Shown here piece after piece: positions 1 through 64,000 of a DNA stretch of 64,000 bases (its first letter is position 1; every line of letters starts with the position of its first letter). Source of the stretch: Isoetes taiwanensis (lineage: Eukaryota; Streptophyta; Lycopodiopsida; Isoetales; Isoetaceae). Position numbers and translations under genes: made by a program. The notes below the pieces were generated by a model that saw only the letters and a list, made by a program, of their open reading frames with translations, had not been told where the DNA came from and did no database searches. The stretch covers positions 3,025,275 to 3,089,274 of the forward strand of contig JAJEKV010000020.1 of NCBI GenBank assembly GCA_021234155.1, given 5' to 3'.

Positions 1-76
1 GAAAAAAGGGATCGAGAATAGCAAACAAAGCAAAACGAGACAAAATGGCTGAGGACACAAAATGGAAATAACTGAA

Positions 77-177
77 GGCCCTCAAAGGCACTAATGAGAC
101 ACTAAGAATCTATGACAAAGAGCGAGTATAGGCCCCCATAAGGGCATCCATGAGAACCACTGAGAACATATGAGAAT
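77..177 (+). repeat. Dispersed direct repeat, copy 1 (~100 bp)
   Basis: This block is repeated at 737-838. Shared landmarks, in the same order, are a CCCTC-AAGGCA start, ACTAAGAATC, a GGCCC..AAGGGCATCCA core and a final TTGAGAACATATGAGAA-like end. Copies are offset by about 660 bp and clearly diverged, so the duplication is old. Confidence 0.7.
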
Positions 178-736
178 ATTGAAGTAAAAGAACAAGTAGA
201 GCAACAACAATAAATAGCAAGGACTAAAATTCATGAATGTATACCCACATACATCACTGATCCAAGCGAATTTTCAACGTAGAAACAACGATAGGGACCT
301 TGAGATTCAAGAACAATCCAGAGAACTGGACCAAAGAACCCATTATGGTGAGAGAAAGATGGAGAAAGATGGGTGCTATATGACATCGTCGGAAGAAGCA
401 GAGTGAAGAGAACAACTCGGTGAACAACATGCAAATTTGGTTGACGAGGGTAACCCGATCACTGAGACCAACAAGAATAAAAAAGGCTAAGCAACTGTGT
501 CAACATAGTAAAACGACATAATGATTGGACACCGCCAGGGCAAAAAAGCACTATGATGAGACAAGAGGCGGGCAAAGGAGGGAGTCAAGACAATAGAAGA
601 GCCAAGACATTTCAAGAGATAAAATGAACAAACAAAGAGGAAAGGGACAATATGCAAAATGAAAAAAGAGAGGAATGCGAGATTATAATGAAATGGATGG
701 AATAAGGGAAGGAGCTAAGGCCACAAATGCAAATAA

Positions 737-838
737 AGCCCTCGAAGGCATTCACGAGAAACTAAGAATCAATGGTAAAAGAGAAGAGTATGGGCCCTCA
801 TAAGGGCATCCAAAGAACAATTGAGAACATATGAGAAA
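737..838 (+). repeat. Dispersed direct repeat, copy 2 (~100 bp)
   Basis: Partner of the block at 77-177, with scattered substitutions and small indels. A further short repeat, AAATGAAATGGATGGAGAAATG, links about 911-948 with about 2652-2688, so the region is built from several shuffled repeat pieces. Confidence 0.7.
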
Positions 839-3800
839 CAAGCATGCACTTATCTACCTATACATACATCTAGAAACAAAGCTCAAGAATCTTAGAGCAA
901 AAAAAGGGAAGCAAAGCAAATGAAATGGATGGAGAAATGGGATAAAGAAAAGAGGCACTAGAAAACCGCTCTGAAATGGAAAGGCGAGGGAAATAAACTG
1001 GGCAATCGAACAAACTACAACTGAAAAGACCAGGGAAAAAATACGAGTGAGAGGATGTGCAAGTGAACAAATTACTGCTGAGAAATCATGAGACAAGAAT
1101 GCTAAGAGCAATCAGACAGATGGGACAACTCAGGACAACTCGGACAAGCAGAGCAGTGTAACGACGTATGGAAGCAACTCAAGCACAACCCGGACACCAT
1201 AAGAGCTCAACGAGACAAATGGAACAAAAGTCAACAAAAAGGGAATAATGGACGTCATGTAGTAAAGACAACGAGTAAAGGCAGTGGAAAGAAGCCAATG
1301 AACCAAAAGAATTGAAGGGGCACATGGCTCGGTGGTCATCACAAGTACAAGGAACTAGCCACATAAAGGAATATAAAAGAAATTTGCAACTAAATGTCAC
1401 AAGCACCAATGCAGCAAGAATGCAATAGCTCAACCCATACAAAATACAAACTGAGATATGGCACTGGCAAAAACCATGCATAAATGAGCCAAATGATTCT
1501 AGCAAATACCACCAATTGTAAAACTCCTGCAAAACGATCAAATGCAAGCGACCACCATAAATGGTACCAATAGACCAACGACGGGGAAATCTGAGATCCT
1601 AAGCAAAAAAGGACCACATCTAAGTATGGAAGCAAAGCGCATTAAAAGGACTAATTGCGGTAGAAAATAGACGTTATGGACCACAACCATGTCTACGAGA
1701 TAGAAAGTGTTGAGAATAACCAAAAGCAACCTGGCATGAACTAACATGAATCACCAACTCATAACGAATGCAGCTATGGAAAAGTTCAAGAGTAGAAAAA
1801 ATGCTAGACTATCCCAAATGGAGAAGGTTATATACAAGATACTGGAAATACCTGACTCGCCTGACAACTCGTGCTAAAGTCCTTAGGTCGAGTGCCAAAA
1901 TGTCAACAAAAAGGGGGCAACCGGCATGTGTTGATTAAATACAGGATATAAGTGAGAAATTGCCAAAAATGCAATGAAGCAACTAAAATGCAAAACTGAC
2001 TTGGCGTAAAAAAGCAACATACAAAGTAGTTAGCACCTTGTTGAACTATGTGGACAAAGAGTTGACAACGATCCCCATCAATGCCCCCTAGAGATGGCAG
2101 CACCCCTTCGTAATGACAAGACGAAAAATACCAAGAAGCCAGTCTGACATTGACCCCTCTAGTCGCCAAGTCAAAAAATGATTCTTATCAGCATCTACTC
2201 GAGATGCCCTCCCCAACCAAACCATAGCTCGAATCTCTCCACACCAAGAACCCTGCAACTAAAACCAACGAAGGCTATAAACTGTCAACATTCGCAAAAA
2301 GAGGGAACCATACATGGGCAGGCCACCAAAGGAAAAAACCATCAACTCTGACAAATATACTAATCTAAACATCAACTGGCCCAAGGGAACCTGACAAAAC
2401 CAACATCTAACAACCCTATTTTTACTCACTACGTAACTTACAAAACAAGACGGGGTTCCAAACCTTCAAATCCGAAAGCGAGAGCAAAAAGGACATAAAA
2501 TAGACCACTAAAGAGAGAACCTATCACTCAGACGAACATACTCACTCAAACACGCCAATCACCACTAAAGACTAGTAGGACTAGTCAATTTTAAATGAAG
2601 GTAAACAAGAAATAAGATAGGCGACAAGAAGATACAGCAAGAAAGGAAACAGAAGCAAATGAAATGGATGGAGAAATGTGATTAAGACAAAAGGACCAGA
2701 GCACAACAAATCAGAAGATATCGAGGAATCAAAAACCAAACGAAGGGGACATCGTGAGATACATGGAGTAAGAACAAATAGAGCAATGGGTACCACCAAT
2801 GCAGCCAAGGTTGAATGGGACGAGACATTCATGCAAAAGGGAAGGAAGAAGGAGGGAAAGTCATGAGGTAAGAGGAAGAAGGAATGAATGAAAGAAAGAA
2901 AGAATGAAAGAAAGAAAGGAAGAAAGAAATAGAGCAAGCATCAAGAGTACCAAATGAAACTAAAGGCCGGAGAGAATGGAGAGAAATGAGCCACTTCTAA
3001 CTAAACCAATGAACCATGTAATCGCATAAATAAATTAGTGATGATGGGGAACCCCATAACCTGCAGAAAGAGATCAACAAATTCCAAGAAGAGAACAATG
3101 TAAAATGGACAAACAAATGAGCATCCCTCAACTAAGAAACCTATGATGCCAAGGATGCTACCCTACACTGCAAAGATAGAAATACATGGAATACCCAAGC
3201 AAAGAATTAAACATACGACTGAAGTCACTTTATGCCCAAATGGATGCTCCCACCCTCAAGTCAAACTAAATGAAGGCGGACAAGGAAAAAGATCAGCAAC
3301 AAGGAGTAGATAAGCCGCCAAATGACAACAAACAACCACAACAATTATAGTTAGCCAAATGCAAACCGACTCAAGGAAAAGAACTAAACGACTCCGCAAA
3401 AACGAGCAATGATCCATAATTTATACACCAACGAATACATACAAGTAAGAAAGCAAAAAAGTATGTGGACACATAAGAGGGTCAATCTAGGGACTGCAAC
3501 ATAGAAACTACGAGGTTGGGCATCATAAAAACGACCGCCCTAAAAAACTGAAAAATGAATAAATAACACGCAGGCCATTGATGGAAAAAAAAATGACAAT
3601 ACGACAACTATCCACCCAACTAAAGATTGACCCAAAAAATGAAACCCAATGAAACACGAAAGACAATCCCAAGGTTGAGTCGGAGGCACACCAAACAAAA
3701 GCTGGAAAAAATGCGACCCCAACTCCAAAAATACAACAACACTACAAGCTAAAAGGACGCACCAAACCAAAACAAGCACCGGTAAACCAACCACGAACCC

Positions 3801-4029
3801 CTAGACGACAACGCATCATACATCCAAGCAACACATCGACCAACCGAACAAAAACCAGAAAAGCAACCAAAGAGTACTATGCACCGAACCTAACATGACC
3901 CCTGCAGAAACTAGACATCCAAGGGAACGACAAAGCAAAACAAGGACCGACTCTAGACCCCAAACACCAACGAAAAAGACGCCAGAAACAACAAAGAAAA
4001 AGGAAGAGGGAGGGAAGGGACCAATCTAT

Positions 4030-4372
4030 GCACAAGAACTTTTGTTATGAATGTTTAATAAAATACGCATAATGTTTTTAGCACGAGGTTTAATGTTTGT
4101 AATATAAGGGGGCACAAACGACCTATGTGTGGTGTCAAACAACAAGGGAAAGATGAGACAAGAACTCGACTGACCAATCTTAACACCGAAACATAACCAT
4201 GCACAGGGTTCGACCTATGTAAGGACCTTTTACGATTAATGTTTAATAAATTATGCACAAGATCCTTTGTTATAATGTTTAGAACCCGTGATTTAAGGTT
4301 TATAACATAAGGGGGCATAAACGACCTATGCATAGCGTCAAACAACAAGGGAAAGACGAGGCAAGGACTAGA
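4030..4372 (+). repeat. Diverged tandem duplication, ~200-bp unit
   Basis: Two copies of a unit recur about 200 bp apart. Matching strings include ATGCACAAGA, AATGTTTAATAAA, ATAAGGGGGCA(C/T)AAACGACCTATG at about 4105 and 4307, and TCAAACAACAAGGGAAAGA. No coding potential is evident. Confidence 0.75.
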
Positions 4373-4399
4373 CTGCCAAACTCAACATATGAATTATTC

Positions 4400-5225
4400 T
4401 AACCATACAAATAAGACCCCGGACATAACCAAACCAAGCCCAGGCACAACCTCTAAGAAACACCATAATTCGACCTAAAACAATACAAACATAAAGCTAC
4501 AACTTTTTAAATCTAGAATTAAGGGATATCGGGAGTCGGAAACCCCATGCAATTTATAGCCCAAAAAATTTGGCGGGGAAACCAGACCCCGGTAACCCCA
4601 AAAAGCAAATCAGCACAGGTCATCATGCGGACGAATCAACGACGACCGACCTCAGATCGATCTGCCCAGATAGCCAATCCCATGTCGATTTTTTCAGTTG
4701 GGTGATGCTAGGGCAGTCGGATGGGTTAGATGCGAGAGAGGCGGGGGCTTGTGATGAAAAAAGAAAGGCAAGACAAAGCGAGAGGTTATAGGCTGGCTAG
4801 GGCACGAAGCGAAAGAGCATGATCTTTGGAAAAAAAAATATATCATAATCGGGCGAAAGCGGGCGACCACAAACATGCACATCCGAGCGAAAAGCATCTG
4901 GGAAAAAACATATTTTAACTGTGGCAGAGAGCGAGGCGACCACCAACATGCACAGACGAGAGGAACAGAGAGCAAGTAAGATTTCACTTTCATTCAGGAT
5001 CGGTTTTTCAAGAAGCACCATCGATTCCATGAGGAAGCGATCATAACTTGAGCCCAATCCACCGACCACAACCAAGGGACCAGATTGCACACAGAGCCAA
5101 AACCTCTCGGTCGAAATTAAAATGATCAATCACAACAAACACGGAGAAGCGAGACGCAATAATTGAGTAGAAGAAATCGAGCGGGGCCACAATGCTAACA
5201 ACACAAATCCAAAGAACGTCCACAT
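4400..5225. other. No gene seen; minor 70-bp duplication
   Basis: No gene is recognised. A short two-copy repeat is visible: GGCGACCACAAACATGCACA near 4863 and a GGCGACCACCAACATGCACA variant near 4933. Open frames here are short and unlike any family I know. Confidence 0.5.
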
Positions 5226-5527
5226 ATGAATGCGGCGGCACCACGAGGATATCATTGGAAAAGCATCTTTGAGATCAAAAGCAAAAAGATCTAGAACGAA
5301 TTAACATCAAAGGTGAGAGCCCGCGGATGAATGCAGCACACCACGCAGGCGATATCATTGGAAAAGCATCTTTGAGATCAAAAGTAAAAAGATCTAGAAC
5401 GGAATTAGCATCAAAGGTGAGAGCCACACATGAATGCAGCAGCACCACAGAGGATATCATTGGAAAAGCATGCTGAGATCAAAAGCAAAAGATCTAGAAC
5501 AGAATTAGCATCAAAGGTAAGAGCCAA
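5226..5527 (+). repeat. Tandem repeat, three copies of ~102 bp
   Basis: The string GATATCATTGGAAAAGCAT recurs at 5248, 5351 and 5453, giving periods of 103 and 102 bp. Each is followed by GAGATCAAAAG, AGATCTAGAAC and GCATCAAAGGT(G/A)AGAGCC. Copies differ by a few substitutions and small indels. Function unknown. Confidence 0.9.
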
Positions 5528-5665
5528 GCCATGACACAATTATGTTCTGGGACCAGATCCTCAGGTAGCACCATCGATCCTAAAGCGCAAGTGCCCCCAG
5601 ACCAATCCATCCTATGCATAATCAAGAAGCAGCACCAGTGTAGGAATCAATGTAGGGAAAACTCC

Positions 5666-5873
5666 GTACAACAACAAGATTCAGCTCATAGGAAACGCTG
5701 ATGAGGAATGTAGAAAGACACAAGGCTTTTATGGGAGAAAAGGCCAAAGAAAGCCTGTGCTATAGCAGGCTTTTGCCAAAGAAAGCTTGGATCCAAAGCA
5801 GAGCTGGCGCCAAAACTGGCGTCCCTTTCCCTAGAATGATGGTTCTCTTCTATATAAGAAGAGAACCATTGCA
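5666..5873 (+). repeat. Direct repeat of ~208 bp, copy 1
   Basis: This block is repeated at 6337-6545 with few differences. It runs from GTACAACAACAAGATTCAGC through a GCTGGCGCCAAAACTGGCGTC stretch to the inverted-repeat core TGGTTCTCTTCT / AGAAGAGAACCA. In this copy the outer right arm of the foldback is absent; the sequence departs after ACCATTGCA. Confidence 0.9.
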
Positions 5874-5895
5874 AACGTGGGAGCAGTAGCCATTC

Positions 5896-6240
5896 TACGG
5901 ATAGGGATCCCCGGAAACCACGAGGCTACGCCGAGATAGGGAAATCTAGGCTCGACCCAGATGCATAAAGAAAGCAGGTTCATGCATATCAGTGAGCTCC
6001 AAACTGCAAGACCGAACCATATGCGATTATCAAATGTGTTAGAAGCCATTCACGGGCCAAAAGTCAGCAAACTATGAAGTCGGAATAGAAATACAAGAGC
6101 ATAATATTGCAAATTGAAGAGATGATCCATAATGATCCTCGGAAGCCACGGGGCTACGCCGAGATAAGAAAAATATATATGTATATATGTAGGCCCGACC
6201 CAGGGGGGCTTCCCCTTGGTGCCCTCCAGAAGCGCCATGT
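5896..6240 (+). repeat. Diverged repeat pair around GGCTACGCCGAGATA
   Basis: Two related stretches share CGGAA(A/G)CCACG(A/G)GGCTACGCCGAGATA followed by GGC(T/C)CGACCCAG, one near 5910 and the other near 6140. The second carries a short TATATATG expansion. Together with the 208-bp repeat this suggests a larger duplicated unit of about 670 bp. Confidence 0.6.
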
Positions 6241-6336
6241 GCTACGCTGGGAAAAAATGCAAAAGCCCATCGGCCAACACTGAACAAAAAGTAAAACCCA
6301 TATAGGAGAGTGAGAGGTGGGAGGGGGGGGAACTCA

Positions 6337-6545
6337 GTACAACAACAAGATTCAGCTCAGAGGAAACGCCGATGAGGAATGTAGGAAGACACAAGGCTTT
6401 TATGGGAGAAAAGGCCAAAGAAAGCCTGCGCTATAGCAGGCTTGTGCCAAAGAAAGCTTGGATCCAAAAGCAGAGCTGGCGCCAAAACTGGCGTCCCTTT
6501 CCCTAGAATGATGGTTCTCTTCTATATAAGAAGAGAACCATTGCA
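6337..6545 (+). repeat. Direct repeat of ~208 bp, copy 2
   Basis: Near-identical to 5666-5873. Here the block runs directly into TTCTAGGGAAAGG, which completes a foldback and also forms the left arm of the palindrome split by the retrotransposon array. Confidence 0.9.
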
Positions 6546-6558
6546 TTCTAGGGAAAGG
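6496..6558. repeat. 63-bp foldback with TATA-like loop
   Basis: The outer arm CCTTTCCCTAGAATG (6496-6510) is the reverse complement of CATTCTAGGGAAAGG (6544-6558). The inner arm ATGGTTCTCTTCT (6511-6523) pairs with AGAAGAGAACCAT (6529-6541). The loop is five bases and two bases are unpaired. It would form a strong hairpin in DNA or RNA. Confidence 0.9.
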
Positions 6559-6561
6559 TCC
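6546..6561. repeat. Left fragment of an interrupted 80-bp palindrome, with target site
   Basis: TTCTAGGGAAAGGTCC here is the reverse complement of GGACCTTTCCCTAGAA at 15964-15979. If the retrotransposon array and one target-site copy (15911-15915) are ignored, 6546-6561 abuts 15916 and the joined 80 bases are a perfect palindrome. The last five bases (GGTCC, 6557-6561) are the left target-site duplication. Confidence 0.85.
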
Positions 6562-8233
6562 TGTGACGGGCCTGGCCAGTTAACCTTTATGGTAACTGGA
6601 GATCCCATCAATCTCGACCATTGGATCTACTTAAGCTTAAAAACTTAAGAAATTAACTCATGCATCTGCAACAATAACACTTAGGTAAAGAATTTAATCT
6701 TTGTACATATTCTAAGGTTCCAAACATGTACTTGCCCATTACTCAGCAATATCCCCGCACACTATGAATGATCTTAATAATTGTAACTTCAAGCCCATAT
6801 ATAATAATAATAATAGTAATAATAATCAAGTTTATTGAATAGCAATCCACACACTTCCACTCTCGCCTTTCCGAAGCTTGGCTACTTTCCGGAGCATCTC
6901 ACACCTCTGCTTACACCATCAACCACGGGGTTAGTCACATGGACTAAGTGGGGATCGGGGATCTAGGATATATCTTAAAACAATCACCACAAAGCCTTAA
7001 CTTAGATCAATAACTTAGCCTTCACGTGTAGCCTCGCCCACGCAACCTAGGTTACTTAGTCCAACAAGCATAATCACAATGCATAATTACACCAAGCATG
7101 ACCATTGCAACTTAATTCCAACATTAAAACACATATACAATAACCAAGCAATCATAGCATCAACATTGCAACCAATATTCCTCACGGGTGCGAGCAAGGT
7201 CAACTTCGGTACGTCGGGCCGGTGACATAGAGGCGGGGTAACCACGTGTGTACACACCCATCCACGCTGCGTCCAGCATTGGAGGACCACTTAACTGTGC
7301 ATGACGTTGTACCATATGGTACCAACGCCCGATGTTCAAATAATACCATAGCACTGTGCAATAACCACGAGTCTAGACCATCGCACCTAGACTCCGGCCC
7401 CAGAGGTCTATATCAAAGAATTATACTACACATAGATCACAATACTATGAATTCCACCCAATATCAATTAGGCACATTTCCATATCAAATTTACCTTAGA
7501 AATTCCATAATTTACACCTCATGCAACAAAGGAAATCCTCATATAAACATTACTATCTCTACCATGCAACATGCAATGCAGTGCTTAAGCAAAATACAAC
7601 CTTCACTAATATCTTATTACTTTTAACTAGATCAACTTCCTTCAAATTACTACTTATAACCTTAATGACGGTGGCTTCCATAACCCTGCTAACTAGTTTA
7701 TTGAATTGGTTAATATGCTCGCTATCCATTAACCATGCATGCCTATTCTATTCTATTCATGACCATGCTCATATGATTTAACTCCAAGTTTATACTACGT
7801 TCAAAGCAATCATTATTAAATCAACACAGCTATACAAACACTAGAAAACCCCAGGTGTAAGGCTTGATCCCCACGGAATCCCGCTTTTGCTTCCTCCTGC
7901 TCCCAAAGAACGCCTCCCAGATCTCTGCACACAACTCGCTCCTTCAACAATCCATCTGCAATCTATCTCCTTCCAAATGCTTCACCATCACATAAAAGAC
8001 TTCTTTCCCCATGGAAAACTCCTTCCCCCTAAGAAATCAAGAATAATATTGTTGCACTTATATAACCTAGCAATGCCCTTGCATGCATGCATGCATACAC
8101 TTGCATGCATGGACACATTGCATGCATGTATTCCTAGCACATAATCATTTATTTTACCTTGAAAATGCACTCTTATATAATGGCAACGTTACTTACATCT
8201 CAATGTTGGTGCTAGGTTGCTAGGTCCGTTCTG
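6562..8233 (-). repeat. LTR A (3' LTR of the leftmost unit)
   Basis: Runs from TGTGACGGG to about AGGTCCGTT. It is nearly identical to 10394-12066 and 14238-15910. It carries an (ATA)n-like patch near 6800 and a cluster of ATGCATGC near 8087. It differs from LTRs B and C in small clusters, for example around 7180-7225 and 7870-7915. The right end is placed by analogy with LTR C and is uncertain by a few bases. Confidence 0.85.
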
Positions 8234-8252
8234 ATCTCTCCTCCAAAAATTC
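8231..8252 (-). other. Candidate polypurine tract
   Basis: Read on the minus strand the stretch just before LTR A is TTTTTGGAGGAGAGATCAG, the purine-rich tract expected to prime plus-strand synthesis immediately upstream of a 3' LTR. The equivalent in the second unit lies at about 12063-12086. Confidence 0.6.
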
Positions 8253-10393
8253 AACCCATGTCCTCATGGGTGCATCTTAGAACACTCATGAAAAATCTAG
8301 TTTGTATCTCCCTTTGTGACATCTTCATTGGAACAAACTCAACCATTGATCTAAAAAATTTTTTTTTTATAGTCTGCCTCCTTAATTACTCGGGTCTCTT
8401 CCCTTTATGCTTTCACATCTTAATCCTCAATTCAACATACTCCCAAATGAATACAATTTTGTCCCTTAGAACTGACCCATCCTTGTCAAACACAATTGCT
8501 TAGCCTTCCAATCCAAGATGATGCATCTCCAAACTTGAAAATTCAAAGCTAGCTTCATACAAGTAATTTAAGCTAAAGGAAAGATACATATTAGATAGCT
8601 CCAATGCACGACCCTTCTAACTTTCAATTTAACATACCGCCAAGTCTAGAACTAACTCAAATATTATGAGTATACTACATATCCAATTCAATATAATAAA
8701 CATAATGCAGTTAACGCAACTTTTCATAAAGAAGGTACGTGCCATAGAAAAAAAACCCACCATTCCAAAGAGATACTCAGGTCGAACTAGATATGTAATC
8801 TCTTGAGACTTCTTGGGTGGCCAAATCCAAAAAGTAACAAGCAAAATGCATAATCAAGTCCCCCAGTCTGGGTATCTTATAGCTAGGTAACATACTTAAG
8901 TTGATACAAGGGATCCCATAAGAATTATAACCCATGGTACAGAGAATTCCTCTACGAGTTCATCCAATGACATTGAAGTATCCTAGGCTATACACTTGGC
9001 CTCTATATTTAGCCTACTTCCATACATATTACCCCATCACACTGGTTAGTCTTTCAACAAGATTTTATAGGCATCAATTGCCATGAATCTCTTACTTCAT
9101 GTATTTCGTTCACAACTTCAATCCTTTGACTGCATCTTTAATCAAATAATGCAATCACCATCCCTCCATTAATTTACAATCACTTCTAGCATGCCAAATA
9201 ATTACAATACATGGAAGCACCATTACTAGATGTGCTTACAACTCTTTTATTACATTCCAAGATTTTCAAAAATGGCACTTCCCCATGTCTATACATTCCC
9301 CTCTGCCTTTATCTCATGTCTGGGCCTTATCTGACAACTCTTTCGTTCAATTTCATGGTTCACCTACTACCACGATTAAATATGTTATTCCTCTATTCAT
9401 CGTCTTCTTCTTCCTTATCCATAAGATAGATAACATTGTTCAATCTTGGCCAATCAATTCTTCAATCTGCCATAATTTAAGTGTATATCATTCTCTAAAT
9501 ATAAATGCGTAACCTGACCACTTTGTTCCATTAAGCGCTTTCTTATACTTCAAGAAGTTTTTTCAAGGCCAAGAACTTTTTCAAGGCTATCACCGACTAT
9601 TCTAGCCATAACCCTAAGGCCAACAACTTTATAGACCTCAAGTAGGACCATGATGTAACCACGACATTTCCTTCTATGTCACACATCTGCTATTTACACA
9701 TGAGCTTCAATCTGACTATCATGCCAATCTTATTTTATAACCATATCTAAGCTTTCTCAAAACTTGTCTTACAACCACCGTGTTGTAACCTTATCCAACC
9801 ATAGCCTGAATGCTATCAACTTAGCAACTTATTGTTATTTTACCACTAGATAGCAATATATAGATGCTGCCTGGTTTTCTCAATTTTTAGCTTCAAAAGG
9901 ATGCACCTAACATCACATCAAGAATCTTATTCATCCGATATGGTGAGATAAACCTTCCCTGAATATCATAGGCATTATATATCATGCACTGCTTATTCTA
10001 AATTTTTCTTGCCACCAGAGTATGCTACTACGAGATCACATCTACATTATAAGAAGTGGTTACCAAAGTGAAACGCAATACCTGTAACTTAATCTCCCTC
10101 AAGCATCACTTCCATGCTATGCGCACATTGGCAATCCTAAATCAAAGTTAGCCCCTTGATGAAGTACATTTTTCTAGCTTATCTGCTTTGCAGGATAGAA
10201 AATCAACCAAGATTATAGAAATACCATGTAATCAATTTCACATACCTTCATAAAACAATTTGTCACGCCTCCTCTAAGGCCATCATCTCCACATATATTC
10301 AATTGAATACTATTAGCATAATCCAACAACCTCAACTTGAATCTAGACTTTGCTATCATACATCCAAGGATCCAACTATGCTCTGATACCAAC
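8234..10393 (-). mobile_element. Internal region 1 of the non-autonomous element
   Basis: About 2.16 kb between LTRs A and B. The longest open frames are under 110 codons, overlap one another, and show no retroelement domain. The second internal copy (12067-14237) keeps the same short frames only because the sequences are similar. I find nothing else in it. Confidence 0.75.
10380..10391 (-). other. Primer-binding site, initiator Met tRNA
   Basis: The plus strand reads GCTCTGATACCA, whose complement TGGTATCAGAGC matches the 3' end of plant initiator methionine tRNA. It lies two bases from LTR B, which fixes the orientation of the element as minus. Confidence 0.92.
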
Positions 10394-12066
10394 TGTGACG
10401 GGCCTGGCCAGTTAACCTTTATGGTAACTGGAGATCCCATCAATCTCGACCATTGGATCTACTTAAGCTTAAAAACTTAAGAAATTAACTCATGCATCTG
10501 CAACAATAACACTTAGGTAAAGAATTTAATCTTTGTACATATTCTAAGGTTCCAAACATGTACTTGCCCATTACTCAGCAATATCCCCGCACACTATGAA
10601 TGATCTTAATAATTGTAACTTCAAGCCCATATATAATAATAATAATAGTAATAATAATCAAGTTTATTGAATAGCAATCCACACACTTCCACTCTCGCCT
10701 TTCCGAAGCTTGGCTACTTTCCGGAGCATCTCACACCTCTGCTTACACCATCAACCACGGGGTTAGTCACATGGACTAAGTGGGGATCGGGGATCTAGGA
10801 TATATCTTAAAACAATCACCACAAAGCCTTAACTTAGATCAATAACTTAGCCTTACCGTAGCCTCGCCCCTGCAACCTAGGTTACTTAGTCCAACAAGCA
10901 TAATCACAATGCATAATTACACCAAGCATGACCATTGCAACTTAATTCCAACATTAAAAACACATATACAATAACCAAGCAATCATAGCATCAACATTGC
11001 AACCAATATTCCTCTGGGTCTGAGCAAGGTCAACTCGGCTGATCAGGCCAGTGACATAGAGGCGGGGTAACCACGTGTGTACACACCCATCCACGCTGCG
11101 TCCAGCATTGGAGGACCACTTAACTGTGCATGACGTTGTACCATATGGTACCAACGCCCGATGTTCAAATAATACCATAGCATTGTGCAATAACCGCGAG
11201 TCTAGACCATCGCACCTAGACTCCGGCCCCAGAGGTCTATATCAAAGAATTATACTACACATAGATCACAATACTATGAATTCCACCCAATATCAATTAG
11301 GCACATTTCCATATCAAATTTACCTTAGAAATTCCATAATTTACACCTCATGCAACAAAGGAAATCCTCATATAAACATTACTATCTCTACCATGCAACA
11401 TGCAATGCCCTAATGCTTAAGCAAAATACAACCTTCACTAATATCTTATTACTTTTAACTAGATCAACTTCCTTCAAATTACTACTTATAACCTTAATGA
11501 CGGTGGCTTCCATAACCCTGCTAACTAGTTTATTGAATTGGTTAATATGCTCGCTATCCATTAACCATGCATGCCTATTCTATTCTATTCATGACCATGC
11601 TCATATGATTTAACTCCAAGTTTATACTACGTTCAAAGCAATCATTATTAAATCAACACAGCTATACAAACACTAGAAAACCCCAGGTGTAAGGCTTGAT
11701 CCCCACCTGGAATCCCGCTTGCTTCCTCTGTGCTCCCAGCAACGCTCCCAGATCTCTGCACACAACTCGCTCCTTCAACAATCCATCTGCAATCTATCTC
11801 CTTCCAAATGCTTCACCATCACATAAAAGACTTCTTTCCCCATGGAAAACTCCTTCCCCCCCTAAGAAATCAAGAATAATATTGTTGCACTTATATAACC
11901 TAGCAATGCCCTTGCATGCATGCATGCATACACTGCATGCATGGACACATTGCATGCATGTATTCCTAGCACATAATCATTTATTTTACCTTGAAAATGC
12001 ACTCTTATATAATGGCAACGTTACTTACATCTCAATGTTGGTGCTAGGTTGCTAGGTCCGTTCTCT
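10394..12066 (-). repeat. LTR B (shared middle LTR)
   Basis: Second LTR copy, starting TGTGACGGG. It acts as 5' LTR of the left unit and 3' LTR of the right unit. Several variants are shared with LTR C but not LTR A, for example near 11010-11055 and 11700-11750. Confidence 0.88.
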
Positions 12067-14237
12067 GATCTCTCCTCCAAAAATTCAACCCATGTCCTCA
12101 TGGGTGCATCTTAGAAACACTCATGAAAAAAATCTAGTTTGTATCTCCCTTTGTGACATCTTCATTGGAACAAACTCAACCATTGATCTAAATTTTTTTT
12201 TTTTTTATAGTCTGCCTCCTTAATTACTCGGGTCTCTTCCCTTTATGCTTTCACATCTTAATCCTCAATTCAACATACTCCCAAATGAATACAATTTTGT
12301 CCCTTAGAACTGACCCATCCTTGTCAAACACAATTGCTTAGCCTTCCAATCCAAGATGATGCATCTCCAAACTTGAAAATTCAAAGCTAGCTTCATACAA
12401 GTAATTTAAGCTAAAGGAAAGATACATATTAGATAGCTCCAATGCACGACCCTTCTAACTTTCAATTTAACATACCGCCAAGTCTAGAACTAACTCAAAT
12501 ATTATGAGTATACTACATATCCAATTCAATATAATAAACATAATGCAGTTAACGCAACTTTTCATAAAGAAGGTACGTGCCATAGAAAAAAACCCACCAT
12601 TCCAAAGAGATACTTTCGAACGAACTAGATATGTAATCTCTTGAGACTTCTTGGGTGGCCAAATCCAAAAAGTAACAAGCAAAATGCATAATCAAGTCCC
12701 CCAGTCTGGGTATCTTATAGCTAGGTAACATACTTAAGTTGATACAAGGGATCCCATAAGAATTATAACCCATGGTACAAAGAATTCCTCTACGAGTTCA
12801 TCCAATGACATTGAAGTATCCTAGGCTATACACTTGGCCTCTATATTTAGCCTACTTCCATACATATTACCCCATCACACTGGTTAGTCTTTCAACAAGA
12901 TTTTATAGGCATCAATTGCCATGAATCTCTTACTTCATGTATTTCGTTCACAACTTCAATCCTTTGACTGCATCTTTAATCAAGTAATGCAATCACCATC
13001 CCTCCATTAATTTACAATCACTTCTAGCATGCCAAATAATTACAATACATGGAAGCACCATTACTAGATGTGCTTACAACTCTTTTATTACATTCCAAGA
13101 TTTTCAAAAATGGCACTTCCCCATGTCTATACATTCCCCTCTGCCTTTATCTCATGTCTGGGCCTTATCTGACAACTCTTTCGTTCAATTTCATGGTTCA
13201 CCTACTACCACGATTAAATATGTTATTCCTCTATTCATCGTCTTCTTCTTCCTTATCCATAAGATAGATAACATTGTTCAATCTTGGCCAATCAATTCTT
13301 CAATCTGCCATAATTTAAGTGTATATCATTCTCTAAATATAAATCGTAACGACGACCACTTTGTTCCATTAAATGCTTTCTTATACTTCAAGAAGTTTTT
13401 TCAAGGCCAAGAACTTTTTCAAGGCTATCACCGACTATTCTAGCCATAACCCTAAGGCCAACAACTTTATAGACCTCAAGTAGGACCATGATGTAACCAC
13501 GACATTTCCTTCTATGTCACACATCACGCTATTTACACATGAGCTTCAATCGACTATCATGCCAATCTTATTTTATAACCATATCTAAGCTTTCTCAAAA
13601 CTTGTCTTACAACCACCGTGTTTGTAACCTTATCCAACCATAGCCTGAATGCTATCAACTTAGCAACTTATTGTTATTTTACCACTAGATAGCAATATAT
13701 AGATCTTTGCACCGTTTTTTCTCAATTTTTAGCTTCAAAAGGATGCACCTAACATCACATCAAGAATCTTATTCATCCGATATGGTGAGATAAACCTTCC
13801 CCTGAATATCATAGGCATTATATATCATGCCTTTGCTTATTCTAAATTTTTCTTGCCACCAGAGTATGCTACTACGAGATCACATCTACATTATAAGAAG
13901 TGGTTACCAAAGTGAAACGCAATACCTGTAACTTAATCTCCCTCAAGCATCACTTCCATGCTATGCGCACATTGGCAACCCTAAATCAAAGTTAGCCCCT
14001 TGATGAAGTACATTTTTCTAGCTTATCTGCTTTGCAGGATAGAAAATCAACCAAGATTATAGAAATACCATGTAATCAATTTCACATACCTTCATAAAAC
14101 AATTTGTCACGCCTCCTCTAAGGCCATCATCTCCACATATATTCAATTGAATACTATTAGCATAATCCAACAACCTCAACTTGAATCTAGACTTTGCTAT
14201 CATACATCCAAGGATCCAACTATGCTCTGATACCAAG
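12067..14237 (-). mobile_element. Internal region 2 of the non-autonomous element
   Basis: About 2.17 kb, colinear with 8234-10393 and closely similar. Differences are mostly single bases and small indels, with a few dense clusters such as around 13705-13720. There is no coding capacity beyond short spurious frames. Confidence 0.75.
14224..14235 (-). other. Primer-binding site, second unit
   Basis: GCTCTGATACCA again, the complement of TGGTATCAGAGC, adjacent to LTR C. The bases between it and the LTR, and the first dozen LTR bases, are altered relative to the first unit. Confidence 0.9.
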
Positions 14238-15910
14238 CGTGGATTCGGGCTGGCGATTAACCTTTATGGTAACGGAGATCCCATCAATCTCGACCATTGG
14301 ATCTACTTAAGCTTAAAAACTTAAGAAATTAACTCATGCATCTGCAACAATAACACTTAGGTAAAGAATTTAATCTTTGTACATATTCTAAGGTTCCAAA
14401 CATGTACTTGCCCATTACTCAGCAATATCCCCACACACTATGAATGATCTTAATAATTGTAACTTCAAGCCCATATATAATAATAATAATAGTAATAATA
14501 ATCAAGTTTATTGAATAGCAATCCACACACTTCCACTCTCGCCTTTACGAGCTTGGCTACTTTTCCAGAGCATCTCACACCTCTGCTTACACCATCAACC
14601 ACGGGGTTAGTCACATGGACTAAGTGGGGATCGGGGATCTAGGATATATCTTAAAACAATCACCACAAAGCCTTAACTTAGATCAATAACTTAGCCTTAC
14701 CGTAGCCTCGCCCCTGCAACCTAGGTTACTTAGTCCAACAAGCATAATCACAATGCATAATTACACCAAGCATGACCATTGCAACTTAATTCCAACATTA
14801 AAAACACATATACAATAACCAAGCAATCATAGCATCAACATTGCAACCAATATTCCTCTGGGTCTGAGCAAGGTCAACTCGGCTGATCAGGCCAGTGACA
14901 TAGAGGCGGGATAACCACGTGTGTACACACCCATCCACGCCAAGCGTCCGGCATTGGAGGACCACTTAACTGTACATGACGTTGTACCATATGGTACCAA
15001 CGCCCGATGTTCAAATAATACCATAGCACTGTGCAATAACCGCGAGTCTAGACCATCGCACCTAGACTCCGGCCCCAGAGGTCTATATCAAAGAATTATA
15101 CTACACATAGATCACAATACTATGAATTCCACCCAATATCAATTAGGCACATTTCCATATCAAATTTACCTTAGAAATTCCATAATTTACACCTCATGCA
15201 ACAAAGGAAATCCTCATATAAACATTACTATCTCTACCATGCAACATGCAATGCCCTGTGCTTAAGCAAAAAATACAACCTTCACTAATATCTTATTACT
15301 TTTAACTAGATCAACTTCCTTCAAATTACTACTTATAACCTTAATGACGGTGGCTTCCATAACCCTGCTAACTAGTTTATTGAATTGGTTAATATGCTCG
15401 CTATCCATTAACCATGCATGCCTATTCTATTCTATTCATGACCATGCTCATATGATTTAACTCCAAGTTTATACTACGTTCAAAGCAATCATTATTAAAT
15501 CAACACAGCTATACAAACACTAGAAAACCCCAGGTGTAAGGCTTGATCCCCACCTGGAATCCCGCTTGCTTCCTCTGTGCTCCCAGCAACGCTCCCAGAT
15601 CTCTGCACACAACTCGCTCCTTCAACAATCCATCTGCAATCTATCTCCTTCCAAATGCTTCACCATCACATAAAAGACTTCTTTCCCCATGGAAAACTCC
15701 TTCCCCCTAAGAAATCAAGAATAATATTGTTGCACTTATATAACCTAGCAATGCCCTTGCATGCATGCATGCATACACTGCATGCATGGACACATTGCAT
15801 GCATGTATTCCTAGCACATAATCATTTATTTTACCTTGAAAATGCACTCTTATATAATGGCAACGTTACTTACATCTCAATGTTGGTGCTAGGTTGCTAG
15901 GTCCGTTACA
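14238..15910 (-). repeat. LTR C (5' LTR of the rightmost unit)
   Basis: Third LTR copy, ending GTCCGTTACA, the only one retaining a CA terminus. Its start is diverged (CGTGGATTCGGG against TGTGACGGGCCTGG). Target-site copy GGTTC follows at 15911-15915. Confidence 0.85.
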
Positions 15911-15979
15911 GGTTCTTATGCACAAATATCAACATCCGATCGGATGTTGATATTTGTGCATAAGGACCTTTCCCTAGAA
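15911..15979. repeat. Right part of the interrupted palindrome, with target-site copy
   Basis: GGTTC (15911-15915) is the second target-site copy. The bases from 15916 form two 24-base arms meeting at CCGATCGG, followed by GGACCTTTCCCTAGAA, which pairs with 6546-6561. Arms are perfect by eye apart from the one changed target-site base. Confidence 0.85.
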
Positions 15980-18720
15980 AGATCCAGCTTGGTTAATTCT
16001 CACCAAAAAATCAAGCCACCATGAACACACTATAATTGGTTTAAAGATGTGATGAAAACATATAGTACCCTCTCTACCTTCATTGTCTTTGGAGCTTCTT
16101 AAAAAACTACTCTGAATGTACCCATGTTGAGAATCCCCGCCCCCTCCCCCCCCCCCCTCCTCCCCAAAATGAGGGGAAAAAAATGAAGATAACCTCTTTA
16201 TGAGGAGTCAGAGATGAACAGGTTCCCAACCTATACCCAGCAACGCTGGGCACCATTACTAGTACAATGTTAAGGTTCTGGTATACCCAATTGCAGCTAA
16301 CCAACTCCCATGTCTAGATTTTGACAAATTTGTATCAGGCATATACATAGCTGTGGATAAGTCTACGCTAGCCTTCATATAATTTTCCTATCTACTTACT
16401 CTATGATGCCACCATGCTAGCCATGAGGACAAAGAGTTTACATCACTTGGTGAAGCCTTGCCATGCCACCAATCTATGATCGATTGATACATCTTCTCAG
16501 CATCATCTATTATTTGACAGTCTCTCCACTTTCTACAAAGCTTGAGATGTTCTGGTCTATATTCTAGATGTATAAGACTGTTAGTATGGTGTTGTAGACA
16601 TTGTTCAAAATGGAAATCACAAGATCTTTTCTTTTCAGGATATATTTGGCCATTATAAAAGACTTCTCTAATTGCCGTCCCATTGGCCTGGGCCTCATCT
16701 GTTAGTGATGCAAATGGGTACCATCACCTTCACAAAATGTAATGTTTTAAAATAGCAATTTCGATTGATTGTAAAAACATAACTTTCAAGTATGATTTAA
16801 GCCACCTCAACCTCCGGCCATGGAGGGCAACCCTCCGTGCGCAGCACCTTGTTTTCTTTTCCAATAACTATAATACGGTCATAATCAGCATCATGAAGTG
16901 CTTGTGCACCATGTTTGCATCTATTTCTGCAAATGCTAAATTCAACAATAGATCACTTGTCCAAGAGAAGGAGTTTCACGTGCATTTCACAATGTTGAAA
17001 CAACCTTAAAGATGGAGAATATGAAATGGTATAGTTATGGATGAGATATTTTTCATCTTCACGATCATTACACTGCAAAATGTCGTCGTGTGATAATTCT
17101 TGCAAAATTCAAATGGCCGTTCATCAAACAGAAAATACATCAGCAACACATAAAAGTTGAGTTAATGGCCAAATTCCACATGCGGCAATGGTACCTCTCT
17201 CTTAACTCAACTTCTAGGTCCCTTTTTTTAGAGCTACAACTCTGTGATTCCATTGCGGCAGTTACATTATGAAGCCAATTCAAAATAGTTTAAGACATAT
17301 TATTGCGCAAATCTACGGCAAAATTTGTCTGGCACTTCATTCAATTTTTAAAAATCAAGGATCAACCCTGCCAATTAATCGAATGTTTGGGAGTTAAAGT
17401 GGTAGCGTTTTTTGTTTTAGGAGGAGTATTTTGGTAACTGTTGCATGGAATTAGACGGCAAGTGGTAGTTACGACGTGCCACTATAAAAATGGTTCACTC
17501 TCATCTAATTCAGTCGAATCTGGCTCTAATGAGCTCATCTTGCTATGAACAATAATAATCTTCTTTCTATGATAGAAATTTAGCTTTCCTTTCTAGTGAG
17601 AAATAAAAGTATTAAACATATCTTTTAAAAAATTTCTATCTCTAAACTTCTTCAAGCAAGCTGCCAAAGATAATGCCATACCTTTTCGATGCACTAGGAG
17701 TCATGCAGCTAGAAAATGTTGTAATATAAAGGGTTGGGGGGGGGGGGGGGCAGATGCATGTAGAAAATAACTAGTCAACTTGCAATCCTCAAGCATAGAG
17801 AAGATAAGGAATGCAGTATGGGACCCAAGAAGAGAACAAATGCGTTAAATCTTGTTCTAAGCATGAGCATCATCAAGATCAGATGTAAATACTTCATCTG
17901 TGTGTGTATCCCTTCCAAATATATTGTTCATCAGGTATGCCAAGTCCCTGGCTTTGCCTCTTTCATTCCCTAAAATAGACTGTCTTGCATGTTCAGTGTT
18001 AATGTCATTGAAGGGCACATTTGACTCAAGTGTCCCGCCTCTGTATCTGGCTTTTGGCTTGGAGTTTCTAATAAGTTTGTCATTCTTCTAAAAAAAAAAA
18101 GAAATTGACTCAAGTGTCTTGAACAAAATATTTCCACACTCAAAGTGGGACATTCATCCTTCAATATAATCATGAAACCTACCTTCAAACAGATGCTCGA
18201 AAAAGGATTTCATTACTTCGATCATATTCCTCTGCTTTAAGGCAGTACATCCTAAATGCTTCAAGTGCCAAATTAATAGAAATCTTCAGTAAATTCTAGT
18301 CCCTCTGCCATAATTACTATTTATCCAAGCTCATTCTTGTGTATATGAAATGTTGCTATGATGTCTAAACTGGATACAATTCTCTTGGGTTACAACGTTT
18401 GTTAGAACTGATGATCCAAATTAAAAAACCGTAAGCAATCGCCTGCTCATGGATGATCAGTCTAAGCTGAAAGCTTTGAAGACTGTTGCAACTTCTACGT
18501 CTTCTACATTTAAATCAGATATATGGTGTCTTTTGAGCTTTAATCACATTTTGCAAAAAAAAAAAAAAAGGTTCTATGGTCATAAAAGCGGGGATTCTAG
18601 CCAGCGCTGGAGCTCCACAACATTTAGGTGATCCCCATTAATAACTCAACATGAATTGGGAATCAAGAGAATGTTCTTAGCTCCCCCACACGACACCATC
18701 AAACAAGGGTTTGCCCTTTC
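15980..18720. other. No gene recognised; homopolymer-rich intergenic DNA
   Basis: I find no convincing coding frame or RNA gene in this 2.7 kb. It contains a C-rich run near 16140-16165, a long G run near 17736-17750 and A runs near 18090 and 18556. The open frames present are short and have no family resemblance. Confidence 0.6.
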
Positions 18721-18759
18721 AAGCAACCCAAAAATAATTATACCTATAGTGGTCTGGTA

Positions 18760-19200
18760 ACGATTAGTTATAATACCTATTTCCAAACTTATGAGTAACC
18801 ACTAAATTGACCATAATCCAATTTTTAATAAATCAATGTTGTAATAGAAAAACCAACATGAATAATCACTATGAAATTTAAAATAGTATTAAAAACTCCC
18901 ACAATTGAAACCAATGTGAATAACCATCATCACATTGCTAACAATATTGAAAAAATCTTACGACAAGCCACTACCAATTCGATAAACCATGGTATATTAA
19001 AAAACCATAATGAATTACCATATTACATTAAAAACCATATCAAAAACCATTATCAACTCAAATAAACCATGCTTCAACAAAAAACCAATATAATTAACTA
19101 TGTACTAATTATAAAAACCACAATAATATGTGGTTTTTATTAAGGATAAAAAAATCTGCATAGAAAACCACACCAATAGTGGTTTTTTAGTGGTAAATTA
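18760..19200. repeat. AAAACCAY-rich subterminal-like repeat zone with hairpins
   Basis: Degenerate copies of AAAACCAT or AAAACCAA recur over about 440 bp, often every 15-30 bp. Near the gene-proximal end are two inverted repeats: 19111-19140 (ATAAAAACCACA / TGTGGTTTTTAT, six-base loop) and about 19164-19187 (AAAACCAC / GTGGTTTT). Dense short subterminal repeats of this sort occur at ends of CACTA and Mutator-like DNA transposons. No matching opposite end was identified, so a transposon-end assignment is only a suggestion. Confidence 0.55.
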
Positions 19201-19206
19201 TAGTAG

Positions 19207-19959
19207 TTAATTTTTTGGGTGCCTTGTGTCACCCTGAAGGGAGGCAAAGATATTCCCTAAGTTCGCCGCGATCACAGTACTTTGAGCAGCCACTTTAGCA
19301 GCTATTTGTTCATTATTGCTTTCCTTATCAGGCTGCTGATTACTAGTTCCCTCACTAGAACCATCGTCCACTTTTGAATTGGACAAGTCTACGAGACTTT
19401 TGATTGCTGAAGATTTCAGGTTGCCATAAGGGCCTTTAGGAGATTTGGCAAGCACATGCATGAGGAATGGTTCAAGAAAGTCTTTCGCCTGCTCATCACT
19501 CACAAAACAGTGACATCTTCTAACACCCATAAGAGCCTCTCGGGCAATATAACCTCCAACATGAAGCTCCAAGCAGGTTGTATCAATTGGAGCAAATGCC
19601 GGGGGAAATCCATTTTTATTTAAGGGGCCCTTCTCCTTAGTTTGTAGCTCGTACTTGATTTCCCCACTTAGGAGGGGGTCCCGATCCTCATCCTCTTCTG
19701 ACTCATCCTGTTCTGACTGATCCTGATCCGTATGATAGAATATAGTTCTTAAGTCTGGATCATCTAGAAGAAAACATTCCCATGCACTGCTATTGTCACC
19801 CTTGGCCTTAGCAATATCATATTCCTCGTCTGACAGCATGGCTATCATAATAAAGATCACATGTGCCATCTTCCGTTCTGTTCGCAGCTCATTATCCTTA
19901 ACATCATATATTAGGCATCCCTCCCTAATAACTTTGAGGCACTCGGATCATGAGCGTGA
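19207..19959 (-). CDS. ParB-like gene copy 1, C-terminal block
   Basis: An open frame of at least 220 codons from ATG 19869, with in-frame homology extending upstream to about 19,959. It contains KMAHVIFIMIAMLSDEEYD, an acidic stretch (QSEQDESEEDEDRD) and a Ser/Asn-rich tail ending at TAA 19207. The paralogue has KISSFANIILVLLSRGFPYMD at about 36.05 kb in the corresponding place. Between 19,960 and 20,190 the reading jumps between frames (pieces such as DFFTISDRIDNREVLHY), so introns or indels exist there. The frame ends immediately beside the AAAACCAY repeat zone. Confidence 0.55.
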
Positions 19960-20249
19960 GAGATAGTGCATCTTGAGATGTGACTCACCAAGGACAAACG
20001 ATGACAATAGTGAAGGACCTCTCGGTTGTCAATCCTATCTGAGATGGTAAAGAAGTCATTTGTAGTCCTTCCGGTTCATGCCCATATCTCCTCTCCCACC
20101 CCTGCTGTCCAACACAAAGAGTGATATATTTTTAAGGCCAGAAGTTGATTCTGGCAAGAGACCTTTGTACCCAATGGAGACTGAATACTGGACAGCACTC
20201 AACGAAGGACATTCTATCCTTAGTGAAAGCACTCTTCTTGTATAAGACT

Positions 20250-20696
20250 TCCTTCTTTAAGCACTGGTCTAAAACCCAAATGGTCTCAAAGATCGCCTAG
20301 CCCCCTCGAGTCTTTCTCATCTCTGTCACATTCAAGTCAAAGATGCTTACATCAACAGGAGGCACCCTACCCATAGTATCTGGCAGCTTCCTTTGTGCAT
20401 AAGCGTCCCAGAATTCATTCCACTTTTGCCATACTGCCTCCTTACAAAAGACAATCTTATACGAGTCTGTTGGACCTGACCTGCTAGATGAGCTTTCAGA
20501 AGGATCTGCAATGTCATCACCACCTTTTTTCTTTGATTTTCTTGTAGTTTTCTTCTTCTCCTGTATAATTGTCTGCGACAGAGTCCGCTCCAGCAGCTTG
20601 AAAGCCTCAGACTTTGACCCGCCCTGTCTGGTGGGTAATGGGCAGCCATATTCCACCCACTGTTGACGGGCGTGGCGCAGTTGCTCCACGTATGGA
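20250..20696 (-). CDS. ParB-like gene copy 1, exon 3
   Basis: After the acceptor the frame reads PYVEQLRHARQQWVEYG, a Lys/Ser-rich linker, SYKIVFCKEAVWQKWNEFW and MGRVPPVDVSIFDLN. A TAG occurs at 20297-20299, after which the same frame continues with AIFETIWVLDQCLKKE. The paralogue on 36.4-37.73 kb matches every block: PYTDQRIHAR.QW, YDLLLCNEKIWQKWTEIW and MGGSTPVYISKSEID. The exon's downstream limit is unclear because frameshifts appear below about 20,190. Function of this part is unknown. Confidence 0.6.
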
Positions 20697-21119
20697 CTGC
20701 CAAAAGTACAGGCATTGAATCAGTATCAGAGACAAGAAACACGCCGGGCGCGATTTCAATAGAAAAGAACAACCTCAAAGCACGCCTGGCGTGAAATGAA
20801 TTAAATACCAATGCAATTCACGCCAGGCGTGCTTTCGAATCGGTTGAATTTACGCCAGGCGTGCTTTCGAATCGGTTGAATTCACGCCAGGCGTGATTTC
20901 AAATGAATTGAAATCACGCCAGGCGTGCTTTCAAATCAAATCAATTCACGCCAGGCGTGCTTTAACATTTCACGCCTGGCGTGAATTGGTTTGATTTGAA
21001 AGCACGCCTGGCGTGATTTGGTTTCATTACAGGAAATCACGCCTGGCGTGAATTGGTTTCATTTGAATGAACGCCTGGCGTGAATATGAAAGTGCTAACA
21101 TCCTAATACAGTTAGTTAC
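20697..21119 (-). other. Intron 2 of ParB-like gene, filled by palindrome array
   Basis: A 423-bp phase-2 intron with donor GTAACT and acceptor TTTTGGCAG. Joining AG with the next T gives a Ser codon and the reading LYKSPYVEQLRHAR. The paralogue has the equivalent Ser junction (SPYTDQRIHAR). Most of the intron is an array of 13-bp palindromes. Confidence 0.7.
20740..21082. repeat. Array of 11 palindromes, core CACGCC(A/T)GGCGTG
   Basis: Copies start at about 20740 (degenerate), 20781, 20819, 20851, 20883, 20915, 20947, 20971, 21003, 21038 and 21070. Most intervals are exactly 32 bp. Each is a 13-bp odd palindrome; the central base is A in copies 3-7 and T in copies 2 and 8-11, so the array has opposed halves. 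Spacers are also partly inverted (TTTCAAATCAAATC against GGTTTGATTTGAAA around 20930-21000). It would fold into nested hairpins in RNA and offers 32-bp-phased symmetric sites in DNA. It looks superficially like a CRISPR but the spacers are not unique. Confidence 0.93.
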
Positions 21120-22305
21120 CTTTTGTATAGAAATGTCTTCCCCATTTCATTCAAAGTTGCACTAATCTCAGCCAAATCTGCAGGTGAAGTATTGGCATCC
21201 AAGATACGACACCTCCTATACGTATAGTGATTGTAGAACGCATTTTGGCATGTTTGTTCTGCCTTCCTGATAAGGGCCTTCTGTGCCTCAACAGAATGCT
21301 GCCCGTCGATGACGACGAATTTAATGTTCTCCTTTAACATTATATCCTCGAAGTTCGTCCACTCAGCGGGCTTGTTCGAGATCATATCCCAAGGTAACAC
21401 ATCCGCTGGCATAGGCATTTGACCTGGATTACTAATCATGCTCTGAACAATCTCCATGTCATGTGCTGGATCATATCTTCTGCTAACATAAATGGAGCTT
21501 GGTGAACGGATGAGGGACTTCACATGGATCGCAAAAGTTTCCTTAAGACCCAATGGATAATGGTCAGAGTATTTATTCAGCTTGTTCAAGGCCTCTAGCT
21601 GCGCCACCCTGTCCTGTTCATTCTCAAAAATAGAAGCCTCCATGCCTTCGACAACTGCAGGTTGAACATCCTTCCCTAGATCTAGGACCCTCCTAGAAGC
21701 TTTCAAGTCAGCTAATTCCCTAGCTTGCTGCAAATAGTGACTTGCTGTCAGTTTAGTGAACATGCCTCTACGCACAGCTGTTACCCCTTGGCAAATAGAT
21801 ATTGGCGTAACTGCTACATTGGTTGGCCAACCATACTTAAAACATGTCTCACCGTTCACATCTGTCTTCATGAACGTATCCTTGTATGCAGTAGCTCTAC
21901 AATGAGTAAGTCTGAGCAGATCTTTCTTTTGCTTATGTGTAATCTCCAAGAGCAATTTGCAGTTGGTGTCATCCTCTTCCTCACAAGAGATTAGGATCCC
22001 TTGTTTGATCATCTTGTCTGCTTCCTTTTTCCTCGAGAAGAGAGTTAAGTCGAGCTTGCCATTTGTCTTGGCAAGGTCAACGTACTACTCGGCACCCTCA
22101 TCCATTTTCTCTTCAGGGAAGGCAGGGTCAGTGGTTGCTATAAGAATCGGCCCTTCATCATCTAAGGTGAGATCATATGGTACTGTATCTGGGTCGTCTA
22201 CCTTTGCTTTCTTGGCAGGATTAGAACCCGAATTATTAGGGGTTTTCTTCCTCTTGGGCACTGCATTGAACATTGCTATCTCCAACTGTCTAACACTGCT
22301 ATATT
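21120..22305 (-). CDS. ParB-like gene copy 1, exon 2 (IDGQH domain)
   Basis: About 395 codons, opening EYSSVRQLEIAMF, with a basic cluster KRKK and AKKAKV near the start, one in-frame TAG at 22085-22087, and then a long uninterrupted stretch of 298 codons. The ParB-like domain lies near the end: NPGQMPMPADVLPWDM, then FVVIDGQHSVEAQ, then CRILDANTSPADLAEIS. The exon ends TACAAAAG/GTAACT, phase 2. The paralogue at 40.4-40.95 kb aligns along the second half, including HYPLGLKETF/DYPLEIDHKM and IDGQH, and has the same end and phase. Conservation of the core suggests it was under selection before decay. Confidence 0.65.
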
Positions 22306-22499
22306 CTATAAAACAGAGCAAAATTATGTTCTACAAAATGGACAATCAGAGCATTAACTGATGGTAATACTTAAAATTCATGCAAAGCATAATAACTCAA
22401 ACTCATGCAAAGCATATTAACTGAAGGCAAGGAACTATCTCAAATTCATGCAAGCATAATACTCTCCACACAGTGTGTATTCTGTGGCAAATTAAATAC

Positions 22500-22635
22500 C
22501 TTGAATAGGGTTCTGTGTATTCTGTGTATTCTGATCAACGTCCTCTGAAGCTTGAGAAGTGCCAGGTTTTGAGATCCCTCTTCCACCGCTTCCTCTGCCC
22601 CATCCGCCTCGACCTCCTCTCGTTTTAGAAGACAT
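22500..22635 (-). CDS. ParB-like gene copy 1, exon 1 (Gly/Arg/Ser-rich N-terminus)
   Basis: The exon starts at an ATG (22635) and encodes about 45 residues beginning MSSKTRGGRGG, rich in Gly, Arg and Ser and then Gln/Asn. It ends at a donor reading G/GTATTT. Splicing to an acceptor TTTTATAG at 22306-22307 continues the frame (phase 1). Upstream, two 24-bp direct repeats (AATAGC.TTTTCTACCTG) lie at about 22697-22747, and a TATATATG string is near 22805. RG-rich tails often bind RNA or act as nuclear signals; that is only a family generalisation. Confidence 0.55.
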
Positions 22636-22979
22636 CTCCGGAGTCGCCTAGTAACAGAGTCGGAAGGTCGCTCGGATACGCGCTCGAGCTGCTCGAAGAA
22701 ATAGCTTTTTCTACCTGTACGAGAAATAGCGTTTTCTACCTGCACGAGGGAAATTTGAATCTCAAGAAAACACAAAATGCAGTTTCGAAATATTCTTGAC
22801 ACATATATAAAAATAATAATGACGAAGATTCACTTTCAAAAAAAAAAAAAGAACCCGTCCGCCGACTTCTTTCATTGAGTTTTTAAAAACCAATCTACCG
22901 TGTTCTTTCATTGATTACATTTATCCCGCCAAAATGTAATTAACCTAAGCTTTCTTGTAACTCGAATTTTTCCCGACCG

Positions 22980-24075
22980 CCTGCGTTTCCATAGCGCCTG
23001 TGATTTCGAGAACTCGAATCGGCTTCTCAAGTTCTGGTAAGCATCTCATTCCTATAGCTTGTATAATAATTTCCAGTAAAGGTGTCTGAATAGGCAATTG
23101 TCTGCAGTGTCGAAGATGAATGTTTCATGTTAACTACAAATCAGAAAAGGAAAGTAGGATTATGCAAGATCGACTCCATCGATCCGACTGCAAACTGTCA
23201 TGGAATTCCGCTCGGGGATAAGTATGTCCGAAAGTTCTGATGATTAATCTTTGCTATGGATGAAGCTTTACCTCGCAGACACCCCAAAGGGGATACGGTT
23301 GGAGAAAGTGTTGGAACATTTGTTGCATGGCCAAGAAACCGCTTAAAAAAGGTATGTAACATGTATTACATTGTAGAAATATAGAAGTAGACAAAATTTG
23401 TTGTATTCATTGGAAAAAGTTTACAATTGTATATAATCTGGAGAAACTGGATAAACCATACAAAATCCCGATTCTTTGTTTCAAGCCCGGGTCCATTGAG
23501 TAGCTGGGCTATCGATACTCCCATTTCCATTGCAGGGCATAGTGAATTCTTCTGGTAAAACCCCAGCAAAAACACCATGCTCTAGCTCCACCTCCCCCGC
23601 CTGCTTCACCTCCACCACCTGGTCCACCTCCTGCTCCTCCTCCTGCTCCATTGGTTGAGCCATCTCCATTGCATCATTATCTGCTTTGTGGTAGTGGTTA
23701 GTGTTGGGTCATCCGGGGCATAGAGGCTAACCACTAAGAAACACAGCTCCTCATTTTGAATCTCGAAATGACAGATCACGAGATTCACTCTCGATCAATG
23801 CATGTACCGCATTCTCCGAGTGATTAGATAAGAGGGCCACCCTCCGATGCGATTGCAAGGGACTCGAGCCCGGATCTATCATTGCCCCGCACTCTGCTTT
23901 GCCATCATCATTACTTGATCCAAGTACTCCGGGGGTTGCAAGACCGGTGCTCCAGCCCGGTGGTGCTCGGCCGCGGTTCAACCGGGTTGGAGATTGGAGC
24001 CGAACACGAGCTGGGGTCGTGTGATTGCTGGCCCAAATGTAATTCCAATGCATCTTCGTCACCAACCGGGTGATT
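22980..24075 (+). pseudogene. Possible divergent plus-strand gene remnant
   Basis: Three weak coding-like pieces lie downstream of a possible non-coding exon ending CTG/GTAAGC at about 23037. They are 23256-23351, opening at an ATG, containing GESVGTFVAWP and ending at an AAG/GTATGT donor; a Pro-rich piece near 23565-23690; and a Ser/Arg-rich piece near 23870-24030. VAWP-type strings occur in plant transposon-linked proteins, a weak hint. Frames do not join cleanly. It may share a bidirectional promoter with the ParB-like gene. I would not insist that it is a gene. Confidence 0.3.
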
Positions 24076-24123
24076 AATGTAACTTGGCATCTATCAATAG
24101 GAAGTGAGCGGAGTATCAGTATT

Positions 24124-24237
24124 CACGCCTGGCGTGTTATGTTTATTTATTTATAAACTTAGAAACTAAGAGACACGCCCGGCGTGTTTAGCTTAAAAGT
24201 TGAAACTAGGGATAAAATTGTTTGCACGCTCAGCGTG
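24124..24237. repeat. Three dispersed palindromes of the CACGCYYRGCGTG family
   Basis: CACGCCTGGCGTG at 24124-24136, CACGCCCGGCGTG at 24174-24186 and CACGCTCAGCGTG at 24225-24237. Spacing is about 50 bp. They have the same arms as the intron array (CACGC / GCGTG) with a varied three-base centre. Another copy lies in each arm of the adjacent foldback (24264-24276 and 24434-24446). Confidence 0.9.
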
Positions 24238-24260
24238 TAAACTGCTATATAGGAAAAACT

Positions 24261-24449
24261 ATACACGCTCGGCGTGCATTCAGCAGAGAGAGAGAGAGAA
24301 AAAAAACCTGTACAGATAGATAAGTAAATAGATAAAGGCCAGGCAATTATCTACAGCGTGTAGATAATTGCCTGGCCTTTATCTATTTACTTATCTATCT
24401 GTACAATTTTTTTTTCTCCCTCTCTGCTGAATGCACGCCGAGCGTGTAT
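24261..24449 (-). ncRNA. 189-bp near-perfect foldback, candidate small-RNA precursor
   Basis: Arms of about 93 bases pair almost without mismatch around a tiny GCG loop at 24351-24363 (CTACA-GCG-TGTAG). The arms include CACGCTCGGCGTGCATTCAG against CTGAATGCACGCCGAGCGTG, an AG-rich against CT-rich segment with a few unpaired bases, and a long GATAGATAAGTAAATAGATA stem. A transcript from either strand would give a long stem like plant MIR or inverted-repeat siRNA precursors. A TATA promoter pointing this way lies about 570 bp upstream at 25025-25031. A MITE-type DNA foldback is the main alternative. Confidence 0.65.
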
Positions 24450-25024
24450 TCATGTTGAAGGCTAAGGTTAGCATAAATATTATCTTTCAGATTTTTCTAA
24501 TGCTTTCTACTACACTTATTCATAATAGAAACTTGCATGCAATAGCATAATTAATTCAGGAAGAGAAACTCAAGAATTTACTCGAAACAAAAAGAAGCAG
24601 ATGAAGTTTATAAAAAACTATTCTGGTTTTCATAAACATCATCTGCTTCCTCTGCCTCGTGCAAATGCAAAAGCTTGTCTTCTTGGATTAAACCTGCCAT
24701 TGAGATGCAGCTTAAAACTAAATGAAAACTAACCTTGAGTTCTGAGTTCTGCTTTTGGATTTAATTCCGAGGCTTTCGGATTCGCAGACCTTAGTCCTCT
24801 GCTTCTGGTTTTAATTCCGATGTCCTCTGCTACAGATGCTACAGAACAAAAGGCGGAGTCTTTTAGTAAGTTAGGAATTGCCGAAACCAAACATCTAACA
24901 TTGCTGAAAATAAATCGGCTCACCAAGATTTTAGGAGGGCGGATCTAAACACAGCAGAAGCGCAACCGGCAAATCGTATGAAGGAAGGAAGAAAATGTAG
25001 GAACTTTGAGAGCGTGAAATGGAT
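24450..25024 (-). ncRNA. Possible spliced non-coding transcript leading to the foldback
   Basis: Downstream of the TATA box on the minus strand there are plausible donors (CTTG/GTGAGC near 24924 and CAAG/GTTAGT near 24732) and only a 65-codon frame with no resemblance to a protein. An internal duplication of GGAATTAAA-CCA-AAGCAGA is seen near 24760-24815. The simplest reading is a primary transcript of the foldback, but no direct evidence of transcription exists here. Confidence 0.35.
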
Positions 25025-25092
25025 TTATATAGGCATAATTAGAAATAAGTTAGCGTGAATAATTGATTGCTTGAATTAACACGCCTGGCGTA
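25025..25092 (-). promoter_or_regulatory. TATA promoter with upstream palindrome (first of a pair)
   Basis: Minus strand: TATATAA at 25025-25031 in the context CCTATATAAATCC, and CACGCCTGGCGTA at 25080-25092, 49 bp upstream. The stretch from about 25000 to 25177 is homologous to 31700-31855, including AGCGTGAATAATTGATTGC and a final AATAAATTCTCACG. The paralogous copy drives the acidic-protein gene, which supports this one being a real promoter. Confidence 0.65.
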
Positions 25093-25177
25093 CGGTCTTC
25101 CCGCCAGACATGACATGTATATGATGTATATGGTATATATGGAGAATATTGCATTTTATGCAATAAATTCTCACGAC

Positions 25178-25507
25178 ATTTTATTCCATTTATTGCATTC
25201 GAAAAAATAGAATTTAGAAATTTTATATAGGCTAAATTATAAATGATTTTAAAGGCAAAATTATCAAGGCTAAAAAATGACTTGTAGGGTTGGGGACTTG
25301 TTTTAGGTCGTATAGGAAAATTTCCCTATGGTTACTGTGATGAATCAGAGATTTTTCATGTGGTTGATTTATAGTGTTCCGGAGACTTTGTTGAGACAAA
25401 TGCAGAGACAAAACTTTAGAGAAAACAGCAGACGAACAGGAGACAAAATAATTGGAGAAAACAGTTGGATTTAATTCAAATAATTTTATGTACAGAAAAA
25501 CTGTTCG
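25178..25507. other. Gene-free flank of the Copia insertion
   Basis: No gene is recognised between the 25.1-kb promoter and the Copia. The stretch AAAACAGTTGGATTTAATTC near 25458 resembles AAAACTGTTTGATTTCATTC on the far side near 31055, so the insertion site may itself be a small duplication. Confidence 0.5.
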
Positions 25508-25512
25508 AAGAA

Positions 25513-26111
25513 TGTTGAAATCTGGAATCATGTGATATTTGTAAGTTTGAATGGTTGTTGAAGATTTACAGATATGCATTCCATGGTTAAACAGGTTATA
25601 CAATTAAGCTAAGGTATAAGGGGATTAGGGACCATATTTTGGCTCCCCTTATTCAAGCTGTGTTGTGAAGAATCTATGGTTATAGTTATGTGATTGAATT
25701 TGAATATTCAAAGAAAGATGAGGTTCAATGGTTCGGGTAGCCGAATTTTTAACCCAGGCCTGTGGGATATATGGGTGTACACAGTTTTCACAGAAGGCAA
25801 GTCTATCTGGCTCCATAACCGCCGGATCGACTGTATATAGAATGGAAAACTTGATATAATATATACACTGAGATTGATGAAGGCGGTAATGCAGATTATA
25901 CAGTGTTCTTGAGCTATCAGCAGGAAACAAGTCAAAGCCCGAGCTACCTTAACATATTGAATGACTATTGTTGATATTTAATGGTTAAGTTGTATTCTAG
26001 AAATTTATTGAAGGTGAATTTGCTTAAGGGGGAAATTAATCTATGACTTTAAATTGAAGTGCTTAAGGCATAGATTAAAGTTAAGTCATTAGATCTGCTA
26101 AAAAAACCACA
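25513..26111 (+). repeat. Copia 5' LTR (599 bp)
   Basis: Begins TGTTGAAATCTGG and ends AACCACA. Same length as the 3' LTR. Differences noted by eye include GAATCT/GAACTT (two), GATGAGG/GATAAGG, GATATATGG/GATATGTGG, CACAGAAG/CACGGAAG and CGACTG/CGGCTG. Confidence 0.96.
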
Positions 26112-26112
26112 A

Positions 26113-26124
26113 TGGTATCAGAGC
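26113..26124 (+). other. Copia primer-binding site (initiator Met tRNA)
   Basis: TGGTATCAGAGC lies one base after the 5' LTR end and is complementary to the 3' end of plant initiator methionine tRNA. Confidence 0.95.
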
Positions 26125-26139
26125 TCAGGTTTGGTAATC

Positions 26140-26895
26140 ATGACAACAAGGTTTGGAGCAAATTTGCTGAATTCAATTGAAATCTTCAAAGGGGATGGAG
26201 GATTTCAAATCTGGAAGGAGGGCATTAGAAGCGTGCTTGAATTTGAAAAACTTTGGTATCTAATTAATGGCAGTTCAGTTGTGAGTGCAGGGGCATCCAG
26301 CTCAGGTGGTTCAAGTCCTGCTGCTAGTTCTAATACTCAATCTGAAGAAGGTTCAGCAACTGCAAGGGTGTCTCAGGCAGGGGGAACACCTGCTAGTGCT
26401 AGTGCTGAAGGTGAAGAAGCTAAAATTATGGAAGCTCAAGCCATAATTATGTGCAAAGTAGGAACTCCTTTAAAGCTGAAGCTTCGAGGCATGAAGCCTA
26501 AGGAAATGTGGGAGTATCTGGTTAAACATTATGAACAGAAGAGTTCCTCACAGATAGATATGTTAGAGAAGGAGTTAAGGAAGATGAAGCTTGTTGAAAA
26601 AGATAACCTAACTAACTTCTTAGAAAGGTTTGATTCTATTATTGCAGATCTTGAGGGAGCTGGCAATATCTTGAGTGAGCAGTATCAAATCTTGGCCTTA
26701 GCAAGGGCAGTTTCCCATAATAGTCATTTGGCAACCTTGCTCAGAAATGTAGCCAGTTCTAAGGAACATGCCATTAGAATGATGAATTTGAACAATCCAG
26801 TGTTGTACAAGATGAGGCAGAACAATCTGCAGAAGTATTGTACACTGGTAAGGCTAAAAAAGTTGGTTTTAAAAAATTTTCAAAAGGACAAATAG
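26140..26895 (+). CDS. Copia gag (capsid) region
   Basis: The first ATG, at 26140, gives a frame opening MTTRFGANLLNSIEIFKGDG. Copia gag landmarks follow: FKGDGGFQIWKEGIRSVL, a Ser/Ala-rich spacer, and an MWEYLVKHYEQKSSSQIDML segment of the retrotransposon gag family. It packages the element RNA in cytoplasmic particles. The frame loses homology after about 26805, where the pol frame one base back reads naturally (EAEQSAEVLYTGK). Either a one-base deletion or a -1 frameshift separates gag from pol; single-ORF copias make the mutation reading more likely. Confidence 0.9.
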   Translation: MTTRFGANLLNSIEIFKGDGGFQIWKEGIRSVLEFEKLWYLINGSSVVSAGASSSGGSSPAASSNTQSEEGSATARVSQAGGTPASASAEGEEAKIMEAQAIIMCKVGTPLKLKLRGMKPKEMWEYLVKHYEQKSSSQIDMLEKELRKMKLVEKDNLTNFLERFDSIIADLEGAGNILSEQYQILALARAVSHNSHLATLLRNVASSKEHAIRMMNLNNPVLYKMRQNNLQKYCTLVRLKKLVLKNFQKDK

Positions 26896-29800
26896 GGCCT
26901 TGCTATATATGCAACCAATATGGTCATCTGAAGAGTGAATGTCCAAGTAATACTGAAAAAGAGTTGAGATGCTTTAATTGTGAAGGAAAAGGTCATTTTG
27001 CTTTTAATTGCTCAAGTCCAAAAAAGGGAAGAGGTCGAGGGAGATCTGGCAGCTACAGAGAAGGCAGAGGCAGGGGAAGTTTCAGAGGTGGAGCAAGTGT
27101 CAATATAGTTGAGAAACATGAGAGTAGTGAAGGAGAAATTGAAGATGACACTATAGAGGTTTCTGTATCTCAAAATACAAATGATAAGCAGTTTGTTGTG
27201 TTAGATTCAGGAGCAGAAAAAAGTGTGATATGTGAGTCACATATGCTAAAAAATAAAGAAAAAAAGGAAGGATATGTCAAGCTTGGAGATGGAGGCTTGA
27301 AGAAAATTGAAGATTCTGGTGTTTTGGAGTTGTTTGATCTAAATGGGAAAGTGGTTAAGCTAAGAGATGTTTTGTGTGTACCTGGTCTTGTAAGAAACCT
27401 TATTTCTGTATGTCAGCTAGTGGATTTGGGTTATAAGGTGTTGTTTGAACAAATCCAATGTAAAGTTTTCTTGAATAATGAATTGAAGTTTATTGGTAAA
27501 CGAGTTGGGAATTTGTTTGGATTGAATGTGGATCATTTTCAAGAAGTCAATCTTATTGAATACCCGGATGTAAAACTGTGGCATAACAGATTATGTCATG
27601 TAAATTCTACAATAATTACAGCACTAAAGAAGAAAGGACTCATCTCAGCAAAGTTGGAAAAAGAAGAGAAATTCTTATGTGGAGGATGTCAACTTGGAAA
27701 ACAATCAAGATTGGCTTTTAAAAGATCTAAGAAAAGAGCAAAGGGTATTTTAGATTTGGTACACACAGATTTATGTGGGCCCATAAATGTTACTAGCTTG
27801 AGTGGACACAGGTATTTCATGAGCTTTATTGATGATTTCAGCAGAAAGACCAAATGCTATATTCTTAAGACAAAAGATCAAGCTAGTAAAGCCTTAAAAT
27901 TATTTGCTGCTGAGACTGAACTGGAAACTGGGAGAAAAATAAAATGTATAAGATCAGATAGAGGTGGAGAGTACATCTCTGGTGAATTTAAAACATTTTG
28001 TGCAAGTAAGGGTATTAAAAGACAACTAACATGCAGATATTCACCACAACAGAATGGAGTTGCTGAAAGGAAGAATAGAACTTTACTTGATGCTGTGAGG
28101 TCAATGTTGAAATACTCTGGATTACCTAATTTTTTGTGGGATGAAGCCTTGAAGACAGCAGTCTATATTCAGAATTTATTACCATCCTCCAGTATCAAAG
28201 GTGCCATTCCAGAAATGCTATGGTCTGGTAAGTTTCCATCATATGATAGTTTAAAGGCATATGGATGTTTGTGCTTTGTTCATGTTCCTGAGGAATTAAG
28301 AAAAAAATTGGATGATAGGGCATATATAGCATATCTTGTTGGATATGATCTAAACTCAAAGGCCTTTAGACTATATGATCCTGCAAGGAGAAAAATTATA
28401 ATTAGTAGAGATGTCATTTTTAATGAAAGAGAATTCTACAGGAAACTTCCAAAAATAAATTCAGATGATCCAGCTGGAAATAAGCAAAGTGATACAGTTG
28501 AAGAGTGCAAACAACAAATAAATGAAGGTATTGAAGAAGCAAATGTTGGAAAATTTGAGCAAACGTATGTAAGTGAGTCAGATAATGAATCAGAGGTAGC
28601 TCCAGATAATTTTATGGAACCAGCAATGGAGCATGAACCTGAAGATGGAAATGTCCATCAGGAAACAGAAATTGTTGACCATATCAGAACGAAAAGAAAA
28701 ACAAAAAGGACAGAAGCTCAAATTTTAGCAGATGAAGCTAAACATAATTTGGAATCACATGGTAGGACTGAAGGTGGAAGAAGCAAGAGACTGAGGTCTG
28801 AAGTAGGTGAAATAAATACACTGTTTGATATTCTTATTCTTGAGACAGATAAAACACCTCAAAACTATGCTGAAGCTATTTTGAACTGCAATGCAACAAA
28901 CTGGCATCATGCAATGGAAGAAGAAATGGGATCTTTTAGAAGAACAAATACATACACAGTGGTAGATGCTCCTATAAATAAGAATATAGTGGGCAGCAAA
29001 TGGATATACCGTATAAAACCAGGAATTGACAAGAAAACAAAGAAGTTTAAAGCCAGACTTGTGGCTCAAGGGTTTACACAAAAAAGAGGTGAAGATTTTG
29101 ATGAAACTTTTTCACCATTAGTGAAAATAAATAGTTTGAGAATGTTACTAGCTATTGCAAATGCTTGCAATTTTGAGATACATCATATGGATGTAAGTAC
29201 AGCATTTTTAAATGCTAAATTAGAAGAAGAGATATATTTGAGACCTGCTCCTGGTTTTGAAGAAGAAAAGGATAAGGTCTGGAAACTAAATAGAGCAGTA
29301 TATGGCCTTAAACAATCTCCCAGAGAATGGTATAAGTGTATGGATGGATATTTATTAGAACAATGTTTTGAAAAACTTAATAATGATGGGAACATCTACA
29401 GATTTAAAATGGGAGATAAATGGTGTATAATTGCTCTATATGTGGATGACAACATTATAGTATCAAATGATGAGGGAATACTAGGCCATTGTAAAAATAT
29501 TCTAAAGAAACGGTTCCAAATGAGTGATCTTGGTGAACTCAAAAGATTTTTGGGTATTGATGTACACAGAGACAGGAATAACAGAATATTGGTCTTAAGT
29601 CAGCAAGGACACATTGAAAATATGCTGAAGAAATTTCATATGGAAGAATGTCATGAAGCATGCACTCCTATAGTTCCAGGTCACAAGATATCTGCAGAAA
29701 TGAGCCCAAGAAATGAAAGTGAAACTAAACAAATGGAGAGGATACCATACAGAAGCTTGATTGGCTGTTTGTCATATGTAGCAAATTCTACTAGGCCTGA

Positions 29801-30020
29801 TATTGCTTTTGCAGTTAATATTTTGAGCAGGTACAATAATAAACCAGGGAAAGCACACTGGAATGCAGCAAAACGAATTTTGAAATATCTGAAGGGTACA
29901 ATGCATGTTGGCATTTTGTTTAATGAAACTAATTTGCAGTTACAGGCTTTCTGTGATGCTGACTTGGGGGGGGAGATTTGGATAAAAGGAAGTCCACTTC
30001 AGGATACATCATTTTGTTAG
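26838..30020 (+). CDS. Copia pol: zinc knuckles, protease, integrase, reverse transcriptase
   Basis: About 1,060 codons. Two CCHC knuckles come first (CYICNQYGHLKSEC and CFNCEGKGHFAFNC), then the protease motif VLDSGAEKS near residue 120 and the pre-integrase motif LWHNRLCH near 247. Integrase acidic residues lie in HTDLCGP (309), RSDRGGEY (373) and NGVAERKNR (408). Reverse transcriptase shows HHMDVSTAFLN (about 781) and YVDD (867). It copies the RNA and inserts the DNA. The frame has no good ATG of its own and begins in the gag overlap. It ends early because of an extra G in the G8 run near 29967, just inside RNase H. Confidence 0.93.
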   Translation: MYTGKAKKVGFKKFSKGQIGPCYICNQYGHLKSECPSNTEKELRCFNCEGKGHFAFNCSSPKKGRGRGRSGSYREGRGRGSFRGGASVNIVEKHESSEGEIEDDTIEVSVSQNTNDKQFVVLDSGAEKSVICESHMLKNKEKKEGYVKLGDGGLKKIEDSGVLELFDLNGKVVKLRDVLCVPGLVRNLISVCQLVDLGYKVLFEQIQCKVFLNNELKFIGKRVGNLFGLNVDHFQEVNLIEYPDVKLWHNRLCHVNSTIITALKKKGLISAKLEKEEKFLCGGCQLGKQSRLAFKRSKKRAKGILDLVHTDLCGPINVTSLSGHRYFMSFIDDFSRKTKCYILKTKDQASKALKLFAAETELETGRKIKCIRSDRGGEYISGEFKTFCASKGIKRQLTCRYSPQQNGVAERKNRTLLDAVRSMLKYSGLPNFLWDEALKTAVYIQNLLPSSSIKGAIPEMLWSGKFPSYDSLKAYGCLCFVHVPEELRKKLDDRAYIAYLVGYDLNSKAFRLYDPARRKIIISRDVIFNEREFYRKLPKINSDDPAGNKQSDTVEECKQQINEGIEEANVGKFEQTYVSESDNESEVAPDNFMEPAMEHEPEDGNVHQETEIVDHIRTKRKTKRTEAQILADEAKHNLESHGRTEGGRSKRLRSEVGEINTLFDILILETDKTPQNYAEAILNCNATNWHHAMEEEMGSFRRTNTYTVVDAPINKNIVGSKWIYRIKPGIDKKTKKFKARLVAQGFTQKRGEDFDETFSPLVKINSLRMLLAIANACNFEIHHMDVSTAFLNAKLEEEIYLRPAPGFEEEKDKVWKLNRAVYGLKQSPREWYKCMDGYLLEQCFEKLNNDGNIYRFKMGDKWCIIALYVDDNIIVSNDEGILGHCKNILKKRFQMSDLGELKRFLGIDVHRDRNNRILVLSQQGHIENMLKKFHMEECHEACTPIVPGHKISAEMSPRNESETKQMERIPYRSLIGCLSYVANSTRPDIAFAVNILSRYNNKPGKAHWNAAKRILKYLKGTMHVGILFNETNLQLQAFCDADLGGEIWIKGSPLQDTSFC

Positions 30021-30433
30021 GTGGTGCTCCAGTGGCCTGGAAATGCAAAAAACAGGGAAGTATTGCACTCTCTAGTGCAGAAGCTGAGTACAATTCAGCA
30101 GCCTTGCTGACAAAGGAGGTAATTTGGGAAAGGAGACTCATGAAAGAATTAGGGTTTGATCAAATAGGACCAACTATTATTTATTGTGACAATACAAGTT
30201 GTATTGCCATGACAAAAAATCCGATTCTACATGAAAGATCTAAACATATTGACATGGAGGTTCACTTTATTAGAGATATGGTAAAGAAAAATCAAGTTCA
30301 TTTGACATATGTCAGTACTGCAGATCAGAGAGCAGATATTCTTACCAAGGCATTGCCAACATCTAGGTTTCAGGAGTTGAGAACACTGTTACAGTGTAAT
30401 GATGTGAAATATCACATGAAGGGGGAATGTTGA
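29978..30433 (+). CDS. Copia RNase H and C-terminus (shifted frame)
   Basis: The frame after the G8 run opens as DKRKSTSGYI and continues with SSAEAEYNSAA and IDMEVHFIRD, standard Ty1/copia RNase H motifs that degrade the RNA strand. It ends six bases into the 3' LTR. The preceding residues, FCDADLGG, are in the upstream frame, so one G separates the two parts. Homopolymer miscalling or a real single-base insertion would look the same. Confidence 0.9.
   Translation: MDKRKSTSGYIILLGGAPVAWKCKKQGSIALSSAEAEYNSAALLTKEVIWERRLMKELGFDQIGPTIIYCDNTSCIAMTKNPILHERSKHIDMEVHFIRDMVKKNQVHLTYVSTADQRADILTKALPTSRFQELRTLLQCNDVKYHMKGEC
30419..30427 (+). other. Copia polypurine tract
   Basis: GAAGGGGGAA immediately precedes the 3' LTR, as expected for the plus-strand primer. 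Confidence 0.85.
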
Positions 30434-31026
30434 AATCTGGAATCATGTGATATTTGTAAGTTTGAATGGTTGTTGAAGATTTACAGATATGCATTCCATG
30501 GTTAAACAGGTTATACAATTAAGCTAAGGTATAAGGGGATTAGGGACCATATTTTGGCTCCCCTTATTCAAGCTGTGTTGTGAAGAACTTATGGTTATAG
30601 TTATGTGATTGAATTTGAATATTCAAAGAAAGATAAGGTTCAATGGTTCGGGTAGCCGAAATTTTAACCCAGGCCTGTGGGATATGTGGGTGTACACAGT
30701 TTTCACGGAAGGCAAGTCTATCTGGCTCCATAACCGCCGGATCGGCTGTATATAGAATGGAAAACTTGATATAATATATACACTGAGATTGATGAAGGCG
30801 GTAATGCAGATTATACAGTGTTCTTGAGCTATCAGCAGGAAACAAGTCAAAGCCCGAGCTACCTTAACATATTGAATGACTATTGTTGATATTTAATGGT
30901 TAAGTTGTATTCTAGAAATTTATTGAAGGTGAATTTGCTTAAGGGGGAAATTAATCTATGACTTTAAATTGAAGTGCTTAAGGCATAGATTAAAGTTAAG
31001 TCATTAGATCTGCTAAAAAAACCACA
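30428..31026 (+). repeat. Copia 3' LTR (599 bp)
   Basis: Starts TGTTGAAATCTGG, ends AACCACA, followed by the target copy AAGAA at 31027-31031. Confidence 0.96.
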
Positions 31027-31213
31027 AAGAACATTGTTTGAAGAAAACTTTATGAAAACTGTTTGATTTCATTCATAAAAGTTATATGTACAGCTGCCCG
31101 AAGGCTTGTAAGCAGGTGCCCGAAGGCTTTTCACAAAATTACAGGAAAAAAATGCCCGGAGGCGTGTCCAAAGCTTCTGTAGAAAAAAAAAAGGGGGCCG
31201 CCCGGGATCTGCA

Positions 31214-31667
31214 TCATTGATCTTCCACGTCTGCAACAAAGAAGAAAGAAAGGTGTTAGAAAAGAAAGAAAGGTGAAAGAAATAAAATAAAAGCAGACAT
31301 GCAAACCTGGTTTATCTCTCAACCATTCTAAAAATTGGTCGAATTGTCGATTTTCTTCCGAATCTTCTTCCTCCGCCTCCTCCTCCTCCTCCTCCTCCTC
31401 CTCCTCCGACTCTTCAGAGATTTTATTCTCTGTTTCAGGGTCAAGCCAACCCTGAAGCAGAGCGGTCATGTGTTCTTGAGAGGACATCTCCTCCTCTTCC
31501 TCCAACTCCTCCTCTTCCTCCTCTTCATCCTCTGAATCGGAATCAGAGGAGAATTGGGAAAGAAAATCTATGAAGGGGGGGAATTGAGCGGGTTCTTCAA
31601 CCCGACGTCTCTTTGAAGAGACCTCGGGTTCTTCATGAAGCTCGAGCGCTGAGGCTGAACGCTTCAT
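31214..31667 (-). CDS. Small acidic nuclear-type protein, two exons, 125 residues
   Basis: Exon 1 is 31307-31667 and exon 2 is 31214-31230. The donor CCAG/GTTTGC and acceptor TTTGTTGCAG join in frame to give a terminus DKPDVEDQ. The protein starts MKRSASALELHEEPEVSSKRRR, a basic nuclear-localisation-like cluster, then has SSDSDSEDEEEEEEE and a second Glu-rich block, with FIDFLSQF, MTALLQGWLD and FDQFLEWLRDK as short hydrophobic motifs. ATG lies about 60 bp from a TATA box. I recognise no family. Acidic proteins of this type often bind histones or act as activators, but that is a guess. The Copia inserted in its 3' flank. Confidence 0.6.
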
Positions 31668-31724
31668 GACGGGCAGAAAAAAAAAATTTGGACAGAATGG
31701 AGGTCTTGAGAGTGTGAACCGGAT

Positions 31725-31788
31725 TTATATAGGGTTAATTAGAAATGAGCGTGAATAATTGATTGCCTCAAATAACACGCCAGGCGTA
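31725..31788 (-). promoter_or_regulatory. TATA promoter with upstream palindrome (second of a pair)
   Basis: TATATAA at 31725-31731 (context CCTATATAAATCC) and CACGCCAGGCGTA at 31776-31788, 45 bp upstream. The surrounding 31700-31855 is homologous to 25000-25177. The palindrome is the same family as the array in the ParB-like gene intron, which links these three loci. Confidence 0.7.
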
Positions 31789-31855
31789 CGAAATTCCTGC
31801 CCTCTATATCATCTAGGGTATATTATTATATGGATAATAAATTCTCACGTCTATC

Positions 31856-32143
31856 AGTTATATATGTCTTTTCGTAATCATGTATCCAAATTTTCGATAA
31901 TTAAAATTTGGATATATTTATATAAATGTCATTTCCTTGTTGTTGCCACAAAAATTCTTGTTTTAAATGATTTCGTTTACACCCATTGTTATTATTATAT
32001 TAAACCTATTTCCAAGGAATTTCTTGCTTTTAAAAAATTGGATTTACCTCTACATATTCCATAAATGTACGTACTTTTTTTTATCTTATATGGTGTAATA
32101 ATTTTTTCCTACTCATTGACTAAAAAGGGTGCAATTTGCCTAG
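31856..32143. other. AT-rich spacer, no gene seen
   Basis: AT-rich sequence with no convincing frame. Its right end, TTTGCCTAG just before 32144, looks like a splice acceptor for the next gene, so an upstream exon or intron of that gene may lie here. Confidence 0.4.
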
Positions 32144-33973
32144 GTCAATGGTGCCTCTCCAACTCAAGATGGTGTGCAACATATTGAAAAGAGCAATATC
32201 AAGGAAAAACCAACTCCTAGCAAGAATGTTGAAGAAAAACAATTAATCCTCTATAGTAGGGTGCAATGGAGGAACAAGAAGGTGAGAATCATGCACAAGT
32301 GCAACAAGGAAATAGTAGGCCAAGGAGTCATTGTGCTAGCAGATCCTGGTCAAGCTGTTAATGATGAAAGGCTAGGGGACAATATTGGTATTGCAATTTT
32401 GATGTTGGAAGACAACTGGAAAGGTAAAGGTTTGGGTGACAAGGAATGTTTTGGTTGTGTCAAGCAATTGGAGGTTCCTTGCATCATGGCATGGCCTATA
32501 AGTAGTGTTCAATTTGTGGAGGATTATATTTTTCCAGAGCCTGAGGTTGTTGGGGACAATGATTGTCTTGATATTGATCCATTGGCAGTTGGAACTCTAA
32601 ACCTAGGCAAAAGGGGAGAAGTATCAGTTGCCAGACATTATCCTAGCAAAAGAGCCAAGTTGATTAGTGACACCAAACGTGAGACAATGGTGAAGGTTAG
32701 GGGCTCAGATTGTTGTTGGAGTGCTTGTATGCAATTCTTTACAATAGAACAATTGGTGGAAGCAAGAGCCACTTTTCAAGAGTACACTGTTGATGAGAGG
32801 AGGACCTACATGTACACAATCTTCGAGCATGCACTTCAGGATGAAAGAAACCCAAACAGAAAAAGATGCCCTTTGCTAGGCAAATGGATATGTGCAAAAG
32901 CATGGCAGACTATCCATGCAATTCCAACTTCTTCATGGCATAATTGGCAAAAAAAAAAGGCAGAGGGGAACAGGATTGCTTTACATGGAAATAATGGTTT
33001 GTTGAGACCAACAGCTAGGACCTTGGCTGCCAGGGAGATATTTGAAAAATATATTGATTTCAATGCAGAGTCTATGCCACACAAAAGCAGAAGGGATGAA
33101 AAGGGAAGAGCAGTTGTTGAGAAAAGGTTGCCATCACATTGTACTCAAAAGAGTATTTTGGAAGAAGTGAATTCCCTACTTCGAGAATTGGGAATTCTTC
33201 CAATATCCCAACCTAGCTTTAGTAGGTTATGGAAGAAGCATTTCAATCATGTCACCATAGCAACTTCAAACAACTTTGCAAAGTGCAATTTATGTGCTAA
33301 GTTGAAGGAGACTCTTGATAAGACTGTGCAACCTAGTCAAAGGGCTAGGATAAGGGAGCATATGAAGGACCATATGACTGACCAACTATCATGTAGATCA
33401 TGTTATTGGATGTGGAGGACTTTATCTGCATTGGAACCCAATAACTATTTATACATTATACATGACAAGATGGACCAGCAAAAGACTTGTCTTCCACAAT
33501 TCAAGTACATACCAAAGTCATGTGGAAGATCATACCCTTTACAGATCTCAATGACTAGGGCAATCTTGCATGGGCAGACTCAAACCTACTATGGCCATTT
33601 TAGTTTGGAATTGTGGAGTGATGGTCCAGATTTTCATATTGAGAGTATCATGAGGTGTTTGAGAAACTATGAAAATGGATATGATGGTCACCTCCAGGAC
33701 CCTACAGCTAGCCAAGCACTACATAGAGCATTGTTAGATGGAAACCCTAACAATATTGAAAAGTTCAGCAAGGCAAGGTTTAGGAAGCATGGGTCTAATG
33801 AACATGTTGGAGCTTCAACTTCACGTGCTAGACCTCAAGATCTACCCAAAAGGTTTCTCTTGCAACTTGATAATTGTGCTGGCCAAAATAAGAACAGGTG
33901 GATGTTTTCTTTCCTATCCTACTTAACAGCTGTGGGGATATTTAGGGTTTCTTATGCCCGGGCATACCCATGA
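32144..33973 (+). pseudogene. DUF7869-like (putative transposase-derived) gene, main block
   Basis: About 600 codons. A domain with SDCCWSACMQFFTIEQL and CPLLGKWICAKAW is followed by a cysteine cluster (CNLCAKLKET, CRSCYWMW), then IIHDKMDQQKT and LLQLDNCAGQNKNRW. These last two, with GHTHEDVDA in the next frame, are the signature of the plant/animal DUF7869 family, with spaced acidic residues suggestive of an RNase H-fold transposase (inference). The frame enters at a probable splice acceptor TTTGCCTAG at 32143. The only nearby starts are non-ATG or internal, so an upstream exon is likely. A one-base frame change at about 33950 ends this frame before HTHED. Confidence 0.7.
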
Positions 33974-34727
33974 GGATGTGGATGCATTATTTGGCAAATA
34001 TAGTTGTATACTGAAGCAGCAGACAGTGACCAACTTTCCTAGGCTAATGGAAATCTTGCATGAATGCACTACTCCAAACCCTATAGCTTCTCTCATAGAA
34101 GAAGTGCCCAATTGGAAGAGCTTTGTGGATGGTTATACATTGGACCTTGAAGGTCATTCCAGGCCTCTGCAGTTCACTTTTTGGGTGAGAGATGGGATTC
34201 CAATCTTCCAATGGAAGATGAGACCTTTAGAGGATGAGTGGAGAGGAGGGGAGGAAATATGGCGTAGAGATGAGAATGGCAAGCCTATGGTACCTCCAGG
34301 TCAACCAAAAGCTCTAAAACCTACTGAAGAAGTGAAGCAATTGGGATTGACTAAGGAAGGAATCCAGGACTATATAAAGCATTGGCAAACCAATCCAGAT
34401 GACACCAACCGTGCCTTGGTGGCTTACTGGAAGAAGGTGATTAACCTGTTGGGGGAGATAGACATATCCTCAGATGAATTGAAAGAAGGGTGGTTGCCTA
34501 AAACTAGGTGGAAGACCTTAGCAGGTGCTGAGGATGTTGATGACACTGTAAGTAGCATTCGCAAGCAATATGCTCCTCCTCCTTCTGACAAACACTATGT
34601 TGGTCCTAAGAACAATAGGCCAAAGTTTCTAGGTATGGATGCTTATGAACCTTCCACTGACTTGGAATGCCACCAATTTGTGGTAGTAAAGCCAGCAGAT
34701 TTAGATACATATCCAGTGTGGTTATGA
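33954..34727 (+). pseudogene. DUF7869-like gene, continuation after frameshift
   Basis: Begins MPGHTHEDVDALFGKYS, completing the motif begun in the previous frame, and continues for about 250 codons with QFTFWVRDGIPIFQWKM. It stops at 34725-34727 only because a 79-bp tandem duplication shifts the frame. The upstream break is a single-base indel near 33950. Confidence 0.75.
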
Positions 34728-34800
34728 ACCTTCCACTGACTTGGAATGCCACCAATTTGTGGTAGTAAAGCCAGCAGATTTAGATACATATCCAGTGTGG
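34643..34800 (+). repeat. 79-bp tandem duplication inside the coding region
   Basis: TTATGAACCTTCCACTGACT begins at 34643 and again at 34722, and the two 79-bp copies look identical. Because 79 is not a multiple of three, the duplication shifts the frame and creates TGA at 34725. The perfect identity implies a recent event, or an assembly artefact. Confidence 0.93.
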
Positions 34801-35103
34801 TTGGGGTTCACTATTTCTGATATTTGCAAAGAAGAAGGTAATATTAACTTCAACCATGTGCGGGTGGAATGGTGGTGTCCAGTGCATCAGTTGACCAATG
34901 TATCGGATAAAGAAAGGTACTCAGATTGTTGGACAAAGAGATGGAGGAGAAATCCGAGTGATCCTGATATTTGGCTAGACTATGAAAGTGTTTTGTACTC
35001 ATGGACTCCAAACACTATTCCAGCTAGAAATGCGAGAATTACAATACCTCGGGATGTCAGGAAGAAGGCTATGATATCATTGGGGGTACTTGAAGAAAGT
35101 TGA
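34741..35103 (+). pseudogene. DUF7869-like gene, C-terminal block
   Basis: About 120 codons ending at TGA 35101-35103. It repeats ECHQFVVVKPADLDTYPVW from the previous block and then continues to a C-terminus with VEWWCPVHQ and WTPNTIPARNARITIP. Frame arithmetic shows that one copy of the 79-bp unit would leave this continuous with the preceding block. Confidence 0.7.
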
Positions 35104-35301
35104 ATAACTATGTAAATTTTTGTTATCACGTTTTTATGATATGGTGCTATATTGTGAAATATTGACTATTTTGTAAATAACATGATATTACGTTTTCATA
35201 ATTTTTAGGTGAAATGTGAATTTGAATATGCTACTAAAAACATGCAATATGAAATTTGTCCCAAAATTAAGACATAATCCCAATTTAATTGAATGATGGT
35301 T

Positions 35302-35397
35302 TTCTTGATTTTTCTCGGAGCCTGCTTCCTGATTTTTCTCAGAGTCTACTTCCTGATTTTTCTCAGAGTGGTGTTCCTGACTTTTTTCAGAGTCATA
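35302..35397 (+). repeat. Four tandem copies of a 24-bp unit
   Basis: The unit TTCCTGATTTTTCTCAGAGT plus four variable bases occurs four times without gaps. In one frame it encodes an eight-residue repeat like LLPDFSQS. No larger gene is evident. It lies in the 3' flank of the DUF7869-like gene. Confidence 0.85.
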
Positions 35398-35525
35398 TTC
35401 CTGAATTCGTCATGGGAACGATGAAACATGATCAGACAACTCTGATAGTAACACCAAGGATGATAAAACTGGGTGAGCTGTTTGAGCGAATTTCCTGAAA
35501 TGATGCTAGTTACCAATGTTAATGA

Positions 35526-35551
35526 GGTTCTCGACTCGCGAGTTGAGAACC
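35526..35551. repeat. Single 18-bp-type palindrome at the C-terminal flank of copy 2
   Basis: GGTTCTCGACTCGCGAGTTGAGAACC, with the core CTCGACTCGCGAGTTGAG, is the same palindrome family as the arrays at 37.8-38.1 and 41.3-41.4 kb. It sits outside the gene's 3' end, about 280 bp from the last homologous block. Confidence 0.85.
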
Positions 35552-35830
35552 AGGGCATCCAATGAAAATATGGTAAGTGTGCTCATCTCTCTCTTATTCT
35601 TTCCAGCACTTGCTCCGCCGCCTAGTCTCCCATGCCTATCAAAAGATCCTCTGGGTTATCTTGGTTGTTGCCCACCTGCTCCTCTGTTTTTTCATCCTCA
35701 ATTGTTGACTCATTCTTTTTATTCACAAAGTGGTCCATGTATGACTTTATCGGGTCAACAAGGGCTTTGTCACCAACTATTGATATTGGCTTCATTCCAT
35801 ATAATATAGCCCCTTAGGAGAAAACTCGGT

Positions 35831-37733
35831 TCATGTACCACTCACACACGATCTGATCATCTTCGACCAAACTCGTAACAAATTACTTGATAACCTGGGA
35901 CATATTGATATCTTGTGGATAGCACTTGTGCTGCCATCCGTGCTTACCTTGTCAAAAGATAACACATCCTCCATGGATTTCCCGCCCTTCCAGAGATCCA
36001 GATTCTCGTTCGAGGCGATGAACTTGTCCATATATGGGAATCCGCGAGACAGTAAAACCAATATAATGTTGGCAAAACTTGATATCTTTGAAAGACCGAC
36101 TCTGCACTCACATTCTAACTCATATATGGAATAAACGATTCTCTTGTGGAAGTTAATATCTGCTGCCCATTGCAAACTACTGTCGTCTGATTGCCAGACA
36201 TGTAGAAGATAAGGAAACTGAAATTATACAGTTCTGTCATATCCAAATAGGTCTTGTACCACTGGTCTAGATCAGCCTTCTCATAGAATAAAGTCGGATT
36301 TTCAATCATATTCATGAAAAATAAGGACACAGACCATCTGCAAGTTTCTCTGGATCCCTCCCCAGTGCCCGGTACTATGGATCCTATAACTCCTAATGAC
36401 CAGGTACTTTGCCACTCCTTAAACATATCTTACTATACACCTTATTGACATTGGCATTTACCGAGACGAAATGCCCTTCACCTCGAATGGTAGGTGTTAT
36501 CGAATTATGAGCCCTTTTCGAACAAATAAGTGTTTTTTCAATTTGAAGAATCTCTGAAGAATCCTTGAAAATGGATATCCAATGGCCCATATATGCATGT
36601 GTATTCGGCGATGATCTCAGAATAACCAAACTAGACTTTGCTCCAGTTTTATCATCGAAGGCCGGGCACCGAAGCTTGACTCGTTGACGAAGTGATCCTC
36701 TCGGTCCCCCTCCTGAGTGGCCATCCCATGTAATGGTTGGGCAGCGAGGGGGCTGCGTCCGACGGAAGTTAGATTGGTCGATTTCACTCTTCGAAATGTA
36801 CACAGGTGTCGAACCCCCCATTTCCGCCTAAGATACGTGACCGATTAGGTCATTAGATCACATCACATTGTTTGCTTTCCCCTCTCCTTAGCCAGTTCAG
36901 TTCGGGACTTGTATTGCATGCAGTTAGTTGCCAGAGGCTAGTTCCAATCCACCAAACCATTGTGACCTAATGCCACCAAGTACGGTGGAGAGCTCGAATC
37001 TACTTTGAAAGGCACGATGCCGAAACCCAGCTTGCATTTGAGAAGTACTTGAGCACGCTCTGGAAACAGTTATGTTTTGACACTTCCATACAGTTTGATG
37101 TTGATGTATGGTTGGCACAATCGTTTTAGCTCCTTCATGACCATCCTCAAGCTTGGCCTTTTCCTTGAAGTACTCAAAATCCTGGCTCTCGTTGCAGGCA
37201 ACGTTGTAGAATTCTGCGATGTCGTTCTCTAATGCATGCGTCCTCTTTAGCACCATGGCATAGTCCTTTTCATTTTGCATCTTTGAGCTTCTTATTTTCC
37301 TCAGCAATATTGAGCCATCCAGTATTTTGCTTTGCAAATCTAGCGTTCTCTTTTCCTCAAGCCGTGTATCCTCTTCATGAATTTTTGTCAAAGCGTTTTG
37401 GACCTGGTCTCTGTGGCAACTCTTTATTACTGTCCTTCAGAATACCCCTTTGCACAAAGCCCAGATCTCAGTCCACTTTTGCCAGATTTTTTCATTGCAC
37501 AGTAACAGGTCGTATTGGTCTGATAGCGATTCCCTACCTTTTTTATAGGTTTTTTTTTCTTTCCACCTTCATCATCGGCTTCATCGTCTTGGTGGTGCTC
37601 TGTAAGTACAAACCTGCACAGCCTCTCAAAAATCTTCCATTTTTTGGAAGGCGCCTTGTTTCCTCTGGGCTGTTGCAGACATCTCAATGCCTTCCATTGC
37701 TACCTTGCATGTATTCTTTGGTCAGTATAGGGG
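35831..37733 (-). pseudogene. ParB-like gene copy 2, C-terminal half (minus strand)
   Basis: After an acceptor CATCTGCAG ending at 37734, the sequence reads SPYTDQRIHAR, TAG (37700-37702), QWKALRC, then KIWQKWTEIW (frameshifted), MGGSTPVYISKSEID (36.8 kb) and KISSFANIILVLLSRGFPYMD (36.05 kb). Each matches exon 3 or the C-terminal block of copy 1 in order. It also contains about 120 codons with coiled-coil character (KIHEEDTRLEEKRTLDLQSK onward, 37.0-37.4 kb) that copy 1 lacks. Several frameshifts and stops make it non-functional as written. Its N-terminal half lies on the opposite strand at 39.7-40.95 kb. Confidence 0.7.
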
Positions 37734-37767
37734 CTGCAGATGTAAGATTCAAGTTAGTTGAGTGATG

Positions 37768-38160
37768 CTATGATGCCTCTGGGTTATATAAGACTAGACA
37801 TGAGGACTTTCTCGTCTCACGAGTCGAGAAAGTGCCCTCTAGGGTATAAAAGACTAGATATGAGGAGTCAAAAAAGTGCCCTCTGGATTATAAAACACTA
37901 CATGAGGACTTTCTCAACTCACGAGTCAAGAATGTGCCCTCTAGGTTATAAAATACTAGACATGAGGACTTTCTCGATTCGCGAGTCGAGATAGTATCCT
38001 TTGGGTTATAAATGACTAGACATGAGGACTTTCGCGACTCGCGAGTCAAGCCCCTTGAGGTTCGAAGGAATTGAACTTGGACACTTTCTCGACGTAGCGA
38101 AAGTGCCCTCTGAGTTATAAAAGACTAGACATGAGGACCTTCTTAACTCATGGGTAGATA
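37768..38160. repeat. 60-bp-period array of an 18-bp palindrome
   Basis: Units contain CTCGACTCGCGAGTCGAG or variants plus GTGCCCTCTGGGTTATAAAA-GACTAGACATGAGGAC. Palindromes start at 37811, 37913, 37973 and 38033, with degenerate ones near 37870, 38088 and 38139. Intervals of exactly 60 bp occur twice. It begins immediately upstream of the copy-2 exon at 37733, so it occupies the same intron that holds the 13-bp array in copy 1. Confidence 0.92.
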
Positions 38161-38199
38161 GAACTGCGTCAGCTTTGAAGGCGAGGTATGACGAAGCAA

Positions 38200-38700
38200 G
38201 TGGCAGCTATAGTGCCAATAAGGCTGGGTCTGGCGGTTATGAGAGTACTAATAAGCTATTTGTAGTATAAATTTGGTTTATAATTTAGGTTCTCACATTG
38301 AATACTAACATTAGTTTTGGATGCTCATGCTCAACAGAGGGCATTGTTCAAGAGTGGTAAAGCTGAACGCGAAAGAGCCTTCATTTGTATTTTGTAATGT
38401 GCAAATTATATCGTGAAATATATTAATTCAATTTTCTGTAAATTTTTTATGCTTAGTTTCTAATTTTTGGGATTTTTTTTAATAATTAGTTGATCTTCCT
38501 ATGATTATTTAATTTAAAATTTTTATACTCAATTCTAATTTTCTAATTTTCTTTATTATAAATGTGATTTATTTTTGGATTTTTTTATTTATTTTATTAA
38601 TATTTATTTAATATTAAATATTAAATATTAATGCTTATTTAATATTATATTGAATATAATATTTAATCAGTATTTTTCTTTTATTTTTCTAACTTTTCTT
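38200..38700. other. AT-rich spacer, no gene seen
   Basis: Very AT-rich sequence with overlapping TTAATATTTAATATT strings near 38600. No coding frame or RNA gene recognised. The left inversion breakpoint inferred for copy 2 should lie close to its left edge. Confidence 0.5.
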
Positions 38701-38719
38701 TTTTTTCTTCATAATCTGG

Positions 38720-39170
38720 GCGACGTCGTAATGTCACGTGGATGCAACGTGGCAGCCACGCCAGCAGATCTGGGCGAAGACACGTGGCACGTGTTCAACG
38801 ACGCGACACATGTTTAATACGTGGCCCCTATTCATCGTTGAACGACGTGGCCAGCATGTCCGCCACACCAGCGTCCGCGCGAGCAAGCGTCGCGCTGGCA
38901 CTGGCACGGTGGCAGTCCACGTGTCCGGAGCATTGTTGGACGACGTTGCCAGCATGTCCGCCATGCAAGCATCCGCACTGGCAACTATTGTGCTGGACGT
39001 ACCAACGCGTGGCAAGGCCACGTGTCGTAACAGTCGTTAAACGACGTATTGGCGTCGTTTAACAACGCCGCGATTGCGACGTGCTTAATGATGTGTTTAA
39101 CGATTGTGACGTATTTAACACGATGTGAAAATGTCGTTATAGGTGTCGTTTAACGACGTTTTAACGATGA
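38720..39170. promoter_or_regulatory. ACGT-rich block with repeated GTTTAACGACGT motifs
   Basis: A sharply GC-richer block in AT-rich surroundings. It contains many ACGT cores including CACGTG-like sites (GTCACGTGG near 38733, GACACGTGGCACGTG near 38779) and, from 39020 to 39165, repeated (C/T)GTTTAACGACGT-type strings in both orientations. It lies upstream of the plus-strand N-terminal half of the ParB-like pseudogene, so it could be its promoter (bZIP-type ACGT boxes), but GC-rich transposon debris is equally possible. Confidence 0.4.
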
Positions 39171-39407
39171 CTAAATGACATCCAGACCTCGATATGGCAC
39201 AATATTTTTGTAGTGCTTTCCAAGTGCATTTGCTTCCGCGGTCGGCTTCATCAACAAGGCATCGGGTTGAATGACTTGAATCAGCGCGATTCGTGTACAT
39301 CCTTTCTCCATGACAGTGCAGTGAAGAAGGCCCATGGACTCGAGCTCATCCCCCACTACTATCTTATTTCCGCAGGCCATCGAGCAAATCGTCTGAATAT
39401 ACCACAA
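39171..39407 (-). pseudogene. Short protein-like fragment, unrecognised
   Basis: A 78-codon minus-strand frame opening MWYIQTICSMACGNKIVV and ending YKNIVPYRGLDVI has balanced composition and looks protein-like, but I recognise no family. It could be a captured gene fragment. Nothing around it supports expression. Confidence 0.25.
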
Positions 39408-39710
39408 GCCTATGTCAAAACAACCCTACCCAAATGCAAGCCTGAATCATGCACAAATGCAAGCTCATAGGTTTGTGTGCATTTGAAGCGCCTGTGCCTA
39501 TTGTTAGTGGAAGGTCTAGTGGGAGTCGAATGTGCGATCTTTGAGGCTTCATGATACCTCCTGCTCCGGTCAAATTGAGGCCCGCTCTTCCATCAATATT
39601 TTAAAATATGCGTTTAGGCAGGCTAAGGATGCCCGTGATGTACCCAGCAACCTCTTGCGTGCGTTCAATGATTGCAGATATTATTTGAAAATTTAAGATA
39701 ACTTCCTTTG

Positions 39711-40949
39711 TGTGCAGTCCTCAACTCACAAAATCCTCACGGCAGAAGAGCACTTCTGGAGGTGCAACTTCTAGCACCAAGCGTCGAACGTCGGAGTATG
39801 TCGGCTCCATCAAATAAGTGCTCTTCCAAAAAAGATCGTTCATCGGTCAGCGCAAAGAAGAGAAGGCTTGCAAAGCCAGGTAATATCTCAATTATGATGT
39901 CTTTCTAGAGCGGGTCCAATTAACATCTGTTTTTATTAGGTTTTTCTTCCTTTCTTCGTCATAGAAGGGCCGCAGACACAACAGCTTGATGAGACCTCGA
40001 TGGATTGTTGGTGGTATAAGGAAGTGACAATGTCCAGAAAAGAGAAAGATCGATAAGAAAGGTTCCACAAAACAAGAAGGGCCGATTTGTGTTGTCTATC
40101 GTTGCTCCAGATGATTAGCATCTGACCTTATACATTGAAGATATGTCGAAGGGCAAGTTCTACCATACCAAAAAATTATCGGTGCTGAATTACTCCTCTT
40201 CTTCCATGAGCAAAGCCAAGGGAACGGACAAAAAGGTTGCACATGTGAATTGCTAGAGTCTGGGATGGAAAGATCTGGAAGGCATGAAAGAGGAATGCAC
40301 TCTAACTTCTAGGGAGCTAGGCATGGAAATCTCCAGGGGCCTTCACATCCAATGTGTTGAAGAGTATAACACACTCTGCGGTCAACTAAGTCGTGGTTCA
40401 AAGTGAGGACAAGAAACAGAGTGAAACATGGATGATGAGTCAAAGGATGAGGAGGACATTGACTCCCAGTTTTTGGACCCAAACAAGAAAATGAAGCTGA
40501 TGCAGAGGGACGCTCAGAAAATTGAAAGATTGGCCCAGGACTATCCATTAGAGATCGATCACAAAATGAAAATTGATATAAGAAGACTCAAGGTATGCAC
40601 TGGCAATGCCGTCTTGTTTAACCACAAAGAGTTCAATCCAACCCATATATTGGAGATCCTGAATTTAATGATACATCATCCTATATATGGTAGATCCGAT
40701 GCCAGCCGACTTGATTCCTTTTAAGAAGAAAACTAGTGAATTATTCAGTTGGAGCACGGAAGAGAAACTGAAGAGTAAAGATGTGAGGTTCTAGGTTATA
40801 GATGGCCAGCATCCAGTGAGAGCAGCACAGGTGTTGCAGACGGAGAAGGATGTCCCCTGCAGAGTGTTGTCAGCGGACACTCCACCCATTGAGCTAGCCA
40901 GCATCAGTCACTGCCAGAATACCATCGCTGCAAGTGAAAGCTACATCAG
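39711..40949 (+). pseudogene. ParB-like gene copy 2, N-terminal half (plus strand)
   Basis: After an acceptor TTTGTGTGCAG there is a basic stretch (KRRTSEYVG; SAKKRRLAKPG), then degraded homology, then LAQDYPLEIDHKM, NLMIHHP, MPADLIPFKKK and RF, TAG (40792-40794), VIDGQHPVRAAQ, CRVLSADTPPIELASIS. This aligns with exon 2 of copy 1 throughout. The exon ends ACATCAG/GTACTG at 40949, phase 2, exactly matching the phase required by the minus-strand acceptor at 37733. Further stops (for example TAG 40254-40256) and frame changes show decay. Confidence 0.72.
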
Positions 40950-41480
40950 GTACTGAATATTACCATCTCCGAAATTTAGAACTTAAAGTGGTCCTCATGT
41001 GCAGTCCTTTATAACCAGTGATGACTTTATCATCCTCTAGCTGCTTCTAAACTATAGAAATAGTGGCGATTGTTTCCTATTTTTCCAACATTTTTATAGA
41101 AAAGAATTTAGTAGAATTGGATGTTTTACCATAAAATTGAGGTTTTTACTGTAAAATCTTCATTAATTTGGCGAATATATTATAATTGGGATGCAATGTT
41201 ATCAAATTTTGGCGATTTTATGAAGTATGCATCCCAGTAAACCATCGAATCCATATTTTAAGAAATGGTAAAATATAGCAACTTTACGAAGTTTCACACC
41301 TTAAAGTCATCACTGTTTATAACCCAGAGGGCACTTTCTCGACTCGCGAGTCGAGAAGATCCTCATGTCTAGTCGTTTATAACCCGAAGGGCACTTTCTT
41401 GACTCGTGAGTTGAGAAGATCTTCATATCTAGTCATTTATAATACGGAGGGCACGACCACAATGTTTTACAACCTCCCTC
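40950..41480 (+). other. Intron remnant of copy 2 with inverted palindrome array
   Basis: Sequence after the donor at 40950 is non-coding. It contains two units that are the reverse complement of the 37.8-38.1 kb array, with palindromes CTCGACTCGCGAGTCGAG at 41338-41355 and CTTGACTCGTGAGTTGAG at 41398-41415, 60 bp apart. This is the other half of the intron interrupted by the inversion. Confidence 0.8.
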
Positions 41481-41856
41481 CATGATATGTCTCATGACTT
41501 AAGCTTAGGATAATCTTCTTCTAATGTCGCTTTGATCGCCTCTTTTTTCGCGTCAAAGCATCATGAGTTACATTTACCCTTATGGACGTTCTGGCAAATG
41601 TTATTCGTGATAGTATTAATATAAGACCAAAAAAGCTTGCCATCTTCAGTAGTCTTGCGCGACGTCTTCGTGGAAGGACTACACTCAACTACAGGGTTAA
41701 GACATATGAATATGTGGTAGTGAACAAAAAATGGCATAATTCAAGATGAACTCACTTATACTCAAAGACATGCTGACGTGCAGGTGGTGCACGATCTTTA
41801 ATAGAGCTTGAAGAGGAAAGGCGTCCATAGGAATGTGAACGACGGTCGGTGCTCTT

Positions 41857-42204
41857 TCACCGAGGTACTATCTCTTCCTCCTCGGGAACGGGCCTAAGAT
41901 ATTCCGAAAGAGTGTATGAGCTATGCCAAGTAGGTTCATAGTCGTGTCTCATCCTACTTCGTTGAACGGCTCTTTTCGCAACCTCCCATTCTTCTTCAAG
42001 CGTCATCGTGCTTTGCAATTCATTCCACCTATCTTCAGGGTGGGTGCCTTGATGATATCTAGGAGTTCCCTGCTCTTCGTCTTGCTCGTCGACTGAACGA
42101 TTTCTTCTTCTTCTAGAAGAAGACCCGCCCATAGCCACAAGGACGAACACCACGCATATGAAAAAAAAGACTATGCCGCATTTACACGTCACATTTAAAA
42201 ACAT
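41857..42204 (-). pseudogene. Unrecognised minus-strand coding fragment
   Basis: A 115-codon frame starts with a hydrophobic stretch (IVFFFICVVFVLVAM), then a Ser/Arg run (SSSRRRRNRSVDEQDEE) and ERWNEL-like text with MTLEEEWEVAKRAV. It may begin within the frame at MGGSSSRRRR. Nothing recognisable. It lies on the same strand as the decayed pieces up to 45.4 kb and could be a terminal part of the same gene. Confidence 0.3.
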
Positions 42205-42679
42205 TTATTAGAATGTTAAAAATAAATGGCTAGCTTACATCTTATCCTAGAAAATAATCCATACCAAATCCGCACAATAGTGGAGGTGGCGGTGGTGGCG
42301 AGCTATGCTCAAACAACCAACCTTGCCTCTTAAGGGCTTTCGCAGGTTTAGGGCCATCCATAAGGCTGCCAATCCACCAAAGAAACAGGTTTGGAAACCC
42401 AACATAGGCCATCACGCTGTAGTCCATGATTGCTAGATATGTGTAAAAACTTTTAAGTTATTTATATGGAGTGTGATGAATGACATATTAGAAAAGCAAG
42501 AAATTTAGCAACATGGGAAGTTCATTACACATTTCACAAACTTATGACAAAATAAAAATTTCAAGGTATTGGAAGTTGTATAGTTAAAAGTGTCTTTACA
42601 TATTTGGTTATTAGACAATTAACAAAAATTACTATTCTTAAACATGGCAAGATATACAATTTTTCATTTATTCTTTGAG

Positions 42680-43070
42680 TTGTGACAACAACAGTTTTGA
42701 CATCTCCAAGGCATCCATGCACTTCATGTGTCGTCTTTATCTCGCAACCATGGTGGAAGATATCCCAATACCTTGTAAGGCTTCAATAACTTCAGAAGCT
42801 TTGGGCCGTTTCGAGAATACGTCTTCACGTGGGCATATCATTCTCGTTTTTTTCTCCAACTTGTCAAGACGTCGTTGGTACATATGGATTGGATTAATCC
42901 ATTGGGCATTGTTGTTATTGTTAAACCACTCCATTCATCACATAGCTTGCAGGAAATCAAGAAGCATCTCATAAATATATCCCAATACATAGATATCATG
43001 AATTTTGTGTCCCCATACACAATCATTATCTTTTGATTTCTCAAGTACCCAAGGTCACGGGTTCAACGCC
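42680..43070 (-). pseudogene. Decayed protein fragment with three internal stops
   Basis: One frame reads VWGHKIHDIYVLGYIYEMLL, two stops, MEWFNNNNNAQWINPIHMY, RPKASEVIEALQGIG, a stop, and RRHMKCMDALEMSKLLLSQL. Continuous protein-like text across stops indicates a pseudogene. I recognise no family. Confidence 0.4.
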
Positions 43071-43089
43071 TTGTTGTGAAAGTGGCCAT

Positions 43090-43160
43090 GCAATGTAAAG
43101 TTGGTGGGGGAAGGACCCACTTCAGCAATGTAAAGTGGTGGGGGCAGGACCCATCTGGGT
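43090..43160 (+). repeat. Two-copy ~35-bp tandem repeat
   Basis: GCAATGTAAAG-TGGTGGGGG-AGGACCCA occurs twice in succession, just left of the triplet repeat. No function evident. Confidence 0.7.
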
Positions 43161-43216
43161 GTGTTGTAAAGTGTCACATGTCCGATAGGACGTTGCCTTG
43201 TGGCGTGACGTTAAAA

Positions 43217-43420
43217 TCTTCTTCTTCTTCTTCTTCTTCTTCTTCTTCTTCTTCTTCTTCTTCTTCTTCTTCTTCTTCTTCTTCTTCTTCTTCTTCTTCT
43301 TCTTCTTCTTCTTCTTCTTCTTCTTCTTCTTCTTCTTCTTCTTCTTCTTCTTCTTCTTCTTCTTCTTCTTCTTCTTCTTCTTCTTCTTCTTCTTCTTCTT
43401 CTTCTTCTTCTTCTTCTTCT
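43217..43420. repeat. Perfect (TTC/GAA)68 microsatellite
   Basis: 204 bases of uninterrupted TCT-phase triplet repeat. On the minus strand it would encode a poly-Glu run within a frame that reads FLLKCWYLLSDGQAKYPWL before it and DFNVTPQGNVLSDM after it. GAA/TTC tracts of this length form triplex DNA and are unstable in other eukaryotes. The exact copy number is likely to vary. Confidence 0.97.
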
Positions 43421-44134
43421 AACCATGGATATTTTGCTTGTCCATCCGAGAGTAAGTACCAACACTTCAACAAGAAATGACGCTCCTTGGCGTAAAAATG
43501 TATTGCATTGTCCCAATCACCAATGGCCACCCACGCATTTTGGTACTCGTCGTCAAAATATAATTTGACTCTCTTGCAATGAGCTTTGTGTGAGTGAAGT
43601 GGCCTTTGTGGATCTCAACGACACCTTCTGCTAGGGCAAGAGCTATCTCTAACATATTGATATACAACTCTCATTTTACTCCTAACTTATGTGTTTGTCA
43701 GTTCTTCTTGGTGCTCTAGCAATTGCATTTGACTATCTCCTAAGACGTGAGAGGTTATTAGGTAAATAGCCAAACAAGTGTGCAAGTGTCTCTCCATCCA
43801 TGAATGGTAGAATCACCATTGGCCCTATAGTATCCCAACTAGAGCTAGCAACTTCATATGCAAGTCCAATGGATGTAGCCAAAGTCGGATGCAGGCTCTT
43901 GAAGCGTATGTATCTTTGAGCCATGTCATACGTCATGGCTCTATCTTCGCCCTTGAAAACCCATCCACTATATAGCTCATCTTCTTGGAAGTGTTGTGTT
44001 CCGTTGATGTTGATTTGATACGTGCGATGAGTTGGTTTCTCTTTAATAAGGCGTATCACATCCACAGCCCCTACGGGTATGGGTTCAACGAAGATTGATG
44101 TGTTCATGTGATTATCCAAAGAAAAGTGGGGCAT
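43421..44134 (-). pseudogene. Unrecognised minus-strand coding pieces
   Basis: A 133-codon frame (43733-44134) opens MPHFSLDNHMNTSIFVEPIP and contains YDMAQRYIRFKSLHPTLATS and WDTIGPMVILPFMDGETL. Another piece reads YFDDEYQNAWVAIGDWDNAI at about 43.53 kb leading into the poly-Glu tract. These look like real protein but no family is recognised. Gaps between pieces may be introns. Confidence 0.4.
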
Positions 44135-44139
44135 GCTAG

Positions 44140-44740
44140 GCCCTGCTCCACTAGAGCTTCTGATACGGAGTCATAGCACGGGGGAGTGGTCCACGGCGCC
44201 AGGGTTATGGGGCATGGCAAAATATGGCAAAGTTATGGAACTATGGCAAGGTTGTGATATCTAGGATGGGGTCGAGAACCATTGGTTGGAGAGATATCAA
44301 GGGGAATCAATGATCAAGCAAAAGGGCGGACTATTTTGCTCAAAAGGGCCATAGATAATATCCATATGATAATTCATATAATCTAATTAAAGGCAAGGAG
44401 ATATTTTGAGAAAAAAGGCAACTGCATGCTAAAAAGGGCTAAAGTCGCAGAGAGATCTATAAATAGAACCTAAACTTCAGTTGGACATATCTCGGCAACC
44501 AGAGATCGGATTGCAGTGACCTTTACCTCGTTAGAACCGGCTCGGAATCTAGTTTCCGAATTAGGGTAGCACATATCCTAGTTCATCTGTATGAGGGAGT
44601 AATGGCTGAAAAGGTGACAGGGGGTCACAAATTACTGCCATAGCGACTTCACAGAACTGCAATTGCTTTTGTGATGTGTGGCTACGTGGAGTAGTTAGAC
44701 TAGCCTGGAGGGCCAATAAGCCAGATATTGTCTTTGCCCA
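44140..44740. other. No gene seen; probable insertion or intron
   Basis: Non-coding in all frames as far as I can tell. Its composition differs from neighbours. The string TCTACGCGGAGTAGCCAGATATTGTTTG is repeated immediately to the right (about 44746 and 44783). Confidence 0.4.
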
Positions 44741-45386
44741 ATGGTCTACGCGGAGTAGCCAGATATTGTTTGCTCATGGTCTACGCGGAGTAGCCAGATA
44801 TTGTTTGGCAAACCATTTGCACTGCCATAACCTTGTGGACCGGTTGGGTGGTTAAACGTGCTCATCAATGTATTTGTCTGTGATATATGATGTCTTGGAT
44901 CTTGATCTTCAAACAAGATGCTGTTGTTCAGTAGTTTAGCTTCCCATAGGTCTTTGAATCGTATCAGCTTCCCCCTGATGCAAAGCATTTTTTATTACCT
45001 CCAATTGCATTGAGATCCACAATGATGTTCTTGTGATCTGCACATCGCTTCTTTGAGGAATTCCATGAAGCTACCCATTCCTTCACACGAGCCTCGGCAT
45101 TGGGACTTTTAAGCTATACTGGATGCTTCAAACATATCTTGAGTTCGTCCATGGGGTTTTCAATTATTGACTTTACATGTGTGTCAAGGAGAGAAGTCAA
45201 CATTTCCTTCTGGCCTAGCCATTTTGGTGCTAACTCAAATTGGCACTTCCTTTTGACATGTCTGACAAAATGGTCGACACATTGACCAGTTTGCATTTCT
45301 CGATTGGGACTTTCGTTGGCACATATCTCATTTATGAGCACGCGTCTAATCTCACTAAGCATTTGTGTCTTGACATTCGGGGCCAT
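44740..45386 (-). pseudogene. Unrecognised minus-strand gene fragment, N-terminal
   Basis: A frame starting MAPNVKTQMLSEIRRVLINE at 45386 runs 90 codons to TAG at 45114-45116 and continues in the same frame as LKSPNAEARVKEWVASWNSS to a donor GGAG/GTAATA at about 45007. A further 80-codon frame lies at 44746-44988. The pieces at 41.9-44.1 kb may be later exons. No recognised domain. Confidence 0.4.
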
Positions 45387-45389
45387 ACC

Positions 45390-45700
45390 TACAAACCAAT
45401 TTAGATTGATTAATCGTGCTTTGTGACTTTTTTCAAACCTTCATAAAGAATCTTTACCTACTTTCTTAATAGTTAATTTCCCTCTTCAATTTATTTTAAA
45501 AACCAATTACTGAAATCTTTTCTTGTACTTAACCACCCCACATTAGTGTTTCTTTGACATCCCTAACATTTTAAAAAAATAACACTCTTAACTAGGAACC
45601 CTAAAATCAATAATGTGATTTTTCCGAAACCCTAACTAACCCAGCCTTTTTATTTTTCCTTTTTGTTTAAAATTTGACGAAACAAACAAGATATAAAGAA
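45390..45700. other. No gene seen
   Basis: AT-rich spacer between the decayed minus-strand gene and the gypsy nest; no frame or RNA gene noted. Confidence 0.5.
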
Positions 45701-45709
45701 GGAGGTGCT

Positions 45710-45870
45710 ATGGACCCGATACACCCGGTCCTCTCCACTCAAGGTGGAGCCAATCATGCCCTTGTCCAAGCCAGTTGGTGAAGGTAATGAATTAAATAGA
45801 GAATGGACCCAGTACACCAAGTCCTCTCCACTCAAGGTGGAGCCGACCATGCCCTTGTCCAATCCCGTAA
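45710..45870 (+). repeat. 93-bp tandem duplication
   Basis: ATGGACCC-ATACACC and TCCTCTCCACTCAAGGTGGAGCC recur 93 bp apart (starts 45710 and 45803), with a few differences. It lies just upstream of gypsy element 1 gag and may belong to its leader. Confidence 0.85.
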
Positions 45871-46137
45871 AGATTCCTATTTATTAATACACTAGTAAAT
45901 GTCACCGCTGCCAGGTCTGATCCTTCTTTCTTTCTTTCTTCTCAATATGTCTGCTCGTGCTTTCACTCCCGAAGAACTCCTTTGCCAAACGGCCGTGTGA
46001 TTGGAGCGCCATTAGCGTCGAGAAGTTGCTTGTGACATGTACGACACTGATTATGATATTGAGGGGGCCGTGTCCGCTCAAGAGCACAGTCGACACCGCC
46101 CACTCCTCGTGTCCATTTTTGCCCAGGGTCTCCCCCT

Positions 46138-47157
46138 GTGTGTAAACATTGCTCTCAACCCCAGTCACCACACCATACACTGGTACAACCCACTCCTCAT
46201 TACTTTCAAACTCCCGAAAGCACCTATATTCATATCCCCTCGGGTCATACTCCCTTGCCTTCGCAACCTTCCTCTCCTCCTGCCGGGATGGGATATCCTC
46301 ATGTCTCTTTCGGCCCTCCCCATGTCCATCAATATCAGTCCTCCTCATCCTTTCAGCAGCACGCACTCCCTGTCTACAATCTCACTGATCTGAAGCTTAT
46401 TGAGGATGGCTCCCATGGTCCTTCGCCACCGGATGCTCTTCTCGCTGGCCCTCCAGGTTTTTCTGTTTATGTGACGCCTTGTTCCCAGCCCACGGCTGTG
46501 CCACACAGCTATATTCCAGCTTATGCTCCACCTGTCTATGCGCAAGGTCCGCCTCCATCGCCTGTTCAAAATCTTAAGCTGACGTATCCCACCTTCGGGA
46601 ATACTAAAGGCAAGCCTCTTGATCAAAGTGCACAAGCTCACATGAAAGAATTTGAGGCGTTGGCTCTCCTCAACGGCCACGCTCAACCTCAATTCAAGTT
46701 CCACATCTTTTCCACCACGCTGCGTGGAGCCCCTCATCAGTGGCTCATGGCCAACAAAAGCCATTAGAAACAAAATTGGCAAGAGATGAAGACCGCGTTT
46801 CTCTCTCATTATGGCACCACGGACGATAATCAACAACTTCTGAAGCAACTCAATGATCTTCAGCAACAGCCCATGGAGTCTGCCCGCGATTTTGCGGATC
46901 ACCTTCACATCTTGATCAGCAAGCTCAAGGAGTACCCCATGCAAAGCCAGATTCTTGTCTGGTTTCTGCAGGGTCTTCCTCCTGCCATTCGTCTCGTGAC
47001 TGAGTACCTGCATCCCAAAACCTTGGAGCAGGCCATTGAACCAGTCAACCACTCAGTCAATGTCTCCTCGCATGGTGTTGCACTCACAGAGCTTCCCTTC
47101 ATGCCTCCTGTCATGGTTCCTCAGAATGCAGTTCAGCCACAACAATCTGCCCCTTAA
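46138..47157 (+). pseudogene. Gypsy element 1 gag
   Basis: Two frames in register, 46138-46767 and 46786-47157, separated by a TAG (46765-46767). The first has a Pro-rich N-terminus then LKLTYPTFGNTKGKPLDQ, AHMKEFEALALLNGHAQ and GAPHQWLMANKSH. The second has NWQEMKTAFLSHYG, RDFADHLHILISKLKEYP and WFLQGLPPAIRLV. These are retrotransposon gag motifs (capsid). Confidence 0.75.
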
Positions 47158-47159
47158 TG

Positions 47160-47637
47160 CAGCCAAATTTGGTGTCACATTTGTAAATACCAAGGTCACC
47201 TTGCCAATGAGTGCAATTCCACCAATGGTCCTCCTTATTGTAAACGATGCAACATGTGCAATCACGCCACTGAAGAGTGTACTCGTTCACATCCCACACC
47301 CTTCAGGCAGAAAATGGTCTTCCAGGTGCAGACCACGCCACAGCAACAACAATCGTATCCACCTCAGCAATATCAACCAGCTCAGCAACGTCAACAATCC
47401 AGGGGTCAAGGCCCCCGTCAACCTTTTGATCCTTCCAAAGCTCAGTGCTATCACTGTCAAGAATGGGGTCATACCACCACGGTATGTCCTCAGCTCCCTC
47501 AAGTCCAAGTTCAACTTCCTGGTACCAATCAAACCGCATCAGTCAGACTTATGGCCTATCAGTTATGGGTCGCCAATGGCAAACAAGGACCATGCCCTGT
47601 TCTGAAAAAGCCACCTCGGCCACCTCAACAACAATGA
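47160..47637 (+). pseudogene. Gypsy element 1 nucleocapsid zinc knuckles
   Basis: CHICKYQGHLANEC follows a TAA at 47155-47157, then CKRCNMCNHATEEC, a Gln-rich linker and CYHCQEWGHTTTVC. These CCHC knuckles bind the element RNA. Element 3 has the degraded equivalent near 63.5-63.75 kb. Confidence 0.75.
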
Positions 47638-48290
47638 CCTCAGCAAGCAGCCTCGTCCTCTACTTCTCTGGATCAACAAGCTCAACAAGAAGTTTATCAG
47701 GCTCTCAATCCTCCGGTGTAGCAGTCCAATTGGGTTGGTTTGGTTTCTTGCTAGACCAAGGCCTCATGTCCCTTGATGATCGTACCTCACGACACGCAAC
47801 CTGTGTTTGCTGTCGACACCATTCCACATGAGGACACAAAAAAGGTCCATTTCGCCCCAGATCTGGATAAACTCATGCCCCATGTCATGCCAAAGGTGAG
47901 GCAAAGTATTCTTCGACAGCTCATGCAAGCTGCCGAAGGTCGCATGCTTGCAAATGTTCATGCCATCACGCGCGCTCAGCAGCGTCAGGACGCACCTTCC
48001 TCGTCCAAAAGCCCACGCCCTCAGCCGTATCCTAGGTTGAGCTTCTCAAGGAGGTTTCGGCTTCCTTGCCTCAGACTCCTGCCCCTTTGGATCCTGTTGA
48101 TCCATTTTCTCATGTTTCTTTGGAACTCCAAGAAGAGCTGGCCAAATTCAAGATTCCCTTGAGTCTTGCAACTATTCTCAAACTCTGTCCTGCTCTCAAA
48201 GAACAGTTGCCCCTACCCATTGTTTTGGTAGGGCGGTAGCTACTTCAACCCCCACGGTGCACGCCACAGTGGACAATCAACAGATCAATC

Positions 48291-49329
48291 ATGTGCAAAT
48301 TGATGAAAGTAAGTGCTGTCAACCTCATTACAGACAAGCTTTGGAAGCAGTTGGGCATCAAGCAACTCTATCGTGCCCCCTATGACATCAAGCTGGCTAA
48401 CGGCCACATCACGCGCCCTCAAGGTGTTACCCCTCTTCTCCACATCAGTATTGGTGATCTCAAGTTCTCGCTGGAATTTGGTGTTTGGAAAGCTGGTGAA
48501 GATCTGGGTGACTATGAAATGCTGATTGGACGCCCCTTCCTCTGCCAGGCTAAGAGCATTCATTATTGGGCAACGGATCAACTGGTCATCACTGATGGCA
48601 CTCTCAATGCCACTATGGATTTGGAAACGGGAAAATTTCTGTTGAACACGCTGAACCCTCGCTTTCTGATAGCGATTCCGAAGATGTTCAAAATACTTAT
48701 CAGGTCCAGGCTCCACCTGCGAGTCTTTCTCTCTCCTCTTACCCTGAGTATGTAGATCCTTGGGTGAGATGACCCTTGATCAGGACCAGGCCGTGGCGGC
48801 TCTGCTTGACCCATACCTGGCTCCTTGCAATCGTATTCAACGAGTTGATCATTTTCCCAACACGAAAGCTCCTTCTGATGTTGTAGATATCCATGCTGTC
48901 ATAAATCAACCCTTGCTTGATGATAATCAGCAGCCTCTTTTCTTTACTCCTGCTCATGTTGTTAAGGACACAGAAGTTGTTCCACGCATTCAAACTCCAG
49001 ATGTGGAAGTAGTGGATCTTGGTGAAAATCAACCGGTTCGCTTGGCTGCAAATCTTCTGCCAACTTACAAAGCTCGCGCTATCACTTTATTCAAAAAGTT
49101 CAAACACGTCTTTGCATGGAGCTATAAAGATCTTCGGGGTATCAAAAAAGAGTTAGGGGAACTGACAATTCCCACCAAACCTGATGCACGCCCAATCTAG
49201 CAACGACAGTACCGGCTCAACCCCAACTATCGTGACCGCATCAAAGCTGAAATTGACAAACTTCTTGCTGCTGGCTTGATTTATGAGGTCAAACATTCAG
49301 AGTGGGTGAACCCAATTGTCATTACTCTC
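48291..49329 (+). pseudogene. Gypsy element 1 protease and start of reverse transcriptase
   Basis: The protease region shows SAVNLITDKLWKQLG, APYDIKLANGHITRPQG and MLIGRPFL. After a frame change near 48,757 the RT leader reads FKHVFAWSYKDLRGI and DARPI, TAG (49198-49200), QRQYRLNPNYR, ending WVNPIV. The rest of RT, RNase H and integrase are missing here, displaced by element 2. Confidence 0.75.
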
Positions 49330-51812
49330 TGTTGCCCCTTTTTGGGCAACATGGACCATCATGATACCTAGAGTTTCAAGATTGGAAGATACTTGTCAGA
49401 GTTTGGAAGACTTGTGGTTTCTTTTGAGGTTTCATCTTAAGTTACTTTCCTATTACTCATATGGTAAGAGTTAGTGTTATTTTGATCCTGCTAGAGTTTG
49501 GAAGAAATTGGCTCAAGTTTGGAAGACCCTTGGGATCTTGGTTGTATAGCCTAATTCTTTCCTTTGAGGAAATTTTCTAGTTACATTCTTATTTCTTGAA
49601 GACCAGGCAAAGGATATAGCAAGCTATACAAGGAGTTATAAGCATGTTGCTCATATTCACTCATATGGAGCTAAATGGAGTTGCACCAATGGTTTGGAAG
49701 TCACACCTATGAAGATGTCACTTTAAAGGTGAATTTTGCTCTTGTTTAGGCCTTGAAGATTGGAAGACCTTTTTAGAAGTTTGGAAGACCCTAGGGCCTT
49801 GAGCAAAGTTATGAGGTATGATTTGAGCTTTGGAGATAAGATCATGTGCTACTGGGGGTTTCCATCCTTTATCCATTTCATCCATTCCATATCCACTTTC
49901 CTTTCATCTTTTTATACCCCATTTCCACCTTGTCATGCCTTCTTTCATTACTTCACTACCTATATTTTTATTGGCCTCACCTCCACTTGTGAATTGCTCT
50001 CAAGAGATCATGAAAAACTTCAAGAGCAAGGAGGCTTGAATTTTACTTTCATCTTATTTCCCTAAATCCTGCCATAGCCTTTTTTTTCCTATCTTTTCAC
50101 CCTCTTCCTATGATTTTTTCACCATTCCCAAGGTTGAAAACTCATTGACCATGGTCAAAATGGGCAAAATTTCAAGTATCTCAATTTGACTTGAAAACAC
50201 TCTAGATTTGGAGCTTGGCAAAAAATAGCTATGTTGGCCTTTCCAAAATTCAAAAAAGACCTTGGAAAATTCCTCAAATATTATTTCTTGGGATGCGTGC
50301 CAAAAAAATAAAAAAAAAATAGCAAAAAAAAACCTATTCTAGCCTATCTACCCTATTTTTCTATTTTCCACCTCAGCCTAAATTCCACCTCAGCCCCCCC
50401 CCATTGGTCCACGTGGCGTGGCGGGCGGGGCCTCGAACACGAGGTGGCACAAACCCTTCAAGGTGGCACGCAAAATTCAACATGCTTGACTTCGGATTAT
50501 TCAATTTATATCCTTATCTTCCGAGAATCATTCAGGCCTGTGGGATATATCGAGCTTTGAAAAAAACCTAAACTTCGAGGCACCTTCAACGGCAAATTAG
50601 TTGCCCAAATCGATTGAATCCAGCCCTTTTGCTCCCCAAATCATCTCCCGAACCTTCTCCGAGACCTCTGGAACCCCCACAGGGCACTTGATTCAAGGGA
50701 ATTTGCTCAAATTAAGCCTAAAATCACTCAACCGAGCTGGTTTTGGGAGGGACAGTTTTATCCAAGAATGGACATCATTTTCTTCACCCCCTGAGATATA
50801 CCTCTCGATCTGGGCGCTTTCTATATCTTTGATATTTTATTGATCTGTTCTACTCCAAATTCAGCTAATCCCCGCTCGAGATTGAAGATTGACCAGTATT
50901 TTGATCGAAGACCGACTGTGTTGTGACCTACCTGACACCAAAACTTCTCCTGCAATTCAAAATTCCTTATTACTTTCTCTTCCAGACAATTTCTAGATTA
51001 TCAGAAGCTTACTATGCTTTGGGAGTTACTCTCAAGCATCATTTTGGATATTTTCTCCTGAGATTTCTGAACTCCTGTGATATTTTATGATCTTAATGCA
51101 TATTCTTTGCCTGGAAAAATAGTGTTGCCATCTTCTCAAGTTATAAATCTGTTAATGCCTGTCTAGACCAATAGAAATCAGATATTTTAAGTTGAATCCC
51201 AGCTAAATAGTTGTGTCCCAGCCTTAAATAGGATTGAGTATTGTTTATATGCAAAGAAAACAAAGAAAAAATAGTTTTTTTTCATATCCTGTCCACAAAT
51301 CGTGATGACAGAATTCAAGACTTTGGTCTGTCTCAGTAAATATCATAGTGTTTGCTTGTCAAGAAAACCCTATGCACGTGATTTAGAGTTCATTCTGAGG
51401 TCATTTGCACAAATTCCAACTCAAAATTCATCACCAAACTCCATTTGCAAATTTTGGCTCTCTGTTTTGGCATTGACCAATTTTTGACTGAACTTTGACA
51501 TTGATTTTCTTGGTCTTCCCCTATCCAAATCGAGACAGACTTTCACCAGTAGTTCCCTCTACTTGTCTATAACTCATACCAAAAACCAAAACTCAAAAAT
51601 CTTAAAGGGTGTGACTGCAAGATTGATTTTTGTTCTGACAGTTTTTTCTCGCTTCGGGATCAGTAGTGATTTTGACAAAACCAAAGATTTGAAATTGAGT
51701 TCTTTTGCTTTATATGATTAAGGATTGATCACCCTAAGTGATCTGGAGGTCCTGACCAGTTTGTTTACACTTCCTTTGAGGTTAGGCTAAAATTCCAGGT
51801 TTTAGGCTAACA
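49330..51812 (+). repeat. Putative 5' LTR of gypsy element 2 (~2.48 kb)
   Basis: Starts TGTTGCCCC exactly where element 1 RT homology stops and ends GGCTAACA three bases before a primer-binding site, so the ends are TG...CA with near-inverted termini. It is non-coding, with repeated TTGGAAGA(C/T) strings in the first 500 bp. The 3' LTR is not in the window. Confidence 0.65.
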
Positions 51813-51815
51813 TTT

Positions 51816-51833
51816 TGGAGGTCCTACCGAGAT
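51816..51833 (+). other. Primer-binding site, probably Gln tRNA
   Basis: TGGAGGTCCTACCGAGAT has the TGG start and sequence expected as complement of the acceptor and T-stem of a plant glutamine tRNA. I rely on memory of tRNA-Gln ends; an alignment would settle it. Confidence 0.6.
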
Positions 51834-51856
51834 CTTTACCTGGAAATTGAACTCAA

Positions 51857-52774
51857 ATGGGGCCAAAGAAGCATGCTGAGCCTGCTGAACCACCTGAGGA
51901 GACAAATCAACCAGAATTAGTAGGAGTAAGCATGAGAGTGGCTACCAGATCTATAACCAATGCCACAAACACTCCCAATGTGCCTATTCCTCCACAAGCT
52001 CCTCTCTATCAGTCTACCAATGTTACAAATATTTCTACCTTGCCCTCGTCTTCACAAGTTCAAAATCTTTTGGAGCCAACTCCTCCACCAGCCCCTTATC
52101 ATTTTGAGCTAACTGTACCTGTTTCTCCTCCTTATTATGATTCTTCCATGAATGCCAACCATTTTTTGAAGAATTTTGAAGAATACTATGAGGAGCATGG
52201 GAGAAAAAAAGGCTCCAGATTTTCTGAGTTCACCAAGTGCATGAAGGGTGATGAGGCCAGGTCTTGGTTGGATTTTGAGCTCTCCATTGGTACTAAGTGG
52301 GATGAATTGGAACAAAAGTTTCTATCAAGGTTTGGTAAGACTACTTCGCCTCAGGATCTTGTTTTTGAACTCAATTCTTTCTCTATTAGACCTGGTGAAA
52401 GTGTGAAGCAGTATGTGGAAAGATTTAACTCTTATTTGCTAGTTTGTAACAGGAACCAAGTCTCTCACCCAACTTTGCATTTGGTTGCTTCTTTTATCAA
52501 AGGTTTGATGCCCAGACCCAGGATTTATAGGAAATTGCTAAAACTTCAGAGATTTGGTGAACTAGATTCTATTCATAAAGCATTTGTAAAGGCTGTGGAT
52601 TTAGTAGAATTGCTAAGCTATTTGCCTGATGAAGAAATCCGAGACCCATTCTATCCTTCTCATCATGATTCTGAGCATGAGCTACACTATACTAATGCTG
52701 TTCCTGTATATGCAGTTCAGAAAGAAAAGAAAAAGCCAAAAGTTGAGGAATTAAACCCTCGGGTTTTGAGATGA
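51857..52774 (+). CDS. Gypsy element 2 gag
   Basis: An intact 305-codon frame from the first ATG after the primer site. Core gag motifs are NHFLKNFEEYYEEHG, DEARSWLDFELSIGTKWDELEQKFLSRFG, RPGESVKQYVERFNSYL and FIKGLMPRPRIYRKLL. It encodes the capsid protein of a virus-like particle. The frame ends at TGA shortly before the nucleocapsid. Confidence 0.88.
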   Translation: MGPKKHAEPAEPPEETNQPELVGVSMRVATRSITNATNTPNVPIPPQAPLYQSTNVTNISTLPSSSQVQNLLEPTPPPAPYHFELTVPVSPPYYDSSMNANHFLKNFEEYYEEHGRKKGSRFSEFTKCMKGDEARSWLDFELSIGTKWDELEQKFLSRFGKTTSPQDLVFELNSFSIRPGESVKQYVERFNSYLLVCNRNQVSHPTLHLVASFIKGLMPRPRIYRKLLKLQRFGELDSIHKAFVKAVDLVELLSYLPDEEIRDPFYPSHHDSEHELHYTNAVPVYAVQKEKKKPKVEELNPRVLR

Positions 52775-52779
52775 AATCG

Positions 52780-53677
52780 AGATAAGTAAAAATATCCTGA
52801 AGCTCTTTTAGAGGTGACTAAACAACTCATGGAGTTGAAAAATGGAAATGGTACTTCTTCTTCTAGCTCGCCTCACCCGATTGTACAAACCGGTGGTAAG
52901 CCTTTTCATAGGGCTGAGAATTGTTATGCTAGGCCTTGTCCTAAATGCAACAGAAAGGCCATTTTGGTAGAGAATGTCCCAATCTGTCTGCTCCTTTTGT
53001 AAAGAGGTAGGTCATGATGACAGTTCTCGCAGTTGTCAAGAATTACTTTGCAAGACAAGAAAAGGATAAACAGTGTCAAATGTTAGTTTTATTGAGACTT
53101 GTGCGGGGGGACAAGAGGAGCAAGATGTTATGGTTGTGCGTACACACGTGCGTGCCTTATTCAGGTAACCCTCACAGTTCTATTCCACCAACTACACCCC
53201 ATAAGGTAACATTTCAACCAGATCCCCGTAGTATAGCCCCTCCTCCCCGTCCAAAGGTATAAACGTATGGATTCTAACTTGATGAATTTGAATTGCTCAT
53301 GAAAAACTCCAAAGTTATCAGAGACTTATTAACTCTGTGAGAATTGCACCATCTTATAGGGAAAAGCTTATCAAGAGCACTCAAAATGTTGAAGAAATCA
53401 AGCGAGACTTGTCACAATATTTCTCAAGCCCTACCCGAAAGCAAACCGAAGATCCGTGTGTGCTTTTACTTGTAATGCCACCATAGGTACTTTCCATCCG
53501 GATAAGGTTTTTTGCTAGATGGAGGTTCCTCTCTAAATGTCATGCCTTACCATGTCATGAAAGCATTGGATCTCAAGGTAGAAGACAATACTTCTATTGT
53601 TCTAAAATCTTTTCCAATGCTAAGGTAGTGCCAAAGGGAATTGTGAGGAATGTGTCCAATATCACGGAGGTATTATT
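52780..53677 (+). pseudogene. Gypsy element 2 nucleocapsid and protease start, frameshifted
   Basis: Pieces in different frames include a knuckle beginning CPKCNRK near 52947, and LLDGGSSLNVMPYHVMKAL near 53514, the retropepsin active-site region with DGG. Stops and indels interrupt all frames between the gag end and 53,678. Confidence 0.6.
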
Positions 53678-54580
53678 GTGCTAGCTACATTTGTGGTTGT
53701 TGATTTTGAGAATGTTCATCATTCTAACATTTATGATTTATTATTGGGAAGAAGATGGATGAAAACAGTAGATGCTAGGCCGATATGGTCTGAAGGCATC
53801 TGCACTATTTCAAATGGAGCAACCTCCATTAAATTGGTAAACAAGACTGATCCCTCTGCTAATATTAGGTTCATAGATGTGGATATTTTGCAGGAAGAGG
53901 AGCCAGGAATTTATAGTTTAGGTCTGGATGTTGGTATAAAAGAAGAAGTGGTCAACTTTGCTCATGCTGAATCTTCTGATCTGGAAGGAAATAAGGCCTA
54001 CCTTTGGTTTGATGGAGGTATGTCCAAAAAATTAGGAATTGCTTCTTCTGCTGCTATTCTAAAGGATACAAATTTAAAACTAATGACCAAAATAGGGAGA
54101 ATTCATCCTAATATTTCCTCTAATGCAGCAGAATATAGAGCCCTCATTGCAGGCCTACAGGAAGCAAAATTCATGAATATTTCCTATATTATTATTTATG
54201 GAGACTCACAGCTGGTTTGCAGACAGATTTTGGGAGAATACCAAACAAAGCATCATGAGATGGAGGATTTGAACACTCAAGCTCGAGATTTGTTAACTTT
54301 TTTTGATCATTGGGAGATTCATCATATTCCAAGATCTAAAAACTTTGAGGCTGATTTATTGTGCAGGGAAACATTATTGGAGCACTTATCTGAAGGAGCT
54401 ATCCAAGAAGACTTCTTAGATGAAGACGAGCTTTCTCAACTTCATCCTATCTTAACTATAAACTTAGCCCAAGAAGAATCATACAAGGAGCTTAAAGTGA
54501 ATAAAGAAGGTGTGCCTAGGACTTTGCAAATGGGAGACCTATATGAAGAGTGTTTGGGGTCCGGGCTCGGGATCGCCTGA
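53678..54580 (+). CDS. Gypsy element 2 protease end plus RNase H of the extra (aRNH) type
   Basis: An open 300-codon frame, lacking an obvious native start. It begins with the end of protease (IYDLLLGRRWMKTVDA) and runs directly into an RNase H: AYLWFDGGMS, SNAAEYRALIAGLQEA, IYGDSQLVCRQI and KNFEADLL, keeping the D, E, D and D catalytic positions. This is the type found as an additional RNase H in Tat/Ogre gypsies, where RT and the ordinary RNase H normally lie between. Here no RT is present between protease and RNase H. Element 3's LTR at 54555 interrupts the reading of anything beyond. Confidence 0.75.
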   Translation: MLATFVVVDFENVHHSNIYDLLLGRRWMKTVDARPIWSEGICTISNGATSIKLVNKTDPSANIRFIDVDILQEEEPGIYSLGLDVGIKEEVVNFAHAESSDLEGNKAYLWFDGGMSKKLGIASSAAILKDTNLKLMTKIGRIHPNISSNAAEYRALIAGLQEAKFMNISYIIIYGDSQLVCRQILGEYQTKHHEMEDLNTQARDLLTFFDHWEIHHIPRSKNFEADLLCRETLLEHLSEGAIQEDFLDEDELSQLHPILTINLAQEESYKELKVNKEGVPRTLQMGDLYEECLGSGLGIA

Positions 54581-55154
54581 GGGACAGATCTCTGTGAGAT
54601 CCGTGAAGTCCGGCAGGGCAAATCCTGAGACACTCTTGTCACGCGGGATTTTTGCTAACAGAGGAAAGAACAAGAAAAACTCAGATAAAACAGCAATGGC
54701 AATACACAATGAAACACACAAGACACTTGTGGAGAACACGGCAATCCATTGATCAAAACAAGTGTACAATGAAGGCTCAAAAGAAGCACAGCGACCAGAC
54801 GGCATGTCGCTCTGTAGTGACACAAAAAGAACACTCACAACCCTCTTTTGAAGGAGCAAAATGCTACAATATATAGGAACACGAGGTGGCCTACGGGCCC
54901 GAATCGATCCTCATCATGACAACGCGTGCTCCACTACTTGGGCACTTTCGAGCAGAATCTGAGGCTGTCGCGGCCCGGTGCTAACAGACAAGTAGTGGCC
55001 AGCCCCGTGGGTCCTACCTTTGGGTCTTCGCTTCTTGGAGGAGCTTTGACCCGGCCAGTGGCTCCTTGTGGATCCCTCTTCTTGGACACTGTGGCGGTGG
55101 GGCCTCGCCCTCATGCAAAAGTATAGACACTGTGTGCCTGCCCTGGGGCTAACA
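54555..55154 (-). repeat. 3' LTR of gypsy element 3 (600 bp)
   Basis: On the minus strand it runs from TGTTAGCC (55154) to GGACCCCA (54555), a TG...CA unit of 600 bp, with a CCTATATATTG TATA-like string near 54870. It interrupts element 2 after its RNase H. The opposite LTR lies outside the window, so identity of the pair cannot be tested. Confidence 0.75.
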
Positions 55155-55172
55155 CTCCCCCCTACCAAACTA
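55155..55172 (-). other. Polypurine tract of gypsy element 3
   Basis: The minus strand reads GTTTGGTAGGGGGGAG directly before TGTTAGCC, the expected plus-strand primer next to a 3' LTR. Confidence 0.85.
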
Positions 55173-58100
55173 CACTTATTGGCTAGAAAAGGGGCATGAA
55201 TTCGAGGGTGGGAATCCTCGTTCCTCTTTTCGATCTTGAACATAGAGATGAGGGAGGCTCACCACTTTGTATTCAGCGAGTGTTGTTCGCCTCTTTTCGT
55301 GATTTGCTTGAGTCCCTGATGCCAAACATTCGGCTGCTCCTATGAGAAAAGCCTTCAGAAATCATGTTCTCCAGCGTGGCGTGGATCTCGATGGAAGATT
55401 TGTGATCTCCATGTATAAGACAAGGTCCAACCCGAACTTTCCAAAGATTTGCATTGGGGTTGCAAAATGGATCGGCACTTTATGCTTTACGCATACTGCG
55501 GAGTATGGTCATGAGTGCTTTGCAATTCCTCTTGCGAAAATCTGAGATGGATCAGCTGAAGTTTTGGCCTTGGCAAGGAAGGTTACAAGACCAGAAATTG
55601 CATTACAGTCTTTCCACCAACACGCATTGGGCATGTATATCCGGTTGTTGGTGTTGTCCAAAGTTTCATCCTCCGCCCATTTGCGTCTGGATGAAGCGTG
55701 GGTCCCAACGTTTGTCTGCGCCGCAGAATTGCGTGGGTGTCCAATCTGCATGTTCTTTGACTTGAGTAGTCCGTAATTCTTGTCTCCATCTTTGGGGAAT
55801 TGACCTTGATCGAGGTGGGCATCCAAAGCTTGCTAGTGTACTCGGGTTGTTTGGGGGTTGGTGCGGTCATCCCGTGATCTGCTCTTGGAATTCCAATAAT
55901 ATCTTCTCGTAGTTGTTTGGTAAATCGCTCCCATGCACCGGAATGTACATGTCTTTATCCGCAGTCTGGTCCCACTCATCGTGGAGGACGCTCGCTTTCA
56001 GCTCGCGTGTGCATCCGCGTAAGGAAGCATAATGTTGTAAGAACAACCGCGTGCAAGGTCGAAGTTCTTGTTCGGAAGTTGTATAGTGTCCGAAGGAGCG
56101 TGCCAAGTTCAGCTAGCCATAGCTCCACTTCTTTCGTAGAAGAGGCATGTATTCCGAGGTAACAGTTTGCGAAATTTTGTGTCTTGGAGGTACTTGTTCT
56201 TCTTGGTCAAAAGAACACGCCGCGGTATCTCTCCTTTAAAGTTCTCGCGGTCGCTTATCCGATGAGCCCGAGAGTAACATGTGCCGTAGAAGTCGCATGA
56301 CATAAGCCGGGGGCTATGGTGCCGGAGCCCGAAATGGTCGAGATCTCAACCCCGTAGGATATCAAAATTGACGAGAGCACAAAGTGTGCCTCGCTTCATG
56401 GACATGAAGGGCCATTGTCGCTTCGATATCAGCTACTGGTCCAGGACTTGTGGTATCACCCTTGTTTCTGTGCCAGAATAAAAAGAAAAGTGTTTTCCTT
56501 GCTTGCACATAGTCATGGTAACTGGCTTCCGGATAGTCCAGGGAATAAGCGTAAGCAAGCTGATAGGTTTGTTCTCGCTTTTCTTAAGATCATCTGGCAT
56601 TGCCCGCTCAAATATCGGAAAGCGTATCTTGTAATCTGCAATGATATCTTGTTGCTCTGAGAGACCGGTCCGCAGCCCGTGACTTTGCGGTGAGGTGTCC
56701 GGACTTGTCTGAGAAGTTGGGAATCGAGAGGAGCTTGAAGTCCGGAGTGGCTTGCAAGTCCTGCTTTGAGTGCAAACTATTTCAAGAGCATCTGCAGTGT
56801 GTTGCCGCGGAGCTGGTCTAACTTGCCTTGGAGAGATGCTGGTGAGCATCCTTATTCTCGCAAGGTGGTTTTGAAAGTCGCGACCTTGGACTCAAGTATC
56901 AAGTTGGCTATGCTAAGTGTCTTTGTTCTCGGTCGAGTAGCATTATTCGTGGACGACCGAGATTGTTGTAGCGCGTGTCTCAAGATCGAGTGTACTTGGT
57001 GTCGCTTTTGTTTGAGGGACTCCTTGAGTTCCTTGACAATTTGTGGGATTGATGAAGGGTTTCTCGATGGATCATGAATTGATTGTGCAAGGCTTCTTCT
57101 CGGCCTCACAAATACCAAATCAGTCTTGATTAGATGACTTCGCTTGAGTTGGTCCACGGACTCGTGTCGCGGCCCCTCGTGGCTGCTATGAAGTTCTGGT
57201 GATGATCACGGAGGGCATCAAGGCACCGAGGGCGCCTTCATCAGAGGTATCCACGATGTGAGGAGGTGGATGGGATGGCTTTGATCTGTCACCCTTGTTT
57301 ATAGATCCTTGGTCATTGCTGTGAGTGTCCTTGTGAGTACTCGTGAGATCAATGGGAGTTTTGTTGTGCTGCTGCTGTTGTTTTTGCTGGTGCTGTTGAG
57401 TCTGAAAGTGGAATTGTTGCACAAGGTTAACTGGTGGTTGTTCCCGGTGGTTGGTTATCAACGGAAGAATAGGTTTTAGAGAATTGGAATTTACGGGGAG
57501 GTGGAGACGGTGGTTGTGAAATATTTCGTCCGAGTTGGTCGACGAGATTGACGGTCGAGAAGGAGGAGAGTTTGGTTGAAGACCTTTCAAAGCATCAATA
57601 AGGTCGATGTTGGCTTGGTGGAGAAGGGGCATGATGGCGGCGGGGTCTGATGATTAATGAAAGCCCGGAAGTGGGCTCCCATGGGGGGCGACCGAGGAAG
57701 AGTTAGGATTTTTTTCTGAGTCTGTCAAGTTCCCCTGTTGAAATCTCGATACGTGAGTTGAGTCCAATTGATTGTTTGAGGGTGTTGGTGAGGATATAGT
57801 ACGATGGTAGAAAACATCGTTAATAGAGGTATTCTTCATGGAGTAACCCAAAAAATTTCCTCCAAAGAAACTTGGTAAAGGCATCATGTTGCTTTGGAAA
57901 GGTGGACAGACTTGGTTTGTGCAGCATTATAAGGAATAGAGCGTAATTTGGAAATATCATATTTACCAATGTCAAGGTAAGACAAGGCATTGGGCGGATT
58001 GGGTAGAGAAAGGCGCGAGGCTATGGTTTGAGGGTTTAGGAGTATAGGGTTTCCATCGACTTGGGAGGCATATCCATCTTCTCGCCTTCACTCGTGTTAG

Positions 58101-58310
58101 CCACAAATTGCTCAGAATTTGTTCTTGTTGGGAGCCGGAGTTCTGTTGCGAGAAAATGAAACAATCCGAACTCACCGGGAGGTTATAGGTGATGCCGGAT
58201 GTGGGGAGCTGGTGCGCAGATGAAGAAACGAACTTGATATTTTCGGAATTCTTTTATCCATTGGTGCGATCGCTGTTGAGTGTTGAGTTCTTGGAGGTAG
58301 AAGCCATCTT
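55173..58310 (-). pseudogene. Extra coding region between integrase and 3' LTR, unrecognised
   Basis: Minus-strand pieces in order are MASTSKNSTLNSDRTNG (about 58306, followed by TAA and a possible donor CCG/GTGAGT), FIFSQQNSGSQQEQIL, NTSINDVFYHRTISS, then DPAAIMPLLHQANIDLIDALKGL with a Gln-rich region (57.2-57.65 kb), and KELKESLKQKRHQVHSILR, probably coiled coil (57.0 kb). The DPAAIMPLLHQAN text resembles gypsy gag N-termini, so this may be a second gag-like ORF, a captured gene or a nested element's gag. Several stops interrupt it. Confidence 0.45.
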
Positions 58311-58398
58311 GAAGGTCGAGGTCGCGAGTAAATGAAGTCGGAAGGACGGAGGGAGTATGAGCGAAAAGTGAGGAGTGGAAGTGACGGTTGGGAAGGGT

Positions 58399-58422
58399 TT
58401 TTTTTTTTTTTTTTTTTTTTTT
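58399..58422. repeat. T24-type homopolymer
   Basis: A run of about 24 T lies inside the extra region of element 3. It may be a retroposed poly-A tail or slippage product; no attached sequence was identified. Confidence 0.85.
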
Positions 58423-58959
58423 CGAGTCGGGGAGACACGTGGTCGAAAGATCGTGGACGATTGAGAATCTCAAGAGACGACCTTCAGACCAAGATGCGGG
58501 AGAGTTCCCCGGCGGAGAATAAAACTTTAATGGCGGACGGGATTAATCACCGGGTATTGTCGTATTAAAAAGAGGAGTCGAAAAGTTTGCGGTACAAAAA
58601 TATCGCTGGGGAATGATTACGGAATATCCGTGAGGTGACCTGTCGTCAAGAACAAAATTGCTAGGGTTGGTATTCGCCCATAAATTGGAAGTTGGGTTCG
58701 CCGAGAAGAACCAAAATTCGTGAAGATGGAGAACTCGATAACAAATGGGTCCGGTGAGCTTCCGCGACCGATTACATGCAAGATGGACGACGCCGACCGC
58801 GGGCGTCTCGTGGGAATCGCCGGATCCCTATGGATCCTTGGTTGGAGGCACCGCCCGCCAACCCGGAGATAAACTCGATCGCCCCGGGAGGTGATCGTTC
58901 AGCTGGAGTGGTCGCAGCTGTGGGGCTTCCGCATCCTCCGAGTGGAGTGCCCCCCAGAG

Positions 58960-60310
58960 TAAAGGGCGAGTAGCAGCATGATAGGGGTTTTCCCAATTTT
59001 TGTTTAGTTTAGGACTGTTCGGTGATAAATCCCACAAATGAATTGTAGCCTTCGGGCAATTTTGTACATAATAGAAAAGTGTTTCTCATAAATTTGTACA
59101 AGTGGTATCTTGTTGTAAATTTTGTTCTTGAGCTAAGGATGCTGCAGCAGGGGTTTGAAATTTCTTGAGTCGAAATCCATTGACTAATGTAGGAAATGGA
59201 GTGCCATTCAATTCTTGTAATTGTAAAACTCCGTGATGTGGTATCTCGAAATTTTGTATGGTCCCAAACCATCCGAGCTTGAGTTTGCCGTGATGTTGTT
59301 GATATCTCGAGTCGTTAGAAAGAAGAACTAAGTCGCCAATTTGAAAAGTTTTGTTTTTGATGTGTTTGTCATGCCATTGTTTTTGTAGTTGTTTGCCTTG
59401 TTGAAGTCTAAGAAAAGCATCTCTTCAAGTTCATCCAAATTGTTCCAAATTGATAAACTCGTTCTTGCAAAGTCTGCTGATGGATTATGTTACTGTTGCT
59501 AATCGAAATTTGAGTGAGGGTAAAATGAACTCAAAAGGCATAAGAGCCTCTTGGCCATACACAAGTCGAAAAGGTGTTTGACCGGGTTGCTACTTTGTAT
59601 GTTGTATTGTAAGCCCATAAAACCAGAGGTAACTTATCTTGCCAATCTTTTCTTGTAGGATCACAAATCTTCTTCTCGTAATGTGGATAAGCACCTTTGT
59701 TTGTGCTTTCAGCCAAGCCATTACCACGGGGATAGTAAGGCGGCTTTTTCCGTGATGAATGTGCGAGATAGTTAGTGAGTTCAAAGAATAGTGTGATTGA
59801 TGAAATGAACTCCACGATCACTAACTAATTCTAAGGGACATCCAAATCGCGTGATGATGTTCTTGTAGAGAACCTTAGCTGTACTAGCAGCCGTGTTGTC
59901 AGGTAGAGCACACGCTTCAGCCCATTTGGTTGCATAGTCCGTGAAGACTAGAATGTAGCGTGCCCTAGTGTTGATTGCAGGTGGGTCCATGGGACCAACA
60001 AAATCCATACCCCATTTGGCAAAGGGGAGAGGCGTGGCTATTGGCGTGAGCGGCAGAGCGTCACGGGCCGTGGGTCTACTAAGCCTCGACAAACATCACA
60101 CGTCGTGTGTATTTGTGAGCATCTTTGAAAAGCGTGGGCCAGAATACCCAAAGAAGGAGGAGTTTCCTTCTTTGTGTTGTCTCCGCTGAAATGACCACTG
60201 CCAAGTCCTTCGTGGGCTTGTTTGACTAGATCAGGGACTTCGTGAGGAAGAACACATCGTCGGAGCACATTGTCTTTGCCACATTTATAGAGATGGCCAG
60301 CAACCATCGT
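58960..60310 (-). pseudogene. Gypsy element 3 integrase
   Basis: Zinc-binding H/C region (GHLYKCGKDNVLRRCV, HTTCDVCRG), then catalytic residues in WGMDFVGPMD, LVSDRGVHFIN and GNGLAESTNK, and C-terminal VLLSNDSRYQQHHGKLKLGWFG. It would insert element DNA. It is spread over two or more frames because of indels near 59780-59830 and 60040. No chromodomain is seen. Confidence 0.8.
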
Positions 60311-60900
60311 ATAATCTCGTACTTCGCGAAGGAATTGTTGTTTATGCAGAAGTTGTCTTTCTGGAGAGAGCGTGGGGTCACTTGACGGGAGTGCGCCCGT
60401 GAGGAGAAAGCGTTGATAGTCGTGGTACCAATGAGGCGTGGCAGTGACCAGGAACAGTTGAGCATCCGGAAGGGCATCGTGAACTCCTTCCGAGGGATCA
60501 TCCGTGTGTATGCGTGAAAGATAGTCGGGGACCGTGTGAGCCGTCCCTTCTTGTGAATAATGTCAAAAGGGGCAAACTCTTGCAATATCAATATCCATCG
60601 AGCAATTCGGCCCGTGGGGTTTGGCTTATTGATTAAATATAGAAGAGCTTGATGATCCACATAAAAGCGAATTTGACTACCAAGAAGATAGTGTCGAAAG
60701 CGCTTGTACACAAAAGATAAGGCCAAGGGCTTCCCTTTCCGTGGCCGAATAGTTGCGCCGCCAGATTGAGTTTTCAAGCTCATGATGGGATGGGCTTGTC
60801 CCGATTTGGTGCATACTCTTGAGCTAGAAACGGCTCAATCGCAAAGCTGAAAACATCAACATGGACATGAAATGGTTTGTCCCATTGAGGTGGTACTAGC
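60226..60900 (-). pseudogene. Gypsy element 3 RNase H
   Basis: Text in one frame includes GKPLALSFVYKRFRHYLLG, IRFYVDHQALLYLINKPN and GRIARWILILQEFAPFDII, the standard Ty3/gypsy RNase H block downstream of RT. Several positions are degraded. Confidence 0.75.
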
Positions 60901-61960
60901 ACGGGGGCTTACGTGAGCTTGACTTTGAGTTCTTTAAAAGCTTGATTTGCATCGGATGTCCAAGTCCATGTGTATGGATTTCCGTCGGTTTGTGAATTGG
61001 ATGGCAATGGGTGCCAATTTGGAATAAAGGTGGCATAGAAGTTGACTTTGCCAAGAAAGGAACGCGTGTGTCCTTGATATTCGCCGCAGTGGATATGCTC
61101 GATGACACAGCTGATTTTGGTAGGTCCGTTGTAATGCCGTGTCGACTCACGACATGTCCTAGAAGTACACCCGAGGTGACACGAAGGTGCACTTTTCCTG
61201 ATTGAGGCTAATTCCGATTCATCACAGCGTTGAAAAACTAGTTCAAGTTTTACCAAATGGTCCATAACGTGGGTGTAAGTGGAGAAGTCATCCCGAAAAG
61301 ACTTGCGAGAAGGGATGAACTTGCATGTACTCTTGAAAAACAAAAGCATAATGCGTTGAAATGTGGATGGTGAGTTTGACAATCCAAAAGGAACGACTTT
61401 GTAAGCAAAGGTACCCCATGGAGTAGTGAAGGTAGTCTTTAGTTGATCTTCTTCTCGAATGGATATTTGATTATAACCTGAGAAGCCGTCCATGAAGGAG
61501 TACATCTCGTGGGCTGCTACATTTTCCAACACTTGATCCGGGGAAGGGGAGAGGGAAATGATCCCGGTCCGTGGCTTGATTGAGTTTTCTATAATCCACA
61601 CAAACGCCAATTTTTCCATTATGTTTGAGGGCAATAACAATAGGACTTACCCATTCTCAATGTTTGACCTCGTAGATAAGTCCAAATGCGTCAAAAGCTT
61701 GTCAATTTCGGCTTTAACCTTTTTCCGGTAGTTTGGGTTAAGCGATGCAGATCGTTAACTAGATGGGTCTAGCATCCGGCTTGGTGGGAATCGAGAGTTG
61801 TCCCAATTCTTTCTTGATACCTCGGGAGGTCTTTGTAGCTCCAAGCAAAGATGTGCTTGAAACGTTTGAATAGCACAATGGCTTGCTCCCCTGAATCTTT
61901 GGCGGTGAGGTCGTGCCAATCGGATTGGTTGATTTGTTCCAATATCAATTATGTCTACTG
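60900..61960 (-). pseudogene. Gypsy element 3 reverse transcriptase
   Basis: Landmarks on the minus strand are FKHIFAWSYKDLP (61.85 kb), YSFMDGFSGYNQISI, TTFTTPWGTFAYKVVPFGLS, SPSTFQRIM and a degraded catalytic box FRDDFSTY. The upstream RT part is frameshifted. Element 1 has the equivalent FKHVFAWSYKDL. Confidence 0.78.
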
Positions 61961-62299
61961 CAGGAGTTTGAATGTGTGGAATGACTTGATCATCCCCGAA
62001 CGATTAATGGGCTGGCTCACGCGGTAGGACAGGATGTTCATGTTGACCAATTTTGAAAAATAGTGGCGTGCCACTAGGAGTTGGTGTGGTGTCTTCTTGA
62101 AATGGGAGGAGGAGTCAGGGTACCGTCTCCTCATGTGGAACCAATGTGACATTGTTACAAGGTGTCAAATAGGGGTCAACCAGTCATGCTATGCCTTTAT
62201 CAATATCCATGTCTTCCCATGGTTGATTGTATTCTCGGTAAGCCGTGAGTGGCAAACCCTTGGTCGGTAAATCGATAGGTGTTGCAAACTTGTTCGAGT

Positions 62300-62760
62300 C
62301 ACCGCCTGCGATTCAAAGGATCTACGTAAATGATCCGCCCGTGGTCGATCCATCGCGGGGCGATGAGCTTGCCATCCGGTGATAACAAGTTGATCGCGGG
62401 CCCAAGAGGTGAATGCTTTTAGCTTGTCTCAAAAAAGGGTCGCCCTACTAACATTTCATAATCTCCTGGATCTTCTCCTCGCTCTCCAAACACCGAATTC
62501 CATGGTAAATTGTAGATCTCCAATATTGACCGGTATTGGTTGTGTAACTCCTTGTGGTCGCGTGATATGGCCATTCGCAAGCTTGATGTCATAAGGGGCG
62601 TGGAGCTCCCTTATGCCCAATTGTCGCCCCGAGATTATCTGTAATAAGATTGATCATACCGCCACCATCGATCCGGAACATGGTGAACAGCTTTTTTGGC
62701 CCACGTGTGCATGCACCGTGGGTGTTGATGTGGCGACTGCGTTAACAGTAATATCTGGTT
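62300..62760 (-). pseudogene. Gypsy element 3 protease region
   Basis: APYDIKLANGHITRPQGVT at about 62.54-62.6 kb is identical in text to element 1, followed by IGDLQFTMEFGVW. The active-site segment upstream is degraded. This short match is the clearest sign that elements 1 and 3 are one family. Confidence 0.75.
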
Positions 62761-63139
62761 TTTTGTAAAATGTGCTCGAGTGCTGGACATAGTTGTAGGA
62801 TAGTCGTAAGGTCGAGGAGGAATTTTGATTTTAGCAAGTTCTTGTTGAAGTTCGGAGGGATTGCGGTGGTTGTGGTGGATCCGGTGGGTTGTTGTTGCTC
62901 AGCAATAGATGTCGCTACCTTGTTGAGGAGGCCCACTTCAGCAAAGAATGTTGAGTGGTGGTGTTGCGCATGTCGCGGGCATTGAGTGGTCGGCCCTCCC
63001 GATCGTGTGGTAGCATTGATGCCTTGAGTGCCTTACCTTACGCACGTTCGCTGAGTTGAAGCAGACTTTTGCGGTTTAGGTTGAACATGAGGAAGTAGTT
63101 GATCCGTTGGGTGCAAAATGAACAGATTTGGTTGATGGC

Positions 63140-63800
63140 TCACCGGTACAGAAATCGGTGCAAAAAACTTGGTGCAGGGGTGGTGCTTATGGCGTGGGGA
63201 ATGAGGAGAACCTCAATCCGGTTGGAGGATTCAAGGCTGGTGTTGATTGCATGGTAAATTTCTTCTTGGAGTTGATCATCCAATTGTGTTTGAGTTGTTT
63301 GCCGTTGGCGTGGTTGTTGTTGTGGTGGCCGTGGTGGCCGTTTTGAGCAATCGGGCGGGGGCCTTGCCTTCCCTTGGCTTCCCATACTTGAAAAAGGTGT
63401 AAGACGACCGCCGTGGTTTGATTGGTGCCGAGGAATTTGTATTTGAACTTGAGGAAGTTGAGGACAAATCTGCAGACCGATGACCCCATTGGTCACGATT
63501 GAAACATTGGGACTTGCTTGGATCAAAAGTGGACGAGGAGGTCCACGCTGTGGTTGCCGTTGTTGCTTGGGGTTGTTGTTGTTGTCGGGTGCCTGTGTGG
63601 TTCCGCGTGGTTGAGTTTGCGTGGGTACCTTCTCGCACTTGGTGAACAAGACGTTGTCGATATGGTTTGGTCGTGGATTTGTACATTCTTCGCTGGTGTG
63701 GTTCTCGCATGTTGCGCCGTTTGCAATGGATCATGCTATCCACGGAGTTACACTCATTCGCCAGATGTCCCGAGTAATCGCAAATAGTACACCAAATGTT
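63140..63800 (-). pseudogene. Gypsy element 3 nucleocapsid
   Basis: Degraded knuckles and linker: CKRRNMREPHQRRM (first knuckle with lost cysteines), a Gln/Asn-rich stretch and FDPSKSQCFNRDQWGHRSAD. The order and linker match element 1 (FDPSKAQCYHCQEWGHTT). Confidence 0.7.
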
Positions 63801-64000
63801 ATTTCTTGGGAACCGCCGTGGAGGCGCTCGAGGTGCGATGGGTGTAGCCGAGGGAAATGGGAGTATCGTGGCTTGATCACCGCGTGAGGAAACATGAACA
63901 GTGATTGACTAATTCAATGGCTTCTTGTAATGTCTTGGGGCGCAAATACTCACATAAATCGGATGTGAGAGGGTAAGCCTTGAAGAAACCACACTAGAAT

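Follow-up and report, generated by a model that had tools for sequence, protein, structure and literature searches.

CACTA (En/Spm) elements with TnpA are two-protein transposons that combine an accessory DNA-binding protein with repeated short motifs, and VANDALs are MULE elements. VANC, the anti-silencing protein of Arabidopsis VANDALs, carries DUF1985/DUF287 and is less conserved than VANA (PMC5735166, PMC10398659). Repeats of a motif, which is the 9-mer YAGTATTAY for VANC21, lie upstream of VANA21 as well as within VANC21 and VANB21 introns (PMC5735166, PMC10398659).

In this study, we analysed a stretch of 64,000 nucleotides from Isoetes taiwanensis (hereafter the window), which includes a transposon with two genes, A and B, and arrays of short palindromes. 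Like VANDALs with VANC, this element encodes a second protein, it has short tandem motifs that lie in introns and other non-coding parts and change between related elements, and its probable transposase is more conserved than its putative accessory protein. In C1028, the only element in which both genes were compared with the window, gene A was 71% and gene B 47% identical. The Isoetes element differs from VANDALs in its DUF7869 gene, in its DGQH-core protein, which has a NIF exon, and in its palindromes of 13 to 28 bp. Furthermore, anti-silencing is established for VANC, whereas in the Isoetes element we infer it from sequence.

The likeness to CACTA elements lies in the two-protein organization, the repeated short motifs and the accessory DNA-binding protein, which is putative in Isoetes. 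However, the Isoetes terminal inverted repeat (TIR) starts with AACCATC and not with CACTA, the target site duplication (TSD) is 4 bp, and the arrays are internal, intronic and palindromic. In addition, gene B shares a short DGQH core with the bacterial and phage ParB/DndB (DGQHR) proteins, and the clustered palindromic sites are analogous to parS. However, gene B is eukaryotic, has exons and introns and lies inside a transposon, it can be aligned over about 32 columns only, and GQHS stands in place of GERR, the canonical box of CTP-binding ParB.

The transposon and its copies

The high-copy palindrome-carrying element, whose host is Isoetes taiwanensis, is a cut-and-paste DNA transposon of ~12 kb with the termini AACCATCAT. 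We found its 31-bp TIR at 3,170 genome ends (1577 + 1593, ≤2 mismatches; control 0), and the TSD was 4 bp in all ten elements with both ends read, including C80 of lineage I and C74 of lineage II. These TIRs and TSDs identify it as a transposon, and together with the thousands of ends they demonstrate the mobility that the preliminary description had considered possible for a ParB-like element. The element includes the DUF7869 gene A and the divergently oriented gene B with the IDGQH exon, and fuller copies have a NIF-phosphatase exon at the 3′ side of gene B. There were at least 76 matches of gene A and at least 126 of the gene B exon in the genome. By comparing the coordinates of gene A and gene B matches, we found the divergent linkage, besides the window, on ten contigs (C1075, C996, C363, C948, C1045, C96, C1080, C907, C1074, and C1078).

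Copy 1 in the window belongs to lineage I and is oriented on the minus strand. Its remnant spans 19229–35301; the gene B side, with the 3′ end, was cut off near 19229 by another repeat, and the gene A side reaches the right TIR AACCATCATTCAATTAAATTGGGATTATGTC (35271–35301, minus strand), the same 31-bp repeat as at the genome-wide ends. A copia LTR retrotransposon (25510–31027, plus strand, LTRs 98.8% identical) is nested inside as an intruder separate from the element. Gene A, the presumed transposase gene, lies on the plus strand, its first part at 32174–33970 (DUF7869, E = 2e-11) and its second part, past a frame break, at 33954–34724 (DUF7869, E = 1e-14). Gene B lies on the minus strand and has a probable first exon beginning with MSSKTRGGRGGWGRG (22495–22647) and the exon with the IDGQH core (21119–22084; 322 aa as translated, with the final G belonging to the intron GT). 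Directly after this exon comes the array-holding GT..AG intron (20697–21119), followed by a further exon (PYVEQLRHARQQW...; 20300–20696) and by a truncated later coding part (19210–19947), from which the NIF exon has been lost. Near 20194, ~270 bp found in other copies are absent from copy 1. A missing intron of copy 1 at this point was considered and then dropped, as the corresponding stretch is coding in locus L037.

The array of CACGCCWGGCGTG (20740–21082) includes 11 sites (≤2 mismatches), mainly spaced by 32 bp, in an A-centred block and then a T-centred block. This agrees with the earlier report of a 13-bp palindrome with a 32-bp period in the intron right behind the IDGQH exon. Further 13-mer sites start at 24124, 24174, 24264 and 24434 (24124–24446), the last two inside an inverted repeat (24261–24449), and the site search found others on the gene A side, to the left (25080–25092) and right (31776–31788) of the copia element. 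With ≤2 mismatches, there were 18 copies of the 13-mer in the window versus 0.30 expected.

Most of the other genomic copies also carry palindromes in the intron after IDGQH, as the first description led us to expect. Intron sites were found in 28 of 30 close copies, and in the remaining two (L028 and L030) homology to the window stops before or within the intron. Of 17 more divergent copies, 15 had them as well (L068 has a few degenerate sites and L081 none), and so did three of five lineage-II loci, where L096 breaks inside the exon and L098 is sequence without gene B. In 36 of the 52 copies, those with both exon borders found, there were 183 perfect palindromes (arm ≥6) in 15,363 nt of intron, versus 14.1 after shuffling (60 shuffles per copy) and 2 in 14,861 nt of adjoining exon. 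The count was above all 60 own shuffles in 28 of these copies and not in the other 8. A matrix of 254 sites has a conserved 13-bp core (1.33–1.85 bits) with mostly weaker flanks. The array size varied from 5 to 16 sites per intron among the introns counted, and sites were also present outside the DGQH intron, including the intron preceding the NIF exon.

Site lineages and the relic copy 2

Each lineage has its own palindrome in the intron that follows the DGQH exon: CACGCCWGGCGTG in lineage I, AAATCGCGCCWGGCGCGATTT in lineage II, and CTCGACTCGCGAGTCGAG in lineage III, to which copy 2 belongs. There were 714 forward and 726 reverse sites of lineage I, 1,553 of lineage II, and 2,179 of lineage III in the genome, and the controls gave 0–1. 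From lineage I to lineage II, both half-sites shift symmetrically from CACGCC..GGCGTG to CGCGCC..GGCGCG in most array sites (187 lineage-I and 14 lineage-II sites compared). Meanwhile, gene B of lineage II is 47% identical to that of lineage I. Among 50 distinct listed lineage-II sites, 23 lie on contigs with listed TIR positions, and all 23 lie inward of a TIR at a distance of up to 13 kb: 13 at 1.52–1.82 kb, 8 at 3.78–4.01 kb, and 2 elsewhere. In the lineage-II element C74, the first range is just before the NIF exon and the second is the DGQH intron.

Lineage III retains gene B and part of gene A (31% identity over the part compared), and its sites occupy the same intron and two other places. 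Because this lineage was reached via its palindrome, the presence of the palindrome in it is circular, and the evidence from lineage III is limited to the position of the sites beside the DGQH exon and the linkage to gene A.

Copy 2 is an inverted relic from this distant lineage. In comparison with the lineage-III copy C426, 35738–37738 aligns one way and 40104–40856 the opposite way, thus an inversion lies within copy 2. The first stretch comprises the later gene B exons (35738–37738, minus strand; two blocks that are 67–68% identical to C426 at the DNA level), and the second belongs to the 5′ portion of gene B, which is inverted and includes the DGQH exon VIDGQHPVRAAQV (40104–40957, plus strand). 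The array is split into part 1 (37776–38050), with four 18-mer palindromes at spacings of 102, 60 and 60, and part 2 (41315–41454), with two at a spacing of 60 bp. The site search also found a lone 18-mer past the 3′ end of copy 2 (35530–35547), and with ≤3 mismatches there were 7 copies of this palindrome in the window versus 0.01 expected. Copy 2 had been thought to align with copy 1 block by block; the DGQH exon is present, but the gene is not intact and the inversion splits both gene and array. Likewise, the 60-bp period assigned to the 18-bp array applies to part of it, as the spacing of 102 is also present, and the palindromes of the two copies are indeed unrelated in sequence.

The proteins of gene B and gene A

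Gene B was originally described as ParB-like. The support for this kinship is limited to a short DGQH core and sub-threshold matches, and no ParB-family profile matched above cut-off. In a Pfam scan of 17 gene B members (E ≤ 1), ParB families were absent, and DndB was found below threshold in 10 (best E 0.0018). The same scan gave DUF6742 in 14 and the SPT8 beta-propeller in 11, both seemingly unrelated families. An NCBIfam scan of three gene B proteins found no ParB profile, and PHROGs gave a ParB-like match to the window protein at E 0.047. The comparison of gene B with seven phage proteins by hhalign gave 85% over 32 columns; two of these carry a ParB-type annotation, and Pfam on five gave four DUF6551 and one ParB_N below cut-off. 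When the DndB/DGQHR profile was searched against the genome, all of the 25 best matches fell short of the cut-off, at E 0.24 or worse. Among them, 24 lay at profile positions 37–127, and the 7 that were checked by coordinates were gene B. In the gene B alignment A3, G261, Q262, H263 and S264 are invariant, which is where ParB has its GERR-type CTP-binding box.

The AlphaFold model of gene B (mean pLDDT 39) is too poor to judge the fold, and a Foldseek search with it returned nothing at E ≤ 0.001. Searching PDB sequences with the gene B exon yielded no ParB, and no relative turned up when viral contigs were scanned with the gene B alignment. The plasmid/phage tblastn search gave weak matches only, one of them to a phage ParB-like protein (30 residues, E about 1). 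Furthermore, Pfam scans of gene B parts found no DNA-binding domain and none of the VANC domains DUF1985/DUF287. The NIF exon would be spliced into gene B. In its motif, DLNGVL, Asn occupies the position of the Asp that is usual in active phosphatases; thus, catalysis by this domain is doubtful.

Gene A, probably the transposase of the element, matches DUF7869 at E about 1e-36. Its structure model (mean pLDDT 28) is too poor to judge an RNase H fold, and the term DUF7869 was absent from the papers searched.

Possible roles of the palindromes

We propose that this is a two-gene TIR transposon in which gene B binds, as a dimer, palindromes in its own introns and relieves silencing or controls transcription, and we give this explanation an even chance. 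Gene A (DUF7869) would be the transposase and gene B the accessory protein. The arrays would expand and contract through unit duplication, the sites would be homogenized within each lineage, and the site sequence and gene B would diverge jointly, so that each lineage's protein would recognize its own element only. Such self-recognition would most likely serve to relieve host silencing or to control element transcription, like VANC for VANDAL, and the NIF-type (polymerase-II-CTD-phosphatase-like) exon ending gene B would be in keeping with a transcriptional role. The binding, the dimerization and the function, including anti-silencing, are what we infer from the sequence patterns. An intronic set of own sites whose sequence switches by lineage, as first suggested, is thus seen in three lineages, and the sites would be cognate to gene B. 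Nevertheless, the co-divergence by lineage fits gene B, gene A or mere shared ancestry alike as the partner of the palindromes. It is possible, yet we think doubtful, that the system is independent of VANDAL and that a ParB/DGQH-fold protein with a CTD-phosphatase-like domain acts in anti-silencing via co-evolving intron palindromes, with the lineages orthogonal to each other.

CpG retention is only suggestive as a sign of anti-silencing. In 35 copies, the observed/expected CpG ratio was 1.29 in array introns, 0.84 in array spacers and 0.51 in the exon, and it was 0.07–0.16 in three gene A frames. Since other non-coding parts keep their CpGs too (0.96 in the gene B 3′ UTR, 0.77 in the gene A-side non-coding region), this retention is not special to the arrays.

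First, the gene A transposase might bind the palindromes, using them as assembly sites or internal enhancers, with gene B co-diverging as a passenger of the same element; we consider this rather unlikely. Some sites lie between the two genes or on the side of gene A, a half-site-like GGCGTGATTT is close to the TIR on the gene B side at 7 of 8 listed ends, and gene A diverges between lineages too (71%; 31% over the part compared). However, the lineage-I element C80 and the lineage-II element C74 have a common TIR despite different palindromes, and the arrays are kilobases away from the element ends.

Second, the arrays might work as RNA, with each intron folding into an extended hairpin that gives rise to small RNAs or governs splicing. 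This is a serious rival to protein binding, although we judge it improbable. All 35 folded introns were below their shuffles (12 each; z −4.5 to −33.6, mean −16.3), with a mean z of −0.45 for the adjoining exon. Every intron tested has inverted arms of 21–107 nt, and usually the A-centred block comes first and the T-centred block second. Strong folding of these introns is likely anyway because the units are palindromic, and a hairpin requires complementarity, not one fixed sequence of 13 to 21 bp at hundreds to thousands of sites. The likeness of spacers was 0.671 for nested hairpin partners (n = 85), which exceeds the 0.602 of other opposite pairs (n = 479) but not the 0.688 of adjacent same-orientation units (n = 178). 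The C6–G8 pair, once considered as an argument against RNA hairpins, was dropped, as A- and T-centred units can pair together.

Third, the arrays could be non-functional satellites amplified with the element, their palindromicity coming from replication slippage and inversion. The widely varying unit number (5 to 16) and the inverted repeats within arrays fit this view, which is nevertheless very unlikely given the same intron in three distant lineages, the conserved core beside a variable spacer, the sites at other fixed positions and the retained CpGs. Finally, in a true eukaryotic ParB/parS-like system, gene B would load as a CTP-dependent clamp onto the intron arrays and from there spread along the element. 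This would account for the DGQH core, the weak DndB and ParB profile hints and the clustered short palindromes, but has the slimmest chance, with GQHS in the place of the GERR box, profile hints no stronger than those to seemingly unrelated families, and no ParA gene noticed incidentally.

If gene B binds its intron arrays, then sequence-specific self-recognition encoded by an element would have arisen in plants a second time, apparently independently, and here in a lycophyte. With three natural protein/palindrome pairs, the joint change of protein target and sites would be directly testable, and orthogonal DNA-binding pairs would become available. Furthermore, a ParB/DGQH-like domain would have been put to use within a eukaryotic transposon.

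Ends, genes and copy number of the transposon

The array-bearing region of the window is a DNA transposon, and the suspicion of the preliminary description that a mobile element is involved proved right. When the genome of 1,658,258,908 bases in 1,110 contigs, in which the window occupies C1019:3025275-3089274, was searched, the terminal inverted repeat (TIR) was found 3,170 times at up to 2 mismatches (control 0), and target duplications of 4 bp were present in all ten elements read at both ends. Judging from the TIR positions, nine of these ten elements are 12.1-12.4 kb long and the remaining one (C146) is 4.3 kb. By sequence, C80 belongs to lineage I and C74 to lineage II; the window itself holds a lineage-I element (copy 1) and a lineage-III relic (copy 2).

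Gene A is a plus-strand gene with a match to DUF7869 (E about 1e-36 in the relatives L085 and L087); in the literature covered we found no paper on this domain. The gene is divergent from gene B, which lies on the minus strand and contains the DGQH exon. There were at least 126 genome matches of gene B and at least 76 of gene A, and among the matches listed, comparison of the match coordinates showed the two genes linked and divergent in this way on another ten contigs. The true gene B end and its TIR were revealed by alignment of copies beyond the truncation of copy 1 near 19229, and the matching right TIR is located at 35271-35301. The truncating sequence is a separate repeat (18500-19229), and of the 42 genome matches of the query 18500-19700, 34 stop no more than a few bases from 19229, at query positions 727-738. 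In addition, a copia LTR retrotransposon with LTRs 98.8% identical is nested in the gene A side (25510-31027), and a perfect tandem duplication of 79 bp (34643-34802) is found near the gene A end. Elsewhere, the window contains two 98% identical blocks of 5.5 kb (6561-12062 and 10393-15907, spanning 6561-15907) and a perfect TCT microsatellite of 68 units (43217-43420).

Palindrome arrays and their lineages

The array intron of copy 1 (GT..AG, 20697-21119) contains 11 sites at up to 2 mismatches. The array after the DGQH exon, first described from the two window copies, recurs in others: among 30 close copies, 28 had sites in this intron, and in the remaining two, homology stops before or within it; of 17 more divergent copies, 15 had such sites. 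Both borders could be located in 36 of 52 copies. The introns of these 36 add up to 15,363 nt and contain 183 perfect palindromes, against 14.1 in dinucleotide shuffles and 2 in the exon (14,861 nt); in 28 of the 36, the count exceeded all 60 of the copy's own shuffles. In a matrix of 254 sites, 13 positions form a conserved core (1.33-1.85 bits); the positions around it are mostly weaker (0.2-1.6 bits), with the highest values in the nearest AT flanks.

The preliminary description had also proposed that the site sequence switches between lineages, and this is borne out. Lineage II (L094, gene B 47% identity) has AAATCGCGCCWGGCGCGATTT and lineage III (C426, L089, L090 and copy 2) has CTCGACTCGCGAGTCGAG, both in the intron following the DGQH exon and both different from lineage I; C426 carries CTCGACTCGCGAGTCGAG at two further places. 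From lineage I to II, most sites show a symmetric change, A2 to G and T12 to C (A2 90% and T12 91% of 187 lineage-I sites; G2 93% and C12 79% of 14 lineage-II sites). The copies L068 and L069 (gene B 55% identity) have related, partly asymmetric sites, some of them spaced at 30 bp in L069. Genome-wide, lineage I gave 714 forward and 726 reverse exact 15-mers (control 1 and 1), lineage II 1,553 sites at up to 1 mismatch (control 0), and lineage III 2,179 at up to 2 mismatches (control 0). The gene A part of lineage III is 31% identical, and a TIR of its own was not found. A lineage I/II-type gene A end stands just before a lineage-III gene B end in L090/L092 (C426:56000-62737) and at 35236-35738 of the window. 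Furthermore, a lineage-II gene B is broken within its DGQH exon by sequence carrying another array, GTGTATTCCGGAATACAC, at about 42-bp spacing (L096:1400-1560), possibly another array-bearing element.

For contigs C38-C170, which carry 23 of the 50 distinct lineage-II sites listed (of 1,553 in all), the positions of sites and TIRs were compared. All 23 lie inward of a TIR and within 13 kb of it: 13 of them at 1.52-1.82 kb, another 8 at 3.78-4.01 kb and 2 elsewhere. In C74, a degenerate lineage-II element, the shorter distance falls just 5′ of the NIF exon (1569-1087), where degenerate sites stand at 1624 and about 1697, and the longer one corresponds to the DGQH intron (3734-4103). Lineage I has sites of mixed CGCG/CGTG type in the same 3′ intron before the NIF exon.

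Coding capacity of gene B

Pfam gave no match over cut-off for the DGQH exon. DndB appeared below threshold in 10 of 17 gene B members (best E 0.0018), a signal weak by itself because DUF6742 (14 members) and an SPT8 beta-propeller family (11 members) appear as often. Against the whole genome, the best 25 matches of the DndB profile were all below cut-off (E 0.24 or worse); 24 of them fall on one common profile stretch, and 7 are gene B by coordinates. The hhalign comparison of the gene B alignment with seven phage proteins, reached via a phage ParB-like match, gave 85% over 32 columns around DGQH; of five of these proteins run against Pfam, four have DUF6551 and one has ParB_N below cut-off. 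A low-confidence structure model gives a strand-helix-strand-helix order from residue 180, which carries no weight for the fold.

The 3′ exon, presumably joined to gene B by splicing, matches NIF phosphatases (E=1.8e-15). It is absent from the window copy, is retained in C74 (tblastn E=2e-12), and its motif was found in 8 of 10 lineage-I loci, as VVVFDLNGVL in 7 of those 8.

Proposed recognition of the element through its sites

The pattern of the sites suggests that a dimer recognises the element in a sequence-specific way: a fixed palindromic core is repeated in introns, its sequence is lineage-specific, both half-sites change symmetrically, and the sites were confined to the element in the sample checked. 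RNA folding counts against this protein-recognition reading: all 35 introns folded were more stable than shuffles (mean z -16.3 vs -0.45 for the neighbouring exon), with inverted arms of 21-107 nt. Spacer similarity was 0.671 for nested partners, 0.688 for adjacent same-orientation units and 0.602 for other opposite pairs.

Judged from sequence, the preferred candidate partner of the sites is gene B, because it houses the main array, its core also occurs in DNA-binding families, and it is less conserved than gene A in C1028, the one element compared (47% vs 71% identity).

The CpG observed/expected ratio was 1.29 in array introns, 0.84 in spacers and 0.51 in the DGQH exon; the gene B 3′ UTR (0.96) and the gene A-side region (0.77), also non-coding, were both above exons. 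The CpG-rich array introns fit protection from methylation, but selection on the core could explain them just as well. Gene A frames are extremely CpG-poor (0.07 at 32174-33970, 0.07-0.16 in three relatives; gene B exons 0.51).

In the literature on ParB-like proteins, NIF, Sola1 with 4-bp target duplications, VANC, anti-silencing and palindromes, with subscription journals mostly uncovered, we recognised no such element. The closest likeness is to VANC, the anti-silencing protein of Arabidopsis VANDAL transposons. VANC motifs form tandem repeats in VANC21 and VANB21 introns and upstream of VANA21, and differ among related elements (PMC5735166; see also PMC10398659). The present element closely resembles that system in having site repeats in introns that change between related elements, and a dimer would recognise it sequence-specifically via its palindromic sites.
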